DNA of 64,000 bases. Source: Haliotis asinina (Eukaryota > Mollusca > Gastropoda > Lepetellida > Haliotidae). The stretch spans positions 26,123,753-26,187,752 of the forward strand of contig NC_090290.1 in NCBI RefSeq assembly GCF_037392515.1. The letters are read 5' to 3'. Positions 1 through 64,000 of this stretch are shown here, piece after piece. Positions within the stretch are counted from its first letter, which is position 1. Every line of letters begins with the position of its first letter. The position numbers and the translations under genes are program-made. The notes beneath the pieces are model-generated. The model saw only the letters and a program-made list of their open reading frames with translations. It searched no databases and was not told the origin of the DNA.

Positions 1-850
1 GGAACGTTTCCCTAACAGAAATTAAAGGTGTGTGTGAAAGAAGTTTTTTGAGCAATAACTAGAAACACTCAAAAAATGCTGTGTAGTATTTCAATGGTGG
101 ATCAGAACAGATCAGCGAGATGACACGTTTTTCACACACCTCAAATACATCCTAACAATATGTTTAGATTATCAAATTATAAATATTACCTGCAAACACC
201 TTTCGGGTCATAGTATATTCCCCTCATAAATATTTAAGGTGCATGTGAAAGAGGTTTTGGAGCAATAACTAGAAACACTCAAAGTTATACTATTTCAATG
301 GCGGATCAGAACAGAACCGCGAGATGGCACATTTTTCAACACCTCAAAAACACCCTACCGATTTTTTTAAATTATAAAATTAGCACTATTACTTCCAAAC
401 ACCTTTCACTAGATGGTATGTTCCCCTAATGGAAATTAAAGGTGTATGTGAATGAAGTTTTTGAAGCTGAAACAAAAGCACTCAAACAACGCCGTGGAAT
501 ATTTCAATGGCGGATCGGATCAGATCGGCGAGATGGCACATGTTTCACACACCTCAAGTACGTCCTAACAATTTATTTTAGATTATGAAACTATCACTAT
601 TACCTGCAAACACCTTTCGCCTGATGGTAAATTCCCCTCATAAAAATTAAAGGTGTATGTGAAAGACGGTGTTGAGCAATATCTAGACACACTTCAAACA
701 ACGGCGTGTAGTATTTCAATGGCGCATCAGATCAGATCGGCGATCTGCCACATTTTTCACAAACCCCAATTAAACCCCAACATGTCTTTAAGTCACAAAA
801 CTATCACTATTGCTTGCAGACACCTTTCAAATAAAGATATATTTCCCTGC
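1..850. repeat. Tandem ~207-bp repeats of a dispersed element (copy 1)
   Basis: Four imperfect units follow one another. The marker TTTCAATGG(C/T)GGATCAG, or a close variant, recurs near 90, 295, 503 and 716, a spacing of about 205-214 bp. Each unit also carries CACTATTACTTGCAAACACC-like and TTTTTCACACACCTCA-like blocks. The same units recur at 50415-50770, so this is a family and not a local array. The short open frame at 653-853 lies wholly inside one unit and I do not regard it as a gene. The element may begin before the window. Confidence 0.85.
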
Positions 851-1225
851 TAAAACATAAAGGAATGTGTGAAAGAAGCTTTTATTGACGAAACTGAATC
901 TATCTTCGCTGTGTACCGATAATTGAAGCCAGAGAGTTACAAGATGCCGACTTGAAACTTTACTACAAATATATTTTCTTATACTGACACTAATTACAAA
1001 TATGTGACTAGAACTGAAGTAACAGAACAGGTGACTTACCTTCTACGTGTAGGTTCCGAGTTGTCACAACACTCAGCGAATGTAATCAGCTGTTGAAAAT
1101 GAACCGAGCTCAATCTTAAATACTAAGCTGCCGCCATATTGTCTCCACTGGTCATGTGACAAAGCGAGACATACGTTCAGCGGTTTTTCGAGGAGTTTCA
1201 CCTCCCCTCTCTATATAGGCTCCCT
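851..1225. repeat. Conserved flank of the dispersed element (copy 1), promoter-like on the minus strand
   Basis: This single-copy block follows the tandem units and is matched over its whole length by 50771-51141. Both copies end at CTATATAGGCTCCCTG. Read on the minus strand, it has a TATATAG box near 1210, an ATATGGCGGC motif near 1132 that resembles a YY1 site, a TATTTAAG box near 1118, and then AAG|GTAAGT near 1040, which would be a good splice donor. The second copy lacks that donor. Promoter function is inferred. The class of element is unknown, and I see no coding sequence in it. Confidence 0.6.
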
Positions 1226-1470
1226 GGTTATGGCTATCTACGTCTACTCCGTATCATTATGTCCTACTGGTGTAGGTTATGGCTATCTACGTCTACTCCG
1301 TATCATTATGTCCTACTGGTGTAGGTTATGGCTATCTACGTCTACTCCGTATCATTATGTCCTACTGGTGTAGGTTATGGCTATCTACGTCTACTCCGTA
1401 TCATTATGTCCTACTGGTGTAGGTTATGGCTATCTACGTCTACTCCGTATCATTATGTCTTACTTGCACG
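1226..1470. repeat. Minisatellite, 49-bp unit x 5
   Basis: GGTTATGGCTATCTACGTCT starts units at 1226, 1275, 1324, 1373 and 1422, an exact 49-bp period with almost no divergence. It abuts the end of the dispersed element. An open frame crosses it only because the units are nearly identical; 49 is not a multiple of three, so the protein would cycle through frames. Confidence 0.95.
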
Positions 1471-4004
1471 GTTATTTGTTCTTCCAGTGTTCACTGTGAA
1501 CTTGGTAAGAATTTTGTTTGGAAATTCAAATACGTGCTAAAATGCTAAGAATTTTTATGTAGGCTGTCTCAAGTCATGTCTGGCAATTCGATTCTAATTG
1601 CGTTTGGTAGCAATGTGCTAACTACTGCTGATATTCAGGGTTATGGTGAATCGCCAGAAGAAGCCTTAGGGGTGCGGGATAATATGGAGACTAGGTCCTA
1701 GTCCCAGAGGAGGTGGTTGTCAAAATCTATGTCATCTCAACTAAATAGTTGAAGTCATCTACTTCCTCCAAAACTAGTCTTCAACTACAAGATACTACTA
1801 GGTCATTTGCTGAAACAACAGACCCCAGCTAACATTACTGGAACAGTGCTGGCATCGTTCTGGCCTGTACCGTTGGTACTGGCATAACGTACACCAGTAT
1901 AGAGCCAGTAATCTGTTACAGGAAAAACTGTACAGGGCCACATACGGATGGTTACCATAAACACAACACCACAATGCTGTACTGGCCCAGTACTGACAAA
2001 TTTTGCTGAGACAAGAGCACTTTGAAAATTTTAAACATTCTGTCATTCATCATATATGCCATGTTTTGAAATCACGCAAAACCTCTATGCATATCTAATT
2101 CAAAAACATATGTTCAATTTAGGAGGAATTAAACCCATATGGATAAACTTTATGTTTGTTTTGTTTTGTTTTTCCCCTTCAGATTATTTTTGTTTGGTAT
2201 CAGCTTGTTTTAAACTGTAGAAACAGTATTAAACTTATAACCGGGCCAGTGCCGGTCAAACTGTAAAGGGACACTTAGGCAACCAGAGTTCTCTGTCTGT
2301 ACTGGGCCAGTTCAATGCCAGTGTGCAAAATAGTACAGGCCCAGTTCCGGAATGCCTTAAATGGGCCCGATGCTCTGACTTCACTGGGCCACTCCTGACG
2401 AACGTGAGTCAGGAAGTCATCTACAGATGTAAACAACCCTTTCAGTGTTGGAAAGGCTTCATTTACCACCGAGATAGCAGTCTACAGTGGCATTTGATTA
2501 TCTTAACAAGGCAAAGAGGTTTTCTTACAGCAGATACAGCACTGTTTATGTTGAACTTATAGTGTTACTGATCTGATCATTACAGACGAAGCATGTACCT
2601 GTTTGTACTACGTCACCCACTGTCTTCATGAATATTCAGCTGATTGAAATGTTCCTGCAACAATGAACATGGCATACACAGAGCGGTGTCACATTACCGG
2701 AAAATTTGATGAAGTCAGAGTTGAATCTGATGCAAGTTTTACATTCTGGGAAGGAAAAACACAAAAGTGTTGAGACAAGATTCAAGCCATGATACTGCAA
2801 GTTTTACTCTCACCGTTACCACTGCAACAGTGACAATGTCTTCTTGGTCTACTCAGTCCAGTGCAGCATTTGGCCAGAAGGGAAAGACTACAACTATGCC
2901 CATTACAACGTTATACTAATTTGACACAGTTGAACTGCAAGTCATCTCTATGTAGATGCGTTGCTGTATGTCAACCACATGGAATCAATGCAGTATGACA
3001 TTGATCGACCTCATTTAGGAACAGACTACTGATGGCCCACGCCAACAACTCCACAGTAGCGTTCTACCTAATTAAGCAAGGGTCAACATGATCTCACAGG
3101 CTGCTACTACTAACCTTTCAACTCTTCGACATCGTCCTATGGTGAGGACATCGTGTAGAAAGAGTTTCTATAGATAGCTAGTTGGAGGGAGAAACTAGTA
3201 TGCCTAAAATTGCATGCCTTATCATGTGACTTGTTGAGATCAAGAGGCTCTGCAAAGTAAAATGGTTAAGAGTCAATGCGCACATCTTGGACAGGCTAGC
3301 GTGAGTGATTATGACACAGTACTTGTAAGAAAGATACTTGTACATGTGAAGGGTCATGAATCGAGTCTTGACATAAAGTTACATTAGACACTAGCAGGAT
3401 GCTAGTTAATCAATATATCATCACATTCCAGTCAGATAGGTTCACAAGAAGAGAAGTTATGAATACCGTTACAGTTACTTAAGGGGGAAAGTACAAGACA
3501 TACTTATATGGCAGCCAACAGAATCCATTATGGTCTGACCCACTGTCGATTCTGTCAGAACTGGAAGCAAATAAGCATAAGTGAGGATAAGGAAGAATAT
3601 GTAATTTTCTGAATAAAATAGATATTTTATGCTTTTCCTCACTAATGACGTCAAGCCCTCCTTACCACCCCACACAGACACGTTGGATTTTCTGCAGTTC
3701 TAGTGTTGGGCTTATGGAATTACGGAAAGAGTGACAAACAGGGCTGGTCATGTGACCGATGTGGTGGGAAATAGGTTTCCTGTGGGTGAGATTGATTGTA
3801 CGTGAACTTCAAAAGAAGGGAATTCCAAGGGATTTCAAGTGTTCAACTTCGCATAGAGGGAGGAGATAAGCAAATGACCATGAGTCAAGATAAGTATAAA
3901 ATATCAATTTTACTCAGAAAGTTACATTTTGCATTATGTCACAACGCATTAGCATCACTGTGCTATTCTAGTCTGCCCCCTCGTAACCAAAAGTATACTT
4001 GGTA
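1471..4004. other. Gene-free stretch; degenerate ACTGGGCCAGT-type motifs at 1835-2400
   Basis: I recognise no protein here. Between 1835 and 2400 a short motif recurs in both orientations: ACTGGCCCAGTACTG near 1980, GGGCCAGTGCCGG near 2243, ACTGGGCCAGTTC near 2301, AGGCCCAGTTCCGG near 2336 and CACTGGGCCACTCC near 2382. The short open frames at 1798-2562 on both strands are made of this material. The rest, 2600-4004, looks unique and without a recognisable signal. Confidence 0.4.
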
Positions 4005-4245
4005 CCTAACATCATGATGCATATCAGCTGTTAAACTACTCCATAGCACTCTGTGTCTTGGTTTACAGTTGCCTCACTCACCTAACATCATGATGCATAT
4101 CAGCTGTTAAACTACTCCATAGCACTCTGTGTCTTGGTTTACAGTTGCCTCACTCACCTAACATCATGATGCATATCAGCTGTTAAACTACTCCATAGCA
4201 CTCTGTGTCTTGGTTTACAGTTGCCTCACTCACCTAACATCACTG
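4005..4245. repeat. Minisatellite, 76-bp unit x 3
   Basis: CCTAACATCATGATGCATAT starts at 4005, 4081 and 4157, and a fourth unit is cut short at 4233. The three units are essentially identical, which suggests a recent expansion. Confidence 0.95.
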
Positions 4246-4951
4246 GTGGAAACATTATGTTCATATTTGTCTCTAACTCACAATTAAATAACACACGAAA
4301 ACGTTCATAATGTTTTTATTCCCACAATGCATCCAAGGAATGCTGCATGACTAACTACATCTCATGTACTAATCTACATTACATTACTGATCTAAACTTA
4401 CATTGGTAGTAGAAAATGCTATGTTCATTTTGCCCCATATGGTTTACACTAATCACAGATGTATTGAAACTAATTTGGAGAAGACATTTAACCTGTATGT
4501 AAACCATCATCAAACTGTTGATCATTTTTTTGTGATAACATACGCCTTAACATGTTCAATAGAACAGTGGGCCACTTAATCCCGAACAAGGCTTGATAAT
4601 AAAGGCCATCAACACCATTGCTTTTCTGTTTGTTTTCTTATCAGTAAGTATTGACCTGGCCATCTTGGAAAAGAAGTACTGCCACCATGTATAGTGTAAT
4701 GGAGCCCACTTTTGCCCTGAACTATGTAGTTGTTGTCATATCTAAAAACTAAAAAATTGACAGCTGAAAATGTCGAGGGTGCATATTCACCTGTTCAGCT
4801 GTCAGTCAACACTGGCTTGTCCATCGTCTATCTGGACAAACCTCGAATTTTATTGGATAGAGTAACTGCTTTATACCACACCCTCATTGTGTGTTTTCAA
4901 ACTCTGCACAGGAAGATTGAATTTCAAATCATTCTGTTTCACACCATCACA

Positions 4952-5315
4952 ATGTCAAGTCACGAGTGGGATGACACCATAGACGACATTACACTGTCAC
5001 AAATAATGGACAAAGTTGAAACTAATAGATTGAATGGGATGAGACAGTTGAAGACACAATTTTTTCTGAAGCTGCTGATTTTATGGAAACTAATTTGGCC
5101 GTGTTAGATGGGTTGACTCAGTTGTCAAACACAGACAAAGGTGCAAAGTTTCCTGAACTTTCAACTGTACACTTACTGAGGTCATGAAAAGATATGATGT
5201 AGACATGAGCAATCCAACTCCCAGGAGCTTTCAACTTGATTCTGATGTCTTTGACTATGAATTTGAAGAAGCGGTAAAAAAACGGGAAACAGAGATTCGC
5301 AAGTCCAAAACATGA
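4952..5315 (+). pseudogene. Decayed coding-like fragment, unrecognised
   Basis: This stretch reads like protein broken into several frames. From 4952 it encodes MSSHEWDDTIDDITLSQ. In another frame from 5032 it encodes EWDETVEDTIFSEAADFMET followed by NLAVLDGLTQLS, so two acidic segments of similar plan lie side by side. A third open piece from 5184 reads NPTPRSFQLDSDVF and ends in a lysine-rich tract. Frames change at least twice. I do not recognise the family. It could be the acidic N-terminal part of a mobile-element protein or a dead host exon. No function is assigned. Confidence 0.3.
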
Positions 5316-5758
5316 AGATGATATGAAACATTTACTTTCTGAAACTGTCCTCAAAATTAGAAAGTTATGTTTTGTTGAGGTTTGTTTTTAGCAGGTTTAC
5401 ATTCAATTGAGGCATGTTAAGCTGAACCTGGTGTATGAACATGAGAGCTGTAGGTGTGGCTTGCTAACTTGTAATGAGCCAATCAGATAGGCGCTGCCAT
5501 AGGTTCCTTCAAGCCATGGTGTGACTATTAGGTAGACCATGGGTAAGATCAAAGCGACCACTGCCAGGGCATGGTACAACATATCATTAAAGCACTCTGA
5601 CGCAAGCGTGCTTTATTACACTATGCATGGTGGTAATGCAGACTGGGTTTCTTCAATCCAGTGGTTGACATCATGCTGCTTGTTATTGACCCGGCCCTAT
5701 TCATGCTGTTTGTTGTATACTATTTCAGTGTCATGGTGTTTTGTGTTGGCAATTGCAG

Positions 5759-7961
5759 ATGACCCTCCTCCTTACAAGGATGGAGTGAGGATTAACAGCC
5801 CGCACTACCTGTGTAAACTGGTGGAGAACAAGGGGACATCACTCTACACGCTGGTCGTGTCCCAGTATGAGAAGAACAACAGTATTCACTACACACTCAG
5901 AGTCTACTCAACATGTGAGTTTTCTCTCAAGCAGTACAAGGACCCCTACAAGTCACAGTACTTCCAGAAGGTGGGTAGCAGAAGGCATCAAACTAGATGG
6001 TGGTGTTAGAAATAAGCCTGGGCAGATGTCACATCTTTTCTGTGAACACTTGCAATAACATGCTGTGAGGTGAATGGTATGATGCTGAGACTTTAGGTCA
6101 CGGATTGTGATTTCCTGGTGTTTTTAAACTGATACATCATGCCTTTTAAATGGGAAGGGGAAAAATTCACTTGTGTCCATCTATTCTATACTTTTCACTT
6201 TCAGCTGACTGGATAGATAAATTTAAAACATGAAAAGGATGTGTGGCGCCATTGTAGGAATCAGGTGTGGTAGATGAATATACTGATCAAGAATGTTCTC
6301 CATAAACTAGGTAGACTCACTGTCTAGATGTGTAGCACAATACTGCACATAGTGTCATAGGAACTAATTTATGGCAGGCATGTGTGCATCACAGAAACAT
6401 TGGTAGCATGATAGCTCATATAGTCTAATATTAATGTTTCTTCAGAGGTCTGCTGGAGTAGTCAGTTATATACTGACTTATGAGTCAAAATAGCGTAAAT
6501 GACAAACAAAATAGTTGTTATGTAAGGAAACCAGAGAAGGAGCAGATGTGTGGTTCCTTCATCAGTTGAACTGAATGTTACTGACTGCAGGTGAATGGAC
6601 AGTGGACTCAGGCCACTGCTGGTGGATGTTCCAACAACTTGGACACACACAAGAACAATCCTATCTACCAGATCCTCATAGACAACAACAGTACAGACAA
6701 CTGTATACAGATTGAGCTCCTGGGCCCCAAGTGAGTAGTGCCTCGGCTACTGGTCAGTCAGTCCCTCTTCCATGTTACTTCTAGCAAGGTGTGGCTTCAG
6801 ATGTAGCAAATAACGCTATACCCCTGTGCACTGTTACATTCAACAAGACCACTGTTCTACTTGTCCTGGTTGTTTAAGCATGAAGTACATGGTAGAAGTT
6901 CTTGTTCTTGTATTTCAGAGTGTACAGCGTTGGGTTTGAGGTGATTGCAGTCAGTCAGAGAGTGCCCAATGCACCCGGATCCTTCTCCAAGAAGACGTCA
7001 GGAGATTTCAGGTGAAATAGTGGTTTTCTGACTTATTGTCCAAAATATATATATTTATGCTGCCATCTCCTATATAGTCCCAATGATATTAAAGACATTT
7101 CACATGTAATCCAGATGGTATCAGTGTTTTCTCCCATATGGTCCAGATGTTATTAGTGTTTTCTCACATCTGGTCTAGTTGACATCAGTGTTTTCTCTCA
7201 TATAGTCCAGATGATATCAGTGTTTTATCCATATAGTCCAGGTGATATCAGTGTTTTTCCCATATAGTCCAGATGATATCAGTGTTTTTTCCCATATAGT
7301 CCAGATGTTGTTAGTGTTTTCTCACATCTAGTCTAGTTGATACCAGTGTTTTCTCTCATATAGTCCAGGTGATATCAGTGTTTTCTCCATATAGTCCAGA
7401 TGATATCAGTGTTTTCTCCATATAGTCCAGATGATATCAATGTTTTCTCCCATATAGCCAAGATGATATCAGTGTTTTCTCACATATGGTCCAGATGATA
7501 TCAGTGTTTTCTTCCAGGAAGTCACGTGAGTGTGACACCAGAAGATTAGTTGAAGATTAGGGTATTCTATCCTGTAAAAGTGTCATATACAAGATAATGT
7601 AACTTCCAATATTCGTGGGACATTTAAATAGTTAAATGGTTAAAGCATTTGCTCATAACAGTGAAGTTGTGGTTGATTGCCCACAAGGGTACATTACTGT
7701 TCCCTACAAGCGAAGTAAAACCATACCCACTCACTCCAATATCCCCACTACAACTGGTCCCTGCAAGTCACTGCTGTGTGTTTGTGTGATTTCTGATCCT
7801 GTACTCTCTGCTCCAGACCAGGTTACTGTGTGCTACAGCTGGACAACATCTCTGGGGGTGTCTACAACATTCAGCCATGTACATTCAGACCCGGGAAGCT
7901 AGGGCCATTCTTCCTTGATATCAGCAGTAATGTTGCCTTGAAGATCTCTGCACTACAGTGA
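5759..7961 (+). CDS. CAPN7: Calpain-7 (cysteine protease), last four exons
   Basis: Exons: 5759-5970, 6591-6730, 6919-7011 and 7817-7961 (TGA at 7959-7961), all with AG/GT borders and matching phases, encoding the last ~195 residues. Calpain-7 is an intracellular, papain-fold cysteine protease with N-terminal MIT domains that bind ESCRT-III proteins. The part here is the second C2-like (calpain domain III) module; the catalytic domain lies upstream of the window or was not found. Residues close to the vertebrate protein as I recall it: ADDPPPYKDGVRINSPHYL, TLVVSQYEKNNSIHYTLRVY, THKNNPIYQI, YSVGFEV, LGPFFLD, and the C-terminus LKISALQ (vertebrate IKITQLQ). The first exon starts in phase 2, so it needs an upstream exon ending near vertebrate KKVYYP; I searched 2500-5750 by eye and did not find it. 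The donor at 7012 opens a minisatellite (see 7009-7520). Confidence 0.93.
7009..7520. repeat. Minisatellite (~32-bp unit) starting on the calpain-7 5' splice site
   Basis: About 15 units like CAGATGATATCAGTGTTTTC followed by TCCCATATAGTC fill the first part of this intron. The exon end plus donor, CAGGTGAAATAGTGGTTTTC, aligns with the unit base for base apart from a few changes, and the next bases TGACTTATTGTCCA match TCCCATATAGTCCA. The true donor is therefore the oldest, most diverged unit. Some units carry a GT again (CAGGTGATATCAG near 7248). Confidence 0.85.
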
Positions 7962-8152
7962 TATCTACAATCTATAACCTCCATGGCAAGATCTTGCAAA
8001 ATCCAGGGATATGTATACTGATATATTTGGAGCATTTGTCTGACAAAGTACATGCTGTAAATCTTGAAATTTATGTAGAAATGAAAGTGACTGCACTAAT
8101 TAAGGTATGTTTTCATGTTTCAATACTGACTTCCTCCCCAGCTGTTCCTGCA

Positions 8153-8158
8153 AATAAA
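8153..8158 (+). terminator. Polyadenylation signal, calpain-7 (candidate)
   Basis: AATAAA lies about 190 bp after the calpain-7 stop codon. Another AATAAA at about 8561 could serve a longer 3' UTR. Confidence 0.45.
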
Positions 8159-8180
8159 TGAACAGAGGACAGCAAACAGT

Positions 8181-10177
8181 CAATAAGAATGTCAAATTGC
8201 TATATATAACGATTTACCTTTGAAACTCGATTTCCGTTTGTGCACGGCATTGTTGCATTTATACACAAAGATCAAGGTAACTGTTGGTATTTTGTCTAGA
8301 GCTAGAATTGACTGTACATTCATTTTCTTCTAGAACTGTAGAAGAAGTACCCAGTAATTATTTGATGAGATGCAATTATATCTAAAGCTATTATTTCAGC
8401 AGGGAATGATTAAATTAAATGTCATATTATGTCAGCTGCAGCTACTACTCTGTATATTAAATAATAACCATGTGACTGAGGTGACTGCTGATTGACAGAT
8501 ATTGTTAAGGTGTGGAACAGTGTCCCCCCTGCAGCATCATGGAAACCATTGATGTATAACAATAAACAAGTGAAAAATGCCACTTACAGCGTTGTATCTA
8601 TTCCCTATGAACTAAGGCTTTGTTTGAAGGTATCAATAGCAGTAGTGTAATCACTTAAATCATGTTGAACTTATCTTCAATTCAGGCATAATTTCAGCAA
8701 GATTAGTGTAAACAGTATGGAATAAAATATGGAACATAGTAAACAACTATTTATGCTGGGTTTATGGAGAAGCAGTTTTATTAAGTACTGATACACTGAA
8801 ATCAATCATTCAAACACTGAGATGTACTAAATGGAGATTTTTGTGATATGTTTTACAGGGCTCATTTGGTTTTATTGCATTAAGATTTGATGAAGTACAT
8901 CATAGGATAACCTCGTGGATTATGTTTCTTTCTAGAATTGTGCTACAGTTGAGGACTTTAATTTAATATTGATATTAAACCTCCTGATATTCAAGATTTA
9001 CAGTATTTGATCTGAGTTTTGTTAACTACATGCAGTTTATGGACACCATCCCTTCAGAACAAATCATGTTGATAAACAACATGTTCATGTGATGTGATAT
9101 CAGAACTGGTCAAGTATTGGTCATTTACATGAAATGGAGTGGTATAACTTATACTGCTAATGGAGTGGTTGTTAAACAGTTTTCACCTTTGAACTGGAAA
9201 GTTTTATGTGCAAACACATTCACTCTAGTGTTTGGTTGTGACAGTGGTGTCACAGATATAGTGCCTTCAAGTGCTTTCATCCTCATGTTTAACTCTGTAA
9301 CGTTTACATTATCCATGGTGGTTCCATAACTGATCTGAACTGTCCAATGTTTGCTGTTCTGGACAGTAGATGGTTACATGTAGCCAGGTTAGTCTATTGT
9401 GAGCATCTCCACACCTCCTTCCCTCAAGGTGACTTGAAAAGTCATATGATATCTTAATGTTATGTTATGATATGTTAATGTTCCATATGTCTGTTCTATG
9501 TCTGTTATTTATTTTCCATGACATCTAATTACAAAACATGTCTAGCATGATCAACTGTATGTCAGTTTTATCTGCATTTGGTCAAATGAGAGTGCCATAT
9601 TTGCTACTTGTGGCAGGAAGACCTATTGAACAATAATACAATATAGCAATAAGTTAGTGAACATATAACATCAAAAGCGTTTGGTTATTTTCATTGAAAT
9701 GTCATACTTTGTTAAAGTTTTTATTAAGGTTATAAGTAAAGTTTAGCTTATTATGCACAAGTTATACCTATACTTGATTTGAAGTTGAAGATTTTCATCA
9801 GCAAACAAGGGTGACATTCAGTATAGTGGAGCTTTTTACTCAGTTACACATGTAAAACTGTGCCCAATTGCTCTAATAAACTCAGAAGCGAAATCTGTAT
9901 TCTAGGATGTTGTGTGGATCAAAGGAGCTCAGAGTAGCTTATTCTACAAATAAATAAACTTATGAGTTACATGTTAAAGGGAAGACCTTATGACCCTGTT
10001 TTAGATCACTTCCGCCTTTAATCTGATGTGTCCTGTTCCTGTCTGTCAGGATGGCACATCCTAATCGGCTAGTGATCAGTGCAATAGTTTCTTTAACAGA
10101 GGTGTACCCAAGAACTGAACATTATTCCCTGGAATGATACCGATGAAGAACTGATATTCAGTAACATCAAGTTTACA
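8181..10177. other. Gene-free, AT-rich stretch
   Basis: No coding sequence, RNA gene or repeat array that I recognise. The open frames here are under 80 codons, with no family resemblance. Confidence 0.5.
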
Positions 10178-10332
10178 AGATCAGGTGGTCTGGCTTGCTG
10201 ACTTGGTTGACTCATGTCATTGTATCCCATTTGTGTAGATTAATGCTCATGGTGTTGATCACTGGATTGTCCAGTCCAAATTCCATTATTTACAGAATGC
10301 CACCATATAGCTGGAATATTGCCGAGTGCAGG
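10178..10332 (-). repeat. SINE family A copy
   Basis: On the minus strand it matches the family from the head (GGAATATTGC, CACCATATAGC) through GTGATCAACACCATGAGCAT to CCAAGTCAGCAAGCCAGACC. The last part of the family consensus is absent. Confidence 0.8.
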
Positions 10333-10955
10333 GGATAATGCCAGCCCATGCTGTGTGGTTATCTAACACATCCAAAAACCATGGTGTCACAGCAGCCACA
10401 AAGGAAGGCATTCTGGATTTGTCAGGCCACGGGGATCAGGTGTCATTCATAAGTTTCATATGCTCAGCTTTACACACTCAGCAATATACTGAAATTACCG
10501 GTAGTCACAGCTTTTTATGTTGCTCCATTCTGCAATGTTCACTCCTCAGTTCAAGCAGTTGATTCAAATCATGTGTTGGTTGTGGTAACATGTTGGACAT
10601 GTAAGCACTCAGCTTTATGGCTTACAATAGCTGCAATCTGCTAACAGTAATGCTGTAAACACATCTTGCAATTTTTACTTTTCAAAACATTTTCAGCTAA
10701 ACAAAACCACTGTCATATAATGTGGTTAAAGATGTTGTAGAACCCAATTCATTCATTGTAATTATGGTCCAACATCCTGCATACTTTATGTTATGTACAT
10801 ACATGTGTATATTGTTTCGTTCTGTGATATTAGGACTCGCACACTTTATGGCATCATATCATGAAAATGTGACGGCATAGTTGACCTGAACTTCCTCCAG
10901 AAAACAATGGCATAATACTATCTTTTGTTAGCCTCTTTATGATTAGTGCTAATTC

Positions 10956-11565
10956 CTTTCTTTGATGAGTCTGTTGTTAGCCTCATCCTGGCCCATGGTG
11001 ACACCAATGCTTGATGAGTCTGTTGTCAGCCTCATCCTGGTCCATGGTGACACCATTTGCTTGATGAGTCTGTTGTCAACCTCATCTTGGTCCATGGTGA
11101 GACCATTGCTTGGTGTGTCTGTTGTCAGCCTCATCCTGGTCCATGGTGAGGCCATTGCTTGGTGTGTCTGTTGTCAGCCTCATCCTGGTCCATGGTGACA
11201 CCATTTGCTTGATGAGTCTGTTGTCAGCCTCATCCTGGTCCATGGTGAGGCCATTGCTTGGTGTGTCTGTTGTCAGCCTCATCCTGGTCCATGGTGAGAC
11301 CATTGCTTGGTGTGTCTGTTGTCAGCCTCATCCTGGTCCATGGTGAGACCATTGCTTGATGAGTCTGTTGTCAGCCTCATCCTGGTCCATGGTGACACCA
11401 TTTGCTTGATGAGTCTGTTGTCAGCCTCATCCTGGTCCATGGTGAGGCCATTGCTTGGTGTGTCTGTTGTCAGCCTCATCCTGGTCCATGGTGAGACCAT
11501 TGCTTGGTGTGTCTGTTGTCAACCTCATCCTGGTCCATGGTGACACCATTGCTTTATATGTCTGC
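10956..11565. repeat. Minisatellite, 49-bp unit x 12, with partial higher-order repeat
   Basis: GTTGTCAGCCTCATCCTGGT recurs at 49-bp steps (11121, 11170, 11220, 11269 and so on; one step is 50). Unit types alternate: GACACCATTTGCTTGATGAG, GAGGCCATTGCTTGGTGTGT and GAGACCATTGCTTGGTGTGT. Type order repeats in blocks of about three units. No gene is recognised around it. Open frames on both strands are artefacts of the array. Confidence 0.95.
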
Positions 11566-12084
11566 TGATGATTTCCGTCAGGATGGTTTGGCTTAGGTCA
11601 AACATTGTGGTTCTTCGTCATATTATCTCTTGTTTAAACCTGGGACATGGTATTGCAGCAACTATCAGTGCCATGGCTTTAGCCAGGACTAGACAGTACA
11701 GCCTGGCAATTATTTTGACTGGGTGGAATGTGATGCCATGTGTCTCTCTTAAAGTAAAGACTATTCATCATTGGATTTATGGGATTTTTCCTCCACTTTC
11801 CCCATTGGGATTTACATCTTTAAATGTGTGTTTGTGTGTGTACATGCAGATGTACATATCAACAAATTGAAATATTTGGGAAAGGTGTGTGTAAATATAT
11901 GTAAAAATATACAATTCAATAAATATGTTTGAAAAACAGCTTGCATTAATTTTTATTGTGCTTGAAGCAAGCATCAAATAGTAAGTACAGCAGGTTCATT
12001 TCTCCTTATACAGTACATAGGGCTTTCCATTAGCCTGGAGGCATAAGTGGTGTCTTTCTAAGCTGATGCCCCTTGTTTTTCAGT

Positions 12085-12215
12085 AGTGATATGGTGCAGG
12101 TGGTTAGGCAAGAGGTTTTGCGTCTTCATGCTTTAGACCCAGTTTTACCTGAATGGGTATGGTGTGTGAAGCTTGGTGTCTGTGCTGGGATATTGCTGAA
12201 AAATTTATGACACTT
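12085..12215 (+). repeat. Degraded tRNA-derived SINE (family C)
   Basis: It has an A-box-like GGTGCAGGTGGTTAGGCAAG, a decayed B-box region at TTAGACCCAGTTTTA, and the family tail GGGATATTGCTGAAAAA. It resembles the better copy at 28530-28673. Confidence 0.5.
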
Positions 12216-14020
12216 GTGTAAAAAACAAAATCTCTTAGGTCGACCTTGAAATTTAACATAATCTATCCAGTGATCTTTGAATGCAATAAATGCATATAGG
12301 GTTATAACTAGTAATTTTAGACACCTACAATGTATATAAGGTATCCAAAGTTCAAAGCCACACTATTCCCACTATTCCAAATAGTGCCAGATCTACTTGA
12401 CTTAATCTCACTTCAACTTTGCAACCATCACAGTGACCTTGTTTTGACTTGGAAGTCACTCCACGATCCTATCTGATGGAGGATATACACCACATTATGT
12501 GTATCTGATATGATCTGAACTCATACCATTTGTAATTATGAGACCTTTTTATCCCACACCTGCAAATCTCAGTCATAGGTAGTTTAGTTTTAAAATAACT
12601 TCCAGTTAAAATTATAAACAGCTACAAATACCATAATGCATTATTTCCTTTATTACTAACAAAAGTTCAAATAGGCAAAAACATTTTTCCTATTGAGGAA
12701 AGACAAAGCAGAGCTCCAGATAAAGCGCGTATTAGTGTATTTTACTCAGTAAAAATCACATTTGCTCAATTAATTACAAATGTGGGAGTACAAAAAAACG
12801 CATTAGAATCACTCAAAACCCAAAAGGTTTTATAATACCTTGGGTACTTAAATTGGCTTGCGAATGACACGTAGTGGCGGCCAAACTCTACAAAGGCTTT
12901 ATATAAGGTAGGTCATGCACACGCACACGCACACGCACACGCACGCACGCACGCACGCACGCACGCACACTTATAATAGCCGTAGCCACTGTCCGGGCTT
13001 TACTCTAATAGACGCATGACTCCCATGTTTTAGTATTTAGAAATGGCTGCCATCTGTTTGGCAATGTGACGATTACTAAATACTACTTACATTTCCATAT
13101 TTATTTAATTACCCAAAAAGGAATATTGTAACTCTGTGTAGAGGTTCTCAGTTCTTTTAACTAGTGGGAGTATACAAAATGCTAGTTACTGCTAACAAAT
13201 GCAATTACTCATACATAAACAGATATGAGAGTAAATACTCAAATTACTTGAAAAATTGTCCGAAGCCCTGCAAAGGTATACATACAACTTACTTTTAATA
13301 TAAAAAAATCAAGTATATACCTGTAACTAATAAGCAGTGTGTTTGGAGAAAAAGAGACATAGTTATAAATGATGGGGTAGGGGTGCTAACCACGAATATG
13401 TATTTTCGCTACTATCTTTGTAATAAACGAAAACTTCGAAATACCCCACTTTGAAGATTCACATATTCCCAAGTCCCATTTGTTTCCATGCCTTTTTCAA
13501 TACAGAGGTACAGTCAGTGGGGGTAAATGCCAGGCGGCAGCTAAGAGATTCTTACTGCAAAAATGATGTTACACTGAAAAAAATAGAGAGAAAACAATTA
13601 AAAATGAAGTCATGACAGAGGTTACAACTGAGGTCATGAGGTGAGTAAACTCATTACCACCATTGCTTTCCAAAATACACTAATAGAAAAAAGTAACTGT
13701 TCATAACATAACATTGCATGAAATGAAAACAGTAATCCCAAGTGAGCATGTAACAGTGTACTTGCATGAAATCTGATGTCACACATCGCACATACCACCT
13801 ATGCTTTGTGCACGATTAACTTGCTCAACTTTTGCATGCTTTTTGACACCTTAAATTCGAAGGACTGCTGGTTACTCTCTAGACACCGAATGTTGTGGTA
13901 ACCACGTTAGTTTCAACCTAAACTTGGTGTATGTCATGCCACAGCTTACAGAAAGTCAGCGTCTCTACGTGGGGGGCGTGGTGGAGACCGGAAGACCGAA
14001 ACACGACCTCATCTCAATGA
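12216..14020. other. Gene-free stretch with a CACG/CA microsatellite at 12916-12970
   Basis: (CACGCA)n then (CACG)n occupies 12916-12970. Otherwise the stretch is AT-rich with no recognised coding sequence. Confidence 0.6.
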
Positions 14021-14270
14021 AGAGTGAGTGAGTTTAGTTTTACGCCACACTGAGCAATATCGGTCTGTCAATAATCGAGCCTGGAAAAGGCAATCTAGTG
14101 CTCAAAAGCATGAGCATCGGTCTGCGCAATTGGGAACCGATGACATGTGTCAACCAAGTCAGCAAGCCTGACCACCCGATCCCGTTAGTAGCCCCTTACG
14201 ACAAACATAGTTGCCTTTTATGGCAAGCATGGGTTGCTGAAGGCCTATTTTACCCCGTACCTTCACGGGT
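14021..14270 (+). repeat. SINE family A, near full-length copy
   Basis: It runs from GAGTGAGTGAGTTTAGTTTT through TCGAGCCTGG, GCATGAGCATCGGTCTGCGC, ATGTGTCAACCAAGTCAGCA and CTGACCACCCGATCCCGTTA to CCTTCACGGGT. This is the most complete copy in the window. Open frames read across it on both strands and are not genes. Confidence 0.9.
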
Positions 14271-14284
14271 CTCTCTGTTAAGAC

Positions 14285-14660
14285 CTTTTCAACATGATGG
14301 CGAGAGATTTGCCGGCCGTCCACGCATGATACCAGCAAGACAACCACACTCGTCTGACCCATCTGCGGAATCGATTCCAGACTGCCAGTTTGATTGCTTG
14401 GACCGTTCCTGGCTTATGTCCAATCAGTTCCACGACTGTACAGAAGAGATTGAGACTGCATCAACGGTACAGGAATCAAGGTTGGACCGGTGTTTTGTTC
14501 ACTGACGATATTTCATCTAGACAACTCGTATGGTAGGACGATTTACTGTAACAGACGGCGAGGTGAACTGTATGTTGACGCCTGCGTTGTTCAACGTCGG
14601 CAGTTTGGTAACAAGAGTGTTTGATGTGAAATGGAATCAGTCACTGACATAAGCTAAATT
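14285..14660 (+). mobile_element. Tc1-like DNA transposon fragment (transposase, central part)
   Basis: In shifting frames the plus strand gives a Tc1-type transposase: CGRPSTHDTS (from the usual GRPR.T..QDR), IDSRLPV in place of FRTAS, RLRLHQRYRNQGWTGVLFTD and, further on, DACVVQRRQFGNKSV. The run TGVLFTDD..S, then DACV..R.FG..SV, is the known Tc1 order around the first catalytic Asp. Both ends of the element are missing, and at least three frame changes are present. It directly follows a SINE. Confidence 0.7.
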
Positions 14661-17600
14661 GGGACATGGGTTCGTTCAGACATTGAACAACATACCCCAA
14701 ACTTTCTTCAGTCGCTTAATGTCGTCTATGCGTCGTCATTTTCAAGCCCTCATCAAGGACAGTGGTAGACACAAACAATACTGAAAATGTGAACATCTCT
14801 TCAAGAGTGTGTCACGATGCATAGTGTCACATGACACCGGTTTTGATATTATCATGTCAAAAGTAAAATAGTGATTCAGGAATACACCAACCATCATGTT
14901 ACTGTCTTTTGCACTGAAAATGGCATAACATCAAATTATGCACAGGTACGTTATGCAATATAACCGAGTGTCAGTACAGATGTCATGACAACGATTACAG
15001 TGGCAGTAGCAATAGAATTGCTATGAAGTGCGCGATAATATTAATAGTGGTCAAGCTTAAAGAAGGCCAAGGTTGGGTAACGTTAATGTCTGGTCGGCTC
15101 GGAGTCAGTATAAAGTGTCCGAGTGTGGTATTCATGCTTAACTGTGGCATGGTATCTCACGAAGCTTGTACTATAAAACCAGCTAAGTCATGCACATGTA
15201 TGCACACATGCACATGTATGCACGTTACCATATGAGTGAAATATTCTTAAGAAAGACCTTAAAATCCATTTCATCTCACCGTGACCTTCACCCAGACTCA
15301 GACCAGAGATTCTCAGAAAGGGTTACGTCACTATGTTAAGAGACGTTCTTCCCTTAACAGCAACCCTATAAGTATATCTTACTTAATTACTGCAACAAGT
15401 TGTCGGTAGCCGGAAATCATAGCACTACTGCTAGACACATATTAGATGATCCTGCGCACTAAACGCATTTGTGACAAGAGAGGCGGTACAACGAATTGGG
15501 CGAGTACACTTGGCTGCTACAGGTAGCTTGGCGATTATGCACGTGCAATACATGCTAACCGTGACATGAAATCAACAGCGCATATTCCTTCGAATGATAA
15601 GACTGCAATTTCAGGCATAAGATACTGATATTCCACGCTAACCTTTAGTTAAGACGAAGACAAATAGATGATTGGGGCATTGACAAGCATTTTAGATATT
15701 CAACAATTTCGTTTAAAAAAACCCAGAAAAATGTCATTTGCTTCGTGAAATGGATCGGTGGTCCTAAACATATTTGCTCAGATTCAGTTCGTTGGGATTG
15801 TACCTGTTCCCAAATCGAGTGTGCTATAACAAATCATGCGTGAAACGCACGGGGAAAATGAACTTCTCGATATTTATCAGACAACTTGTCTCCCTCTTGT
15901 TTCAAGTGGATCGTTCTGAGGGGCGTTCCCAAGTATGCAAATTGGGGTCATTTGTCAGGATTGTGGATCATCTTATATGTGTTTGCCAGTAGAAGACTCA
16001 ATTCTTCAGTCTTTCCGGTACCAAAGAGGACAAAGCACCATAACACTATGCCTTTTACACAACTGCTAATACTCCATACCAATAGGTTCCTGACAATTGT
16101 TAACAAATCACAGTACAATCAATACAATGAATTTCACGAGTCTTTGCAGAAACAATGCAACACCTCTACCAAAGCTATTTAACAAATATAGACATGGATG
16201 AAGTCAATAGTGGATATCTCAGTAGTTTGTGCATAAGCGTGGAAGTAGCGAAGTATAAGTATGGTTGATGTTGTTTGTTCTGGGGATATTGAAATCAATT
16301 TTGAAAAGAACGTTGACATAGTGTCTCATTACCTGTGTGAATACTATGGGGAATATGTTATATTCAGATGCTGGTAAATAATGCACACGACAGCAATGCT
16401 AAAGTAATGCATGAGAAACAACATATGCCTCCGAATTGGTGATAGTCTCTTTAAAAAGTATGTGAAAGTATACTCTTTTAATAAGGAAAGGGAACCTGAA
16501 CTTTGAATTTGGAAAATAATACTTAGTATAAGTATTAACAAACTTTTCAAAGACCGACATCGTCTAACTGCATTATCATTTGTGTATATCAGCACTCCTA
16601 TACCACGCAGTAGCTCCATACATGGGGTGCCATTCTTGACGTTGACGGTTTCACGAAGGTCGATAAATCAATGTAGACCATTGCATGTAATTTTGACAAT
16701 CATCTTGCATCACACAGCCGGTTGTGTTTATTTGGAAATGAAAATCGAACACATGCAAATATCTCGTCATGCAACAATCATCTTTCAAGAGCGATTGGTC
16801 TACAAACAACTATAGTCCTAAGGAAGTGCAAGTGATGATGCACTCTCCAAACATTCATTTTCATATCAATATTCATTGATTGATATATCGTCCATTTTTT
16901 CAATCGTAAATGAAAAATGAAGTTCCGCTACTTGGTTTAAAGAGTATATTATCAGTTGAGAGTTTTCCATCTTACAGCTTGCATGCACAGAATCCGGTAA
17001 GACTTCCGCCCGTATCTCACCCCCACCCCCACCCCCACTAAATTAATATACGAGGAAGCAATTCTTTGAGTGGCACTTTTAGAAGTTGAATATATCTTTC
17101 AGTGTGTTCAGATACTATGAAAGAGACATGTTAAAGCTAATCCATATGAGATGAGGAATATATATTCAGGTGATATATAGTGGACAAAATAATTTCGGTA
17201 TATTGGTATTTTATGATTGATAATTCATCAGACTGTCAATGAATAAACAGGCCATTATTAATAATTTCAAATTTACATATATCCCTAACTATTTTTGTTC
17301 AGTATCTGATTTGTCAATAATGAAGTTTAAGTGGGGATTCGGGTGGAAATCTTTCCCAGAATCATTCATGTGTTTTTATGATGTTAATGCGATGGACAAA
17401 GGAGACTCGTCGTGCACTTGAGTTACTTTTCCCAATTAACTTTCATATCAGCCATAATTGTGGACACCATGACAAACAATGTTTTCTTTGTAAATGTGAT
17501 AAATCATCATTACGTCATTCTTCATTGATCAGTACCCAATACCTGCTGGTTGCTTGGTAACGGGTATCAAAAAGCTCACACAGCCTATTGAAAACCTGTC

Positions 17601-18420
17601 ACACTTATGAAAGCGATAAATTTCAAGATATGAATAGCCTTGTATTAGGAAATGTCTCGGAGAACGACATTTGGAGTACGACACCAGCTTGTTTAATCGT
17701 GTAAGTCTTGTTGGATAATTCCAGACCTTGGCGATTTGAATATGCGCGCCGCTCTATACAGATAAGGACGAAAAGGGTTCGTTGCTGACATTTGGCAAAT
17801 TCGACAGCAATACGCGAGACTGTTTACATGTTTTCCCCATTTTCCTATTACAGCACGTGCAGGAAAAGCCTGCTTCTTTATCAGTGATTTCTTTATGCGA
17901 GTGGGTTACACTGACGAAATTGGAAGGGGTCATCAGAACTCCTAAAATGATGTACTTATCCTGAGGTCGTGAGACAACACGAGAGACTGTGAATGTGAGC
18001 TTTATATCGTTATTGACTCTGCTGGTTTGTCCACGCCCTTCCCGATGCCTGTCGGGACTTACTTGCCTATTGTCCTAGTTTTACATGAACATGGATGATA
18101 AACAATTTACTTAACTTGTCAAATGTTTTACTTGCCAATAATTCTCATAATCTGCCTGGGTGACCAAAGTAAATAACACATTGCTTACAAGCGTTCACAA
18201 ACAATAGTGCTACATGAGACAGTTGCCAAACAGGGTCACACATCTAAGGGTTCTCCGTGATCAACGTTGTTTAACTTCAACTAATTTGCACTTTTTTGTC
18301 GTAAATATCAAATATTCATAAGTTTGCATAAAGGTTTTGCGGTAAAGTGTATGAATCTATATACCATTATAAGCGTTAGGTTATCCTTGAGGTTCCGACA
18401 TAGAGTTACTCTTCATCAAC
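14661..18420. other. Gene-free stretch, AT-rich
   Basis: I found nothing I can name over about 3.7 kb. The open frames (for example 15774-16182, 16344-16619 and 17239-17964) are short and show no family motif. There is a small alternating ATGCACATGTATGCAC tract at 15185-15225 and a short CCCCCA tract at 17020-17040. Confidence 0.45.
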
Positions 18421-18510
18421 CTATGCCTGCCGCATGAGGCGACTGAATGATTCAGTGAGCAACCTCGCAGACTTGGCTGCTACATGGCGTTAAACAACAA
18501 ACAAACACGC
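18421..18510. repeat. Degraded interspersed repeat
   Basis: GAGGCGACTGAATG followed by TGGCGTTAAACAACAAACAA resembles the tail of a molluscan SINE. It is too short to place in a family. Confidence 0.35.
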
Positions 18511-18966
18511 AAATACTTTGAACCATCGAGAGAATGTTTTATTCAACTACTTTATATGTCTAATAACTGTCATGTGCCTAAAATGAAATACACTGATTGC
18601 TGTACCGTGGTTCCAATAAAGGAACCTAGGGCAACTACGGTCAGGTAGATATGGTCAGATATGCGCTACAACTCATTTCGTCTTTACCTTAGAATGTTAT
18701 CTGAAATGATATAGACGTCGGTGGTACTAAATATAATCTGTATTTCACCAGTGATTTCATTAGGAAATCGATCGGGTGTCCTCAGTGTTTATGAGAAGTG
18801 TTAGTGATAAATGACGTTTGTTGGACATGCACATTTTTCCATCGTGGACAACAGTGGGACCTGGCGTAGGTGAGGAATTTAAGTACGATAAAACCCCCGG
18901 GAAACTACACATATTCAGTACCTAAACTGACATTTCAGTAACTGAAAAACAAACAACACAAAACTC

Positions 18967-19091
<125 letters not shown>

Positions 19092-19510
19092 AAAACAAAA
19101 CAAAACAAACAGCAACAAAAAAACTCCCCAAAACAACAAACACCCACCCCTACCGCAAATGGTAACATACAAACAAATACTAAGAAACCACAAATGGTAC
19201 AAACAAAATACAAACATTGGTTTTGAAAAATACATTTTTCGTGATTTCCTGTAGGAATACTGTCAGAAAGAAAGACATTTGTGCTAGATATCTTTACTCT
19301 CTCCTAAAGACATTATCTCTGATGTTAGCAACTGTCTTGATGATACCCCCAAAGCTCTACGGGTACCAAAGCTGCACAGGTTACATGCTACAGGTACCAA
19401 AGCTGCACAGAGTACATGCTAGCTATTGCTAGGGCCATGGCGAATTTTCGCACGTCACTATAAAGGCTCTTGTTGAAGTACCTACATGGCTTTATGTTAG
19501 GGTGATGGTG

Positions 19511-20345
19511 TACGAGGGGCGTTTATTAGAGATTTCCCCTGATCCACTTCTGGTATTCACATGTGGCTGAAACTTCATGAGAGTAATGACACATATGTCT
19601 GTGGGGTTCGTGTGGTCATTTTCAGCAGTGAAGTATGAAAGTTATTTGTTTGACAGGCGTTTTATCGAAGTAAGGTGTGACAATGGAGCCAGCTGACTAC
19701 CGCGCAGTGATCACGTTTTTGTACTTGAAAGGTAGCACACCAACAGAGACCTTTGATGACATGAAAGCAATCTACGGGGAGGATGCCCAGTCGTATCGCC
19801 TAGTTACACACTGGCATCGCCAGTTTAAATGTGGTCTGAAATCTGTGGAATTGATCCCATTTGTCAAGATCAGTGTAGGGTCTGTGGAAAAAAAATCATT
19901 CATGACGATTTGCACACGCATACACACCTTTTCTGAAAGAGGAACGAGTCAGTTGCTTAAAGTCTCCTTTGTACATGTGCCAAGAAAATCAGGGAAACTG
20001 TTTCGACAGGCCTGTCTCACATGATGAAACATGGATCCATCACAATGATCCTGAGACCAAAGTTCAGTCGATGCAATGGAAGCACGTGGAGTCAACACCC
20101 CAAAGAAAGCAGCCGCCTACAGGCAAGGTCAGGCTCAAGCTGTTTTGGAACGTGCACGGAGTTGGGATGACGGATTTCCTGACAAAGGGTACCACAATTA
20201 CAGGGACATAGTATGTGTCACTGTTGCAGAAACTGCGAGTAGCTATCAAGCTTAAGAGACATGCCATTCTGACCAAAGTTCTCTGTCTCCTGCAAGACAA
20301 CGCTCCCGTACACAACTCACATTGCCCTGAGGGAATCACGGTCCT
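19511..20345 (+). mobile_element. Mariner-type DNA transposon fossil (SETMAR/GVQW-like transposase)
   Basis: The 5' end starts at a TA with a mariner-like terminal repeat, TACGAGGGGCGTTTATTAGA. After ~170 bp an ATG at 19683 opens MEPADYRAVITFLYLKGSTP...GEDAQSYRLVTHWHRQFK, the usual helix-turn-helix start. The frame then breaks. Later pieces give HDETWIHHNDPETK (first catalytic Asp), QWKHVESTP, GKVRLKLFWNVHG, LLQKLRVAIK and LLQDNAPVHNS (second Asp). The third acidic residue, expected in a YSPDLAPSD-type motif, is missing because the element ends in a tandem array at ~20345. The linker after the DNA-binding domain is also lost. No 3' terminal repeat was seen. It is dead, with several frameshifts. 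Confidence 0.85.
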
Positions 20346-20850
20346 GTGCACATTGGTGCATGTTAGGCGATGGTGTATTCTAGCCCGCTACTCTCAAGGC
20401 TGCAGTTGGAATACCCCCACGGGTGCATGTTAGGGCGGTGGTGTATTCTAGTCTGCTACTCTCAAGGCTGCAGTTGGAATACCCTCATGGGTGCATGTTA
20501 GAGCGATGGTGTATTCTCGCTCATTACTCCCAAGGCTGCAGTTGGAATACCCTCACGGGTGCATGTTAGGGCGATGGTATATTCTAGCCTGCTACTCTCA
20601 AGGCTGCAGTTGGAATACCCTCATGGGTGCATGTTAGGGCGATGGTGTATTCTCGTTCGTTACTCCCAAGGCTGCAGTTTTAATACCCTCATGGGTGCAT
20701 GTAAGGACGTTTGTTTATTCTCGTTCGTTACTCCCAAGGCTGCAGTTTTAATACCCTCATGGGTGCATGTTAGGACGTTTGTTTATTCTCGGTCGTTACT
20801 CCCAAGGCTGCAGTTTTAATACCCTTATGGGTGCATGTTCTCTAGTTGGC
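20346..20850. repeat. Minisatellite, 68-bp unit x 7
   Basis: GGGTGCATGTTAGGGCGATG starts units at about 20355, 20422, 20490, 20558 and 20626 and onward (67-68 bp). Each unit also has CTCAAGGCTGCAGTTGGAAT or its variant with TTTTAAT. It replaces the 3' end of the mariner copy. Confidence 0.93.
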
Positions 20851-20934
20851 TCTTACTAGTGGTTTTATTGTTCTTCGTCAACAGGGTTTTAGTTTCTTAT
20901 ATTCATTCATTCTACAATGCCATTATTACTTGTT

Positions 20935-20998
20935 CGCGTCACGATATGGCTGCAATACTGCCGATGTGACGATAAATATTAACTCACTCTCTCACTCT
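20935..20998 (+). repeat. SINE family B tail
   Basis: ACGATATGGCTGCAATACTG, CCGATGTGACG and AAATATTAACTCACTC also occur at 47461-47522, so this is a dispersed repeat. Only the 3' tail is present. Confidence 0.7.
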
Positions 20999-21071
20999 AG
21001 TTGGCTCTAAGTGGAATGGGTTCTGTGAGAGAAACTTAACCCTGTGACTTTCGTTACAACCTTTGGCTACT

Positions 21072-21270
21072 ATGTCGTAAGAGGTGACTAATTGGGTCGG
21101 GTGGTCAGGCTCGTTTGCCTTGTTGACACATGTCATCGGTTCCCAATTGCGCTGATCGTTGATCATGCTGTTGATCACTGAATTGTCTGGTCCAGGCTCG
21201 CTTACCTACAGAATGCTGCCATATAGCTGGAATACCACTGAGTGCGGCGTAAAACTAAACTCACTCACTC
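21072..21270 (-). repeat. SINE family A copy
   Basis: Minus-strand copy: the head GAGTGAGTGAGTTTAGTTTT (21270), GCCGCACTCAGTGGTATTCC, CCTGGACCAGACAATTCAGT and CCGATGACATGTGTCAACA are all recognisable. Confidence 0.85.
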
Positions 21271-21607
21271 GTTACAATCTTTTAGGAATGTTCCTGAAAA
21301 CAGCACAAACTCCAATTCACTCAATCCAAACTCACTGTAGTGTAGCTAGGGGGTTTGTCTGATCTCCTCTAACGAGTAGTCATGTTCTCAGTGGCCGCTG
21401 ACTTCCATCCCATATCAATGCCACAATGCGGTGGCCGGTAGTTCAAGTCGTCGGCGTCATGACCGTCCTTCTTGATGTCATTTCAAGCTGATACAGTGTA
21501 ACTGACACACACTGCTCAATACACAGTTAAACCCCATTCACACCAGTATAGTGAACTGTCGAGTTGTACTGTCTATTAGTCTTGCCTAATGTCCATAGTC
21601 ATGTTTT

Positions 21608-21826
21608 GTTTGTTGCTTAGCATCATAGTCAGCAATTTTCCATCCATATGGAGGTGGTCTGTTAATAATCGAGTCGGGACCAGACAACCCAGTGCTCTCA
21701 GCATGAGCATCGATCTATGCAGTTGGCAATAAAACGATACCAAGTCAAGCAAGTCACTGTTAGTCACCTTTACGACTAGCATGGGATGCTGAAGACCAGT
21801 TCTAACCAGGATTTTCTCGGGTCTAC
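21608..21826 (+). repeat. SINE family A copy, diverged
   Basis: AATCGAGTCGGGACCAGACA, GCATGAGCATCGATCTATGC and GCATGGGATGCTGAAGACCA follow the family order. The middle (ATGTGTCAACC block) is reduced. Confidence 0.75.
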
Positions 21827-23559
21827 AAATACTCAGGTATATACCACACACACTTGGCACATTACTAATGCTGACTGTCAGAGATGGAACTGTTGCCACA
21901 GGAACTGTTCTAATCATTGGCCACCCTGTGTAGATAGCGCCACCTGAACCGTGCCTCACATAAAGAGCCGGTGTCACAGAGGAGAGTTTGACCAGTCCCG
22001 AGCTGCCTTGTCCAGCAAAGGTTTCTTACAAGGAGAGCGCCGCGATCCCAGGTATAGCTCCACATCTGGCACGGCCGTCCAGTGGGTTGTACACACCCAC
22101 CGATATGTATCAATAGCTTGCGTGTCGGGGGAACAACTAGTTCACGTCTCCTCATGAGTTACAAGCCTGATAACGGTGATGACATTCGAATGGCAGGTGA
22201 ACTGTGATAACCAAGTAGAACGACAGGGACCCTGTAGTCATATAGTGGAGGTAGGTTCTGGTGATGACAGTTCCTGAGGGGATCAGAACAGTATGGAAGA
22301 CGCGTTAACACTTCTGGGGTCGGGATGACCGCTGTACTCACGACTCACGACTTTACACTGCCTCTAGTAAGTACGTCATTGATTTGACAAGTCTTGTATT
22401 TTGAAAGCAATAGTGTTTAGTTAGACAGTGTGAACACATGAAACCATGTGATTCCGAACATGTTCATGCTCAGAGGCAGCCCCGACCTTTTTTGTCGTCT
22501 TTTGTGTCAACATGTATACCGAATCTTTCCGGCAGAGGTGTCTGAGGTTTCCACGGTAACGATTATTGGTAACTTGTTCATTGTAAACATTATACCAGAA
22601 CAAATGTGATCTCCCTTGTAAAGCAAACCCTCATTCAAGTGAGTGTTCTTATTGTCACGCATCTAATGACCACTTTTATCTACATGTGTAAAACAAGAAC
22701 ATTTGTAACAACCTACTCTTTCGAGTCATAACTTTGTGTTGAATTTAGAGGCTCGCTGACATGAATGACGCGTCATCGTATCTCAGTCACTTAGAACGAT
22801 GTTCATGCTGTTGATCACTGGATTCACTGGTCCAGGTTCTGTTATTTGCAGACCACCGCCACATAGCTGCAATATTCGGCGTAAAACTAAAGTCACTGAC
22901 TTCTACATTAACATACTCAGCAATGATCTGAATCTGTTTCAGTTGGATACATATGATATAGACAGTCATGGGCATTCCTAGGCTACTATTGATGCTCTGT
23001 GTTCTGGTACGTACAGACAGATTTTTGTCCTTTGTCCTCAGAAAACCTAAAGACAGGCGGGAAAAAATCAAATCAAAGTAATATTTCTTCTATTTACACA
23101 AAGTACTTTACTTTTGGCAGTTTATGGAGTGAATATGGGTAAAAACAACAACAAAAAAGTGTTTTTTGTGAGTTTACATTCTTAGCCAGTTAAAACATTA
23201 TGATTTTATTTTTTGAGAGGGAAACCTTATTATTGCTTATCCTTGAAAAAATACGGCAGGCGGATCCGTAAAAAAAAGAAATATAACTGGTCTGGCTTTA
23301 CAGACTTTTTGTCCTGCGATATTTTATGGACCGGTCTCAGTTGGTGAGTAACTCTGACAATCAGAGAGTTACAGTGATTCACGCATTATGCATATATTTG
23401 AAAGTATTTACCTGCACAAGAAGTGAAACGTACCCTTTACAAAGCATATCATTTACGCCAATTGCGATCTTGTAAAATTCATCATTTACCTCAACATATA
23501 CATTGTTTGAAAATTATGTCATGTATGTTATATAAATGACCGCACCGCTTTAATTCCAG
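21827..23559. other. Upstream flank of the class B receptor; no gene recognised
   Basis: It holds a SINE piece at 22799-22900 and otherwise no motif I recognise. Overlapping open frames on the minus strand at 21830-22155 include CDTGSLCEARFRWRYLHR, which I cannot place. The receptor's start codon and signal peptide should lie in an exon in or before this stretch. A weak candidate, ATG at 22326 running to a CTA|GTAAGT donor at 22367, is phase-compatible but does not look like a signal peptide. Confidence 0.4.
22799..22900 (-). repeat. SINE family A, 5' half
   Basis: Minus strand: GTCAGTGACTTTAGTTTTAC, GCCGAATATTGCAGC and GAACCTGGACCAGTGAATCC, then GTGATCAACAGCATGAAC. The 3' half is absent. 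Confidence 0.75.
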
Positions 23560-26500
23560 TTAGATTTTGAAGGCCAGTATACATTGTCCAAGGTACAGCT
23601 TGCTACAGTCAGTCCCACCGTGTTCTGCAGAAACCGGGACGGCCTCCAGCCCCAAGACGTGTACACAATACACTCGTGTGTAGAATGCTACTGGTACCTG
23701 TTTCTGGAAGCTGGCAAACTGAACGTGTCATGTGGGGGACTGTGCCTCAAGTCTTCCTCCAGCTCAATCGTAATGCCCCACCCAGACGACCACCACGCCA
23801 TGGACAGCGTGTGTGCGACGTTGTCGACGACTAACTGCACATGGTGGACTTCTTGCTGCAATGGCGCCACAGCGTGTTGCCGACAGCAACAGACACTCCG
23901 CCAGGTGCACGATGGCAGCTACTGCCCTATGACGTGGGACGGTTGGTCATGTGTTACCGAGACACCTGCTGGACATACAGCGGACATACAGTGTCCTAGC
24001 TTCATACCCTCGTCGGGCCCAGAAGGTGAGCTGAGTGTGACAGCACTGCATGGCGTCGCTGTATAGCACTCTACTTGTTGTATGTATTTATTACTAATAT
24101 ATATATATAACGCTCATGTTCACGCAACTTAGTATATGCTCCAGGCGCTGATACCAGATGAACGTTCACAGATGCCGGGTGGTGGGTTAGCATGGTGGTT
24201 AAAGTGCCGCTCGTCTAGCTGAAGACCCGGGTTCGATTCCCCTCAGTGTTACTACTTAGTGTCCATACAACAACTTCTACACATCTCTGGTAACTGGTTG
24301 TGTTCAGGGGGACTGTAGAGACTGAGACAACCAATCTGCTTTACTTAAAATATATATCATCAGTACAGTATACATGGGGTTGTTGTAGGGTGAAATAAAC
24401 TATTCTAAGTAAATTATATAACCCGTATGTGATATTTGTTTAAAGCTCGAGCACACAGGAAGTGCACATCTAACGGCACCTGGTGGCGGAAGCCAGCGAG
24501 CAACATGGAGTGGACAGATTACTCTACCTGCATAGAGCTTGACCTCAAGGTGAGTATAGGAACGTCTCGGCCTGTCCTGTATAGAACTCGATCTCAAGGT
24601 GAGTATAGGGATCTCTCGACCTGGCCTGTATAGAGCTTGCCCTCAAGGTGAGTATAGGGAAGTCTCGATCTGTCCTGTATATAACCCTACTTCAAAGTGA
24701 GTATGGAGACGTCTCGACCTGTCCTGTATAGAACTCGATCTAAAGGTGAGTATAGGGATCTCTCGACCTGGCCTGTATAGAGCTTGCCCTCAAGGTGAGT
24801 ATAGGGAAGTCTCGATCTGTCCTGTATATAACCCTACTTCAAAGTGAGTATGGAGACGTCTCGACCTGTCCTGTATAGAACTCGATCTAAAGGTGAGTAT
24901 AGGGATCTCTCGACCTGTCCTGTATAGAGCTTGCCCTCAATGTGAGTATAGGGAAGTCTCGATCTGTCCTGTATATAACCCTACTTCAAAGTGAGTATGG
25001 AGACGTCTCGACCTGTCCTGTATAGAGCTTAACCTCATGGTGAGTATATGGACATCTTGACCTATGTAGAAATGGAACATCAGAGCGCAAAACCTAAAGG
25101 TAAGTGAAGAGACCTGTGGCGTGAACTTAATTGTCTGTGCATGTACCAGTTCTGTTGTAGGGGGAGTCCGCCGCCCAGATCGTGGCCATCGTGTGTGACG
25201 CACTCAGCATCCTGTTTCTGATCCCCGCTATCGTCATATTCCAGGGATTCAGGTGAGCTGTAGCCATATTCCTGGTATTTAGGTGAGCTGTAGTCCTGTT
25301 CCTGGGAGTTAGGTGAGCTGTAGCCATATTCCAGGGATTTAGGTGAGCTGTAGTCATGTTCCTGGGAGTTAGGTGAGCTGTAGCCATCTTCCAGGGATTT
25401 AGGTGAGCTGTAGTCATGTTCAGCTGTAGTCATATTCCATGGATTCAGGTGAGCTGTAGCCATATTCCAGGGATTTAGGTGAGCTGTAGTCATGTTCCAG
25501 GGATTCAGGTGAGCTGTGGCCATATTCCAGGGATTTAGGTGAGCTGTAGTCATGTTCAGCTGTAGTCATATTCCATGGATTCAGGTGAGCTGTAGCCATA
25601 TTCCAGGGATTTAGGTGAGCTGTAGTCATGTTCCAGGGATTCAGGTGAGCTGTGGCCATATTCCTGGTATTTAGGTGAGCTGTAGTCATGTTCCTGGGAG
25701 TTAGGTGAGCTGTAGCCATATTCCAGGGATTTAGGTGAGCTGTAGTCATGTTCAGCTGTAGTCATATTCCATGGATTCAGGTGAGCTGTAGCCATATTCC
25801 AGGGATTTAGGTGAGCTGTAGTCATGTCTCAGGGATTTAGGTGAGCTGTAGTCATGTTCCAGAGATTTAGGTGAACTGTGACCATCTTCCAGGGATTTAG
25901 GTGAACTGTGACCATCTTCCAGGGATTTAGGTGAGCTATGACCATATTCCAGGGATTCAGGTGAGCTGTAATCATGTTCCTGGGATTCAGGTAAGCTGTC
26001 GCCATTCACCCTATTCTGGATCATACAGAATGTGCAATGTGATTATGGCACACACGCCCTTACGTAGGGTAACTAGATATTATGTCAGATCAGGTCGGTT
26101 CAACTGTAGCTGCTGTATGCCTGGAACCGGAGGGGTGGAGGCATCCATGGCAATACCCGACTATGTGTCATTGCAGACAACTGCGCTGCCACCGACACGT
26201 CAAGCTGCACACTAACCTGTTTGTGGCCCTACTGCTGACGTGCATCACATCGATGACCATGGAGAAGCTGGTGTACTACGACGGCTTATTCACAGAACAG
26301 AGCAACACGTTCCAGCAGACTCATCAGGTGAGCTGAAGAGCATGAGCAGCTCGTCCCATGTAGACGGTGAACTATCCTAGCTCATGTATAGCTCAACCTA
26401 GAACAAATTGCAATAATAGCTAACTCTTCTGTTTTGTATTCCCCATACCATATATTTAAACATAGCAAAAGTATAGGAATGTATATTGAGAGAAAGTTTA

Positions 26501-29500
26501 TTTTCCCCACCAAAACTTACGTGCATGTTTGCCCGTCCCATGAGCGATTGAATGAGTACACTACACAGAAGTATGTCACGTAGTAGGGCATTTAGCACAT
26601 GAATTCAGTGTTTAGTGCTTAATCAGTTAGATGATTTGAGATTAAAAACATCAAATTTAACATAAATACAAGTAATAAGAATATAATTCTGTTTACAACT
26701 AACTAGTTAATTAATATATAAAACAATAGGTTTTTTTGTATCCGTCACCGAAGGATTTCAAACTATAATTTCATTTTATGTATATTTCAAACACCAGACA
26801 GTGTGAAAATAAAAATAAGTATTTACCGTGTTTACTCTGTTACACGAACTTTAACAACTGTAATACGATTTTCAGAACAAAGTGGTACACAATATATATA
26901 TCTTGACAAGACAGGGTCCAATGATTGAATGGAATTATCTGTTTTTAAACAAACTTCAAATGATTCTAGGAAACCTTTTGCATTACTGGCTCTAAACTCC
27001 ATAAATAAACAGTGTTGTTAAAGGGACAATCCGAATGGAACAGCGTCGTTTTGTTAGGGGAAGTAACTCGTGTTTTGTGTGAAATATATTTCTACCAGTT
27101 CTTCACAGTATTTATAATAAGACGTACATATTGTTAGAACAGCCTCATGTACGACATCTAATTGTTCATTAAGATTGTTCTGTCTTATGCGGTAGCAAAG
27201 GAGGTTACTTTACAAGCTGAAATGATGCTTTGATAGAGCCTACACTTTGATAACTCTTCATGGGCTGATGGCCATCCGTTTTTTCGTATGAGATGTGCGC
27301 GATTTGGCATTACCAAAAACAACTTTTTCGAACAAAATTGTTTATCGTACTTTCCTATACTTTCGACACGTTAAAAATACACAACTTCCTTACATGTTCC
27401 AGCAGAAACGGTTTTTATTGCAATTTGTCCTCCCTCTTTTGAATGTATTACTATATATAGTTAACTGGGACCCGAACTGATAGCCATACGATTCAAACAC
27501 GCACAAGGGAGACAACTCTGCATAGCAAATTAGGTGTTCGTGCATGGCTAACCTCCCAGAGAGAGAGAGAGAGAGAGAGAGAATGTTCGGTGAATGTATG
27601 ACAGTGTACTGCGTGTGTGTCTGACAGTTCGGCGAATGTATAATGTCTTGTGTTTTTAACAGTATCTTTACTTTGGCCAGGTCAGCTGCCGGGTTCTGAA
27701 CGTCCTTGACCTCCTGTTCCACATGTTCCCCGTGTTTTGGATGCTATGTGAAAGCTTTTATCTCACATGGCTCATGATTCGGTCGTTCCATCAACTGACA
27801 TCCATCATCGGATTCTATGCAGTTGGCTGGGGTAGATATTAATGTACACAACAAATCGGTCTACATATGTGTTTTTGTTTGTTTGTTGTTTACCGTAGCA
27901 TTCAGCAATATTCCATCTCTATGGCGGCGGTCTGTACATAATCGAGTCTGGACCAGACAGTCAAGTGATCAACAGTATGAGCATCCATCTATGGATCTGG
28001 GTACGGTGACATGTGTCAACCAAGTCAGCGTGTCTGACCACCCGATCCTGTTAGTCGCTTCTTATGACAAGCATTGGTTGCTGAAGACCAGTTCTAACCC
28101 GAGTCATCACGGGTAGACTAATCAGTGTAACATTATAACCCTATGAAATGAATTTCCAGTATTTATTACAATGTACAGTAAACAACGACTATATGTTGCA
28201 GGGTTGCCAATAATAATCATCATAATCTACGTCATCTTGAAAACACAGATTGAAGCGGATAGGTAAGACGACGTCAGTAGCAGAAGTCCCTCAGGATGCC
28301 CGCACTTACACTCTAGAGTAACGCAATAGCAGGACGCGCTTATAGGGTGGACTGCATGACGCATTCAGCAACTGTAGGAAGTCTTGTAATACACACTGCA
28401 TCATGCAGTGGACGGATCATGTTACGTATTTGTGAAAAAGGCAGCTCATTCACAGACAACACAGTGTTAGACTGCACACTCAGTATCACACTGCATGCCG
28501 TGTCATAGGACACAGCATACCACACAGAAGAGTGAGTGAGTTTAGTTTTAGCAATATTCCAGCAATATCACAGCGGGAGACAACGGAAATGGGCTTCACA
28601 AATGTGGGGTATCGAACCCGGGTCTTAGGCACGACGACCCAGCTCTTTAACCACTAGGCTACCCCCACCGTCGCACACAGAGAAAGATACAGTGATCAAA
28701 GCAAGTATCGTGTGTAGGGCTTTGTGTATTGACTGTACTGAAACTTGTACTTCATACATTTTTAGCTGAGTGCTACTGTAACAATAAATGTATCACGTTT
28801 TCTCATCTAACTATTTTAAGGGAGGTCCGCTGTTTTCGGTGAAGTACTCTGTTTTAGGTGAGGTCCCCTGTTTAAGGTGAGTTCTCTTATTTTAGGTCAA
28901 GTCACCCTTTTCAGGCGAGGTCCCTATTTTAGGTGAGATCCCCTGTTTAAGGTGAGGTGCCCTGTTGTAGGTGAGGTCCGCTGTTTTAGGTGAAGTCTTC
29001 TGTTTCAGTTCCTGTTGGCTCACCAGCTCTCATGGCCTGGACTGGGTGATCTACGGACCATCGTTAGTGTGTATCGCTGTAAGTTTGGTGAAACACAAAC
29101 CACACTGTTCACACATCCACTTCTTTTTGATGAATGGTAACGAGAATATGCGTTCGCAAAATGTTCTTTTCATATCGTGGTCTCATATCATGGAATCCTG
29201 GAACGGACATAACCACCTTTGTAAATCCAAGAAACAATGCATCTTTTAACCAAAACACCACAATGCCACATTTTACGAAAGTGAGTGAGTGAGTTACGTT
29301 TTACGCCGCACTCAGTAATAGTCCAGCTGTATGGCGGGAGTATGTAGATATTCGAGCCTGGATCAACAGCATGAGCGTCCATCTACGCGACTGGAATACG
29401 ATAACTTGTGTCAACCAAGTTGACCACCCGATTCCCGCTAGTCGCCTCTTACGAGAAGCATGGGTTACCGAAGATCAGTTCTCATCCGGTCTTCACGGCA

Positions 29501-32349
29501 CCATGTTACTTAAGGTTACAATGCGACAGCGTGACCTTTTCTGACTCTCTGCGATACACGTCCGAAACATTGCATTGTTGTCCCATGTAAACTTTGTATG
29601 AAAATCGATAAGATACGAGACAATGCAAAATAATTTTCAAACTCGTATGTTTCTAATGCTAAAGTATCATTATCAATATGCGTTGCTTTTACCGAATGCT
29701 TCTTTAGAAATACTTCACGTCTTTTATTTCGGGCTCGTCAGCACAAACCCGTTACTGTGGCTTTGACAAAGTCAGTAAGCGTCTGGGGTATGCATTCTCC
29801 TGGGTAATCTGGGACACTCACTCACCCACTAGGTTTACAGTCCATGTCCAGAAACCGGTGTATTTTGACAACAGACACAAACTGTTTGTATTTCTGCTTA
29901 ATGTATTTCGGTCAGCAAGAATTTTAATTGTAAGCTATGGGTATGTTTGACCTGTGAGACCGAGTTGACAAACAGCATTGCATAGATAATATACCTTGTC
30001 AAGTACTTACAGGAGAGTTTTGAAACACAATTCTTATTCACAGCTGTCAAATATCTTCTTACAGATAAATCTGGTGCTATTTCTTATCATCCTTAAAACT
30101 CTTTTCACCCTTCGACGTCATCCGAGGGAACCAAGCAACTTCAGGTAAACCTGAGTTTCATGACACACCTGTTATAGGCAGGTGAACCCCCTCACGAGTG
30201 TTACATGATACACCTGTTGTAGGCATGTAAACCACCTCACCTGGGTTACACGACACACCTGTTGTAAGCAGGTAAACCACCTCACCTGTGATACATGACA
30301 CACTTTTTGTAGGCAGGTTAAACCCCTCCACCTTTATTTAATGGTGAGTGACTGATTAAGTTTAGCTTCACGCCGCACTCAGCAGTATTCCAGCTCTGTA
30401 GCGGCGGGCGCTATGTAAATGATCGAGCCTGGACCAGACAATCCTTTGATCAACAGCATGATGAACATCAGTGCAATATATCCTGAGTGGGGATATGATG
30501 ATATTCGCCAACCAAGTCAGGGAGCCTGACCACCCTGTAGTCGCCTCTTACGACAAGCATGGGTCACTGATGATCAATTCTAACCCGGATCTGTCTTAAA
30601 TGATGAACAATATGTTTGACAGAGGCAAGTAAACCCCTTACCCTGAACAATATGTCTATGAGATCCAGGTGAACGTCTTCACCTGTATTGAACACGTCTG
30701 ATAGAGACAGGGAAACCTTTTACCTGTGTTGAACAAAGGTTCTTATTTAGGCAGGTAAACCCCTTTCACCTGTCTTGAACAAAAGACTTATAGAGGAAGG
30801 TTAACGTTATCATCTGTGTTGAATGATGTATGTCTGACAAAGACAAGTAAATTAGTGTTCACCAGTGTACTTAGCTAGTGTTCAGAGTGCTTTGGTGAGT
30901 ATTGACAACAACCTGTTTACAGTGTGCGTGTAGTATAGAAGAGTGTATGTTTGATTGTTCTGAAGAGGTTCCACAACATGGTGTAACGTGTTTCCAGAAA
31001 GGCTGTGAAGGCGACCGTCATCCTCATCCCGTTGTTTGGCCTGCAACAGTTCTGCATCATCTACAGCCCTGCCGACAGCGCACCAGGCTTCATCGTCTAT
31101 AACATGGCACGTGCAATTATCGTCCATTCCCAAGTAAGTGAAGGTGTTTGTGCACGGCACTCGACATAAGACAAATGCGAGCTTACTTCCAAAGCAGTTG
31201 GTGTGCAGGGGTTGTGACAACTAAAAATATATAGATGAATCTTATTCCATCAGCAATATACACGTGAAAACGTGTAAAGCATATTTATTTTATTTAGAGG
31301 GTTCCTGTGACAAATATTGCATGTGACAAATATCCAATGAAACCTGTAAAGTATACGCTAAGAAATTAAATATGCACCCCCTGTATCTTCGCAATTGTAG
31401 TTTTGCAACACGTACATATAACATCTCGTGATGACCACAATTGAAAAACATGCTTTCCGGGCCCATATGATGCTTTTACTTTTATTAAACAACAACGTGA
31501 TTGGATTCCATGTTGGTTTTATGATAATAATTGCTCATTTTAAAAAGAAAAGAAAAAAACCACCCTTATCGTACTGTCTTAAACGATTCAAGGTCAATAC
31601 CGAATGTAACCTCTGTAACGGTATGACAGCCAGTACTCACAGCTGCTTCCAATTAGGCCACGTTCTGTACAGGAGTATCCCTTTGTTGCACAGGTACACC
31701 GATCATGCCCCAGATATGCTCAAAAGGGTTAAGATCGGGCCTCATTCTGACGTGAGATATGTCAGGGGATACTATGAGACAAAGTTGATGTTTTCAAGAA
31801 TCCCCGTTTCCTTCATTGACAGTTAGTTGTATGTAATCGAAAGCAAGTTATACAAAGTTCTGCTGGTTCCCAAACGAACTGCCATTTTGCTAATGACGTT
31901 AAATAATTAGCATCAACTCGAAGATATCAATAGCTAGGCTAACATTTGTTCTCCTTGTTTCCAGGGTTTGTTGGTGGCTCTCATATTCTGTTTCCTCAAC
32001 ACTGAGGTAAGTCATGGGTTCAGTAAAACTGCTTAACTAAAAAACGTTTTTGAAAAAATAACTTAGAATACCCCTTTTGTCATTCAGTTGAAGCTCATGA
32101 TGTGTCCACCAGGTTCATGGTCAAGTCAGCGGTGCCTGGAACAGATGGCAAAAACAGTCCCGGAAAACTTCACACAGGAGCACAGTCACCTTAACTTCCG
32201 CTTCCATGTCGTCCCAAAGAACATCGCTTCCAGAACTGGATGGTTTGGCAGTTGTCATGAAGAACCAGAACGGTCACGTAAAGAACAATGCTTTGACGTC
32301 AGATTCGAGTGTCTCTGGTCAGGCTTTGACACAATCAGCTCACGTCTAA
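23560..32349 (+). CDS. Secretin-family (class B1) G protein-coupled receptor, PDF/calcitonin-receptor-like; 5' exon missing
   Basis: Exons: 23560-24025, 24446-24549, 25161-25252, 26177-26327, 27681-27831, 28202-28262, 29009-29078, 30065-30144, 30998-31133, 31965-32006 and 32113-32349 (TAA at the end). All phases join, giving 529 residues. The hormone-binding domain shows YCPMTWDGWSCVTETPAG, CPSFIP, then RKCTSNGTWW and WTDYSTC. Helices follow in order: IVAIVCDALSILFLI (TM1), RCHRHVKLHTNLF (TM2), FWMLCESFYL (TM3), GWGLP (TM4), SSCWLTSSHG (ECL2), KAVKATVILIPLFG (TM6) and SQGLLVALIFCFLNTEV (TM7). These are class B signatures; such receptors bind peptide hormones and usually couple to Gs. Ahead of the hormone domain is a Cys-rich stretch, CVECYWYLF...NCTWWTSCCNGATACC, that I do not know from vertebrate members. 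The cytoplasmic tail is about 75 residues. The exact subtype is unresolved. Three of the ten introns begin with minisatellites. Confidence 0.92.
24181..24320 (+). repeat. tRNA-derived SINE (family C) in a receptor intron
   Basis: It has an A-box region GGGTTAGCATGGTGGTTAAA and a B box GGGTTCGATTCC. The body folds poorly as a tRNA (no matching acceptor stem seen) and the same head appears in reverse at 28530-28673, so it is a SINE and not a tRNA gene. Confidence 0.65.
24536..25105. repeat. 49-bp minisatellite that repeats a 5' splice site (receptor intron 2)
   Basis: The exon end GAGCTTGACCTCAAG and its donor GTGAGTATAGG are the first unit. CTCAAGGTGAG then recurs at 24593, 24642 and onward, each 49 bp, about 11-12 units to 25094. 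Three unit types (ending CTTGCCCTCAAG, CCCTACTTCAAAG and CTCGATCTAAAG) cycle in that order, making a 147-bp higher-order repeat about three times. Nearly every unit keeps a strong donor, AAGGTGAGTAT. Reading on past the true donor hits a stop after 27 codons. Confidence 0.93.
25232..26010. repeat. 30-bp minisatellite that repeats a 5' splice site (receptor intron 3)
   Basis: The end of the TM1 exon, CATATTCCAGGGATTCAG, plus its donor GTGAGCTGTAG is the first unit. About 25 more follow, mostly CATATTCCAGGGATTTAG then GTGAGCTGTAG, with CATGTTCCTGGGAGTTAG variants. Blocks of several units recur together (the CATGTTCAGCTGTAGTC junction occurs near 25427, 25553 and 25748), so larger segments have also duplicated. 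The long minus-strand open frames here are array artefacts. Confidence 0.94.
26011..27680. other. Receptor introns without arrays; (GA)n tract
   Basis: Apart from the TM2 exon (26177-26327), this is AT-rich intron. A GA tract lies at 27559-27582. Nothing else is recognised. Confidence 0.5.
27885..28114 (+). repeat. SINE family A copy in a receptor intron
   Basis: Order: TTCAGCAATATTCCATCTCT, ATCGAGTCTGGACCAGACAG, ACATGTGTCAACCAAGTCAG, CTGACCACCCGATCCTGTTA, TCACGGGT. It is close to full length. Confidence 0.88.
28530..28673 (-). repeat. tRNA-derived SINE (family C) in a receptor intron
   Basis: Minus strand: A box GGGTAGCCTAGTGGTTAAAG, then CGGGTTCGATACC (B box), then a tail GTGATATTGCTGGAATATTG ending in CTAAACTCACTCACT. 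The tail is shared with family A, so the two families share a 3' or 5' module. Confidence 0.8.
28812..29008. repeat. 19-bp minisatellite ending on a 3' splice site (receptor intron 6)
   Basis: About ten units like TGTTTTAGGTGAGGTCCCC run up to the exon at 29009. The real acceptor, CTGTTTCAG, is the start of the last unit. Each unit therefore offers a short pyrimidine tract plus AG (acceptor-like) directly followed by GTGAG (donor-like). Confidence 0.85.
29281..29498 (+). repeat. SINE family A copy in a receptor intron
   Basis: GTGAGTGAGTTACGTTTTAC, GCCGCACTCAGTAATAGTCC and GCATGAGCGTCCATCTACGC are followed by GTGTCAACCAAGTTGACCAC and CTTCACGG. Confidence 0.85.
30140..30850. repeat. 45-bp minisatellite that repeats a 5' splice site, split by a SINE (receptor intron 8)
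   Basis: The donor TTCAGGTAAACC ends the TM5 exon. CAGGTGAACC, CATGTAAACC, CAGGTAAACC and CAGGTTAAACC follow at 30179, 30224, 30269 and 30314. The array is interrupted at 30344-30592 by a SINE. It resumes with CAAGTAAACC, CAGGTGAACG, CAGGTAAACC and so on to about 30850. Units after the SINE have a different filler (TGAACAATATGTCTATGAGA) from those before it. Confidence 0.85.
30344..30592 (+). mobile_element. SINE family A copy inserted in the splice-site array
   Basis: GTGAGTGACTGATTAAGTTT, CACGCCGCACTCAGCAGTAT, GATCGAGCCTGGACCAGACA and CCAACCAAGTCAGGGAGCCT give a near full-length copy. Array units lie on both sides, so the SINE landed after the array had formed. Confidence 0.85.
31560..31760 (-). 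mobile_element. Tc1-like DNA transposon fragment (transposase C-terminus)
   Basis: Minus strand reads RPDLNPFEHIWGMIGVPVQQ, then a broken piece corresponding to the usual P.N..EL..A. This is the Tc1 motif around the last catalytic residue (PDLNPIEH.WD in the family; the E is present here). It sits in receptor intron 9. The rest of the element is absent. Confidence 0.8.
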
Positions 32350-32563
32350 GTTCAGGACGCAAGTTAGTGCGATGTGTTACGCTACATGCAGTACCTTCTG
32401 CTGACATCGTTGGCGCACTGGCCTTTGCACTGATCCAGGCTGGCAGTGTGTTCGGAAAGTTCACACATTGAAAGCAAAAACTATTCTTGATTGTCAATGC
32501 CGCTATTCTGTGTTATCAGCAAACATGAAGCACATGTGTCATGCACGGATATATAGTTGGTCT

Positions 32564-32569
32564 AATAAA
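32564..32569 (+). terminator. Polyadenylation signal of the class B receptor
   Basis: AATAAA about 215 bp after the stop codon, in TCTAATAAAGCTG context. Confidence 0.65.
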
Positions 32570-32589
32570 GCTGTTTAAAACGTTATTAT

Positions 32590-33384
32590 TGTCGGCTTCT
32601 TTCCTCAACTGTTGCTCATTACATCTGTGGCATCCTTTCATCAAAACACAGCAGCAGTAGTATAGGGAATGGGGGTTCTAATTCGCACAGCCAAATTGCC
32701 TGTAATTTTGCAGGGAAAACCAGGGTACACCCACATCTAGTACTAATTATACGACTACTTTTCATCTACATCATCTAGAGGCCTCTAAGCTTTGATGGAG
32801 ACAACTCAACATGTAAGTGTGGTGCAACTGACCATACCGTAGGAGGCAAGCAATGTGTTTTATGGAAAAATAAAGACATAGTCTACACACCTCAGGAACG
32901 TCTCCCACTTGAGGTTCCAAAATGCCTAATCATACATACGTTTATCCAAAATTTAGATAATTTATATGATGGGGCCTGTGCTGGATGGAGCCTACGGTAT
33001 ACAAAACTCATTAGAAATTTAGCAAAGAATTGCACATGTAAGAATGACCAATGTATTTTCAGGGCGAAAGTGTGTGCTTTCAGTAGTTTCAGACCAATAG
33101 TTTCAGACTGTGACGTGGCTCACTGTGTAATGCTGGACTGGTGACACACACCCCAATCACACATAAGATATGAAATTTATTTAAAAATCATTTAAATATA
33201 AACAGTCAGAAATATGGTTTTCCACTCCTGAATGGCATTTTGATCCTGACCATTATTATTATTGGAACACATTCAAAGAGTTTCAGTTCTATTACAACAT
33301 AGACTGGTTGTAGAAAATGATGCACCGAAAGAAATGATCTCTCCAGCCCATAAACTCCTCCCCTCCCACACTTTGGTAGAAGTC
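32590..33384. other. Intergenic; weak coding-like tract at 32790-33110
   Basis: At 32790-33110 a plus-strand frame with interruptions includes CVLWKNKDIVYTPQERLPLE and IIHTFIQNLDNLYDGAC. It looks protein-like but I cannot name it. It may belong to the retroelement remnant that follows. Confidence 0.3.
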
Positions 33385-33640
33385 TCACTGGAACTGCATC
33401 TTCTTATCTATCTGAACTTCTAACAGTATACATGCCTTCCCGATCTCTCCGCTTAAAAGATAGGAAGTTGCTTGTTGTTCCCCAAGTCAAGACAGTGATG
33501 TACAGAAACAGGTCTTTTGTCCATGCAGGATCAATAGCCTGGAACAGTCTTCCGCACAGCCTCAGACTGTTGTGACTTTCATATCCTCAAGTCTAACCTA
33601 AAAACACAGGTGTTCAAGATAGTATGTGAACTATAGCTTT
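33385..33640 (+). mobile_element. LINE 3' fragment (end of reverse-transcriptase ORF)
   Basis: It reads SYLSELLTVYMPSRSLRLKD, KLLVVPQVKTV, RSFVHAGSIAWNSLPHSLRL and, after a frame change, FHILKSNLKTQVFK. The run YLS.LL..Y.P.R.LRS, then GP..WN.LP..LR, then FK..LKT.LF is the typical carboxy end of CR1/Rex1-like and jockey-like LINE polymerases. Only this tail remains. Confidence 0.75.
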
Positions 33641-34196
33641 TTCCTTTAATACCATCTGTTTTCAGCGCTCTGAGCATGCTTACAAATATGCTATTCTTCT
33701 TCTTATCATTATTAAGTCATGTGGCATTCCTTCAGTTTTGAACTGAACAGGGTACGTCTCACATGTATTGTATATATCATGTTATGGTGTCATGTCTAAC
33801 TTCTGGAGTCCAAGCAGCATGTTTCACACTTTTTTGCAATTTTAATGAGTATGTGCCAGTGATCTGGGGTTTTTTTTTCGACACTGATCTACTGCATAAT
33901 GTGTTAAATTTTTTTAATCGGTATTTTTAAATGTGGTTAAGTTTCTTTTGACATCAGTTTATCACAATATTGAAACTGATTCTCAATGGCTCGTCATGAC
34001 TGGTTGCCACCATTTTGTTAGAAGCTTTAGCAAGGTGATAGGGTCTAGTTTATCAAGGGAGAAAGTGAATGGTCAAAGACAGTTAACTCCTTTGCCTTGG
34101 TGAGATAATCAGTCACAGGAAAAAGTGTCTGTCAAATAATTCATATTTTGGGTCTGAAACAACAATATATCTCATCAGGACATAAACAAAACACAC

Positions 34197-34202
34197 TTTA
34201 TT
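34197..34202 (-). terminator. Polyadenylation signal of CISD3
   Basis: AATAAA on the minus strand, about 600 bp beyond the CISD3 stop. The stretch between (34203-34797) would be the 3' UTR. Confidence 0.5.
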
Positions 34203-34797
34203 CATTACATATCACTCATTCTAACAAGACCCTCTTATATGGCATTAATAAGCTGAATCAACAACACACACAATTATGTCATTTCAAGACTCATATACCT
34301 TAGACCAAATCTGAAATATTACATAGATATTTAGATAATTATGTAACCATGACAACTGGACGCATGACATTTCTGTGTCACATAGCTGAAGGTATCCTCC
34401 GTGACATCATGCATCATATCTCCCTGACTGACCTGAGTACATCGAGTATATCATATCACATGGCTTCTCTGGGTCACACTTAGTTCACTTACATATGAGA
34501 CACCAAGCCTCTTTAATAATATGTATATTTGTAACCATCTGACTACATACATACCACAACCTTCCAGCCACTGTCACGTGTTATAAGATTTCAATCAGAA
34601 TTATCTTTGACAATATTACCACACCATCCACTTGCCACAGTCACTGCAGAAAACAGTAACCATAGCTCTGAAACATGAGCAACTTAATGTCTTATTAACT
34701 TGATATGAACTACATTGATATCACTGCTTGGCTTCATGAAATGACACATGCATGCTATACGTTTCTTAATGCAGTAACCATGGTAACTCAACAAGTC

Positions 34798-35930
34798 TTA
34801 TTTGATGGCCTGGATATGTGGGAGCTTGTGCGTGCCGTCACAGAAAGGTTTGTTGTTAGTCTGTTTACAGTTACACAGCCAGTACTCCTTGGTCTCCTCC
34901 ACACTAAACCGAACTGGACCCCATTTGGGCATGTTCTTAGTTTCTGAAGTCCCCCATAGAGTCTTGTGGGTACCGTCGCACAGGGGCTGTAACAGAACAT
35001 GATATTGTAACACAGACATGCTGTAACAGAAACATAGCAACAGTACACACACAGCCTCTAACGGAAATATTTGACATTTACCCCCATGTCTGTTAGTGCT
35101 GGTTTGACCTCTCTGTCGTGGTTTGAAGTCATGGGGGAAATCATTTTCATTGAGATATTGGACAATATTATATTTGTTCACAATTTCTGTAAACGCGCCA
35201 AATGACAAAAATCACTGAAACAGTCTCTGATAAAAAGAAGAGGGATTTGCTCTTTCATAACAAAAGAAATCCTTGGACAACACAGAGTAGTGTCTGTTTT
35301 TCAAATTGTCCAAGTATTTCACTTGCATTAACACCATAGATAGCAAATATAATATTCTACACACACAGTAGGTTAAGAAAACACAACTCTACAACACAGA
35401 GGCTGTAGCCAGTGGCCAACGTGACATGAACAGAAGAGAGGTCCATCTCAGTGATTGCCTGAGAGGAGAGTCACTAATAGGGGTGACTGCCTCACCATGG
35501 AAAACAAATCTCTGTACATGGAACAAGCAATACAATAAACAAAGTTGGCAACAGAAAGAATGCTATAGCACAGGTGTTGGAAGTTATTGGAACAGGCTGG
35601 AGTAGAACATAATGTACCCAACACTGTCTGCAACATGAACACAGTTAAACTTCACACATGAAGTATCCAAAGACAGAATGTTCCTTAAATCCTTCTGTAG
35701 ATAAACCATAGCTATGCACTTACTTGTGTGTGACTATGCCCACAAGCACACCAAGCGTATTTCTTCCCAGACTTCAGCTCTATACGAAATGGTTTCTTGT
35801 CATATATCTTTCCCTTTGGTTGGTCAGTTGAGAATTCATTGACAAATTTGGGTGTTTCTCTGTGTTGTTTGAACTTGTTTTTCTTCTTCTTTTCAGTCAC
35901 AAAGTCATCAACATTCAATGTCCGTGTTTG
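34798..35930 (-). CDS. CISD3: CDGSH iron-sulfur domain protein 3 (mitochondrial), first exon missing
   Basis: Two exons on the minus strand: 35930-35724 (69 codons) and 34986-34798 (62 codons plus TAA), both in phase 0. CISD3/MiNT is a matrix protein that carries two 2Fe-2S clusters, each held by three Cys and one His. Both CDGSH motifs are complete: CACGHSHTQPLCDGTH, which spans the splice junction, and CNCKQTNNKPFCDGTH. KPFRIELKSGKKYAW just before the first motif matches the family. Visible length is 131 residues, about that of the whole human protein; here the first exon is preceded by a Lys-rich stretch (TEKKKKNKF), so the mitochondrial presequence must lie in an upstream exon (above 35931) that I did not find. 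This gene has no splice-site array. Confidence 0.88.
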
Positions 35931-36013
35931 CTGAAACATTAAAGAAATATATCTACACATGACATTTCCAACAGTCGTGTATATGCAACCCAGCCATATC
36001 AGGACAGTAACTA

Positions 36014-36195
36014 GAGTGAGTGAGTTTAGGAGCTATATGGTGGTAGTCTGTAAATAATCCAGTCTGGATCAGACAATTCAGTGATCAACAGCAAGAACAT
36101 CAGTCTATGCATTTGGGATATGGTGACATGTGTCCACATAATCAGCAAGCCTGACCACCCAATCTTGTTACAGCAAACAAGGGTTACTGAAGCAG
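36014..36195 (+). repeat. SINE family A copy, internally deleted
   Basis: It starts GAGTGAGTGAGTTTAGGAGC, lacks the GCCGCACTCAGCA block, then follows GTCTGGATCAGACAATTCAG, GATCAACAGCA and CCTGACCACCCAATCTTGTT. Confidence 0.8.
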
Positions 36196-36854
36196 GTTGT
36201 CCAAACTAGAACTATCCTGTGACAAAAGTAACTTGACAACTCATCTCAAGACAACCTGTGGCCACGATGAAGTGATGCAGATGTGAATCACTGACTAAAG
36301 TGCAAATTATCAAAGACAAACATGTTATATGAAACAGACTAAATCAACTCCAATTATAAAACAGACTGCATATTTCTTATAGGAAGAAGTGATTGAGAAT
36401 AGAGTTACAACATTTCTTTTTTGAACAACTATACAGTCAGTATCTTGTAATATTTCTTGTTGTCAACTGGCACTGATATTCCATCATTCCATCAACGTAA
36501 GAAATCAAAAGATTTCTAAAATGGTTCTGGGAGTACTGTACTTTACTGGACACACTTTTTCTGCTTAATTAGTTATGCAAAGGCCTGAGTGTGCTTTGCC
36601 GGATCACTGACTTCGTCAGTTAGTAGCGTAATTAATAGATGCTCTACCTTAGGAACACCATCTCAGTTAATATGCAGCATTTCAGTTAATGAGTGCTCGT
36701 TTAATGATTACTTTGCACAGCAGTGAGTCGTGATACATGTGCATACGTGAAAACAAACAATTGCACAAGTGTCTCGCTATGCCACACCTTTTCCATTTCT
36801 TCCAACAACCCCTCCCCTCCCCTCCACACCCAACACCACCATTCCTTCTTTTGT

Positions 36855-36965
36855 TCCAGATCATTGGCAGATCCAGAGGGGGTTGTTCTGGGTGCTCGAA
36901 TGCCCCCCTTTTGAAAATGACTTATGAACCCCTTCTTTCAAAATTCCTTGATCTGCCCAAGTAAA
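36855..36965. repeat. Short interspersed repeat fragment (candidate)
   Basis: GGCAGATCCAGAGGGGGTTG, then TGCCCCCCTTTTGAAAATGA, resembles a short repeat I have seen in many invertebrate genomes (GGATCCGGAGGGGGTT followed by CCCCCCTTTT). Recall only. Confidence 0.35.
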
Positions 36966-37009
36966 TGGAGTGAAATGTGTTTCAATTCAATGATATCATA
37001 TTACACTGA

Positions 37010-37275
37010 TGAAAGGGTACCAAACCCTGACTCTTAACCCAAAAGATCAGAAAGGGATTGGAAAGGGTACCAAACCCTGACTCTTAACCCAAAAGATCAG
37101 AAAGGGATTGGAAAGGGTACCAAACCCTGACTCTTAACCCAAAAGATCAGAAAGGGATTGGAAAGGGTACCAAACCCAGACTCTTAACCCAAAAGATCAG
37201 AAAGGGATTGGAAAGGGTACCAAACCCTGACTCTTAGCCCAAAAGATCAGAAAGGGATTGGAAAGGGTACCAAAC
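37010..37275. repeat. Minisatellite, 50-bp unit x 5
   Basis: GGGTACCAAACCCTGACTCT recurs every 50 bp from about 37016 to 37216, with almost no divergence, then a diverged end (GGGTACCAAACCATAACC). Confidence 0.95.
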
Positions 37276-37739
37276 CATAACCACACAACCTAACCCAAAT
37301 TGTTGGCATGGGCACCTAAACTTATGCATCAGAAAGCCAAAGCCTAACCCTAAGGTTTGTAAAGGGTTGTCTGCCCTGGAAGAAGTGCTGTTGGAGAACA
37401 GTGGAGCATGAGGAAAGCAGTCATAAAGAAGGCAGGCATTGCTGGCTGGTGCAGTGCTTGGTAAACTGCCAAGGTTACAACTCACAGTTTATAGTCAGAG
37501 TTTAACATCATATATATAGTAGAGGGGTACAAATACATAAATCTGTTATTGACATCATCATAAATGAAACTGTCATTATAACTACTCATTTCAACTTTTA
37601 ATTACCTTAAATTGACCATTTTATAACAGTGCACAATTCTCTCCTGTGAGCAAAATTTCAACCAGTCAGAGGGGCGCGTCTCTGTGATGTAATGTGAGGC
37701 ATACATAAGTACACAGTTATGTAACAGCATATCCTATAA
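37276..37739. other. Intergenic, nothing recognised
   Basis: No repeat or coding sequence that I can name between the 50-bp array and the LINE remnant. Confidence 0.5.
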
Positions 37740-40085
37740 GTGAGAAATCTGGTGTTACAATAAGGGTAATTATGAAATGCTCAAGTATCTTATAGAAAAT
37801 ACAGAATGGAAGGACTTATATAATGGATGCTCAAATGTTAATGATGCTTGTTCACTGTTTTATAACAAATGTACCCAACATGTCAAATCATGCATTCCTT
37901 CAAAAATAGTAACTACACGTCCAAATGACAAACCATGGTATGACTCTAATTTGAGGAGGGAATCCCGAAAAAGTGACTGATTACGGAGAAAGGCCAAGAA
38001 AAAATAAAAGCGAGCGATAAAAAAGCTTATAAACACCAGAGAAATAGAGTAAACAACATGAAATGCTATGCGAAAAAAAAACTTTTACTCCAATATTAAT
38101 GGCCTACTATTAGAATTATACTCTGAAAATAAATCTTCACATTGGAAATTATTACGTTATATTGTTAAAAACTCGGGCTCTACTCCGCACATTCCCCCTC
38201 TCTAGCAGAATATTGATGATGAATTTCCAACACTATTTTCTGATCTGGAAAAAGCTGAAAAACTTAATACATATTTCAAATCAATATGTCGTTTGAATGA
38301 TAAAGATGTACCATTACCACATTTTCCATCAAGGACCGATATGCAGTTAGAGAAAATAGTAATTTCTGAGATGGAAATATCTGATGTTATAAAAACCTTA
38401 CAGCTAAATAAAGCTTCAGGGCCTAATAGAATAAGTCATAAATTATTAAAGAACACCATTGATTCCCTACCTAAACCCCTGTGTTTATTGTTTAACCTAT
38501 CACTGCAATATAGTGTGTATCCAAACAAATGGAAAAGTGCATATGTCATGCCACTGCATAAGAAAGGTGATCACTCTATTGTTTCCAGTTATAGACCTAT
38601 TTCTCTTATAAGTTGTATAGGAAAACTGTTTGAAATAGTGGTATATAAACACTTGTGTAACTATTTTCATGTTAACAAACTTTTATAAAAGTATCAATCA
38701 GGCTTTCAAGCAGGTCACTCAACTGTCCATCAATTAATTGAACTTTACCATCATATTTGTACATCACTCGACAGCAAAGAAAAAATAAAATATTGTATGA
38801 TATTTTGCGATGTATCCAAAGCTTTTGATCGTGTGTGGCACAAAGGACTCGTTCGTAAATTAGAGATGTATGGTATCAGAGGCCAGCTTTTACAATGGCT
38901 ATCGAGTTATATAAGTGATCGCAGTCAACATGTCTTCGTAAACGAAGCTATATCCAAGCCCAGGTATTTAACAGCTGGTGTCCCACAGTTATCAGTATTG
39001 GGACCCCTCTTATTCGTGGTCTATGTTAACGATATTGCTGATCAATTAGATTGTGCAACAAGACTTTTTGCTGACGATACCTTGCTTGGAAAATCAAGCT
39101 TGGAAAGATCTTCATCAGACCACACTTTGAATATGCTTGTGAATTGTGGGATGGTTGTACTGTACAACAGAAAGAAAACTTAAAGAAACTTCAGTTAGAA
39201 GCTGCCAGAATAGTAACGGGTCTGCCTAGATATACCTCTCGGTAATTCTGTATTATGAGACAGGATGGGAAAATCTTGAACGAAGAAAAAAAAAGAAAAC
39301 TTTGTCTATTTTATAAAATTCAAAATAATTTGGCCCCTGTATACTTCAAAGATATTACTCAAGATAGTGTGGGATCAAGATCTAATTATAACCTTAGGGA
39401 TGCTAACAATATAATCGTCCCTTCTGCAAGGCTAAGACTTTCGTTTGACTCCTTTTTCCATCAACTGTAAGAATGTGAGATAATATTCCTGAGACCGAAA
39501 GAAATCGACCTTCATTGCAAAGTTTCAAGTCATACCTAAAATGCAAGCAGCCTGTAGCTCCATCATAATTACTCGTTTGGAATTAGAAAACTTAATATTA
39601 TACACACAAAGTTGAGATATATGTCTAGTCAGCTAAATTATGATCTGTATCGTTTCAAAATGAAAGATTGCCTCTTGTTACTGTGGCAATGCTGGTGAAA
39701 ATGTTCATCACTTCCTATTGGAGTGTAAATTGTATAACATTCAAAGAGAGATATCAATGTTAAATCTAAAAAGTACTGTAAAACAAGATTCTCCAATCAC
39801 ACTGTCATTGATGTTATATTGAAGTCCTGATATGACCACTGAACAGAATGAATATGTTTTTAAATGTGTGCAAACCTACATTCAACAATCAAAACGTTTT
39901 GTGTGATTACATAAATTGCATTCCTTCCTTTCTTTCATTTTCCTGCCCCTTCTCTCTATTCTTTTCTAAGATGTATAAAATTAAACATATACGTATGTAA
40001 ATAGTAGGGAGCGGGTATTTTAAGTTAGATAACTTGTCCCCAATCCCGTTCACGTTCGTGAATAAAATATGTTTAAAACCAATAT
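37740..40085 (+). mobile_element. Non-LTR retrotransposon (LINE, jockey/CR1-like), 5'-truncated and internally deleted
   Basis: The reverse-transcriptase ORF is readable in pieces. 38293-38688 holds LNKASGPNRISHKLLK, VMPLHKKGD and YRPISLISCIGKLFE. 38690-39110 holds YQSGFQAGHSTVHQLIELYH, FCDVSKAFDRVWHKGL, SVLGPLLFVVYVNDI and LFADDTLLG, so the FADD active site is intact. Soon after FADD the text jumps to FIRPHFEYACELWDGC, LEAARIVTGLP and LFYKIQNNLAPVYF, so ~100-150 codons of the usual thumb region are deleted. 39660-39740 holds CYCGNAGENVHHFLLEC, a C/H-rich end. The endonuclease domain is missing. Several stops and frameshifts show it is dead. It ends near AATAAAATATG at ~40060. Confidence 0.88.
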
Positions 40086-41738
40086 CAATTTGGGTTGTTG
40101 TAGTATTTGGGTACATTTCCAGGGCTAGATATCTTATAGCTTATAGGCTTGTCTGAACCTGCAGTCATGACAATTGTTTTGAAAAGTGAAAGCTTTACGT
40201 TTTCACAATCTACTGCCATTTAATTTTATCACCTGCATTGCTTACTTTCGGAGATACAACTTGTTTTCCTAGAAGGTTCTGTCACAATTGCTTGCTGTCA
40301 TCATGGTTATAAATCATACAGTAATAAGCGGTGTCATGCAAAATCGTTTTGGTTATAATTCAGAAACATATTTAACTAGGAGTATGAAGTAGTGTTGATA
40401 TTTTAACTTGAAGAAAAAAACCACATAATCTTATTGATTCTCAAACTGAATTTAGACTGTAACACCACAATTTCAAAAAATGGCAGCGCCAAGTCACGAA
40501 CATACGCCAGTCTGAGAGTAAATGCTATTTACGATTGTTTTCACCGAGTTACAAAATCCAAACTACCTTATACTTGTAGTAAAACATGAATTTGATCCCT
40601 ACTTGCTTCCTACTCCCAAACAACATATTTAGCATGAACTGAGGGGTTCTGTGGAAACCTGTGCATGGTGATACCATCATCTGACACCTGGGAGCATTTG
40701 ACAGCAACCTAATGATGCGGCATGTCCATGTAGATGTCAAGAAATCAGCAAATTGATGAGTTTGTTACACATAATTTCCTAAAAATCGTTCCTCACATGA
40801 CATCACTGCAGTTCACTGCAGTGCTCTGGCAACAGAGTTACGTAACCTGTCTGTGGTTTTGCTGGCAGGCGAGCGTGAAGCACACCACTTTTTGGCACTT
40901 TTAATTGCTTGGTATTAATTATCCACGGGCTTGTAAAGAAAAAAAATGGTGTTCTGTTTAACTTAAGACTAACCACTTCTTTCATATGTAATGGTTAAAA
41001 GAGTATAAAAATTGTAAGTTTATTAATTCTTTCATGGATGCTTAAGTAGGATTCTTTGAAACAGATACACATCATTATCCAGTCATAATTATCACACACC
41101 TCTGCTTTCTATCAATGTATCATGTCTAATGATTCCATCGATGAGGGCCAGAATTGCTTTTGATTGCCATTACGTCTGACAGCAAGAATGACATAACATT
41201 GACAAGCTCACCGCATTTGACAAGAAACAATAACAATGATCCATGATGACGTAATATTTCATGTTCTAATGGGAATATTCCATTTTCTAATGAAATAATC
41301 CACAATACAAATACTGTGAACTTTATGAAAAAAAGAATTGGATGATAACAATTTATTTTGATAACATGAAATCGTCAAATGCAAAATGTGCGTGTTATGT
41401 CAGTCCCATGTGAAGCTTATCTGTGTGCATTTTTTAGCTTGTGTTATGAGCAGTTACCGACAATGTTCCGACAAACAAACGATTCTTCAGCAGCGAAGTG
41501 ACCGGCATGCATCGGCTAATGTACAGCGCCATATTGTAGTGCTGCACGGAATAAATGAGCTATATAAAACAGTATTTGTGACACGCCGAAGAATGACTAA
41601 TTGTTGAATGTAGTATCCACATTCCATAATCATATATAAAATTAATAAAATCTGCCCTACCCGAACTTATCTACTGTGAAAACGCTACTATAAAAACCTA
41701 TCGCAATTGCGGAAACTCGTATCTTCGGTCCTATCCTT
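40086..41738. other. Upstream flank of SPAG6; no gene recognised
   Basis: AT-rich, no coding sequence that I recognise. ACAAACAAACG near 41472 could be a forkhead site. Confidence 0.45.
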
Positions 41739-41760
41739 GTTGCTAACCGCTCATAGCAAC
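41739..41760. promoter_or_regulatory. Paired RFX-like half-sites upstream of SPAG6 (candidate)
   Basis: GTTGCTA (41739-41745) and TAGCAAC (41754-41760) form a perfect inverted pair 77-98 bp before the SPAG6 start codon. RFX factors bind X-boxes made of such half-sites and drive ciliary genes, often with FOXJ1. The gap here (8 bp) is wider than the usual 1-3, so it may act as two half-sites. A GTAAACG (forkhead-like) lies at 41824. Function is inferred. Confidence 0.35.
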
Positions 41761-41836
41761 GTTGTTCAGTACTCGTAAAAACTCACAAGGGTGAGTGGCC
41801 ATCGTTCACTTTTGCAAGAAGGAGTAAACGAACAGA

Positions 41837-42549
41837 ATGAGTCAACGACAAGTGTTACAAGGTATTGTGCCTAGAGTGATTTTCACTAATTCACTCAGAC
41901 GTGGACATTTCATATAATTCTAAACCTCCCGCGTAAGAACTGAATCTTGTTAGTTCTTTTTCACTTCATGACATATGTTGCCTTATGATTACATTCCCAC
42001 TGAATTTGTATGCTCTATATTTTCCCACTTCGCTACTCAGAATGCTACAACATGATCGCAGAATGTTAGATAAACTTAAATTGTTTAGTAACACAACTGA
42101 ATAATATGAATAAATTCCATAAAACCTTAATTTGGGACTTCAACTTTCACACACAAAGTCCAGGACAAGGTTCTTGTGTATTTAGGCTCCAGGTCATCAA
42201 AAACAGAGTTATTTTGTTGGACTGTGTTCTAGAAAACAAAACATTTTGGTTCACCTACAGAATATCTACCAGAAGTGGTTTTTAGTGCCTTACCACCCTA
42301 ACCCTAATGCTAACCCTGAAACTTAGCCTAACCTATCCCTATCCCTAATCCATATCCTAACCCAAATAAACAGTAAACTCGTTTGCTGTCAAAGATGGTG
42401 GAAGGTGTCTGGTATTCTGTAATCTTACCACTTTTTGTGCCATGAGCTATTGATAAGGAGACACCCTGGTCCCATCACTGTTCCTTGTCCTTTGCACCTG
42501 TGTCTGAATCAGAAATAACATTAACATTCTCAACAACAACAACAACAGC

Positions 42550-42591
<42 letters not shown>

Positions 42592-45500
42592 AACAACAAC
42601 AACTAAAAACTCAACGAATTGTGAAGCTAAACGTCAAAAGGCCAAGTCATATGTCCAAAAGGTACTGCTGCAGATGTGTTAGCAACACATAGTTACATGC
42701 AGATAGTTGTAACATTTTCTTACTTATTTTGTTTTAGTTTTTGAACAGTACCAGAAGAGTCGGACCCAGTTTGTCCAGACTGTTGCTGAGCTTGCCTCAA
42801 GGCCACAAAACATCGAGACACTCCAGAATGCAGGAGTCATGTCACTTCTCCGTCCTCTCCTTCTGGACATAGTGCCAACTATTCAGCAGACAGCTGCTCT
42901 AGCTCTGGGACGTCTGGCTAATTATAATGATGACCTGGCTGAAGCTGTAGTGAAGGGAGATATCTTGCCGCAACTTGTCTATTCACTGGCTGAGCAAAAT
43001 GTGAGGATATTGTTTTTATTGGTGTTTGATGATAATCTGAATGTTTTGTTCATTCTTAGGAGAAAAGTGTTTATCAGTATGTATGCAGATGAGGGGGACA
43101 ATATCTTCTACATCAGTTTTTAAGTGTCACCGAAATGGGAAGAGTTATCAGAGAATAATGTAATGTGAACCTTGTTGATATGTCATTCAAACATTTAAGT
43201 GTTTATTTTTCATCTTGTAGCTGTCCATGTGTTATGAATGTTTTATCAACCTGATGAGGGGTCTAGGATAAGCCCCGAAACGTCATGAAAATAAACTCAA
43301 GAAGTTGCTATCCACAAAATTTGTCCTTTATGAATATTTTATCATTATTAATTTTCATCATTTCAGCGTTTCTACAAGAAGGCTGCAGCTTTTGTTCTTC
43401 GAGCTGTTGCAAAACACTCACCTCAGCTGGCCCAGTCTGTGGTAGATTGCGGAGCTCTTGATGCGCTGGTCATCTGTCTGGAGGAGTTTGACCCTGGTGT
43501 TAAGGAGTCAGCAGCTTGGGCTCTTGGCTACATTGCCAGGCACAATGCAGGTTGGTCTTTGCATGATGAACAGTGTGAAAGATGAAATTTGTCTTTGTAG
43601 TGTTTTCACTGTGTCATTCTTGCTGTGATTCACAAACCCCTGCTTTTGTTTGTCAAATGAGATCTTCGTGTGTTGATTACTTATGTTTATTCCTTGTGCT
43701 TTAACAATTTAAGATAAAAGTTTTGGTAATGTACACTCATATCATTATGACCTAATGTGTACTGTCTGTTGGTTGATTTTCATGTTTATTTAATGTTTAT
43801 TTTTGACAGGATGAATTTTAGGAAGTTTTCCCCCCAAGTAAAAATTATAACAGTTAAGTGTCATCTGTTTTTCATTGAAGAGCTAGCCCAGGCTGTAGTT
43901 GATGCTGGTGCAGTGCCGCTGTTGGTGTTGTGCATCCAGGAGCCAGAGCTGTCACTGAAGAGGATCGCTGCCTCAGCCCTCAGTGATATCTGCAAACACT
44001 CACCAGAGCTGGCCCAGACAGTGGTTGATGCTGGTGCTATTGCTCATCTTGCACAGATGATCCTCAACCCTGATGCAAAACTCAAGGTAACAGCCATCTT
44101 GATGATCTCATTGGTGATGCTATGTAGTGTTTGTGTTTTGTACTGTTTCTATCAATGTAGCAGATATACTGTGAGGTTTAATTTAGTTTTTGAGGACATT
44201 GTACAGTGTTAACATGTACATTTTTCTTTCAGCGTCAAGTGTTTTCAGCACTGAGCCAGATTGCCAAACACTCTGTGGACCTGGCAGAGATGGTGGTGGA
44301 GGCCGAAATATTCCCAGCAGTCCTTACCTGTCTCAAAGACCAAGATGAATATGTTAAGAAGAATGTTGCTACACTCATCAGAGAGATTGCCAAACACACA
44401 CCAGAGGTTGGTTTCATTTTGTCTATAAATGGTTTCAGGCAGTAGATGACTTAAGACTGGTGAACACATTATCATTTAATGATTCTCTACTTCTAAGAAT
44501 AGACAATAGTAAAACATATATGTTTGTTAACCTTACTTTACTGTTAGCTTACTGTAATAAAGAAATGATGATTTGGTGGAAATGATACAAAATGTTAATT
44601 TTGACATTGACACTTGTTTGCAGTTGTCGCAGCTGATTGTCAATGCTGGAGGAGTGGCTGCTGTTGTAGACTATGTTGGGGAATCCAAGGGCAATGTGAG
44701 ACTGCCAGGAATTATGATGCTCGGCTACGTTGCAGCTCACTCGGAAAACTTGGCCATGGCAGTCATTGTATCGAAGGTACAGGATGTTATTTCACAGAAA
44801 GTGAAAACTGTTATAGGGAATGCAAGAATTTTCTTCCAAATTGAAAGGGTTTGTCTTTCCTTAATATCTTGTCATTTTAGAGTTTGCTTTCAAGCTTTGT
44901 TGTAACTTTGTCATGTGGAATGTTAAGTACGCTTTTCTTTGCTCACCAAGGGAGTAGTACAGCTAGCCATCTCGCTGGCTGAGGAACCAGATGACCACAT
45001 CCAGGCTGCAGGAGCGTGGGCACTTGGACAGATTGGACGACACACTCCAGAACATGCTAAGGCTGTAGCAGTGGCTAATGTGCTGCCCAAACTGCTGCAG
45101 TGTTATCTCCGTGCTGATACATCAGAAGATCTCCAGACAAAGGTAGAACATGGCATCTCTGTTCAAGTGTCTTGGAAGTTTCATTTAGTATCAGTACAGA
45201 AAATGTCATGTAATCATTTAGAAGAAGAATATCAAGAAGTGTTTTTCTCTTACCCATGTGTATTGTATCATTTGCAATAGGATTGAAAAGGATCACTATA
45301 TTCCATCAAACTTCACTTTGACAGACTTTAAGGGAAAAGGCAATTTTCATCTAAGTGTTGATGAGTGACTCAGGTTAGTTTTACACTGCAGTCAGCAATA
45401 TTCCACAATACGATGAGATGTGTCAACCAAGTCAGCGTGCCTGACCACCCGATTTAGTTAGTCGACTCTAGGTCTTCAGCAACTCATGCTTGTTGCTATT

Positions 45501-46178
45501 CTACCCCAGATCTTCATGTATCATGTGTTTATGCCATTTTCTTCATCTAGGTGTATATACGTATGACTTCCTTGATATTTCCAGAGTAAGAAAGCCTTGA
45601 AGAACATCTTACAGAAGTGTGTCCACCTGCCTGCCCTGGAACCTCTCCTCCATGATGCTCCGCCCAATATTCTCAAACATGTTGTTGGTCAGTTCAGCAA
45701 AGTCCTGCCCCATGACTCCAAGGCTCGCAGATTGTTTGTCACTAGTGGTGGTTTGAAGAAGATCCAGGAAATCAAGACAGAACCTGGCTCAGCTCTAGCA
45801 GAATATGTCAACACAATCAACAATTGCTACCCAGAAGAAATTGTCAAGTGAGACATGAAAATATTTATGCTAAGCTTTGATAAAACTGAAGGCTTTGGTC
45901 TTTCCTGCCTTGTAGATGCAAATACCTTGCCTTATACTGCTATTGTTGTATCTACAATACAAGGATATGATGAACCATATATCACAGTAACTTACAGTCA
46001 AATAGGATTAGGCTATAACCCTGAATCCAAAGCCCTAGACCCAAAAAACACTCTATTTAGAAAACATAATTTTCAATTGTTGTAATATATGTTTCTTTGT
46101 ATTATTTTCAGATACTACTCCCCAGGCTACTCTGATGCCCTCCTGGAGAGAGTGGAACAATTTGCTCCCAAAGTGTAA
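41837..46178 (+). CDS. SPAG6: Sperm-associated antigen 6 (axonemal central-pair armadillo protein), complete
   Basis: Nine exons: 41837-41861, 42738-43000, 43367-43550, 43881-44086, 44233-44406, 44624-44776, 44951-45142, 45585-45847 and 46112-46178 (TAA). All junctions are GT-AG and in phase, giving 508 aa; human SPAG6 is 509. SPAG6 (PF16 in Chlamydomonas) is built of armadillo repeats and stabilises the C1 microtubule of the 9+2 axoneme. Clear matches along the chain: MSQRQVLQVFEQYQKSRTQF, NIETLQNAGVMSLLRPLL, FYKKAAAFVLRAVAKHSPQL, AAWALGYIARHNAELAQAVV, RIAASALSDICKHSPELAQT, LAEMVVEAEIFPAVLTCLKD, RLPGIMMLGYVAAHSENLAM, AGAWALGQIGRHTPEHAKAV, DAPPNILKHVVGQFSKVLPH and RYYSPGYSD-like YYSPGYSDALLERV at the end. 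The start codon is that of the family. No frame lesion and no splice-site arrays. Confidence 0.97.
42535..42603. repeat. (CAA)n microsatellite in SPAG6 intron 1
   Basis: About 20 units of CAA, with single interruptions (CAG and TAA). The Thr-rich open frame over it is an artefact. Confidence 0.95.
43225..43335. repeat. Interspersed repeat tail in SPAG6 intron 2 (candidate)
   Basis: CTGATGAGGGGTCTAGGATA, then CCCCGAAACGTCATGAAAAT and GAAGTTGCTATCC, is a 3' end I associate with repeats in molluscan genomes. A weaker relative (GATGAAGGGATCTGTAATGA, then CCCGAAATGTG) is at 47380-47420. Confidence 0.5.
45361..45518 (+). repeat. SINE family A copy in SPAG6 intron 7
   Basis: GCAGTCAGCAATATTCCACA, ATGTGTCAACCAAGTCAGCG and GCCTGACCACCCGATTTAGT are present. 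The CTGGACCAGACAATCCAGTG block is deleted. Confidence 0.85.
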
Positions 46179-46870
46179 TAATGCTCTCCTGACAACATAA
46201 CATGGGAATCTTATGGACACTTTTGTGCTGAACTCAAGTCATTTGGTATACATCTTCATGGATAACTTTCAAATATAGTCAACAAGAAAACTGAAAGCCA
46301 TTAGATATTCTAAACTTTGTGTACTGTCATTGGGAGGAAGAGGGCTACTCCTGGACCACCAGCCCATCTCTTTCGCTCATCTCATCTCTACAGGTGTGTT
46401 ATTATGGTAGAATTAATGGTGATTATAAAAATTTTTGTTTATACTGTTCTCTATAATATTGAAGCAGATATTTGCTTGTTTGTTATATAAGCTTTAATAG
46501 TGGTTTGTACAAGTTAATTTACTTTTAATTCTTCAGCTAAACTTTCTACAGCTTGATTCAAAGATCAAGTATGATTTGTTGTTTTAATGGTACCGTCCTA
46601 GATCCTTTGTGGTAATCACTGGGAACCTGACAACAGTTGCTTCAAGGTTAAATGTTTGTGCTGTTATGGACAGTGTTAGTTATGTGATGTATCACCACAC
46701 CATGCTTCGTACTGTCTGGACAATAGTATTTATATCATCTGAATGTGTATTTGTTCTCTTCTGTAAAGGAGAATCGAGACTTTCAAACATATATGCTCAA
46801 GAGAAAGTAAGGAACTTGTGTGATATTTACCAGGACAAGATAATTTTGTTATTAAATCTTATTTAAGAAA
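46179..46870 (+). other. SPAG6 3' UTR region
   Basis: AT-rich, without coding features. No canonical AATAAA close to the stop; ATTAAA near 46852 may be the poly(A) signal. The open frame at 46609-46866 has no family resemblance. Confidence 0.4.
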
Positions 46871-47297
46871 GTGAGTTTGTTTTCCTATTTCATCAATTCT
46901 GTAAGACATGACTTGGTATCTTATCTGCACAAACCTATGGGTGATTTATGTACCTGGCATGAACGTTGAGTTTACGTGCTTCCAGCAGAAGAACGTGGTG
47001 GAGATTTGAATGTTACCATTTCCATGGAACAATTTGTAGAGTTATGTGAATGTCATGTATAACTACAGGAGTACAGGAGTAGTGTTTTATACAGTGTATT
47101 GTAGCAATCAAGTCACAATGTAGTTTCAGGGTTTGGAACAAGATGTTCTCAAAATTGTTAATGAATAAGTCTGTAGTGTTATGTTTGGTCTGTAGTACTG
47201 ATCCCCCTACTTTACACCCTCTCTCATCATATTTCACAGCAACGCAAAAATTGACACACCTTGAATATACATTTAAACTTAAACACTTGTATATATA

Positions 47298-47345
47298 TGT
47301 GTGTGTGTGCGCGTGCGCGTGTGTGCGTGTGCGTGCGTTCATGTG
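47298..47345. repeat. GT/GC microsatellite
   Basis: (TG)n with CG interruptions (GTGCGCGTGCGCGTGTG), alternating purine-pyrimidine throughout. Confidence 0.9.
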
Positions 47346-47460
47346 TGCGTGGTTACACTGAAGATTGATTAAAGGGTGAACTGATGAAGGGATCTGTAAT
47401 GACCCGAAATGTGTGGTAAAGATTTAAGAAGATTAATCCATGAAATATCTTCATCTGTAA

Positions 47461-47522
47461 CATCCTCACGATATGGCTGAAATATTTCCGATGTGACGTT
47501 AAATATTAACTCACTCACTCAT
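47461..47522 (+). repeat. SINE family B tail
   Basis: CACGATATGGCTGAAATATT, CCGATGTGACGTTAAATATT and AACTCACTCACTC; same as 20935-20998. Confidence 0.75.
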
Positions 47523-47709
47523 CTATAACAACTTCTGAATGCATCTGATTTATTGATTGTGTTTTTGTCACCCTAACCAACATAAAATGACATGATTTTG
47601 TTTTTGTCACCCTATCTAAGATAAATACTGTTCACTTACACCTATATCCATAATTATCTTTGATCCAAATCTTTCAAATGTATGTTACCTATACCGGTAC
47701 CCCATACAT

Positions 47710-47782
47710 GTGAGAGGTGTCTAAGGGACTGGGTGATCATGCTGCTGACTTGGTTAATGGATGTCATTGTAAACCACATGTT
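47710..47782 (-). repeat. SINE family A remnant
   Basis: GCTGACTTGGTTAATGGATG next to TCATTGTAAACCACATG is a decayed form of the ATGTGTCAACCAAGTCAGC block in reverse. Confidence 0.4.
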
Positions 47783-48274
47783 GACACTTACGTATGATGA
47801 TGGAAGAAAATAAACCGTTTAATGAAGTAAATATTATTGATACTAGCATTGATCTATGTTACAATTCTCTTATCACACCTGTTACCTTTGTGGCTACAGC
47901 AAGGCGTTTGTATCTACCTTCACCTTTAGACCCACAAGCTGCCCTGTGCCAACTGTTACCCAGGTGCTACATCATAAGTCTTAACTTCAGTTTGATGATG
48001 TGCTTGTATCAAGGTTGCCTTAGCTGCAGGTACTCTCTACCAATGAATGAACCTATTTCACTGCAAAGGGGACGGACATTCAGAAGGTATGCTATAGTCA
48101 ATTTTAAGATATATTCCTTCCCTTGACTTGTACAGTATGTAGACTGTATTTCACAGTTTACCTCCTTATATGCAAAACATTCCAACTGCAACAGGCTTCT
48201 GTTTTCTCTTGTGTCAGTCTGCAATGAGTATGAAACTATGGATTTGAACAAGTTTCACTTCATTGTAATCTGAT

Positions 48275-49400
48275 CATTTCCTTCCTGGGCCTCCTTTCAC
48301 AAAACACTAAGGTGATCGTTAGTCGCTAAGGTAACCTTAGTGCAATGTTTAAGAATGGGAGTTAACAACCCATATCCGATATCCATATATCGTTAAACAA
48401 GTAATAAATAATGTTATTTAGGAAGTCGTGGAATGCATGTACTTGGGATCGTACCACAAGCTACATTGGTTGAGTGGAATAGGTCGCTGACTTAGTGAAT
48501 TGTTGCCACTCTTGAGTTCACGCCCCCACCCCTGAAATTTGTACGTTATTGAGAAAGTCTATTCCCTGACCCCCCACCACAAAAAAAACACAAAAAAACA
48601 AACCAAAACAACAAAAACAACCACCCCCCAAAAAAACAACAAAAAACAAAACAAATAAAAAACCCAAACCAAACCAAACCAAAACAAAACAGAAAACAAC
48701 AAAACAGAAAACAACAACAACAAAAAACGTTATAATAAGGAGTCATATGTTGAATGTACAGTTATTGGGGTGCTCGATATTTTGGTAAGTTGGCGAGTTG
48801 GTCGATATGGAGTGTACAATGTGTGCATGCAGCACCTGTACAGGAGACAGACCGTACACGTAAACCCAGTGGCATAACAGTAAGCAGACACGTGTGCCAA
48901 AGCATTCACTGATGTCAATTATACGTCCTCAGAATCACACCATCTCGCATATTAATGGCATAAGGACAGTCTAGATGTTAAACAACAAATCTACCCAGTA
49001 ATGACTTCCGCCGCCTAATGTGACCACAGTGTTGTTAAGTCCAGTCAAGTGTTCCTTTATATCGATAACGGTATCGATTGGTGTAACACATGGCGGTGGA
49101 AACCTGGGAATTGTAAGCGCAGTTGTATCGGTGTCTATGCTGTATGCCATGAAGGTAATTATTTCTGTGAAATAACATCATCCACAACTGACACTGGCAA
49201 AGTGAAGGTAGGTTTTGACCCAATTCTTGTTACATCTTAGAACATACTAGGGCCCCATTTCACAAAATATCGTACCGCTGCGACTATCGTAAGTCTATGT
49301 TAAAGTATAAAGAGTATGATCACCATAGCGCTATGATAACTTGATTACAAGTTGGACTCAGAGGCTTTAATAACTTGCGACTATCATAACTGACATGTTC
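48275..49400. other. Intergenic, repeat-derived: A/C-rich tract and ATCGTAAG-type repeats
   Basis: 48580-48730 is almost pure A and C on the plus strand. 48285-48365 (CCTTTCACAAAACACTAAGG, ATCGTTAGTCGCTAAGG) and 49250-49395 (GGCCCCATTTCACAAAATAT, GACTATCGTAAG) look like two copies of a palindromic MITE-like repeat. No gene seen. Confidence 0.4.
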
Positions 49401-49973
49401 CCACCCCGCACAAAAGAAGAAGTCTGTTGTGGTAATACCAGGGGGACATTATACATACGCTACCTACAGCCACTGGTTTTGACCATATGTATCGATCCCT
49501 GGCTGGTTCGAACACTTCGTGACACACGTGGCTAATATCTGCCCTGAAACTGCTGGCTGGCTGTGATGTATGTCTGTAGTCATACATGGTGTGCATATTT
49601 CGACATAGAGGCCTTGAAAGAAATTATTACTATGTGTGGTACCGTGGTGCATGCTGTTTAATGACCACGACAGGACTCACCCAGCATTTCAGTAGAAGAG
49701 GCACGTGTGACACATGTTGAAACCAGGGGACAGTATGAATTTGAAACTGGCAAATTATTTTCAAGACAGCTCTTTACATCGGAAACAAACGGCGTCACAC
49801 ATATAGTAAAGTTTAGCAGGGATACTCTTCAACAGGGATAGGTCACTCGCTTGCTTTCTTTTATGAATTGCCATTTGTACTAATTATCGTGTCATGCTCG
49901 AACGCACAAAGTGACTTCCCAGTTGTGTTTAACAGAACTTCAGCCAGTTTATTGTATCCGTCGGAATTTTACA

Positions 49974-50010
49974 ATGAATGAATGAATGAATGAATGAATG
50001 AATGAATGAA
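49974..50010. repeat. (GAAT)n microsatellite
   Basis: About nine units of AATG/GAAT, with looser copies to 50110. Confidence 0.92.
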
Positions 50011-50414
50011 TTATAGTAAGAATTAAGAGCAAGAATTATGTGAATGAATGAAAGAAAGATAAAGAATAAAAGAAAGAAGTAGACATGTGAATAAATGAAA
50101 GAATAAATGATACGCCGCGGTCTTCCCCCCCAAAACATGTTATAAAACGCAAAAGTATTGCGAGAACACGTGTTGACATCAGCTGTCCTTTTAAAAAATC
50201 TACTTTGAGACATTTTTGTTCACAATAATAATTAATTCAGATATCTTATTGCATGTGGGGAATGGAATGGACATTAATAAAATGTTAACTGACACTGTCA
50301 CACTGCCCTCAAAACTAAAGTGTAAAACTGTCACAAAGCGTTCTAAAACACCTTTCCAGTTTTATCAAATAATAATAAGATCAACAAGAAAGAAAGAAAT
50401 TACTGAACTATAAC

Positions 50415-51141
50415 CCTCAAGCATCAATGGCGGATCAGAGCAGATCTGCGATATGTCACATTTTTCACACACCTCATATACACCCGAACATTACTTTTCA
50501 GATTATGAAACTATCACTGTTACTTGCAAACACATTTCACCTGATAGTATATTCCCCTCATATGAATTACCGGTGCACGTGGAAGATGTTTGTGAAGAAA
50601 TAACTAGAAACACTCAAACAATGATGTGTAGCATGTCAATGGCGGATCAGAACAAATTGGCGAAATGTCATATTTTTCACACACCTCAATTACACCCTAA
50701 CAATTTTTTAGGTCATAAAACTGTCACTATTACTTGCAAAAACCTTTCAACTAAAGGTGTGTTTTCCTTCTAAACTGAAACGAATGTGTGAAAGAAGTTT
50801 TTATCGGCACAATTTAGTCTATCCTCTCGGTGAATCGAGAATAGAAGCCAGTGAGCTATAACATACAGACTTGAAAGTTTACTACAAACCTACTGTCCTA
50901 ATACGGACACTAACACCAATTATTTGACTTAAACTGAAGCGACAAAATAGTTAACCTATCTTCTACATGTAGGATTTCAGTTGTTACAACATTCAGCGAA
51001 CTAAATCAGCTGTTGAAAATAAACCGGGCTCAATCTTAAATACTACGCTGCTACACTGGCTACACTGGTTACGTAACGACCCGAGACATACGTTTAGCGG
51101 CTTTTCGAGGAGTTTCTTCTCCCCTCTATATAGGCTCCCTG
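50415..51141. repeat. Dispersed element, copy 2 (matches 1-1225)
   Basis: Nearly two ~211-bp units (TCAATGGCGGATCAGAGCAG near 50426 and TCAATGGCGGATCAGAACAA near 50637) are followed by the same non-tandem flank, ending CTATATAGGCTCCCTG. Orientation is the same as copy 1. The open frame at 50453-50773 spans the units and has no family resemblance. Confidence 0.85.
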
Positions 51142-52602
51142 AGTTTAGTAAAGGAGATGAACCTAACGAGAACGGCCGGACTATTCAGTCGGCCCCCGTC
51201 CACGTCTCCGTCCCCTCAAATTCTTTACTCAACCATATGTAGAAACTGTAAGCAAACTGCACATGAAAACAGAGTAACCGAACTACACACATCCACTACC
51301 TTCTAATATCTTCACAAACAAGCACGCAATCGTTCCAGTCACGGTGGCTGGAAGACATTTACGACAGCACGAGTAAGTCATGCACAGAGAGACACGTGCT
51401 ACACAATTGTTATTGTCGTCTAGGCCTTTCAAGCCTGGGCAACCGACCCAGTACAAGCGTGACGAACAGACCAACTCGTTTGGTCGTATGTACGTACAGT
51501 TTCCGTTTTTTAGAATGAATATTTTAGCATTAAGTTGGTGTATGGTGTTCTCTGCAAGTTACCATGTCAAATAAACAGTATGTGTGACGTTATGGAGAAC
51601 GCATGAATTTCAGTTATTTGCAACAATCCTGTAATATTACCTCACTCAGGTTTACGTGCAGCCAAAGCAACGGAGAAAGTAAGTGAACGTGATGAAGAGC
51701 TCTATTACATGCAGACTTGACTTTGGAAACAAACGCGAACAGTGTGTGTTGTGCCAACACAGATACTAGGTGTAACGGCATGGAGCCACGGTTGAGAGAA
51801 GGTTTGCCGATTTGTATTTATGAATCACCGATACTTTATCACCGTTATACCATGAGCTGAATAAATACACGTAATGTCGCCATTCTTTATTTCGAAACTC
51901 GAGTAATCAATGATTATGCTATTTACTGCAAATTCTCTAAATAGTCTCACCCTCGCAGATGCGGATCGGAATTAGTGTTCAGTGACGCATGCTTGTCGTA
52001 AAAGGTGGGCAACCTGTGAAACGGGATCGGATGGTCAGGTTCGCTTACTTGGTTGACACATCTTATCATATCCCAAGTGCGTAGATCGATGCTCATGCTG
52101 TTGATCACTAAATGGTCTTTTCCAGACTTCATTATTTAAAGGCCGCAGCCATGTAGCTGGAATATTGCTGAGTACTGTGTACAGATACTCTCTTCTTCCC
52201 AAGATGCACTGATAAAAAATACTTTAGAACAGGAAACTCGAGTCTACTGAAACGGTCTGTATCAATGTTAACACCACTGAAAGCATTCCTTCGTTAACAC
52301 TTCTGCAGTTAATCGACCTGTAACACGATTGTTTTCAACAGGATGTTTCAGGTTTGCTTCAAACGTCTGATTTTGCAATCAGGTAATTTCCAAATTTACG
52401 GTATCATATTGCTTCGAGAAGCATCACAGCTATTCGCGGCCACAAACCAGTGTACATTACAATTGTCTCGTTACTGAAATTTTAGTTCCCTGATATCATC
52501 TCTCTACAAACATTTGAATGACTCTATGGTTTTTAGTCTTCAGATGAAGCGTCAGACGTTGCTGACAGTTCGTTGTCACCAGGAGCGGTAACTTGCTAGC
52601 TG
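51142..52602. other. Upstream flank of the GalNAc-transferase; no gene recognised
   Basis: No coding sequence found apart from the SINE at 51986-52180. The promoter of the transferase should be in or before the last few hundred bases, but I see no clear TATA box. Confidence 0.4.
51986..52180 (-). repeat. SINE family A copy
   Basis: Minus strand: CAGCAATATTCCAGCTACAT, GTGATCAACAGCATGAGCAT, CGATCTACGCACTTGGGATA and GTCAACCAAGTAAGCGAACC. Confidence 0.85.
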
Positions 52603-55600
52603 TTGATGATGAGGACAGGGAGACAGGAACGCCCGACCAGATGTTACTTCCGGTTCCTCTGCTTTGTGCTTGGGTTCTGGTTCTTGGTGTTTTTGCAGTA
52701 TGTCATAGTGGACGAGTGGTACCCACACACGGGGGCTGACAGTCACAGACATTTCCGTGGCGCTGTCACGATTAATCCACACGGTATGCCATCTGACCGA
52801 CACGCAAAGCGGAAACATGGCCGTGACAAGCATAAGTTGCACAGGGACGATTTCCACGATGGTCAAGGGCTAAAGGGAGGAAAGTCGGACAGTGACCATC
52901 TTTTTAAAAGATTTGGCAGGGAAGGTTTCCGTAATGACAACCTCCCAAATGTGAACAAATCAGACAGTGGCGCATATATGAATAAACTGGTCGGAGAAGG
53001 TCTCCCTAAGGCAAACCGCCCTGTGAAGGTACTCGAGAAAGATCGCAAGAGTGATGCCGTCAGGAATATTGTGGAGTATATCCAGAAAGAGATGGCAGCG
53101 CCAGATTCACCTGACGGAGTCTCAAACAAAACGCTAGAACTGGTGCGAGAAGGTGTCAAAGACAAGAACAGGACGTTACCATCCCACGCTGACAAGGCGC
53201 GGGAAGAAGCTGACGTAAAGAGGATACTGAATACCATGGCACCGCGGGCTCATATGAAAGCCCCAGGTGAGTCGCTTCCTCTTTCTTTGTTTAAGAATCT
53301 CACTTACAAAACCCCAGATAAGAATTCTTCTGTCTTTGTTTGAAGCGTTTCACATGAAAGCCCCAGGTGTCTGTTCTTCTGTCTTTGTTCGAAGCGTTTC
53401 ACATGAAAACCTCAGGTGTCTGTTCTTCTGTCTTTGTTCGAAGCGTTTCACATGAAAACCTCAGATGTCTGTTCTTCTGTCTTTGTTCGAAGCGTTTCAC
53501 ATGAAAACCTCAGGTGTCTGTTCTTCTGTCTTTGTTCGAAGCGTTTCACATGAAACCCTCAGGTGTCTGTTCTTCTGTCTCTGTTCGAAGCGTTTCACAT
53601 GAAAACCTCAGGTGTCTGTTCTTCTGTCTTTGTTCGAAGCATTTCACATGAAAACCTCAGGTGTCTGTTCTTCTGTCTTTGTTCGAAGCGTTTCACATGA
53701 AAACCTCAGGTGTCTGTTCTTCTGTCTTTGTTCGAAGCGTTTCACATGAAAACCTCAGGTGTCTGTTCTTCTGTCTTTGTTCGAAGCGTTTCACATGAAA
53801 ACCTCAGGTGTCTGTTCTTCTGTCTTTGTTCGAAGCGTTTCACATGAAAACCTCAGGTGTCTGTTCTTCTGTCTTTGTTCGAAGCGTTTCACATGAAAAC
53901 CTCAGGTGTCTGTTCTTCTGTCTTTGTGTAAAGTGTTCTGCTAAGGGCAAAGTAGATGTTAGAGTACTGGTGGTGAATTAGTACCTTAATCGTAAACACA
54001 GAGGTGTAATATAAGTGGTATTATGAATTGCATTATACAGGAGAGTTTGGCAAGGCAGTGCAAATCGACCTGGCGACTCTGTCAAAAGAGGAAAAATTCA
54101 AGATGGAGTTGGGATTCAACAGAACTGGCTTCAACTTGTACGTCAGCGATCTGATCTCTCTACGTCGTCGCGTCCCAGACATGAGGTCGGCAGGGTGAGT
54201 ACGTACCTAGCCTCAGAATATCTTCTATGACGGCTATCTAGCCCCTATATATCTGCAGTGACGGGTACCTAACCCCTATACATCTGCGGGGACGGTGTAT
54301 CTCGCCCCTATATATATGCCGTGATGGTGTATCTAACTCCTGTATATCTGCCGTGACGGTGTATCTAGACCCCATATATCTGCCGTGACGGTGTATCTAG
54401 ACCCCATATATCTGCGGCGACGGTGTATCTAGACCCCATATATCTGCCGTGACGGTGTATCTAGCCCGTATATATATATGCTGCTACGGTATATGTAGCC
54501 ACTATATGTCTCCTCTGACGATGTATCTAGACCTTATATATCTGCGGCGACGGTGTATCTAGACCCCATATATCTGCGGCGACGGTGTATCTAGCCCGTA
54601 TATATATATGCTGCTACGGTATATGTAGCCACTATATGTCTCCTCTGACGATGTATCTAGACCTTATATATCTGCGGCGACGGTGTATCTAGACCCCATA
54701 TATCTGCCGTGACGGTGTATCTAGCCCGTATATATATATGCTGCTACGGTATATGTAGCCACTATATGTCTCCTCTGACGGTGTATCTAGACCTTATATA
54801 TCTGCCGTGACGGTGTATCTAGCCCGTATATATATATGCTGCTACGGTATATGTAGCCACTATATGTCTCCTCTGACGATGTATCTAGACCTTATATATC
54901 TGCGGCGACGGTGTATCTAGACCCCATATATCTGCGGCGACGGTGTATCTAGCCCGTATATATATATGCTGCTACGGTATATGTAGCCACTATATGTCTC
55001 CTCTGACGGTGTATCTAGACCCCATATATCTGCGGCGACGGTGTATCTAGACCCCATATATCTGCGGCGACGGTGTATCTAGACCCCATATATCTGCCGT
55101 GACGGTGTATCTAGACCCCATATATCTGCCGTGACGGTGTATCTAGCCCGTATATATATATGCTGCTACGGTATATGTAGCCACTATATGTCTCCTCTGA
55201 CGATGTATCTAGACCCCATATATCTGCCGTGACGGTGTATCTAGACCCCATATATCTGCGGCGACGGTGTATCTAGCCCGTATATATATATGCTGCTACG
55301 GTATATGTAGCCACTATATGTCTCCTCTGACGATGTATCTAGACCTTATATATCTGCCGCGACGGTGTATCTAGACCCCATATATCTGCCGTGACGGTGT
55401 ATCTAGCCCGTATATATATATGCTGCTACGGTATATGTAGCCACTATATGTCTCCTCTGACGGTGTATCTAGACCTTATATATCTGCCGTGACGGTGTAT
55501 CTAGCCCGTATATATATATGCTGCTACGGTATATGTAGCCACTATATGTCTCCTCTGACGGTGTATCTAGACCCCATATATCTGCCGTGACGGTGTATCT

Positions 55601-58600
55601 AGACCCCATATATCTGCGGCGACGGTGTATCTAGCCCGTATATATATATGCTGCTACGGTGTATGTAGCCACTATATGTCTCCTCTGACGGTGTATCTAG
55701 ACCCCATATATCTGCCGTGACGGTGTATCTAGACCCCATATATCTGCGGCGACGGTGTATCTAGCCCGTATATATATATGCTGCTACGGTATATGTAGCC
55801 ACTATATGTCTCCTCTGACGATGTATCTAGACCTTATATATCTGCGGCGACGGTGTATCTAGACCTTATATATCTGCCGTGACGGTGTATCTAGACCCCA
55901 TATATCTGCCGTGACGATGTATCTAGCCCGTATATATATATGCTGCTACGGTATATGTAGCCACTATATGTCTCCTCTGACGATGTATCTAGACCCCATA
56001 TATCTGCGGCGACGGTGTATCTAGCCCGTATATATATATGCTGCTACGGTATATGTAGCCACTATATGTCTCCTCTGACGGTGTATCTAGACCCCATATA
56101 TCTGCCGTGACGGTGTATCTAGACCCCATATATCTGCGGCGACGATGTATCTAGCCCGTATATATATATGCTGCTACGGTATATGTAGCCACTATATGTC
56201 TCCTCTGACGATGTATCTAGACCTTATATATCTGCGGCGACGGTGTATCTAGACCCCATATATCTGCCGTGACGGTGTATCTAGCCCGTATATATATATG
56301 CTGCTACGGTATATGTAGCCACTATATGTCTCCTCTGACGGTGTATCTAGACCTTATATATCTGCCGTGACGGTGTATCTAGCCCGTATATATATATGCT
56401 GCTACGGTATATGTAGCCACTATATGTCTCCTCTGACGATGTATCTAGACCTTATATATCTGCGGCGACGGTGTATCTAGACCTTATATATCTGCCGTGA
56501 TGGTGTATCTAGACCCCATATATCTGCGGCGACGGTGTATCTAGCCCGTATATATATACTGCTACGGTATATGTAGCCACTATATGTCTCCTCTGACGAT
56601 GTATCTAGACCTTATATATCTGCCGTGACGGTGTATCTAGACCCCATATATCTGCCGTGACGGTGTATCTAGCCCGTATATATATATGCTGCTACGGTAT
56701 ATGTAGCCACTATATGTCTCCTCTGACGGTGTATCTAGACCCCATATATCTGCCGTGACGGTGTATCTAGACCCCATATATCTGCGGCGACGATGTATCT
56801 AGCCCGTATATATATATGCTGCTACGGTATATGTAGCCACTATATGTCTCCTCTGACGATGTATCTAGACCTTATATATCTGCGGCGACGGTGTATCTAG
56901 ACCCCATATATCTGCCGTGACGGTGTATCTAGACCCCATATATCTGCCGTGACAGTGTATCTAGCCCGTATATATATATGCTGCTACGGTATATGTAGCC
57001 ACTATATGTCTCCTCTGACGATGTATCTAGACCTTATATATCTGCCGTGACGGTGTATCTAGACCCCATATATCTGCCGTGACGGTGTATCTAGACCCCA
57101 TATATCTGCCGTGACGGTGTATCTAGCCCGTATATATATATGCTGCTACGGTATATGTAGCCACTATATGTCTCCTCTGACGATGTATCTAGACCTTATA
57201 TATCTGCCGTGACGGTGTATCTAGACCCCATATATCTGCCGTGATGGTGTATCTAGCCCGTATATATATATGCTGCTACGGTATATGTAGCCACTATATG
57301 TCTCCTCTGACGATGTATCTAGACCTTATATATCTGCCGTGACGGTGTATCTAGACCCCATATATCTGCGGCGACGGTGTATCTAGCCCGTATATATATA
57401 TGCTGCTACGGTATATGTAGCCACTATATGTCTCCTCTGACGATGTATCTAGACCTTATATATCTGCCGTGACGGTGTATCTAGACCCCATATATCTGCG
57501 GCGACGGTGTATCTAGCCCGTATATATATATGCTGCTACGGTATATGTAGCCACTATATGTCTCCTCTGACGATGTATCTAGACCTTATATATCTGCGGC
57601 GACGGTGTATCTAGACCTTATATATCTGCGGCGACGGTGTATCTAGACCCCATATATCTGCGGCGACGGTGTATCTAGCCCGTATATATATATGCTGCTA
57701 CGGTATATGTAGCCACTATATGTCTCCTCTGACGATGTATCTAGACCTTGTATATCTGCTGTGACCGTGTATCCAGCCATTATATATGCACGGCGATGGT
57801 GTATCTCGCCCATATATCTCCATGCTGCTGTGTATCTTGTCCCTATATATCTCCTGTGACTATGTATCGTGCCCATGTCTCAGCTGCGAAGGTGTTTCTA
57901 GCCTCGATGTATTTGCCCTCCATATGGCTGGAATATTGCTGAGTGCGGCGTAAAACTAAACTTATTCTATGCATTTGCGTCGACGGTGTATCTAGCCCCT
58001 ATATATCTGCTGTGACTGTATCTAGCCCTTATATGCCTGCTGCGACGGTGTATCTAGCCCCTATTTTTCCTGCTTTGATGGTGTATCTAGCCCCGATGTC
58101 TACCACCTGTAGTTGAACAAGTTAAATGTATAGCTTGATAGTCCCAGGCCAAATGCTAGGATCTCTCAGCAGCAGTAAACGTATTAGCCAGTAATTAGTA
58201 TGACAGAGTTTGGGCATTATGACGCGAGAAACAGTCTGTTGTGTCTGAAGTTAACAAGGTGATGAATTATGTGTGTGAGATGTCACAGTAATGGATTGAT
58301 ACTTTCTGGTTATCAGCGGTTTATACCCAGTGTCTTCCCCCTCAGGTGCCGGGGGCTGGTGTACCCAGACGACCTGCCTGCCACCAGCATCATCATCTGC
58401 TTCCACAACGAGGCTTGGTCCACGCTCATCAGGACGGTGTTCAGCGTCCTCGACAACACACCACAACATCTTCTACACGAAGTCATCCTCGTAGACGATG
58501 CGTCTGACGAACGTGAGAGCTTCACATATGCCATACTTCACGAACCATTTGTCGATCCTAACAGTTACTAGCAACTCTTCACTCAGTTTCGATGCTGCTG

Positions 58601-59241
58601 TATCCGACCACACATGGTGCTCTCATGGAATCAGCATCCCTTCACTGATCAATCAATACATTCCAATTTTACTCGTGAAGAGAGTAATTAGAATTGATCT
58701 TCAGCAACAAATGCTCGTTGAAAGAATAAGCTACTGGTATCATGACTTGCTGACTTGCCGTTTACACATCATCGTATCCCAATATTGCGGAGATTGATGC
58801 TCATGCCCATTGAATTGTCTGATCCAAACTCGATTATTAACATTAACTCGACTGTCGCCATATAGTTGGGATATTGCTGAGTGGGACTTCAAACAAACAC
58901 ACAAAGAACCCAAAAACAAACAAACAACAACAAACCCCAAAACAAAACACCAAACAACAACCAGTTAACTAGCATCTATGTTTTTAATTGTGAAGGTGAC
59001 TAGTGGTTCAACAACTAGCTATCAAGCTTTCTTCAACCTTTGTTTCGAAACACATGCAGTTTGTTTTCCACCCTAGCGTCACTTGGTACGTCACTGGAGG
59101 AGTACCTCCGCCCACTGCCCAAGGTGAAGCTAGTGAGGGCCTCCTCCAGAGTGGGCTTGATTGGAGCCCGACTACTGGGCGTGGCGTCATCTACTGCTCC
59201 CGTCCTCACCTTCCTGGACTCACACGTGGAGTGTATGAAAG
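52603..59241 (+). CDS. Polypeptide N-acetylgalactosaminyltransferase, 5' four exons (continues past the window)
   Basis: Exons: 52603-53266, 54041-54194, 58346-58512 and 59077-59241, all GT-AG with matching phases (~383 codons). The family starts mucin-type O-glycosylation in the Golgi, moving GalNAc from UDP-GalNAc to Ser/Thr. The start [10 protein letters not shown] is followed by a signal anchor (residues ~13-35, [20 protein letters not shown]) and a long basic stem to ~residue 220 (a type II membrane protein). The catalytic part follows: [70 protein letters not shown] and [12 protein letters not shown], with the metal-binding DSH (DxH) motif. The rest of the catalytic domain and the ricin-type lectin domain lie downstream. 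The subtype is unresolved. Three of its four visible introns begin with satellite arrays of 0.7, 3.9 and over 4.7 kb. An alternative start at the second Met is possible. Confidence 0.93.
53250..53935. repeat. 49-bp minisatellite that repeats a 5' splice site (transferase intron 1)
   Basis: The exon end CATATGAAAGCCCCAG plus GTGAGT is unit 1. Unit 2 (ACCCCAGATAAG, 53311) and unit 3 (CACATGAAAGCCCCAGGTGT, 53351) are intermediate. From 53400 on, units are almost identical (CACATGAAAACCTCAGGTGT, CTGTTCTTCTGTCTTTGTTC), with a 49-bp period, about 14 units. Divergence is greatest at the real splice site and falls into the array. Confidence 0.95.
54195..58100. repeat. Large 32-bp satellite with higher-order repeats (transferase intron 2)
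   Basis: It starts at the donor (GGGTGAGTACGTACCTAGCC resembles the unit start CGGTGTATCTAGCC). Basic monomers are ~32 bp, for example CTGCCGTGACGGTGTATCTA + GACCCCATATAT. Four monomer types recur in order, marked by CTAGCCCGTATATATATATG, CTGCTACGGTATATGTAGCC, CTCCTCTGACGATGTATCTA and GACCCCATATAT. The marker CTAGCCCGTA occurs about 25 times, at 54461, 54591, 54721, 54819, 54949, 55143, 55273 and so on; the steps are 98, 130 or 194 bp, so whole monomers are gained or lost. From 57760 the units decay, and a SINE piece is inserted at 57920. Confidence 0.95.
57920..57963 (-). repeat. SINE family A head fragment in the satellite
   Basis: Minus strand: TTTAGTTTTACGCCGCACTC, then AGCAATATTCCAGCC. 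Only the first ~45 bp are present, flanked by satellite units. Confidence 0.85.
58741..58895 (-). repeat. SINE family A copy in transferase intron 3
   Basis: Minus strand: CTCAGCAATATCCCAACTAT, ATCGAGTTTGGATCAGACAA, GGCATGAGCATCAATCTCCG. It is diverged. Confidence 0.75.
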
Positions 59242-62200
59242 GTAAGGACATGCATGTGGCAGTGTGTACGGGTGTAAGGACATTTAGCGGTGTGTATTGG
59301 GGTACGGGATGTGCCGGTGTGTACGAAAGGCAAGGACGTGTTAGCGGTGGGTTGGGGGTAAGGACATTTGGCGTTGTGTGTGAGGGGTAAGGACATTTGG
59401 CGGTGTGTATGGGTGTGAGGGAAGGTGGCAGTGTGTATGGGGATAAGGGGCTGTGGCGGTGTGTATGGGTGTGAGGGAAGGTGGTGGTGTGTATGAGTGT
59501 AAGGGAAGGTGGAAGTGTGTGTGGGGATAAGGGACTGTGACGGTGTGTATTGGTGTCAGGGAAGGTGGCTGTGTGTATGGGTGTGAGGCATGTGACGGAG
59601 TGTATGGATGTAATTGAAGGTGTCGATGTTTATGGGCATGAGGGAAGGTGGCAGTGTGTATGGGGATAAGGGACTGTGACGGTGTGTTTTGGTGTAAGGG
59701 AAGGTGTCGCTATGTATGGGTGTGAGGGAAGGTTGCAGTGTGTATGGATGTGAGGCATATGACGGTGTTTATGGGTGTAAGGGAATTGTATCGGTTTGTA
59801 TGAGGGAAGGTGGCGGTGTGTATGGGTGTAAGTGAAGGTGGCAGTGTGTATGGGGATAAGGGGCTGTTTCAGTGTGTATGTGTGTAAGCAAAGGTGATGG
59901 TGTGTATGGATGTAAGGGAAGGTTTCAGTGTGTATGGGTGTGAGGAAAGGTGGCGGTGTGTATGGGTGTAAGCAAAGGTGATGGTGTGTATGGATGTAAG
60001 GGAAGGTGGCGGTGTGTATGAGTTTGAGGGAAGGTGGCGGTGTGTGGATGTAAGGGAGGGTTTCAATGTGTATGGGTGTGAGGGAAGGTGGCGGTGTGTA
60101 TGGGTGTAAGCAAAGGTGATGGTGTGTATGGATGTAAGGGAAGGTGGCGGTGTGTATGAGTTTGAGGGAAGGTGGCGGTGTGTGGATGTAAGGGAGGGTT
60201 TCAATGTGTATGGGTGTGAGGGTAGGTGGCAGTGTGTGTGGGGATAAGGTGCTTTGGCGGTGTGTATGTGTGTAAGGGAAGTCGACGGTTTGTATGGGTG
60301 TAGGGGAAGGTGTCGATATGTATGGGTGTGATTGAAGGTGGTGGTGTGTATGTGTGAAGCATGTGGCAGTGTGTAGGGGTGTGAGAGAAGGTGGCAGTGT
60401 GTGTGGGGATGAGGTTCTGTGGCGGTGTGTATGAGTGTCAGGCATGTGACGGTGTGTATGAGTGTAAGTAAAGGTGTCGGTATTTATGGGTGTGAGCGAA
60501 TGTGGCTGTGTGTATGGGTGTAAGGAAAGTTAGCAATGTGTATTGGTGTGAGGGAAGGTGGTGGTGTGTATGGATGTAAGGGAAGGTGACTGTGAACATG
60601 GGGATAAGGGACTGTGAAGGTGTGTATGAATGTAAGTGGAGGTGGCAGTGTGTATGGGGATAAGGGGCTCTGGCGGTGTGTATGTGTGTAAGGGAAGTCG
60701 ACTGTATGGGTGTAAGGGAAGGTGTCGATATGTATGGGTGTGAGGGAAGGTGGTTGTGTGTATGGGTGTGAAGCATGTGGTGGTTTGTATTGGTGTAAGC
60801 GAAGGTGGCGGTATATAAGTGTGTAAGGAAAGGTTTCTGTGTGTATGGGTGTAAGGGAAGGTTATGGTGTGTATGGATGTAAGGGAAAGTGTCAGTATGT
60901 ATTGGTTTGAGGGAAGGTGGCAGTGTGTATGGATGTGAGGGAAGGTTTCAGTGTGTATGTGTGTAAGCAAAGGTGATGGTGTGTATGGATGTAGGGGAAG
61001 GTGGCGGTGTGTATGAGTGTAAGAGAAGGTGGCAGTGTGTATGGGGATAAGGGGCTGTTGGAGTGTGTATGTGTGTAAGGGAAGGTGATGGTGTGTTTGG
61101 ATGTAAGGGAAGGTGTCGGTATGTATGGGTGTGAGGGAAGGTGGTAGTGTGTATGAGTGTAAGGGAAGGTGGAAGTGTGTGTGGGGATAAGGGACTGTGA
61201 CGGTGTGTATTGGTGTCAGGGAAGGTGGCTGTGTGTATGGGTGTGAGGCATGTGACGGAGTGTATGGATGTAATTGAAGGTGTCGATGTTTATGGGCATG
61301 AGGGAAGGTGGCAGTGTGTATGGGGATAAGGGACTGTGACGGTGTGTATTGGTGTAAGGGAAGGTGTCGCTATGTATGGGTGTGAGGGAAGGTTGCAGTG
61401 TGTATGGATGTGAGGCATATGACGGTGTTTATGGGTGTAAGGGAATTGTATCGGTTTGTATGAGGGAAGGTGGCGGTGTGTATGGGTGTAAGTGAAGGTG
61501 GCAGTGTGTATGGGGATAAGGGGCTGTTTCAGTGTGTATGTGTGTAAGCAAAGGTGATGGTGTGTATGGATGTAAGGGAAGGTTTCAGTGTGTATGGGTG
61601 TGAGGAAAGGTGGCGGTGTGTATGGGTGTAAGCAAAGGTGATGGTGTGTATGGATGTAAGGGAAGGTGGCGGTGTGTATGAGTTTGAGGGAAGGTGGCGG
61701 TGTGTGGATGTAAGGGAGGGTTTCAATGTGTATGGGTGTGAGGGAAGGTGGCGGTGTGTATGGGTGTAAGCAAAGGTGATGGTGTGTATGGATGTAAGGG
61801 AAGGTGGCGGTGTGTATGAGTTTGAGGGAAGGTGGCGGTGTGTGGATGTAAGGGAGGGTTTCAATGTGTATGGGTGTGAGGGTAGGTGGCAGTGTGTGTG
61901 GGGATAAGGTGCTTTGGCGGTGTGTATGTGTGTAAGGGAAGTCGACGGTTTGTATGGGTGTAGGGGAAGGTGTCGATATGTATGGGTGTGATTGAAGGTG
62001 GTGGTGTGTATGTGTGAAGCATGTGGCAGTGTGTAGGGGTGTGAGAGAAGGTGGCAGTGTGTGTGGGGATGAGGTTCTGTGGCGGTGTGTATGAGTGTCA
62101 GGCATGTGACGGTGTGTATGAGTGTAAGTAAAGGTGTCGGTATTTATGGGTGTGAGCGAATGTGGCTGTGTGTATGGGTGTAAGGAAAGTTAGCAATGTG

Positions 62201-64000
62201 TATTGGTGTGAGGGAAGGTGGTGGTGTGTATGGATGTAAGGGAAGGTGACTGTGAACATGGGGATAAGGGACTGTGAAGGTGTGTATGAATGTAAGTGGA
62301 GGTGGCAGTGTGTATGGGGATAAGGGGCTCTGGCGGTGTGTATGTGTGTAAGGGAAGTCGACTGTTTGTATGGGTGTAAGGGAAGGTGTCGATATGTATG
62401 GGTGTGAGGGAAGGTGGTTGTGTGTATGGGTGTGAAGCATGTGGTGGTTTGTATTGGTGTAAGCGAAGGTGGCGGTATATAAGTGTGTAAGGGAAGGTTT
62501 CTGTGTGTATGGGTGTAAGGGAAGGTGGTGGTGTGTATGGGTGTGAGACATGTGATGGTGTGGATTTGTGTAAGGGAAGGTGGTGGTGTGTATTGGTTTG
62601 AGGGAAGGTGGCAGTATGTGTGGGGATAAGGGGCTGTGGTGATGTGTAGGAGTGTGAGGCAAGTGGCGGTGTGTATGGGTGTAAGGGAAGGTGTCGGTAT
62701 GTATGGGTGTGAAGGAAGGTAGCTGTGTGTATAGGTGTAAGGAAAGGTGTCGGTGTGTATGGGGATAAGGGGCTGTGGCGGTGTGTATGGGTGTAATTGA
62801 AGGTGATGGTGTGTATTGATGTAAGGGAAGGTGTCGGTGTGTATGAGTGTGAGAGATGGTGGCTGTGTGTATGGGTGTGAAGCATGTGGCGGTTTGTATT
62901 GGTGTAAGGGAAGGTGGCGGAATGTAAGTGTGTGAAGGAAGGTTTCTGTGTGTATGGGTGTAAGGGAAGGTTGCAGTGTGTATGGGGATACGGGGCTGTG
63001 GCTGTATGTATGGGTGTGAGGGAAGGTGGTGGTATATATGGGTGTACGGGAAGGTGGCAGTGTGCATGGAGATATGGGACTGTGGCGGTGTGTATGGGTG
63101 TGAGGGAAGGTGGCTGTGTGTATGGGTGTGAGGCATGTGACGGTGTGTATGGATGTCATTGAAGGTGTCGATATTTATGTTCATGAGGGAAGGTGGTAGT
63201 GTGTATGAGTGTAAGAGATGGTGGCAGTGTGTATAGGGATCAGGAACTGTGACGGTGTGTATGGGTTGAAGGGAAGGTGTCGGTATGTATGGGTGTGAAA
63301 GAAGGTGGCAGTGTGTGTGGGGTGAAGGAACTGTGGCGGTGTGTATGAGTGTCAGGCATGTGACGGTGTGTATGGGTGTAAGGAAAGGTGTCGGTATTTA
63401 TGGGTGTGAGGGAAGGTTTCTGTGTATTTGGGTGTAAGGAAAGGTGGTAATGTGTATTGGTGTGAGGGAAAGTGGTGGTGTGTATGGATGTAAGGGAAGG
63501 TGGCGGTGTGTATGGGGATAAGGGACTGTGGCGGTGTGTATGGGTGTGAGGGAAGGTGGTGGTGTGTATGGATGTAAGGGAAGATGGCGGTGTGCATGGG
63601 TGTGAGGGAAGGTGGTGGTGTGTATGGAAATAAGGCGTTGTGGCGGTGTGTATGTGTGTAAGGGAAGGTGGTGGTGTGTATGTGTGTAAGGAAAGGTTGC
63701 GGTGTGTATGGATGTAAGGGAAGGTGTCGGTATGTATGGGTATGAGGGAAGGTGGCTGTGTGTATGGGTGTGAGCTAAGTTGACGGTGTTTATGGGTGTC
63801 AGTTAAGGTGTCAATATGTATGTGTGTGAGGGAAGGTGGCAGTGTGTATGGGGATAAGGGACTGTGGCGGTGCGTATGTGTATGAGGGAAGGTGGCGGTG
63901 TGTATGGATGTAAGGGAAGTTGTCGGTATGTATGGGTGTGAGGGAAGGTTTCTGCGTGTATGGGGGTGAGGGAAGGTGGCAGTGTGCATGGGTGTAAGGG
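59228..64000. repeat. GT-rich satellite starting on a 5' splice site (transferase intron 4, runs off the window)
   Basis: The exon end GGAGTGTATGAAAG plus donor GTAAGGACATGCATGTGGCA is the first unit. GTGTGTACGGGTGTAAGGAC (59263) and GTGTGTACGAAAGGCAAGGA (59319) follow, and then hundreds of ~28-bp units like GTGTGTATGGGTGTAAGGGA + AGGTGGCG, with a GGGGATAAGGGACTGTGGCG variant every few units. The plus strand is almost free of C. The long His/Thr/Pro open frames on the minus strand come from the repeat. Confidence 0.95.
59462..62528. repeat. 1.66-kb tandem duplication inside the GT-rich satellite
   Basis: 59462-60864 and 61122-62528 match almost base for base at an offset of 1660 bp (1664 after a 4-base difference near 60700). 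For instance GTCAGGCATGTGACGGTGTG is at 60437 and 62097. Differences in the shared ~1.4 kb are very few, so the event is recent or the copies are being homogenised. Confidence 0.9.

Follow-up and report, generated by a model that had tools for sequence, protein, structure and literature searches.

A tandem array follows each of seven donors in a 64-kb stretch of Haliotis asinina DNA (the window, meaning the whole stretch analysed), and at five of them (24550, 25253, 30145, 53267 and 59242) the array is clearly built from the exon-intron edge itself, as judged by aligning the array consensus across the edge and comparing copy 0 with the best downstream copy. These arrays are probably donor-straddling minisatellites of the 'mirage' type, in which a duplication across the donor is tolerated and then multiplied by unequal exchange. 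By homology, the genes that hold the seven donors are calpain-7, a calcitonin-receptor-like GPCR and a GALNT9-like transferase, in agreement with a previous sequence-only reading that had named calpain-7, a class B GPCR and a GalNAc-transferase. That reading also proposed that seven donors open arrays and that at least five of these arrays repeat the donor at the head of the intron. All seven coordinates are correct and all seven arrays adjoin their donors; copying of the edge holds for five, and is weak at 7012 and 54195. The arrays, by position in the window, are as follows.

4004..4242, minus strand: candidate array of 3.1 copies of 76 bp, without a gene model
7009..7516 (TRF start 7103), plus strand: array of 32-bp units adjoining donor 7012 (calpain-7), to which the unit is weakly linked
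24527..25063, plus strand: array opening the intron at donor 24550 (calcitonin-receptor-like gene), whose 11 units, the edge unit included, are 49 bp long
25235..26005, plus strand: array at donor 25253 of the calcitonin-receptor-like gene, unit 30 bp, 24 copies including the edge unit
28814..29008, plus strand: array of 19-bp units (TTTTAGGTGAGGTCCCCTG type) in the calcitonin-receptor-like gene, a case at the 3' edge that ends on acceptor 29009
30142..30343, plus strand: about 4 copies of a 45-bp unit at donor 30145 of the calcitonin-receptor-like gene
53253..53927, plus strand: array at donor 53267 (GALNT9-like gene), with about 13 copies of its 49-bp unit in the intron
54195..58094 (TRF start 54235; two TRF rows joined), plus strand: array of units of about 32 bp adjoining donor 54195 (GALNT9-like gene)
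59232..64000 and past the window end, plus strand: array of 28-bp units at donor 59242 (GALNT9-like gene)

Descent from the edge was judged by running the tandem consensus across each edge, and by extending copy 0 against the best downstream copy. At 24550 the edge unit is made of the last 23 exon bases plus the intron head, in a unit of 49. The exon contributes 18-26 bases to the unit at 25253, 14-17 at 53267 and 10-14 at 59242. The array at 30145 has just 0-3 exon bases, yet its intron head matches over 60 bases. Thus four arrays have an exon part of at least 10 bases, one fewer than the 'at least five' units with 10-18 exon bases that had been claimed. At 7012 and 54195 the edge extension scores (7 and 6.5) are near noise: these arrays adjoin the donor, and descent of their units from it is weak. 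Unit lengths for the donor arrays of the window range from 28 to 49 bp. Both border types are affected, donors and one acceptor (29009). The right edge of the candidate at 4004..4242, read on the minus strand, begins about 9 bases before AG|GTGAGT.

A homologue alignment runs through five of the seven (7012, 24550, 25253, 30145 and 54195), while 53267 and 59242 sit at query ends, outside the homologue alignments. Reading through the donor meets a stop after 1 base at 7012, 25253, 30145 and 54195, and after 81, 74 and 146 bases at 24550, 53267 and 59242, respectively; in these last three, the next copy or copies precede the stop. Homology and phase together placed 22 donors on the plus strand, and one CISD3 donor was added by eye. 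Among them, the six donors of SPAG6 and the one of CISD3 lack an array; the earlier count was larger (26 donors, nine of them array-free in SPAG6 and CISD3), and the absence of arrays holds for the seven placed here.

How surprising is it to find arrays starting at donors? When each array is allowed to slide within its own intron (leaving out 59242, which runs off the window, and including 28814), six of the seven complete intronic arrays start at -31..+10 of a donor (P = 9.5e-5, or 1.2e-4 by exact sum). Chance placement had been called implausible; using the TRF starts for 7012 and 54195, four of seven lie at the donor and P = 0.019. With these starts and the zone widened to -31..+100, six of seven give P = 0.05. 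A test of self-similarity at donors does not discriminate, since so large a part of the window consists of arrays: scores of at least 24 are reached at 5 of 22 donors and 1 of 19 acceptors, but also at 22% of points drawn at random from the window and 32% of those drawn from genic sequence. Of the 14 arrays in the window, 5 have the motif AGGTRAG in their consensus (plus strand 3, other strand 2); it occurs in none of 26 arrays from 200 kb of random sequence, with about 0.3 expected in each set; since the random sample is unannotated, this comparison does not isolate introns. The genes considered here all lie on the plus strand, as do three of those arrays.

The same anatomy is found outside the window, on contigs C1, C2 and C11. 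There are donor-edge arrays in NDUFS2, in alpha-L-fucosidase (FUCA1) and in two paralogous IBR exons. NDUFS2 units carry TAIEAPK, which is found in mammalian chains, and the FUCA1 unit carries the conserved protein end LAWLYND. Conserved protein ends inside these units show that copying ran from exon to intron. In the two IBR paralogues (L066 and L069) one and the same donor carries an array, but the units differ. Exon share goes from about 0-3 bases of 45 (30145) up to about 30 of 34 (L064, by eye), a spread that looks like the product of random breakpoints and not of cutting at the donor. No exon was recognised by eye at an array with an acceptor-like motif (L022).

As a further sample, 20 myosin exons have an array at 0/20 donors and 0/20 acceptors; 13 of the 20 represent one exon of tandem paralogues, and splice sites were picked by score near match ends. 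Two intronic arrays in myosin loci begin about 150 and about 470 bases past the donor. These arrays away from the donor, and the acceptor array at 29009, count against the donor account.

Later copies of the donor have had different fates. Among scored intronic copies, GT is kept in 10/10 at 24550, 23/23 at 25253, 11/13 at 53267 and 2/11 at 59242. Donor copies are still strong at 24550, 25253 (where AGGTGAGC is kept in 20 of 23 intronic copies), 30145, NDUFS2 (3/3 seen) and FUCA1 (1/1 seen). The copies at 53267 mostly read CAG|GTGTCT, a weak donor (11 of 13), and none there (0/13) or at 59242 (0/11) scores near copy 0. At 7012 and 54195 no copy is alike enough for donor scoring. That later donors may stay or decay suggests that they have no needed role. 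It had been proposed that the first copy is kept while later units drift and homogenise; this fits 53267, 59242, 7012 and 54195, but the donors remain strong at 24550, 25253 and 30145. Homogenisation is seen at 24550, whose interior consists of near-identical higher-order units: nine of ten intronic units have a partner at 0.98-1.00 and the last one at 0.82, while the exon-edge unit, left out of the homogenising, reaches at most 0.88. Such exclusion is less clear at 25253, because its edge unit is 0.97 like the nearest copy. At 53267 the script used for this check found only 2 units.

Genome motif counts are mixed on donor preference. Three CAG-donor motifs in tandem give 840 matches versus 97 for the mirror motif. 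Among the matches listed, 177.6 Mb hold 19 loci, whereas the mirror motif has 30 in 1143 Mb (P 8.9e-6), which extrapolates to about fourfold more loci for CAG donors. However, within the same 177.6 Mb and among the matches listed, donor and mirror loci (19:12) stand in the ratio of the single motifs (25340 vs 16934) with no excess (P 1.0). AAG donors are not in excess, with 321 against 417 matches and, by locus, 21 in ~450 Mb against 17 in ~416 Mb. AGGTRAG repeated three times has 13374 matches versus 4279 for its mirror. Among the matches listed there are 13 distinct loci, of which 3 simple repeats were left out and 10 fetched; one of the ten has a coding exon, NDUFS2 (all judged by eye, with a family search for NDUFS2). 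For the motif-selected arrays with a visible edge, an exon-like stretch ends at the first copy in 9 of 14 by eye, against at most ~33% expected if the motif were the seed (from the excess of single motifs, 25340 over 16934; P 0.017). Counting the paralogues once leaves 8 of 13 (P 0.034). Six of these nine exon-like calls have no family match above the cut-off.

How might such arrays arise? We propose that a short segment is duplicated in tandem, with one break in the end of the exon, within its last few to ~30 bases, and a second one at the very start of the intron, as the anatomy indicates. The upstream copy would retain intact exon and donor, and the extra copies would fall inside the intron. 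Such a duplication would be tolerated, for it leaves the upstream donor unharmed: if this first donor is the one used in RNA, as we presume, the protein is preserved. Slippage or unequal exchange could then multiply copies towards the acceptor and homogenise the interior, while coding selection would hold the exon-edge unit. A second acceptor placed upstream, by contrast, would often be spliced to and so change the message; tolerance may thus account for part of the donor-over-acceptor bias. Tolerance alone leaves the preference for donors over the intron interior unexplained, and an extra mutational bias at donors may also act.

That bias is taken further by a mutational hot spot, in which events tied to transcription or splicing, such as an R-loop, a stalled U1 or replication slippage, would seed duplications at donors far more often than elsewhere, a special process of the sort that the sequence-only reading favoured. 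We regard this as possible but doubtful. It draws on the placement in the window (P 9.5e-5), on the exon-like edges of the motif-selected arrays and on the CAG-donor loci set against 1143 Mb of mirror; but placement weakens to 0.019 under stricter starts, the CAG excess vanishes within the same 177.6 Mb, AAG donors show none, most exon-like calls lack a family match, breakpoints look random, and the myosin donors are 0/20. A stronger version seems rather unlikely: that a process still active in the lineage has been copying the edges of donors into the introns of hundreds to thousands of genes, seeding one donor repeatedly as in the IBR paralogues, which would make 5' splice sites genuine tandem-duplication hot spots.

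Selection for many donors, securing splicing or tuning isoforms, is improbable: strong donor copies do persist in five arrays (24550, 25253, 30145, NDUFS2, FUCA1), but they are gone at 53267 and 59242 and unscorable at 7012 and 54195, and the read-through stop is immediate in four of the seven cases. We find it very improbable that the introns were born when an exonic AGGT was duplicated in tandem (the Rogers model), with the arrays left as relics; in that model the first copy gives the donor and the last the acceptor. The units do carry AG|GT, and a related model was proposed by the authors of the amphioxus globin study (PMC3087553, in the part cited here); yet the six complete donor arrays end 97-654 bases before the acceptor, which the last copy does not supply, and in the two introns compared by eye (24550 and 25253) the exon bases after the acceptor are unlike the intron head. 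An assembly artefact is scarcely credible. One amphioxus mirage did appear mis-assembled to its authors (PMC3087553, same part), but here the copies differ among themselves and from the exon, and the anatomy recurs on three contigs of an assembly whose contigs reach 106 Mb. A mobile element was also considered and rejected, each unit resembling the edge of its own gene.

If donor-straddling duplication is common in this genome, then the birth of arrays, the choice among like donors, and the link to duplication at transcribed splice sites become testable on many examples. Gene predictors may misplace exon ends within such arrays. If it is no more than tolerated duplication, these arrays would be an unremarkable, though useful, example of minisatellites growing neutrally. 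Our literature search found no report of donor arrays in molluscs. In Haliotis discus hannai, intron 3 of a TSSK1-like gene has a 27-bp minisatellite whose repeat number varies between individuals; it is likewise intronic, and the portion of the account cited here describes it without placement at a donor (PMC6905558).

In the human ABCA7 gene, the intron 18 VNTR also opens at a donor, that of exon 18. Its 25-bp unit differs in starting at the GT (its first two bases), without exon bases, and it is one disease-linked locus of ~12-427 units, according to the part of the study used here (PMC5954066). Our arrays also match the amphioxus mirages, which the sequence-only reading had named as comparable, and the sections cited bear this out. 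In Adh3, globins, TnC and PGBD5, they are tandem repeats across the exon-intron border, with units of ~10-160 bp, AG/GT in many but not all copies, and a homogenised interior from which the cluster boundaries are excluded (PMC3087553, PMC3902484). Our arrays share with these descriptions the border-spanning units (four window arrays, NDUFS2 and FUCA1), the unit size, the partial AG/GT, and a homogenising interior that is clear at 24550. Amphioxus globin splicing was checked by RT-PCR, whereas the arrays here are known from DNA alone. In comparison with the mirages as so described, ours fall mostly on donors plus one acceptor; a single window of 64 kb has them in several genes, and two other contigs add more. 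This is a known kind of array, as in amphioxus and in ABCA7, now found in a new genome and in more genes.

Sequence matches confirm the three array-bearing genes named in the sequence-only reading, calpain-7 (C-terminal part, matched to 2qfe at E 4e-37), a class B receptor (PF00002, 1.2e-39) closest to the calcitonin receptor (E 8.7e-47), and a GalNAc-transferase, here a GALNT9-like one (E 4.8e-46). One exon confirms SPAG6 (E 8.8e-65). The window is C11:26,123,753-26,187,752; the assembly comprises 159 contigs and totals 1.143 Gb. In the window, 22 donors and 19 acceptors were set by homology and phase, and one further CISD3 donor by eye. Protein alignments cross the joins at five of the seven array-bearing donors (7012, 24550, 25253, 30145, and 54195) and stop short of 53267 and 59242. 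Translation continued into the intron would meet a stop codon immediately at four of these seven donors, and no more than 146 bases on at the other three. At 19674-20021 the window carries what is left of a mariner-type transposase (PF17906, 1.1e-9), and at 38689-39180 what is left of a reverse transcriptase (PF00078, 8.8e-21).

Arrays at donors and elsewhere in the window
Donor 24550: 49-bp unit, 11 occurrences; final 23 exon bases inside the unit
Donor 25253: 30-bp unit; exon share 18-26 bases
Donor 53267: 49-bp unit; exon share 14-17 bases
Donor 59242: 28-bp unit; exon share 10-14 bases
Donor 30145: 45-bp unit; exon share 0-3 bases; the intron head gives a long match
28814-29008: array whose end coincides with acceptor 29009
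10-883, 1226, 4004, 10962, 20351, 37011: six further arrays, all outside modelled gene parts
4004-4242, minus strand (one of these six): candidate donor array, 76-bp unit x 3.1, 100% match

All seven donors said to open an array do adjoin one, but at 7012 and 54195, where the array start adjoins the donor, the evidence for a donor-derived unit is weak. Exon bases, proposed at 10-18 for the units of at least five arrays, number 10 or more in four (24550, 25253, 53267, and 59242) and 0-3 at 30145. Between array end and acceptor, each of the six complete donor arrays leaves 97-654 bases of non-array sequence. The candidate at 4004-4242 has its edge about 9 bases before AG/GTGAGT on the minus strand, where no gene was recognised. 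Five window arrays (1226, 10962, 24527, 37011, and 53325), unlike in sequence, all repeat every 49 or 50 bp.

Three copies of CAGGTRAGT (gaps 12-42) occur in 840 matches vs. 97 for the mirrored control pattern, match counts that a few large arrays swell. By our own count, the first 100 matches listed fall into 19 loci, all of them either on C1 or in the first 71.6 Mb of C2. We retrieved the 5′ flank of all 19, and by our own reading an exon-like stretch ends at the first donor copy in nine (L053, L055, L057, L058, L060, L063, L064, L066, and L069). Five show the array edge and no recognised coding exon in the 5′ flank (L051, L059, L061, L062, and L070); for the remaining five (L054, L056, L065, L067, and L068) the fetched flank falls short of that edge. 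Family support exceeds the cut-off for L053 and L066, and the L069 exon is nearly the same as that of L066, on which the search was run. L063 matches DUF4487 below the cut-off (0.0058), the exon-like stretches of L055, L058, L060, and L064 gave no family match, and L057 was searched with a padded query only. According to the tables of array copies, none of the seven window arrays has three exact CAGGTRAGT copies; therefore, the pattern misses many arrays.

Among motif-selected loci elsewhere we found NDUFS2 (PF00346, 1.7e-8; PDB E 4e-15) and alpha-L-fucosidase (PF01120, 1.2e-8; PDB E 2.8e-15). Their array units include exon ends conserved with mammals, and thus copying ran from exon to intron. 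At 24550, the interior units form near-identical higher-order repeats, and none of the other units exceeds a similarity of 0.88 to the exon unit. Some arrays keep their donor copies intact; others have lost them. The paralogous IBR exons L066 (C2:51.829 Mb) and L069 (C2:51.811 Mb), about 18 kb apart, have the same donor and differing array units, as if the arrays had been re-seeded or independently remade.

Is there a process acting at or near donors, as had been proposed? Array placement within the window favors it (P 9.5e-5 or 0.019, for a window picked for looking odd), but other comparisons do not. The stretch with 19 CAG donor loci has 12 mirrored ones (30 genome-wide, by our count of rows), the ratio of the single motifs themselves (25,340 to 16,934). 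Triples of AAGGTRAGT have no excess over mirrored ones (321 vs. 417 matches; 21 loci in ~450 Mb vs. 17 in ~416 Mb). And none of 20 myosin donors has an array, 13 of the 20 being one exon of tandem paralogues. Acceptor triples (TTTYYCAGG) gave 218 vs. 64 matches and 18 loci in ~584 Mb, a lower density of loci than for CAG donor triples (P 2.5e-4, with differing pattern degeneracies). A counter-example to donor seeding is a myosin-intron array (L033, C4:34960238-34963498, at 567-1164; 30-bp x 20), with about 150 bases between the donor and its start and about 35 between its end and an acceptor-like site. Donors as a mutational hot spot are possible, not established.

Myosin heavy chain head exons run densely along C5:73569140-73879366, where a single exon occurs 13 times over 310 kb, on both strands, and further matches lie at 72.2-72.9 Mb. 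Most of a random 10-kb stretch (C3:11602643-11612642) is a 44-bp satellite of ~209 copies (707-10000).

None of the openly licensed PMC papers listed in our searches pointed to donor-straddling arrays in molluscs; a 27-bp intronic minisatellite is described in an abalone gene, with no donor position in the portion of the source available (PMC6905558). The human ABCA7 VNTR is described as starting at a donor (PMC5954066), and the mirages of amphioxus as tandem repeats across exon-intron borders (PMC3087553; PMC3902484). By the defining features that DNA sequence allowed us to test, the clear arrays are mirages.
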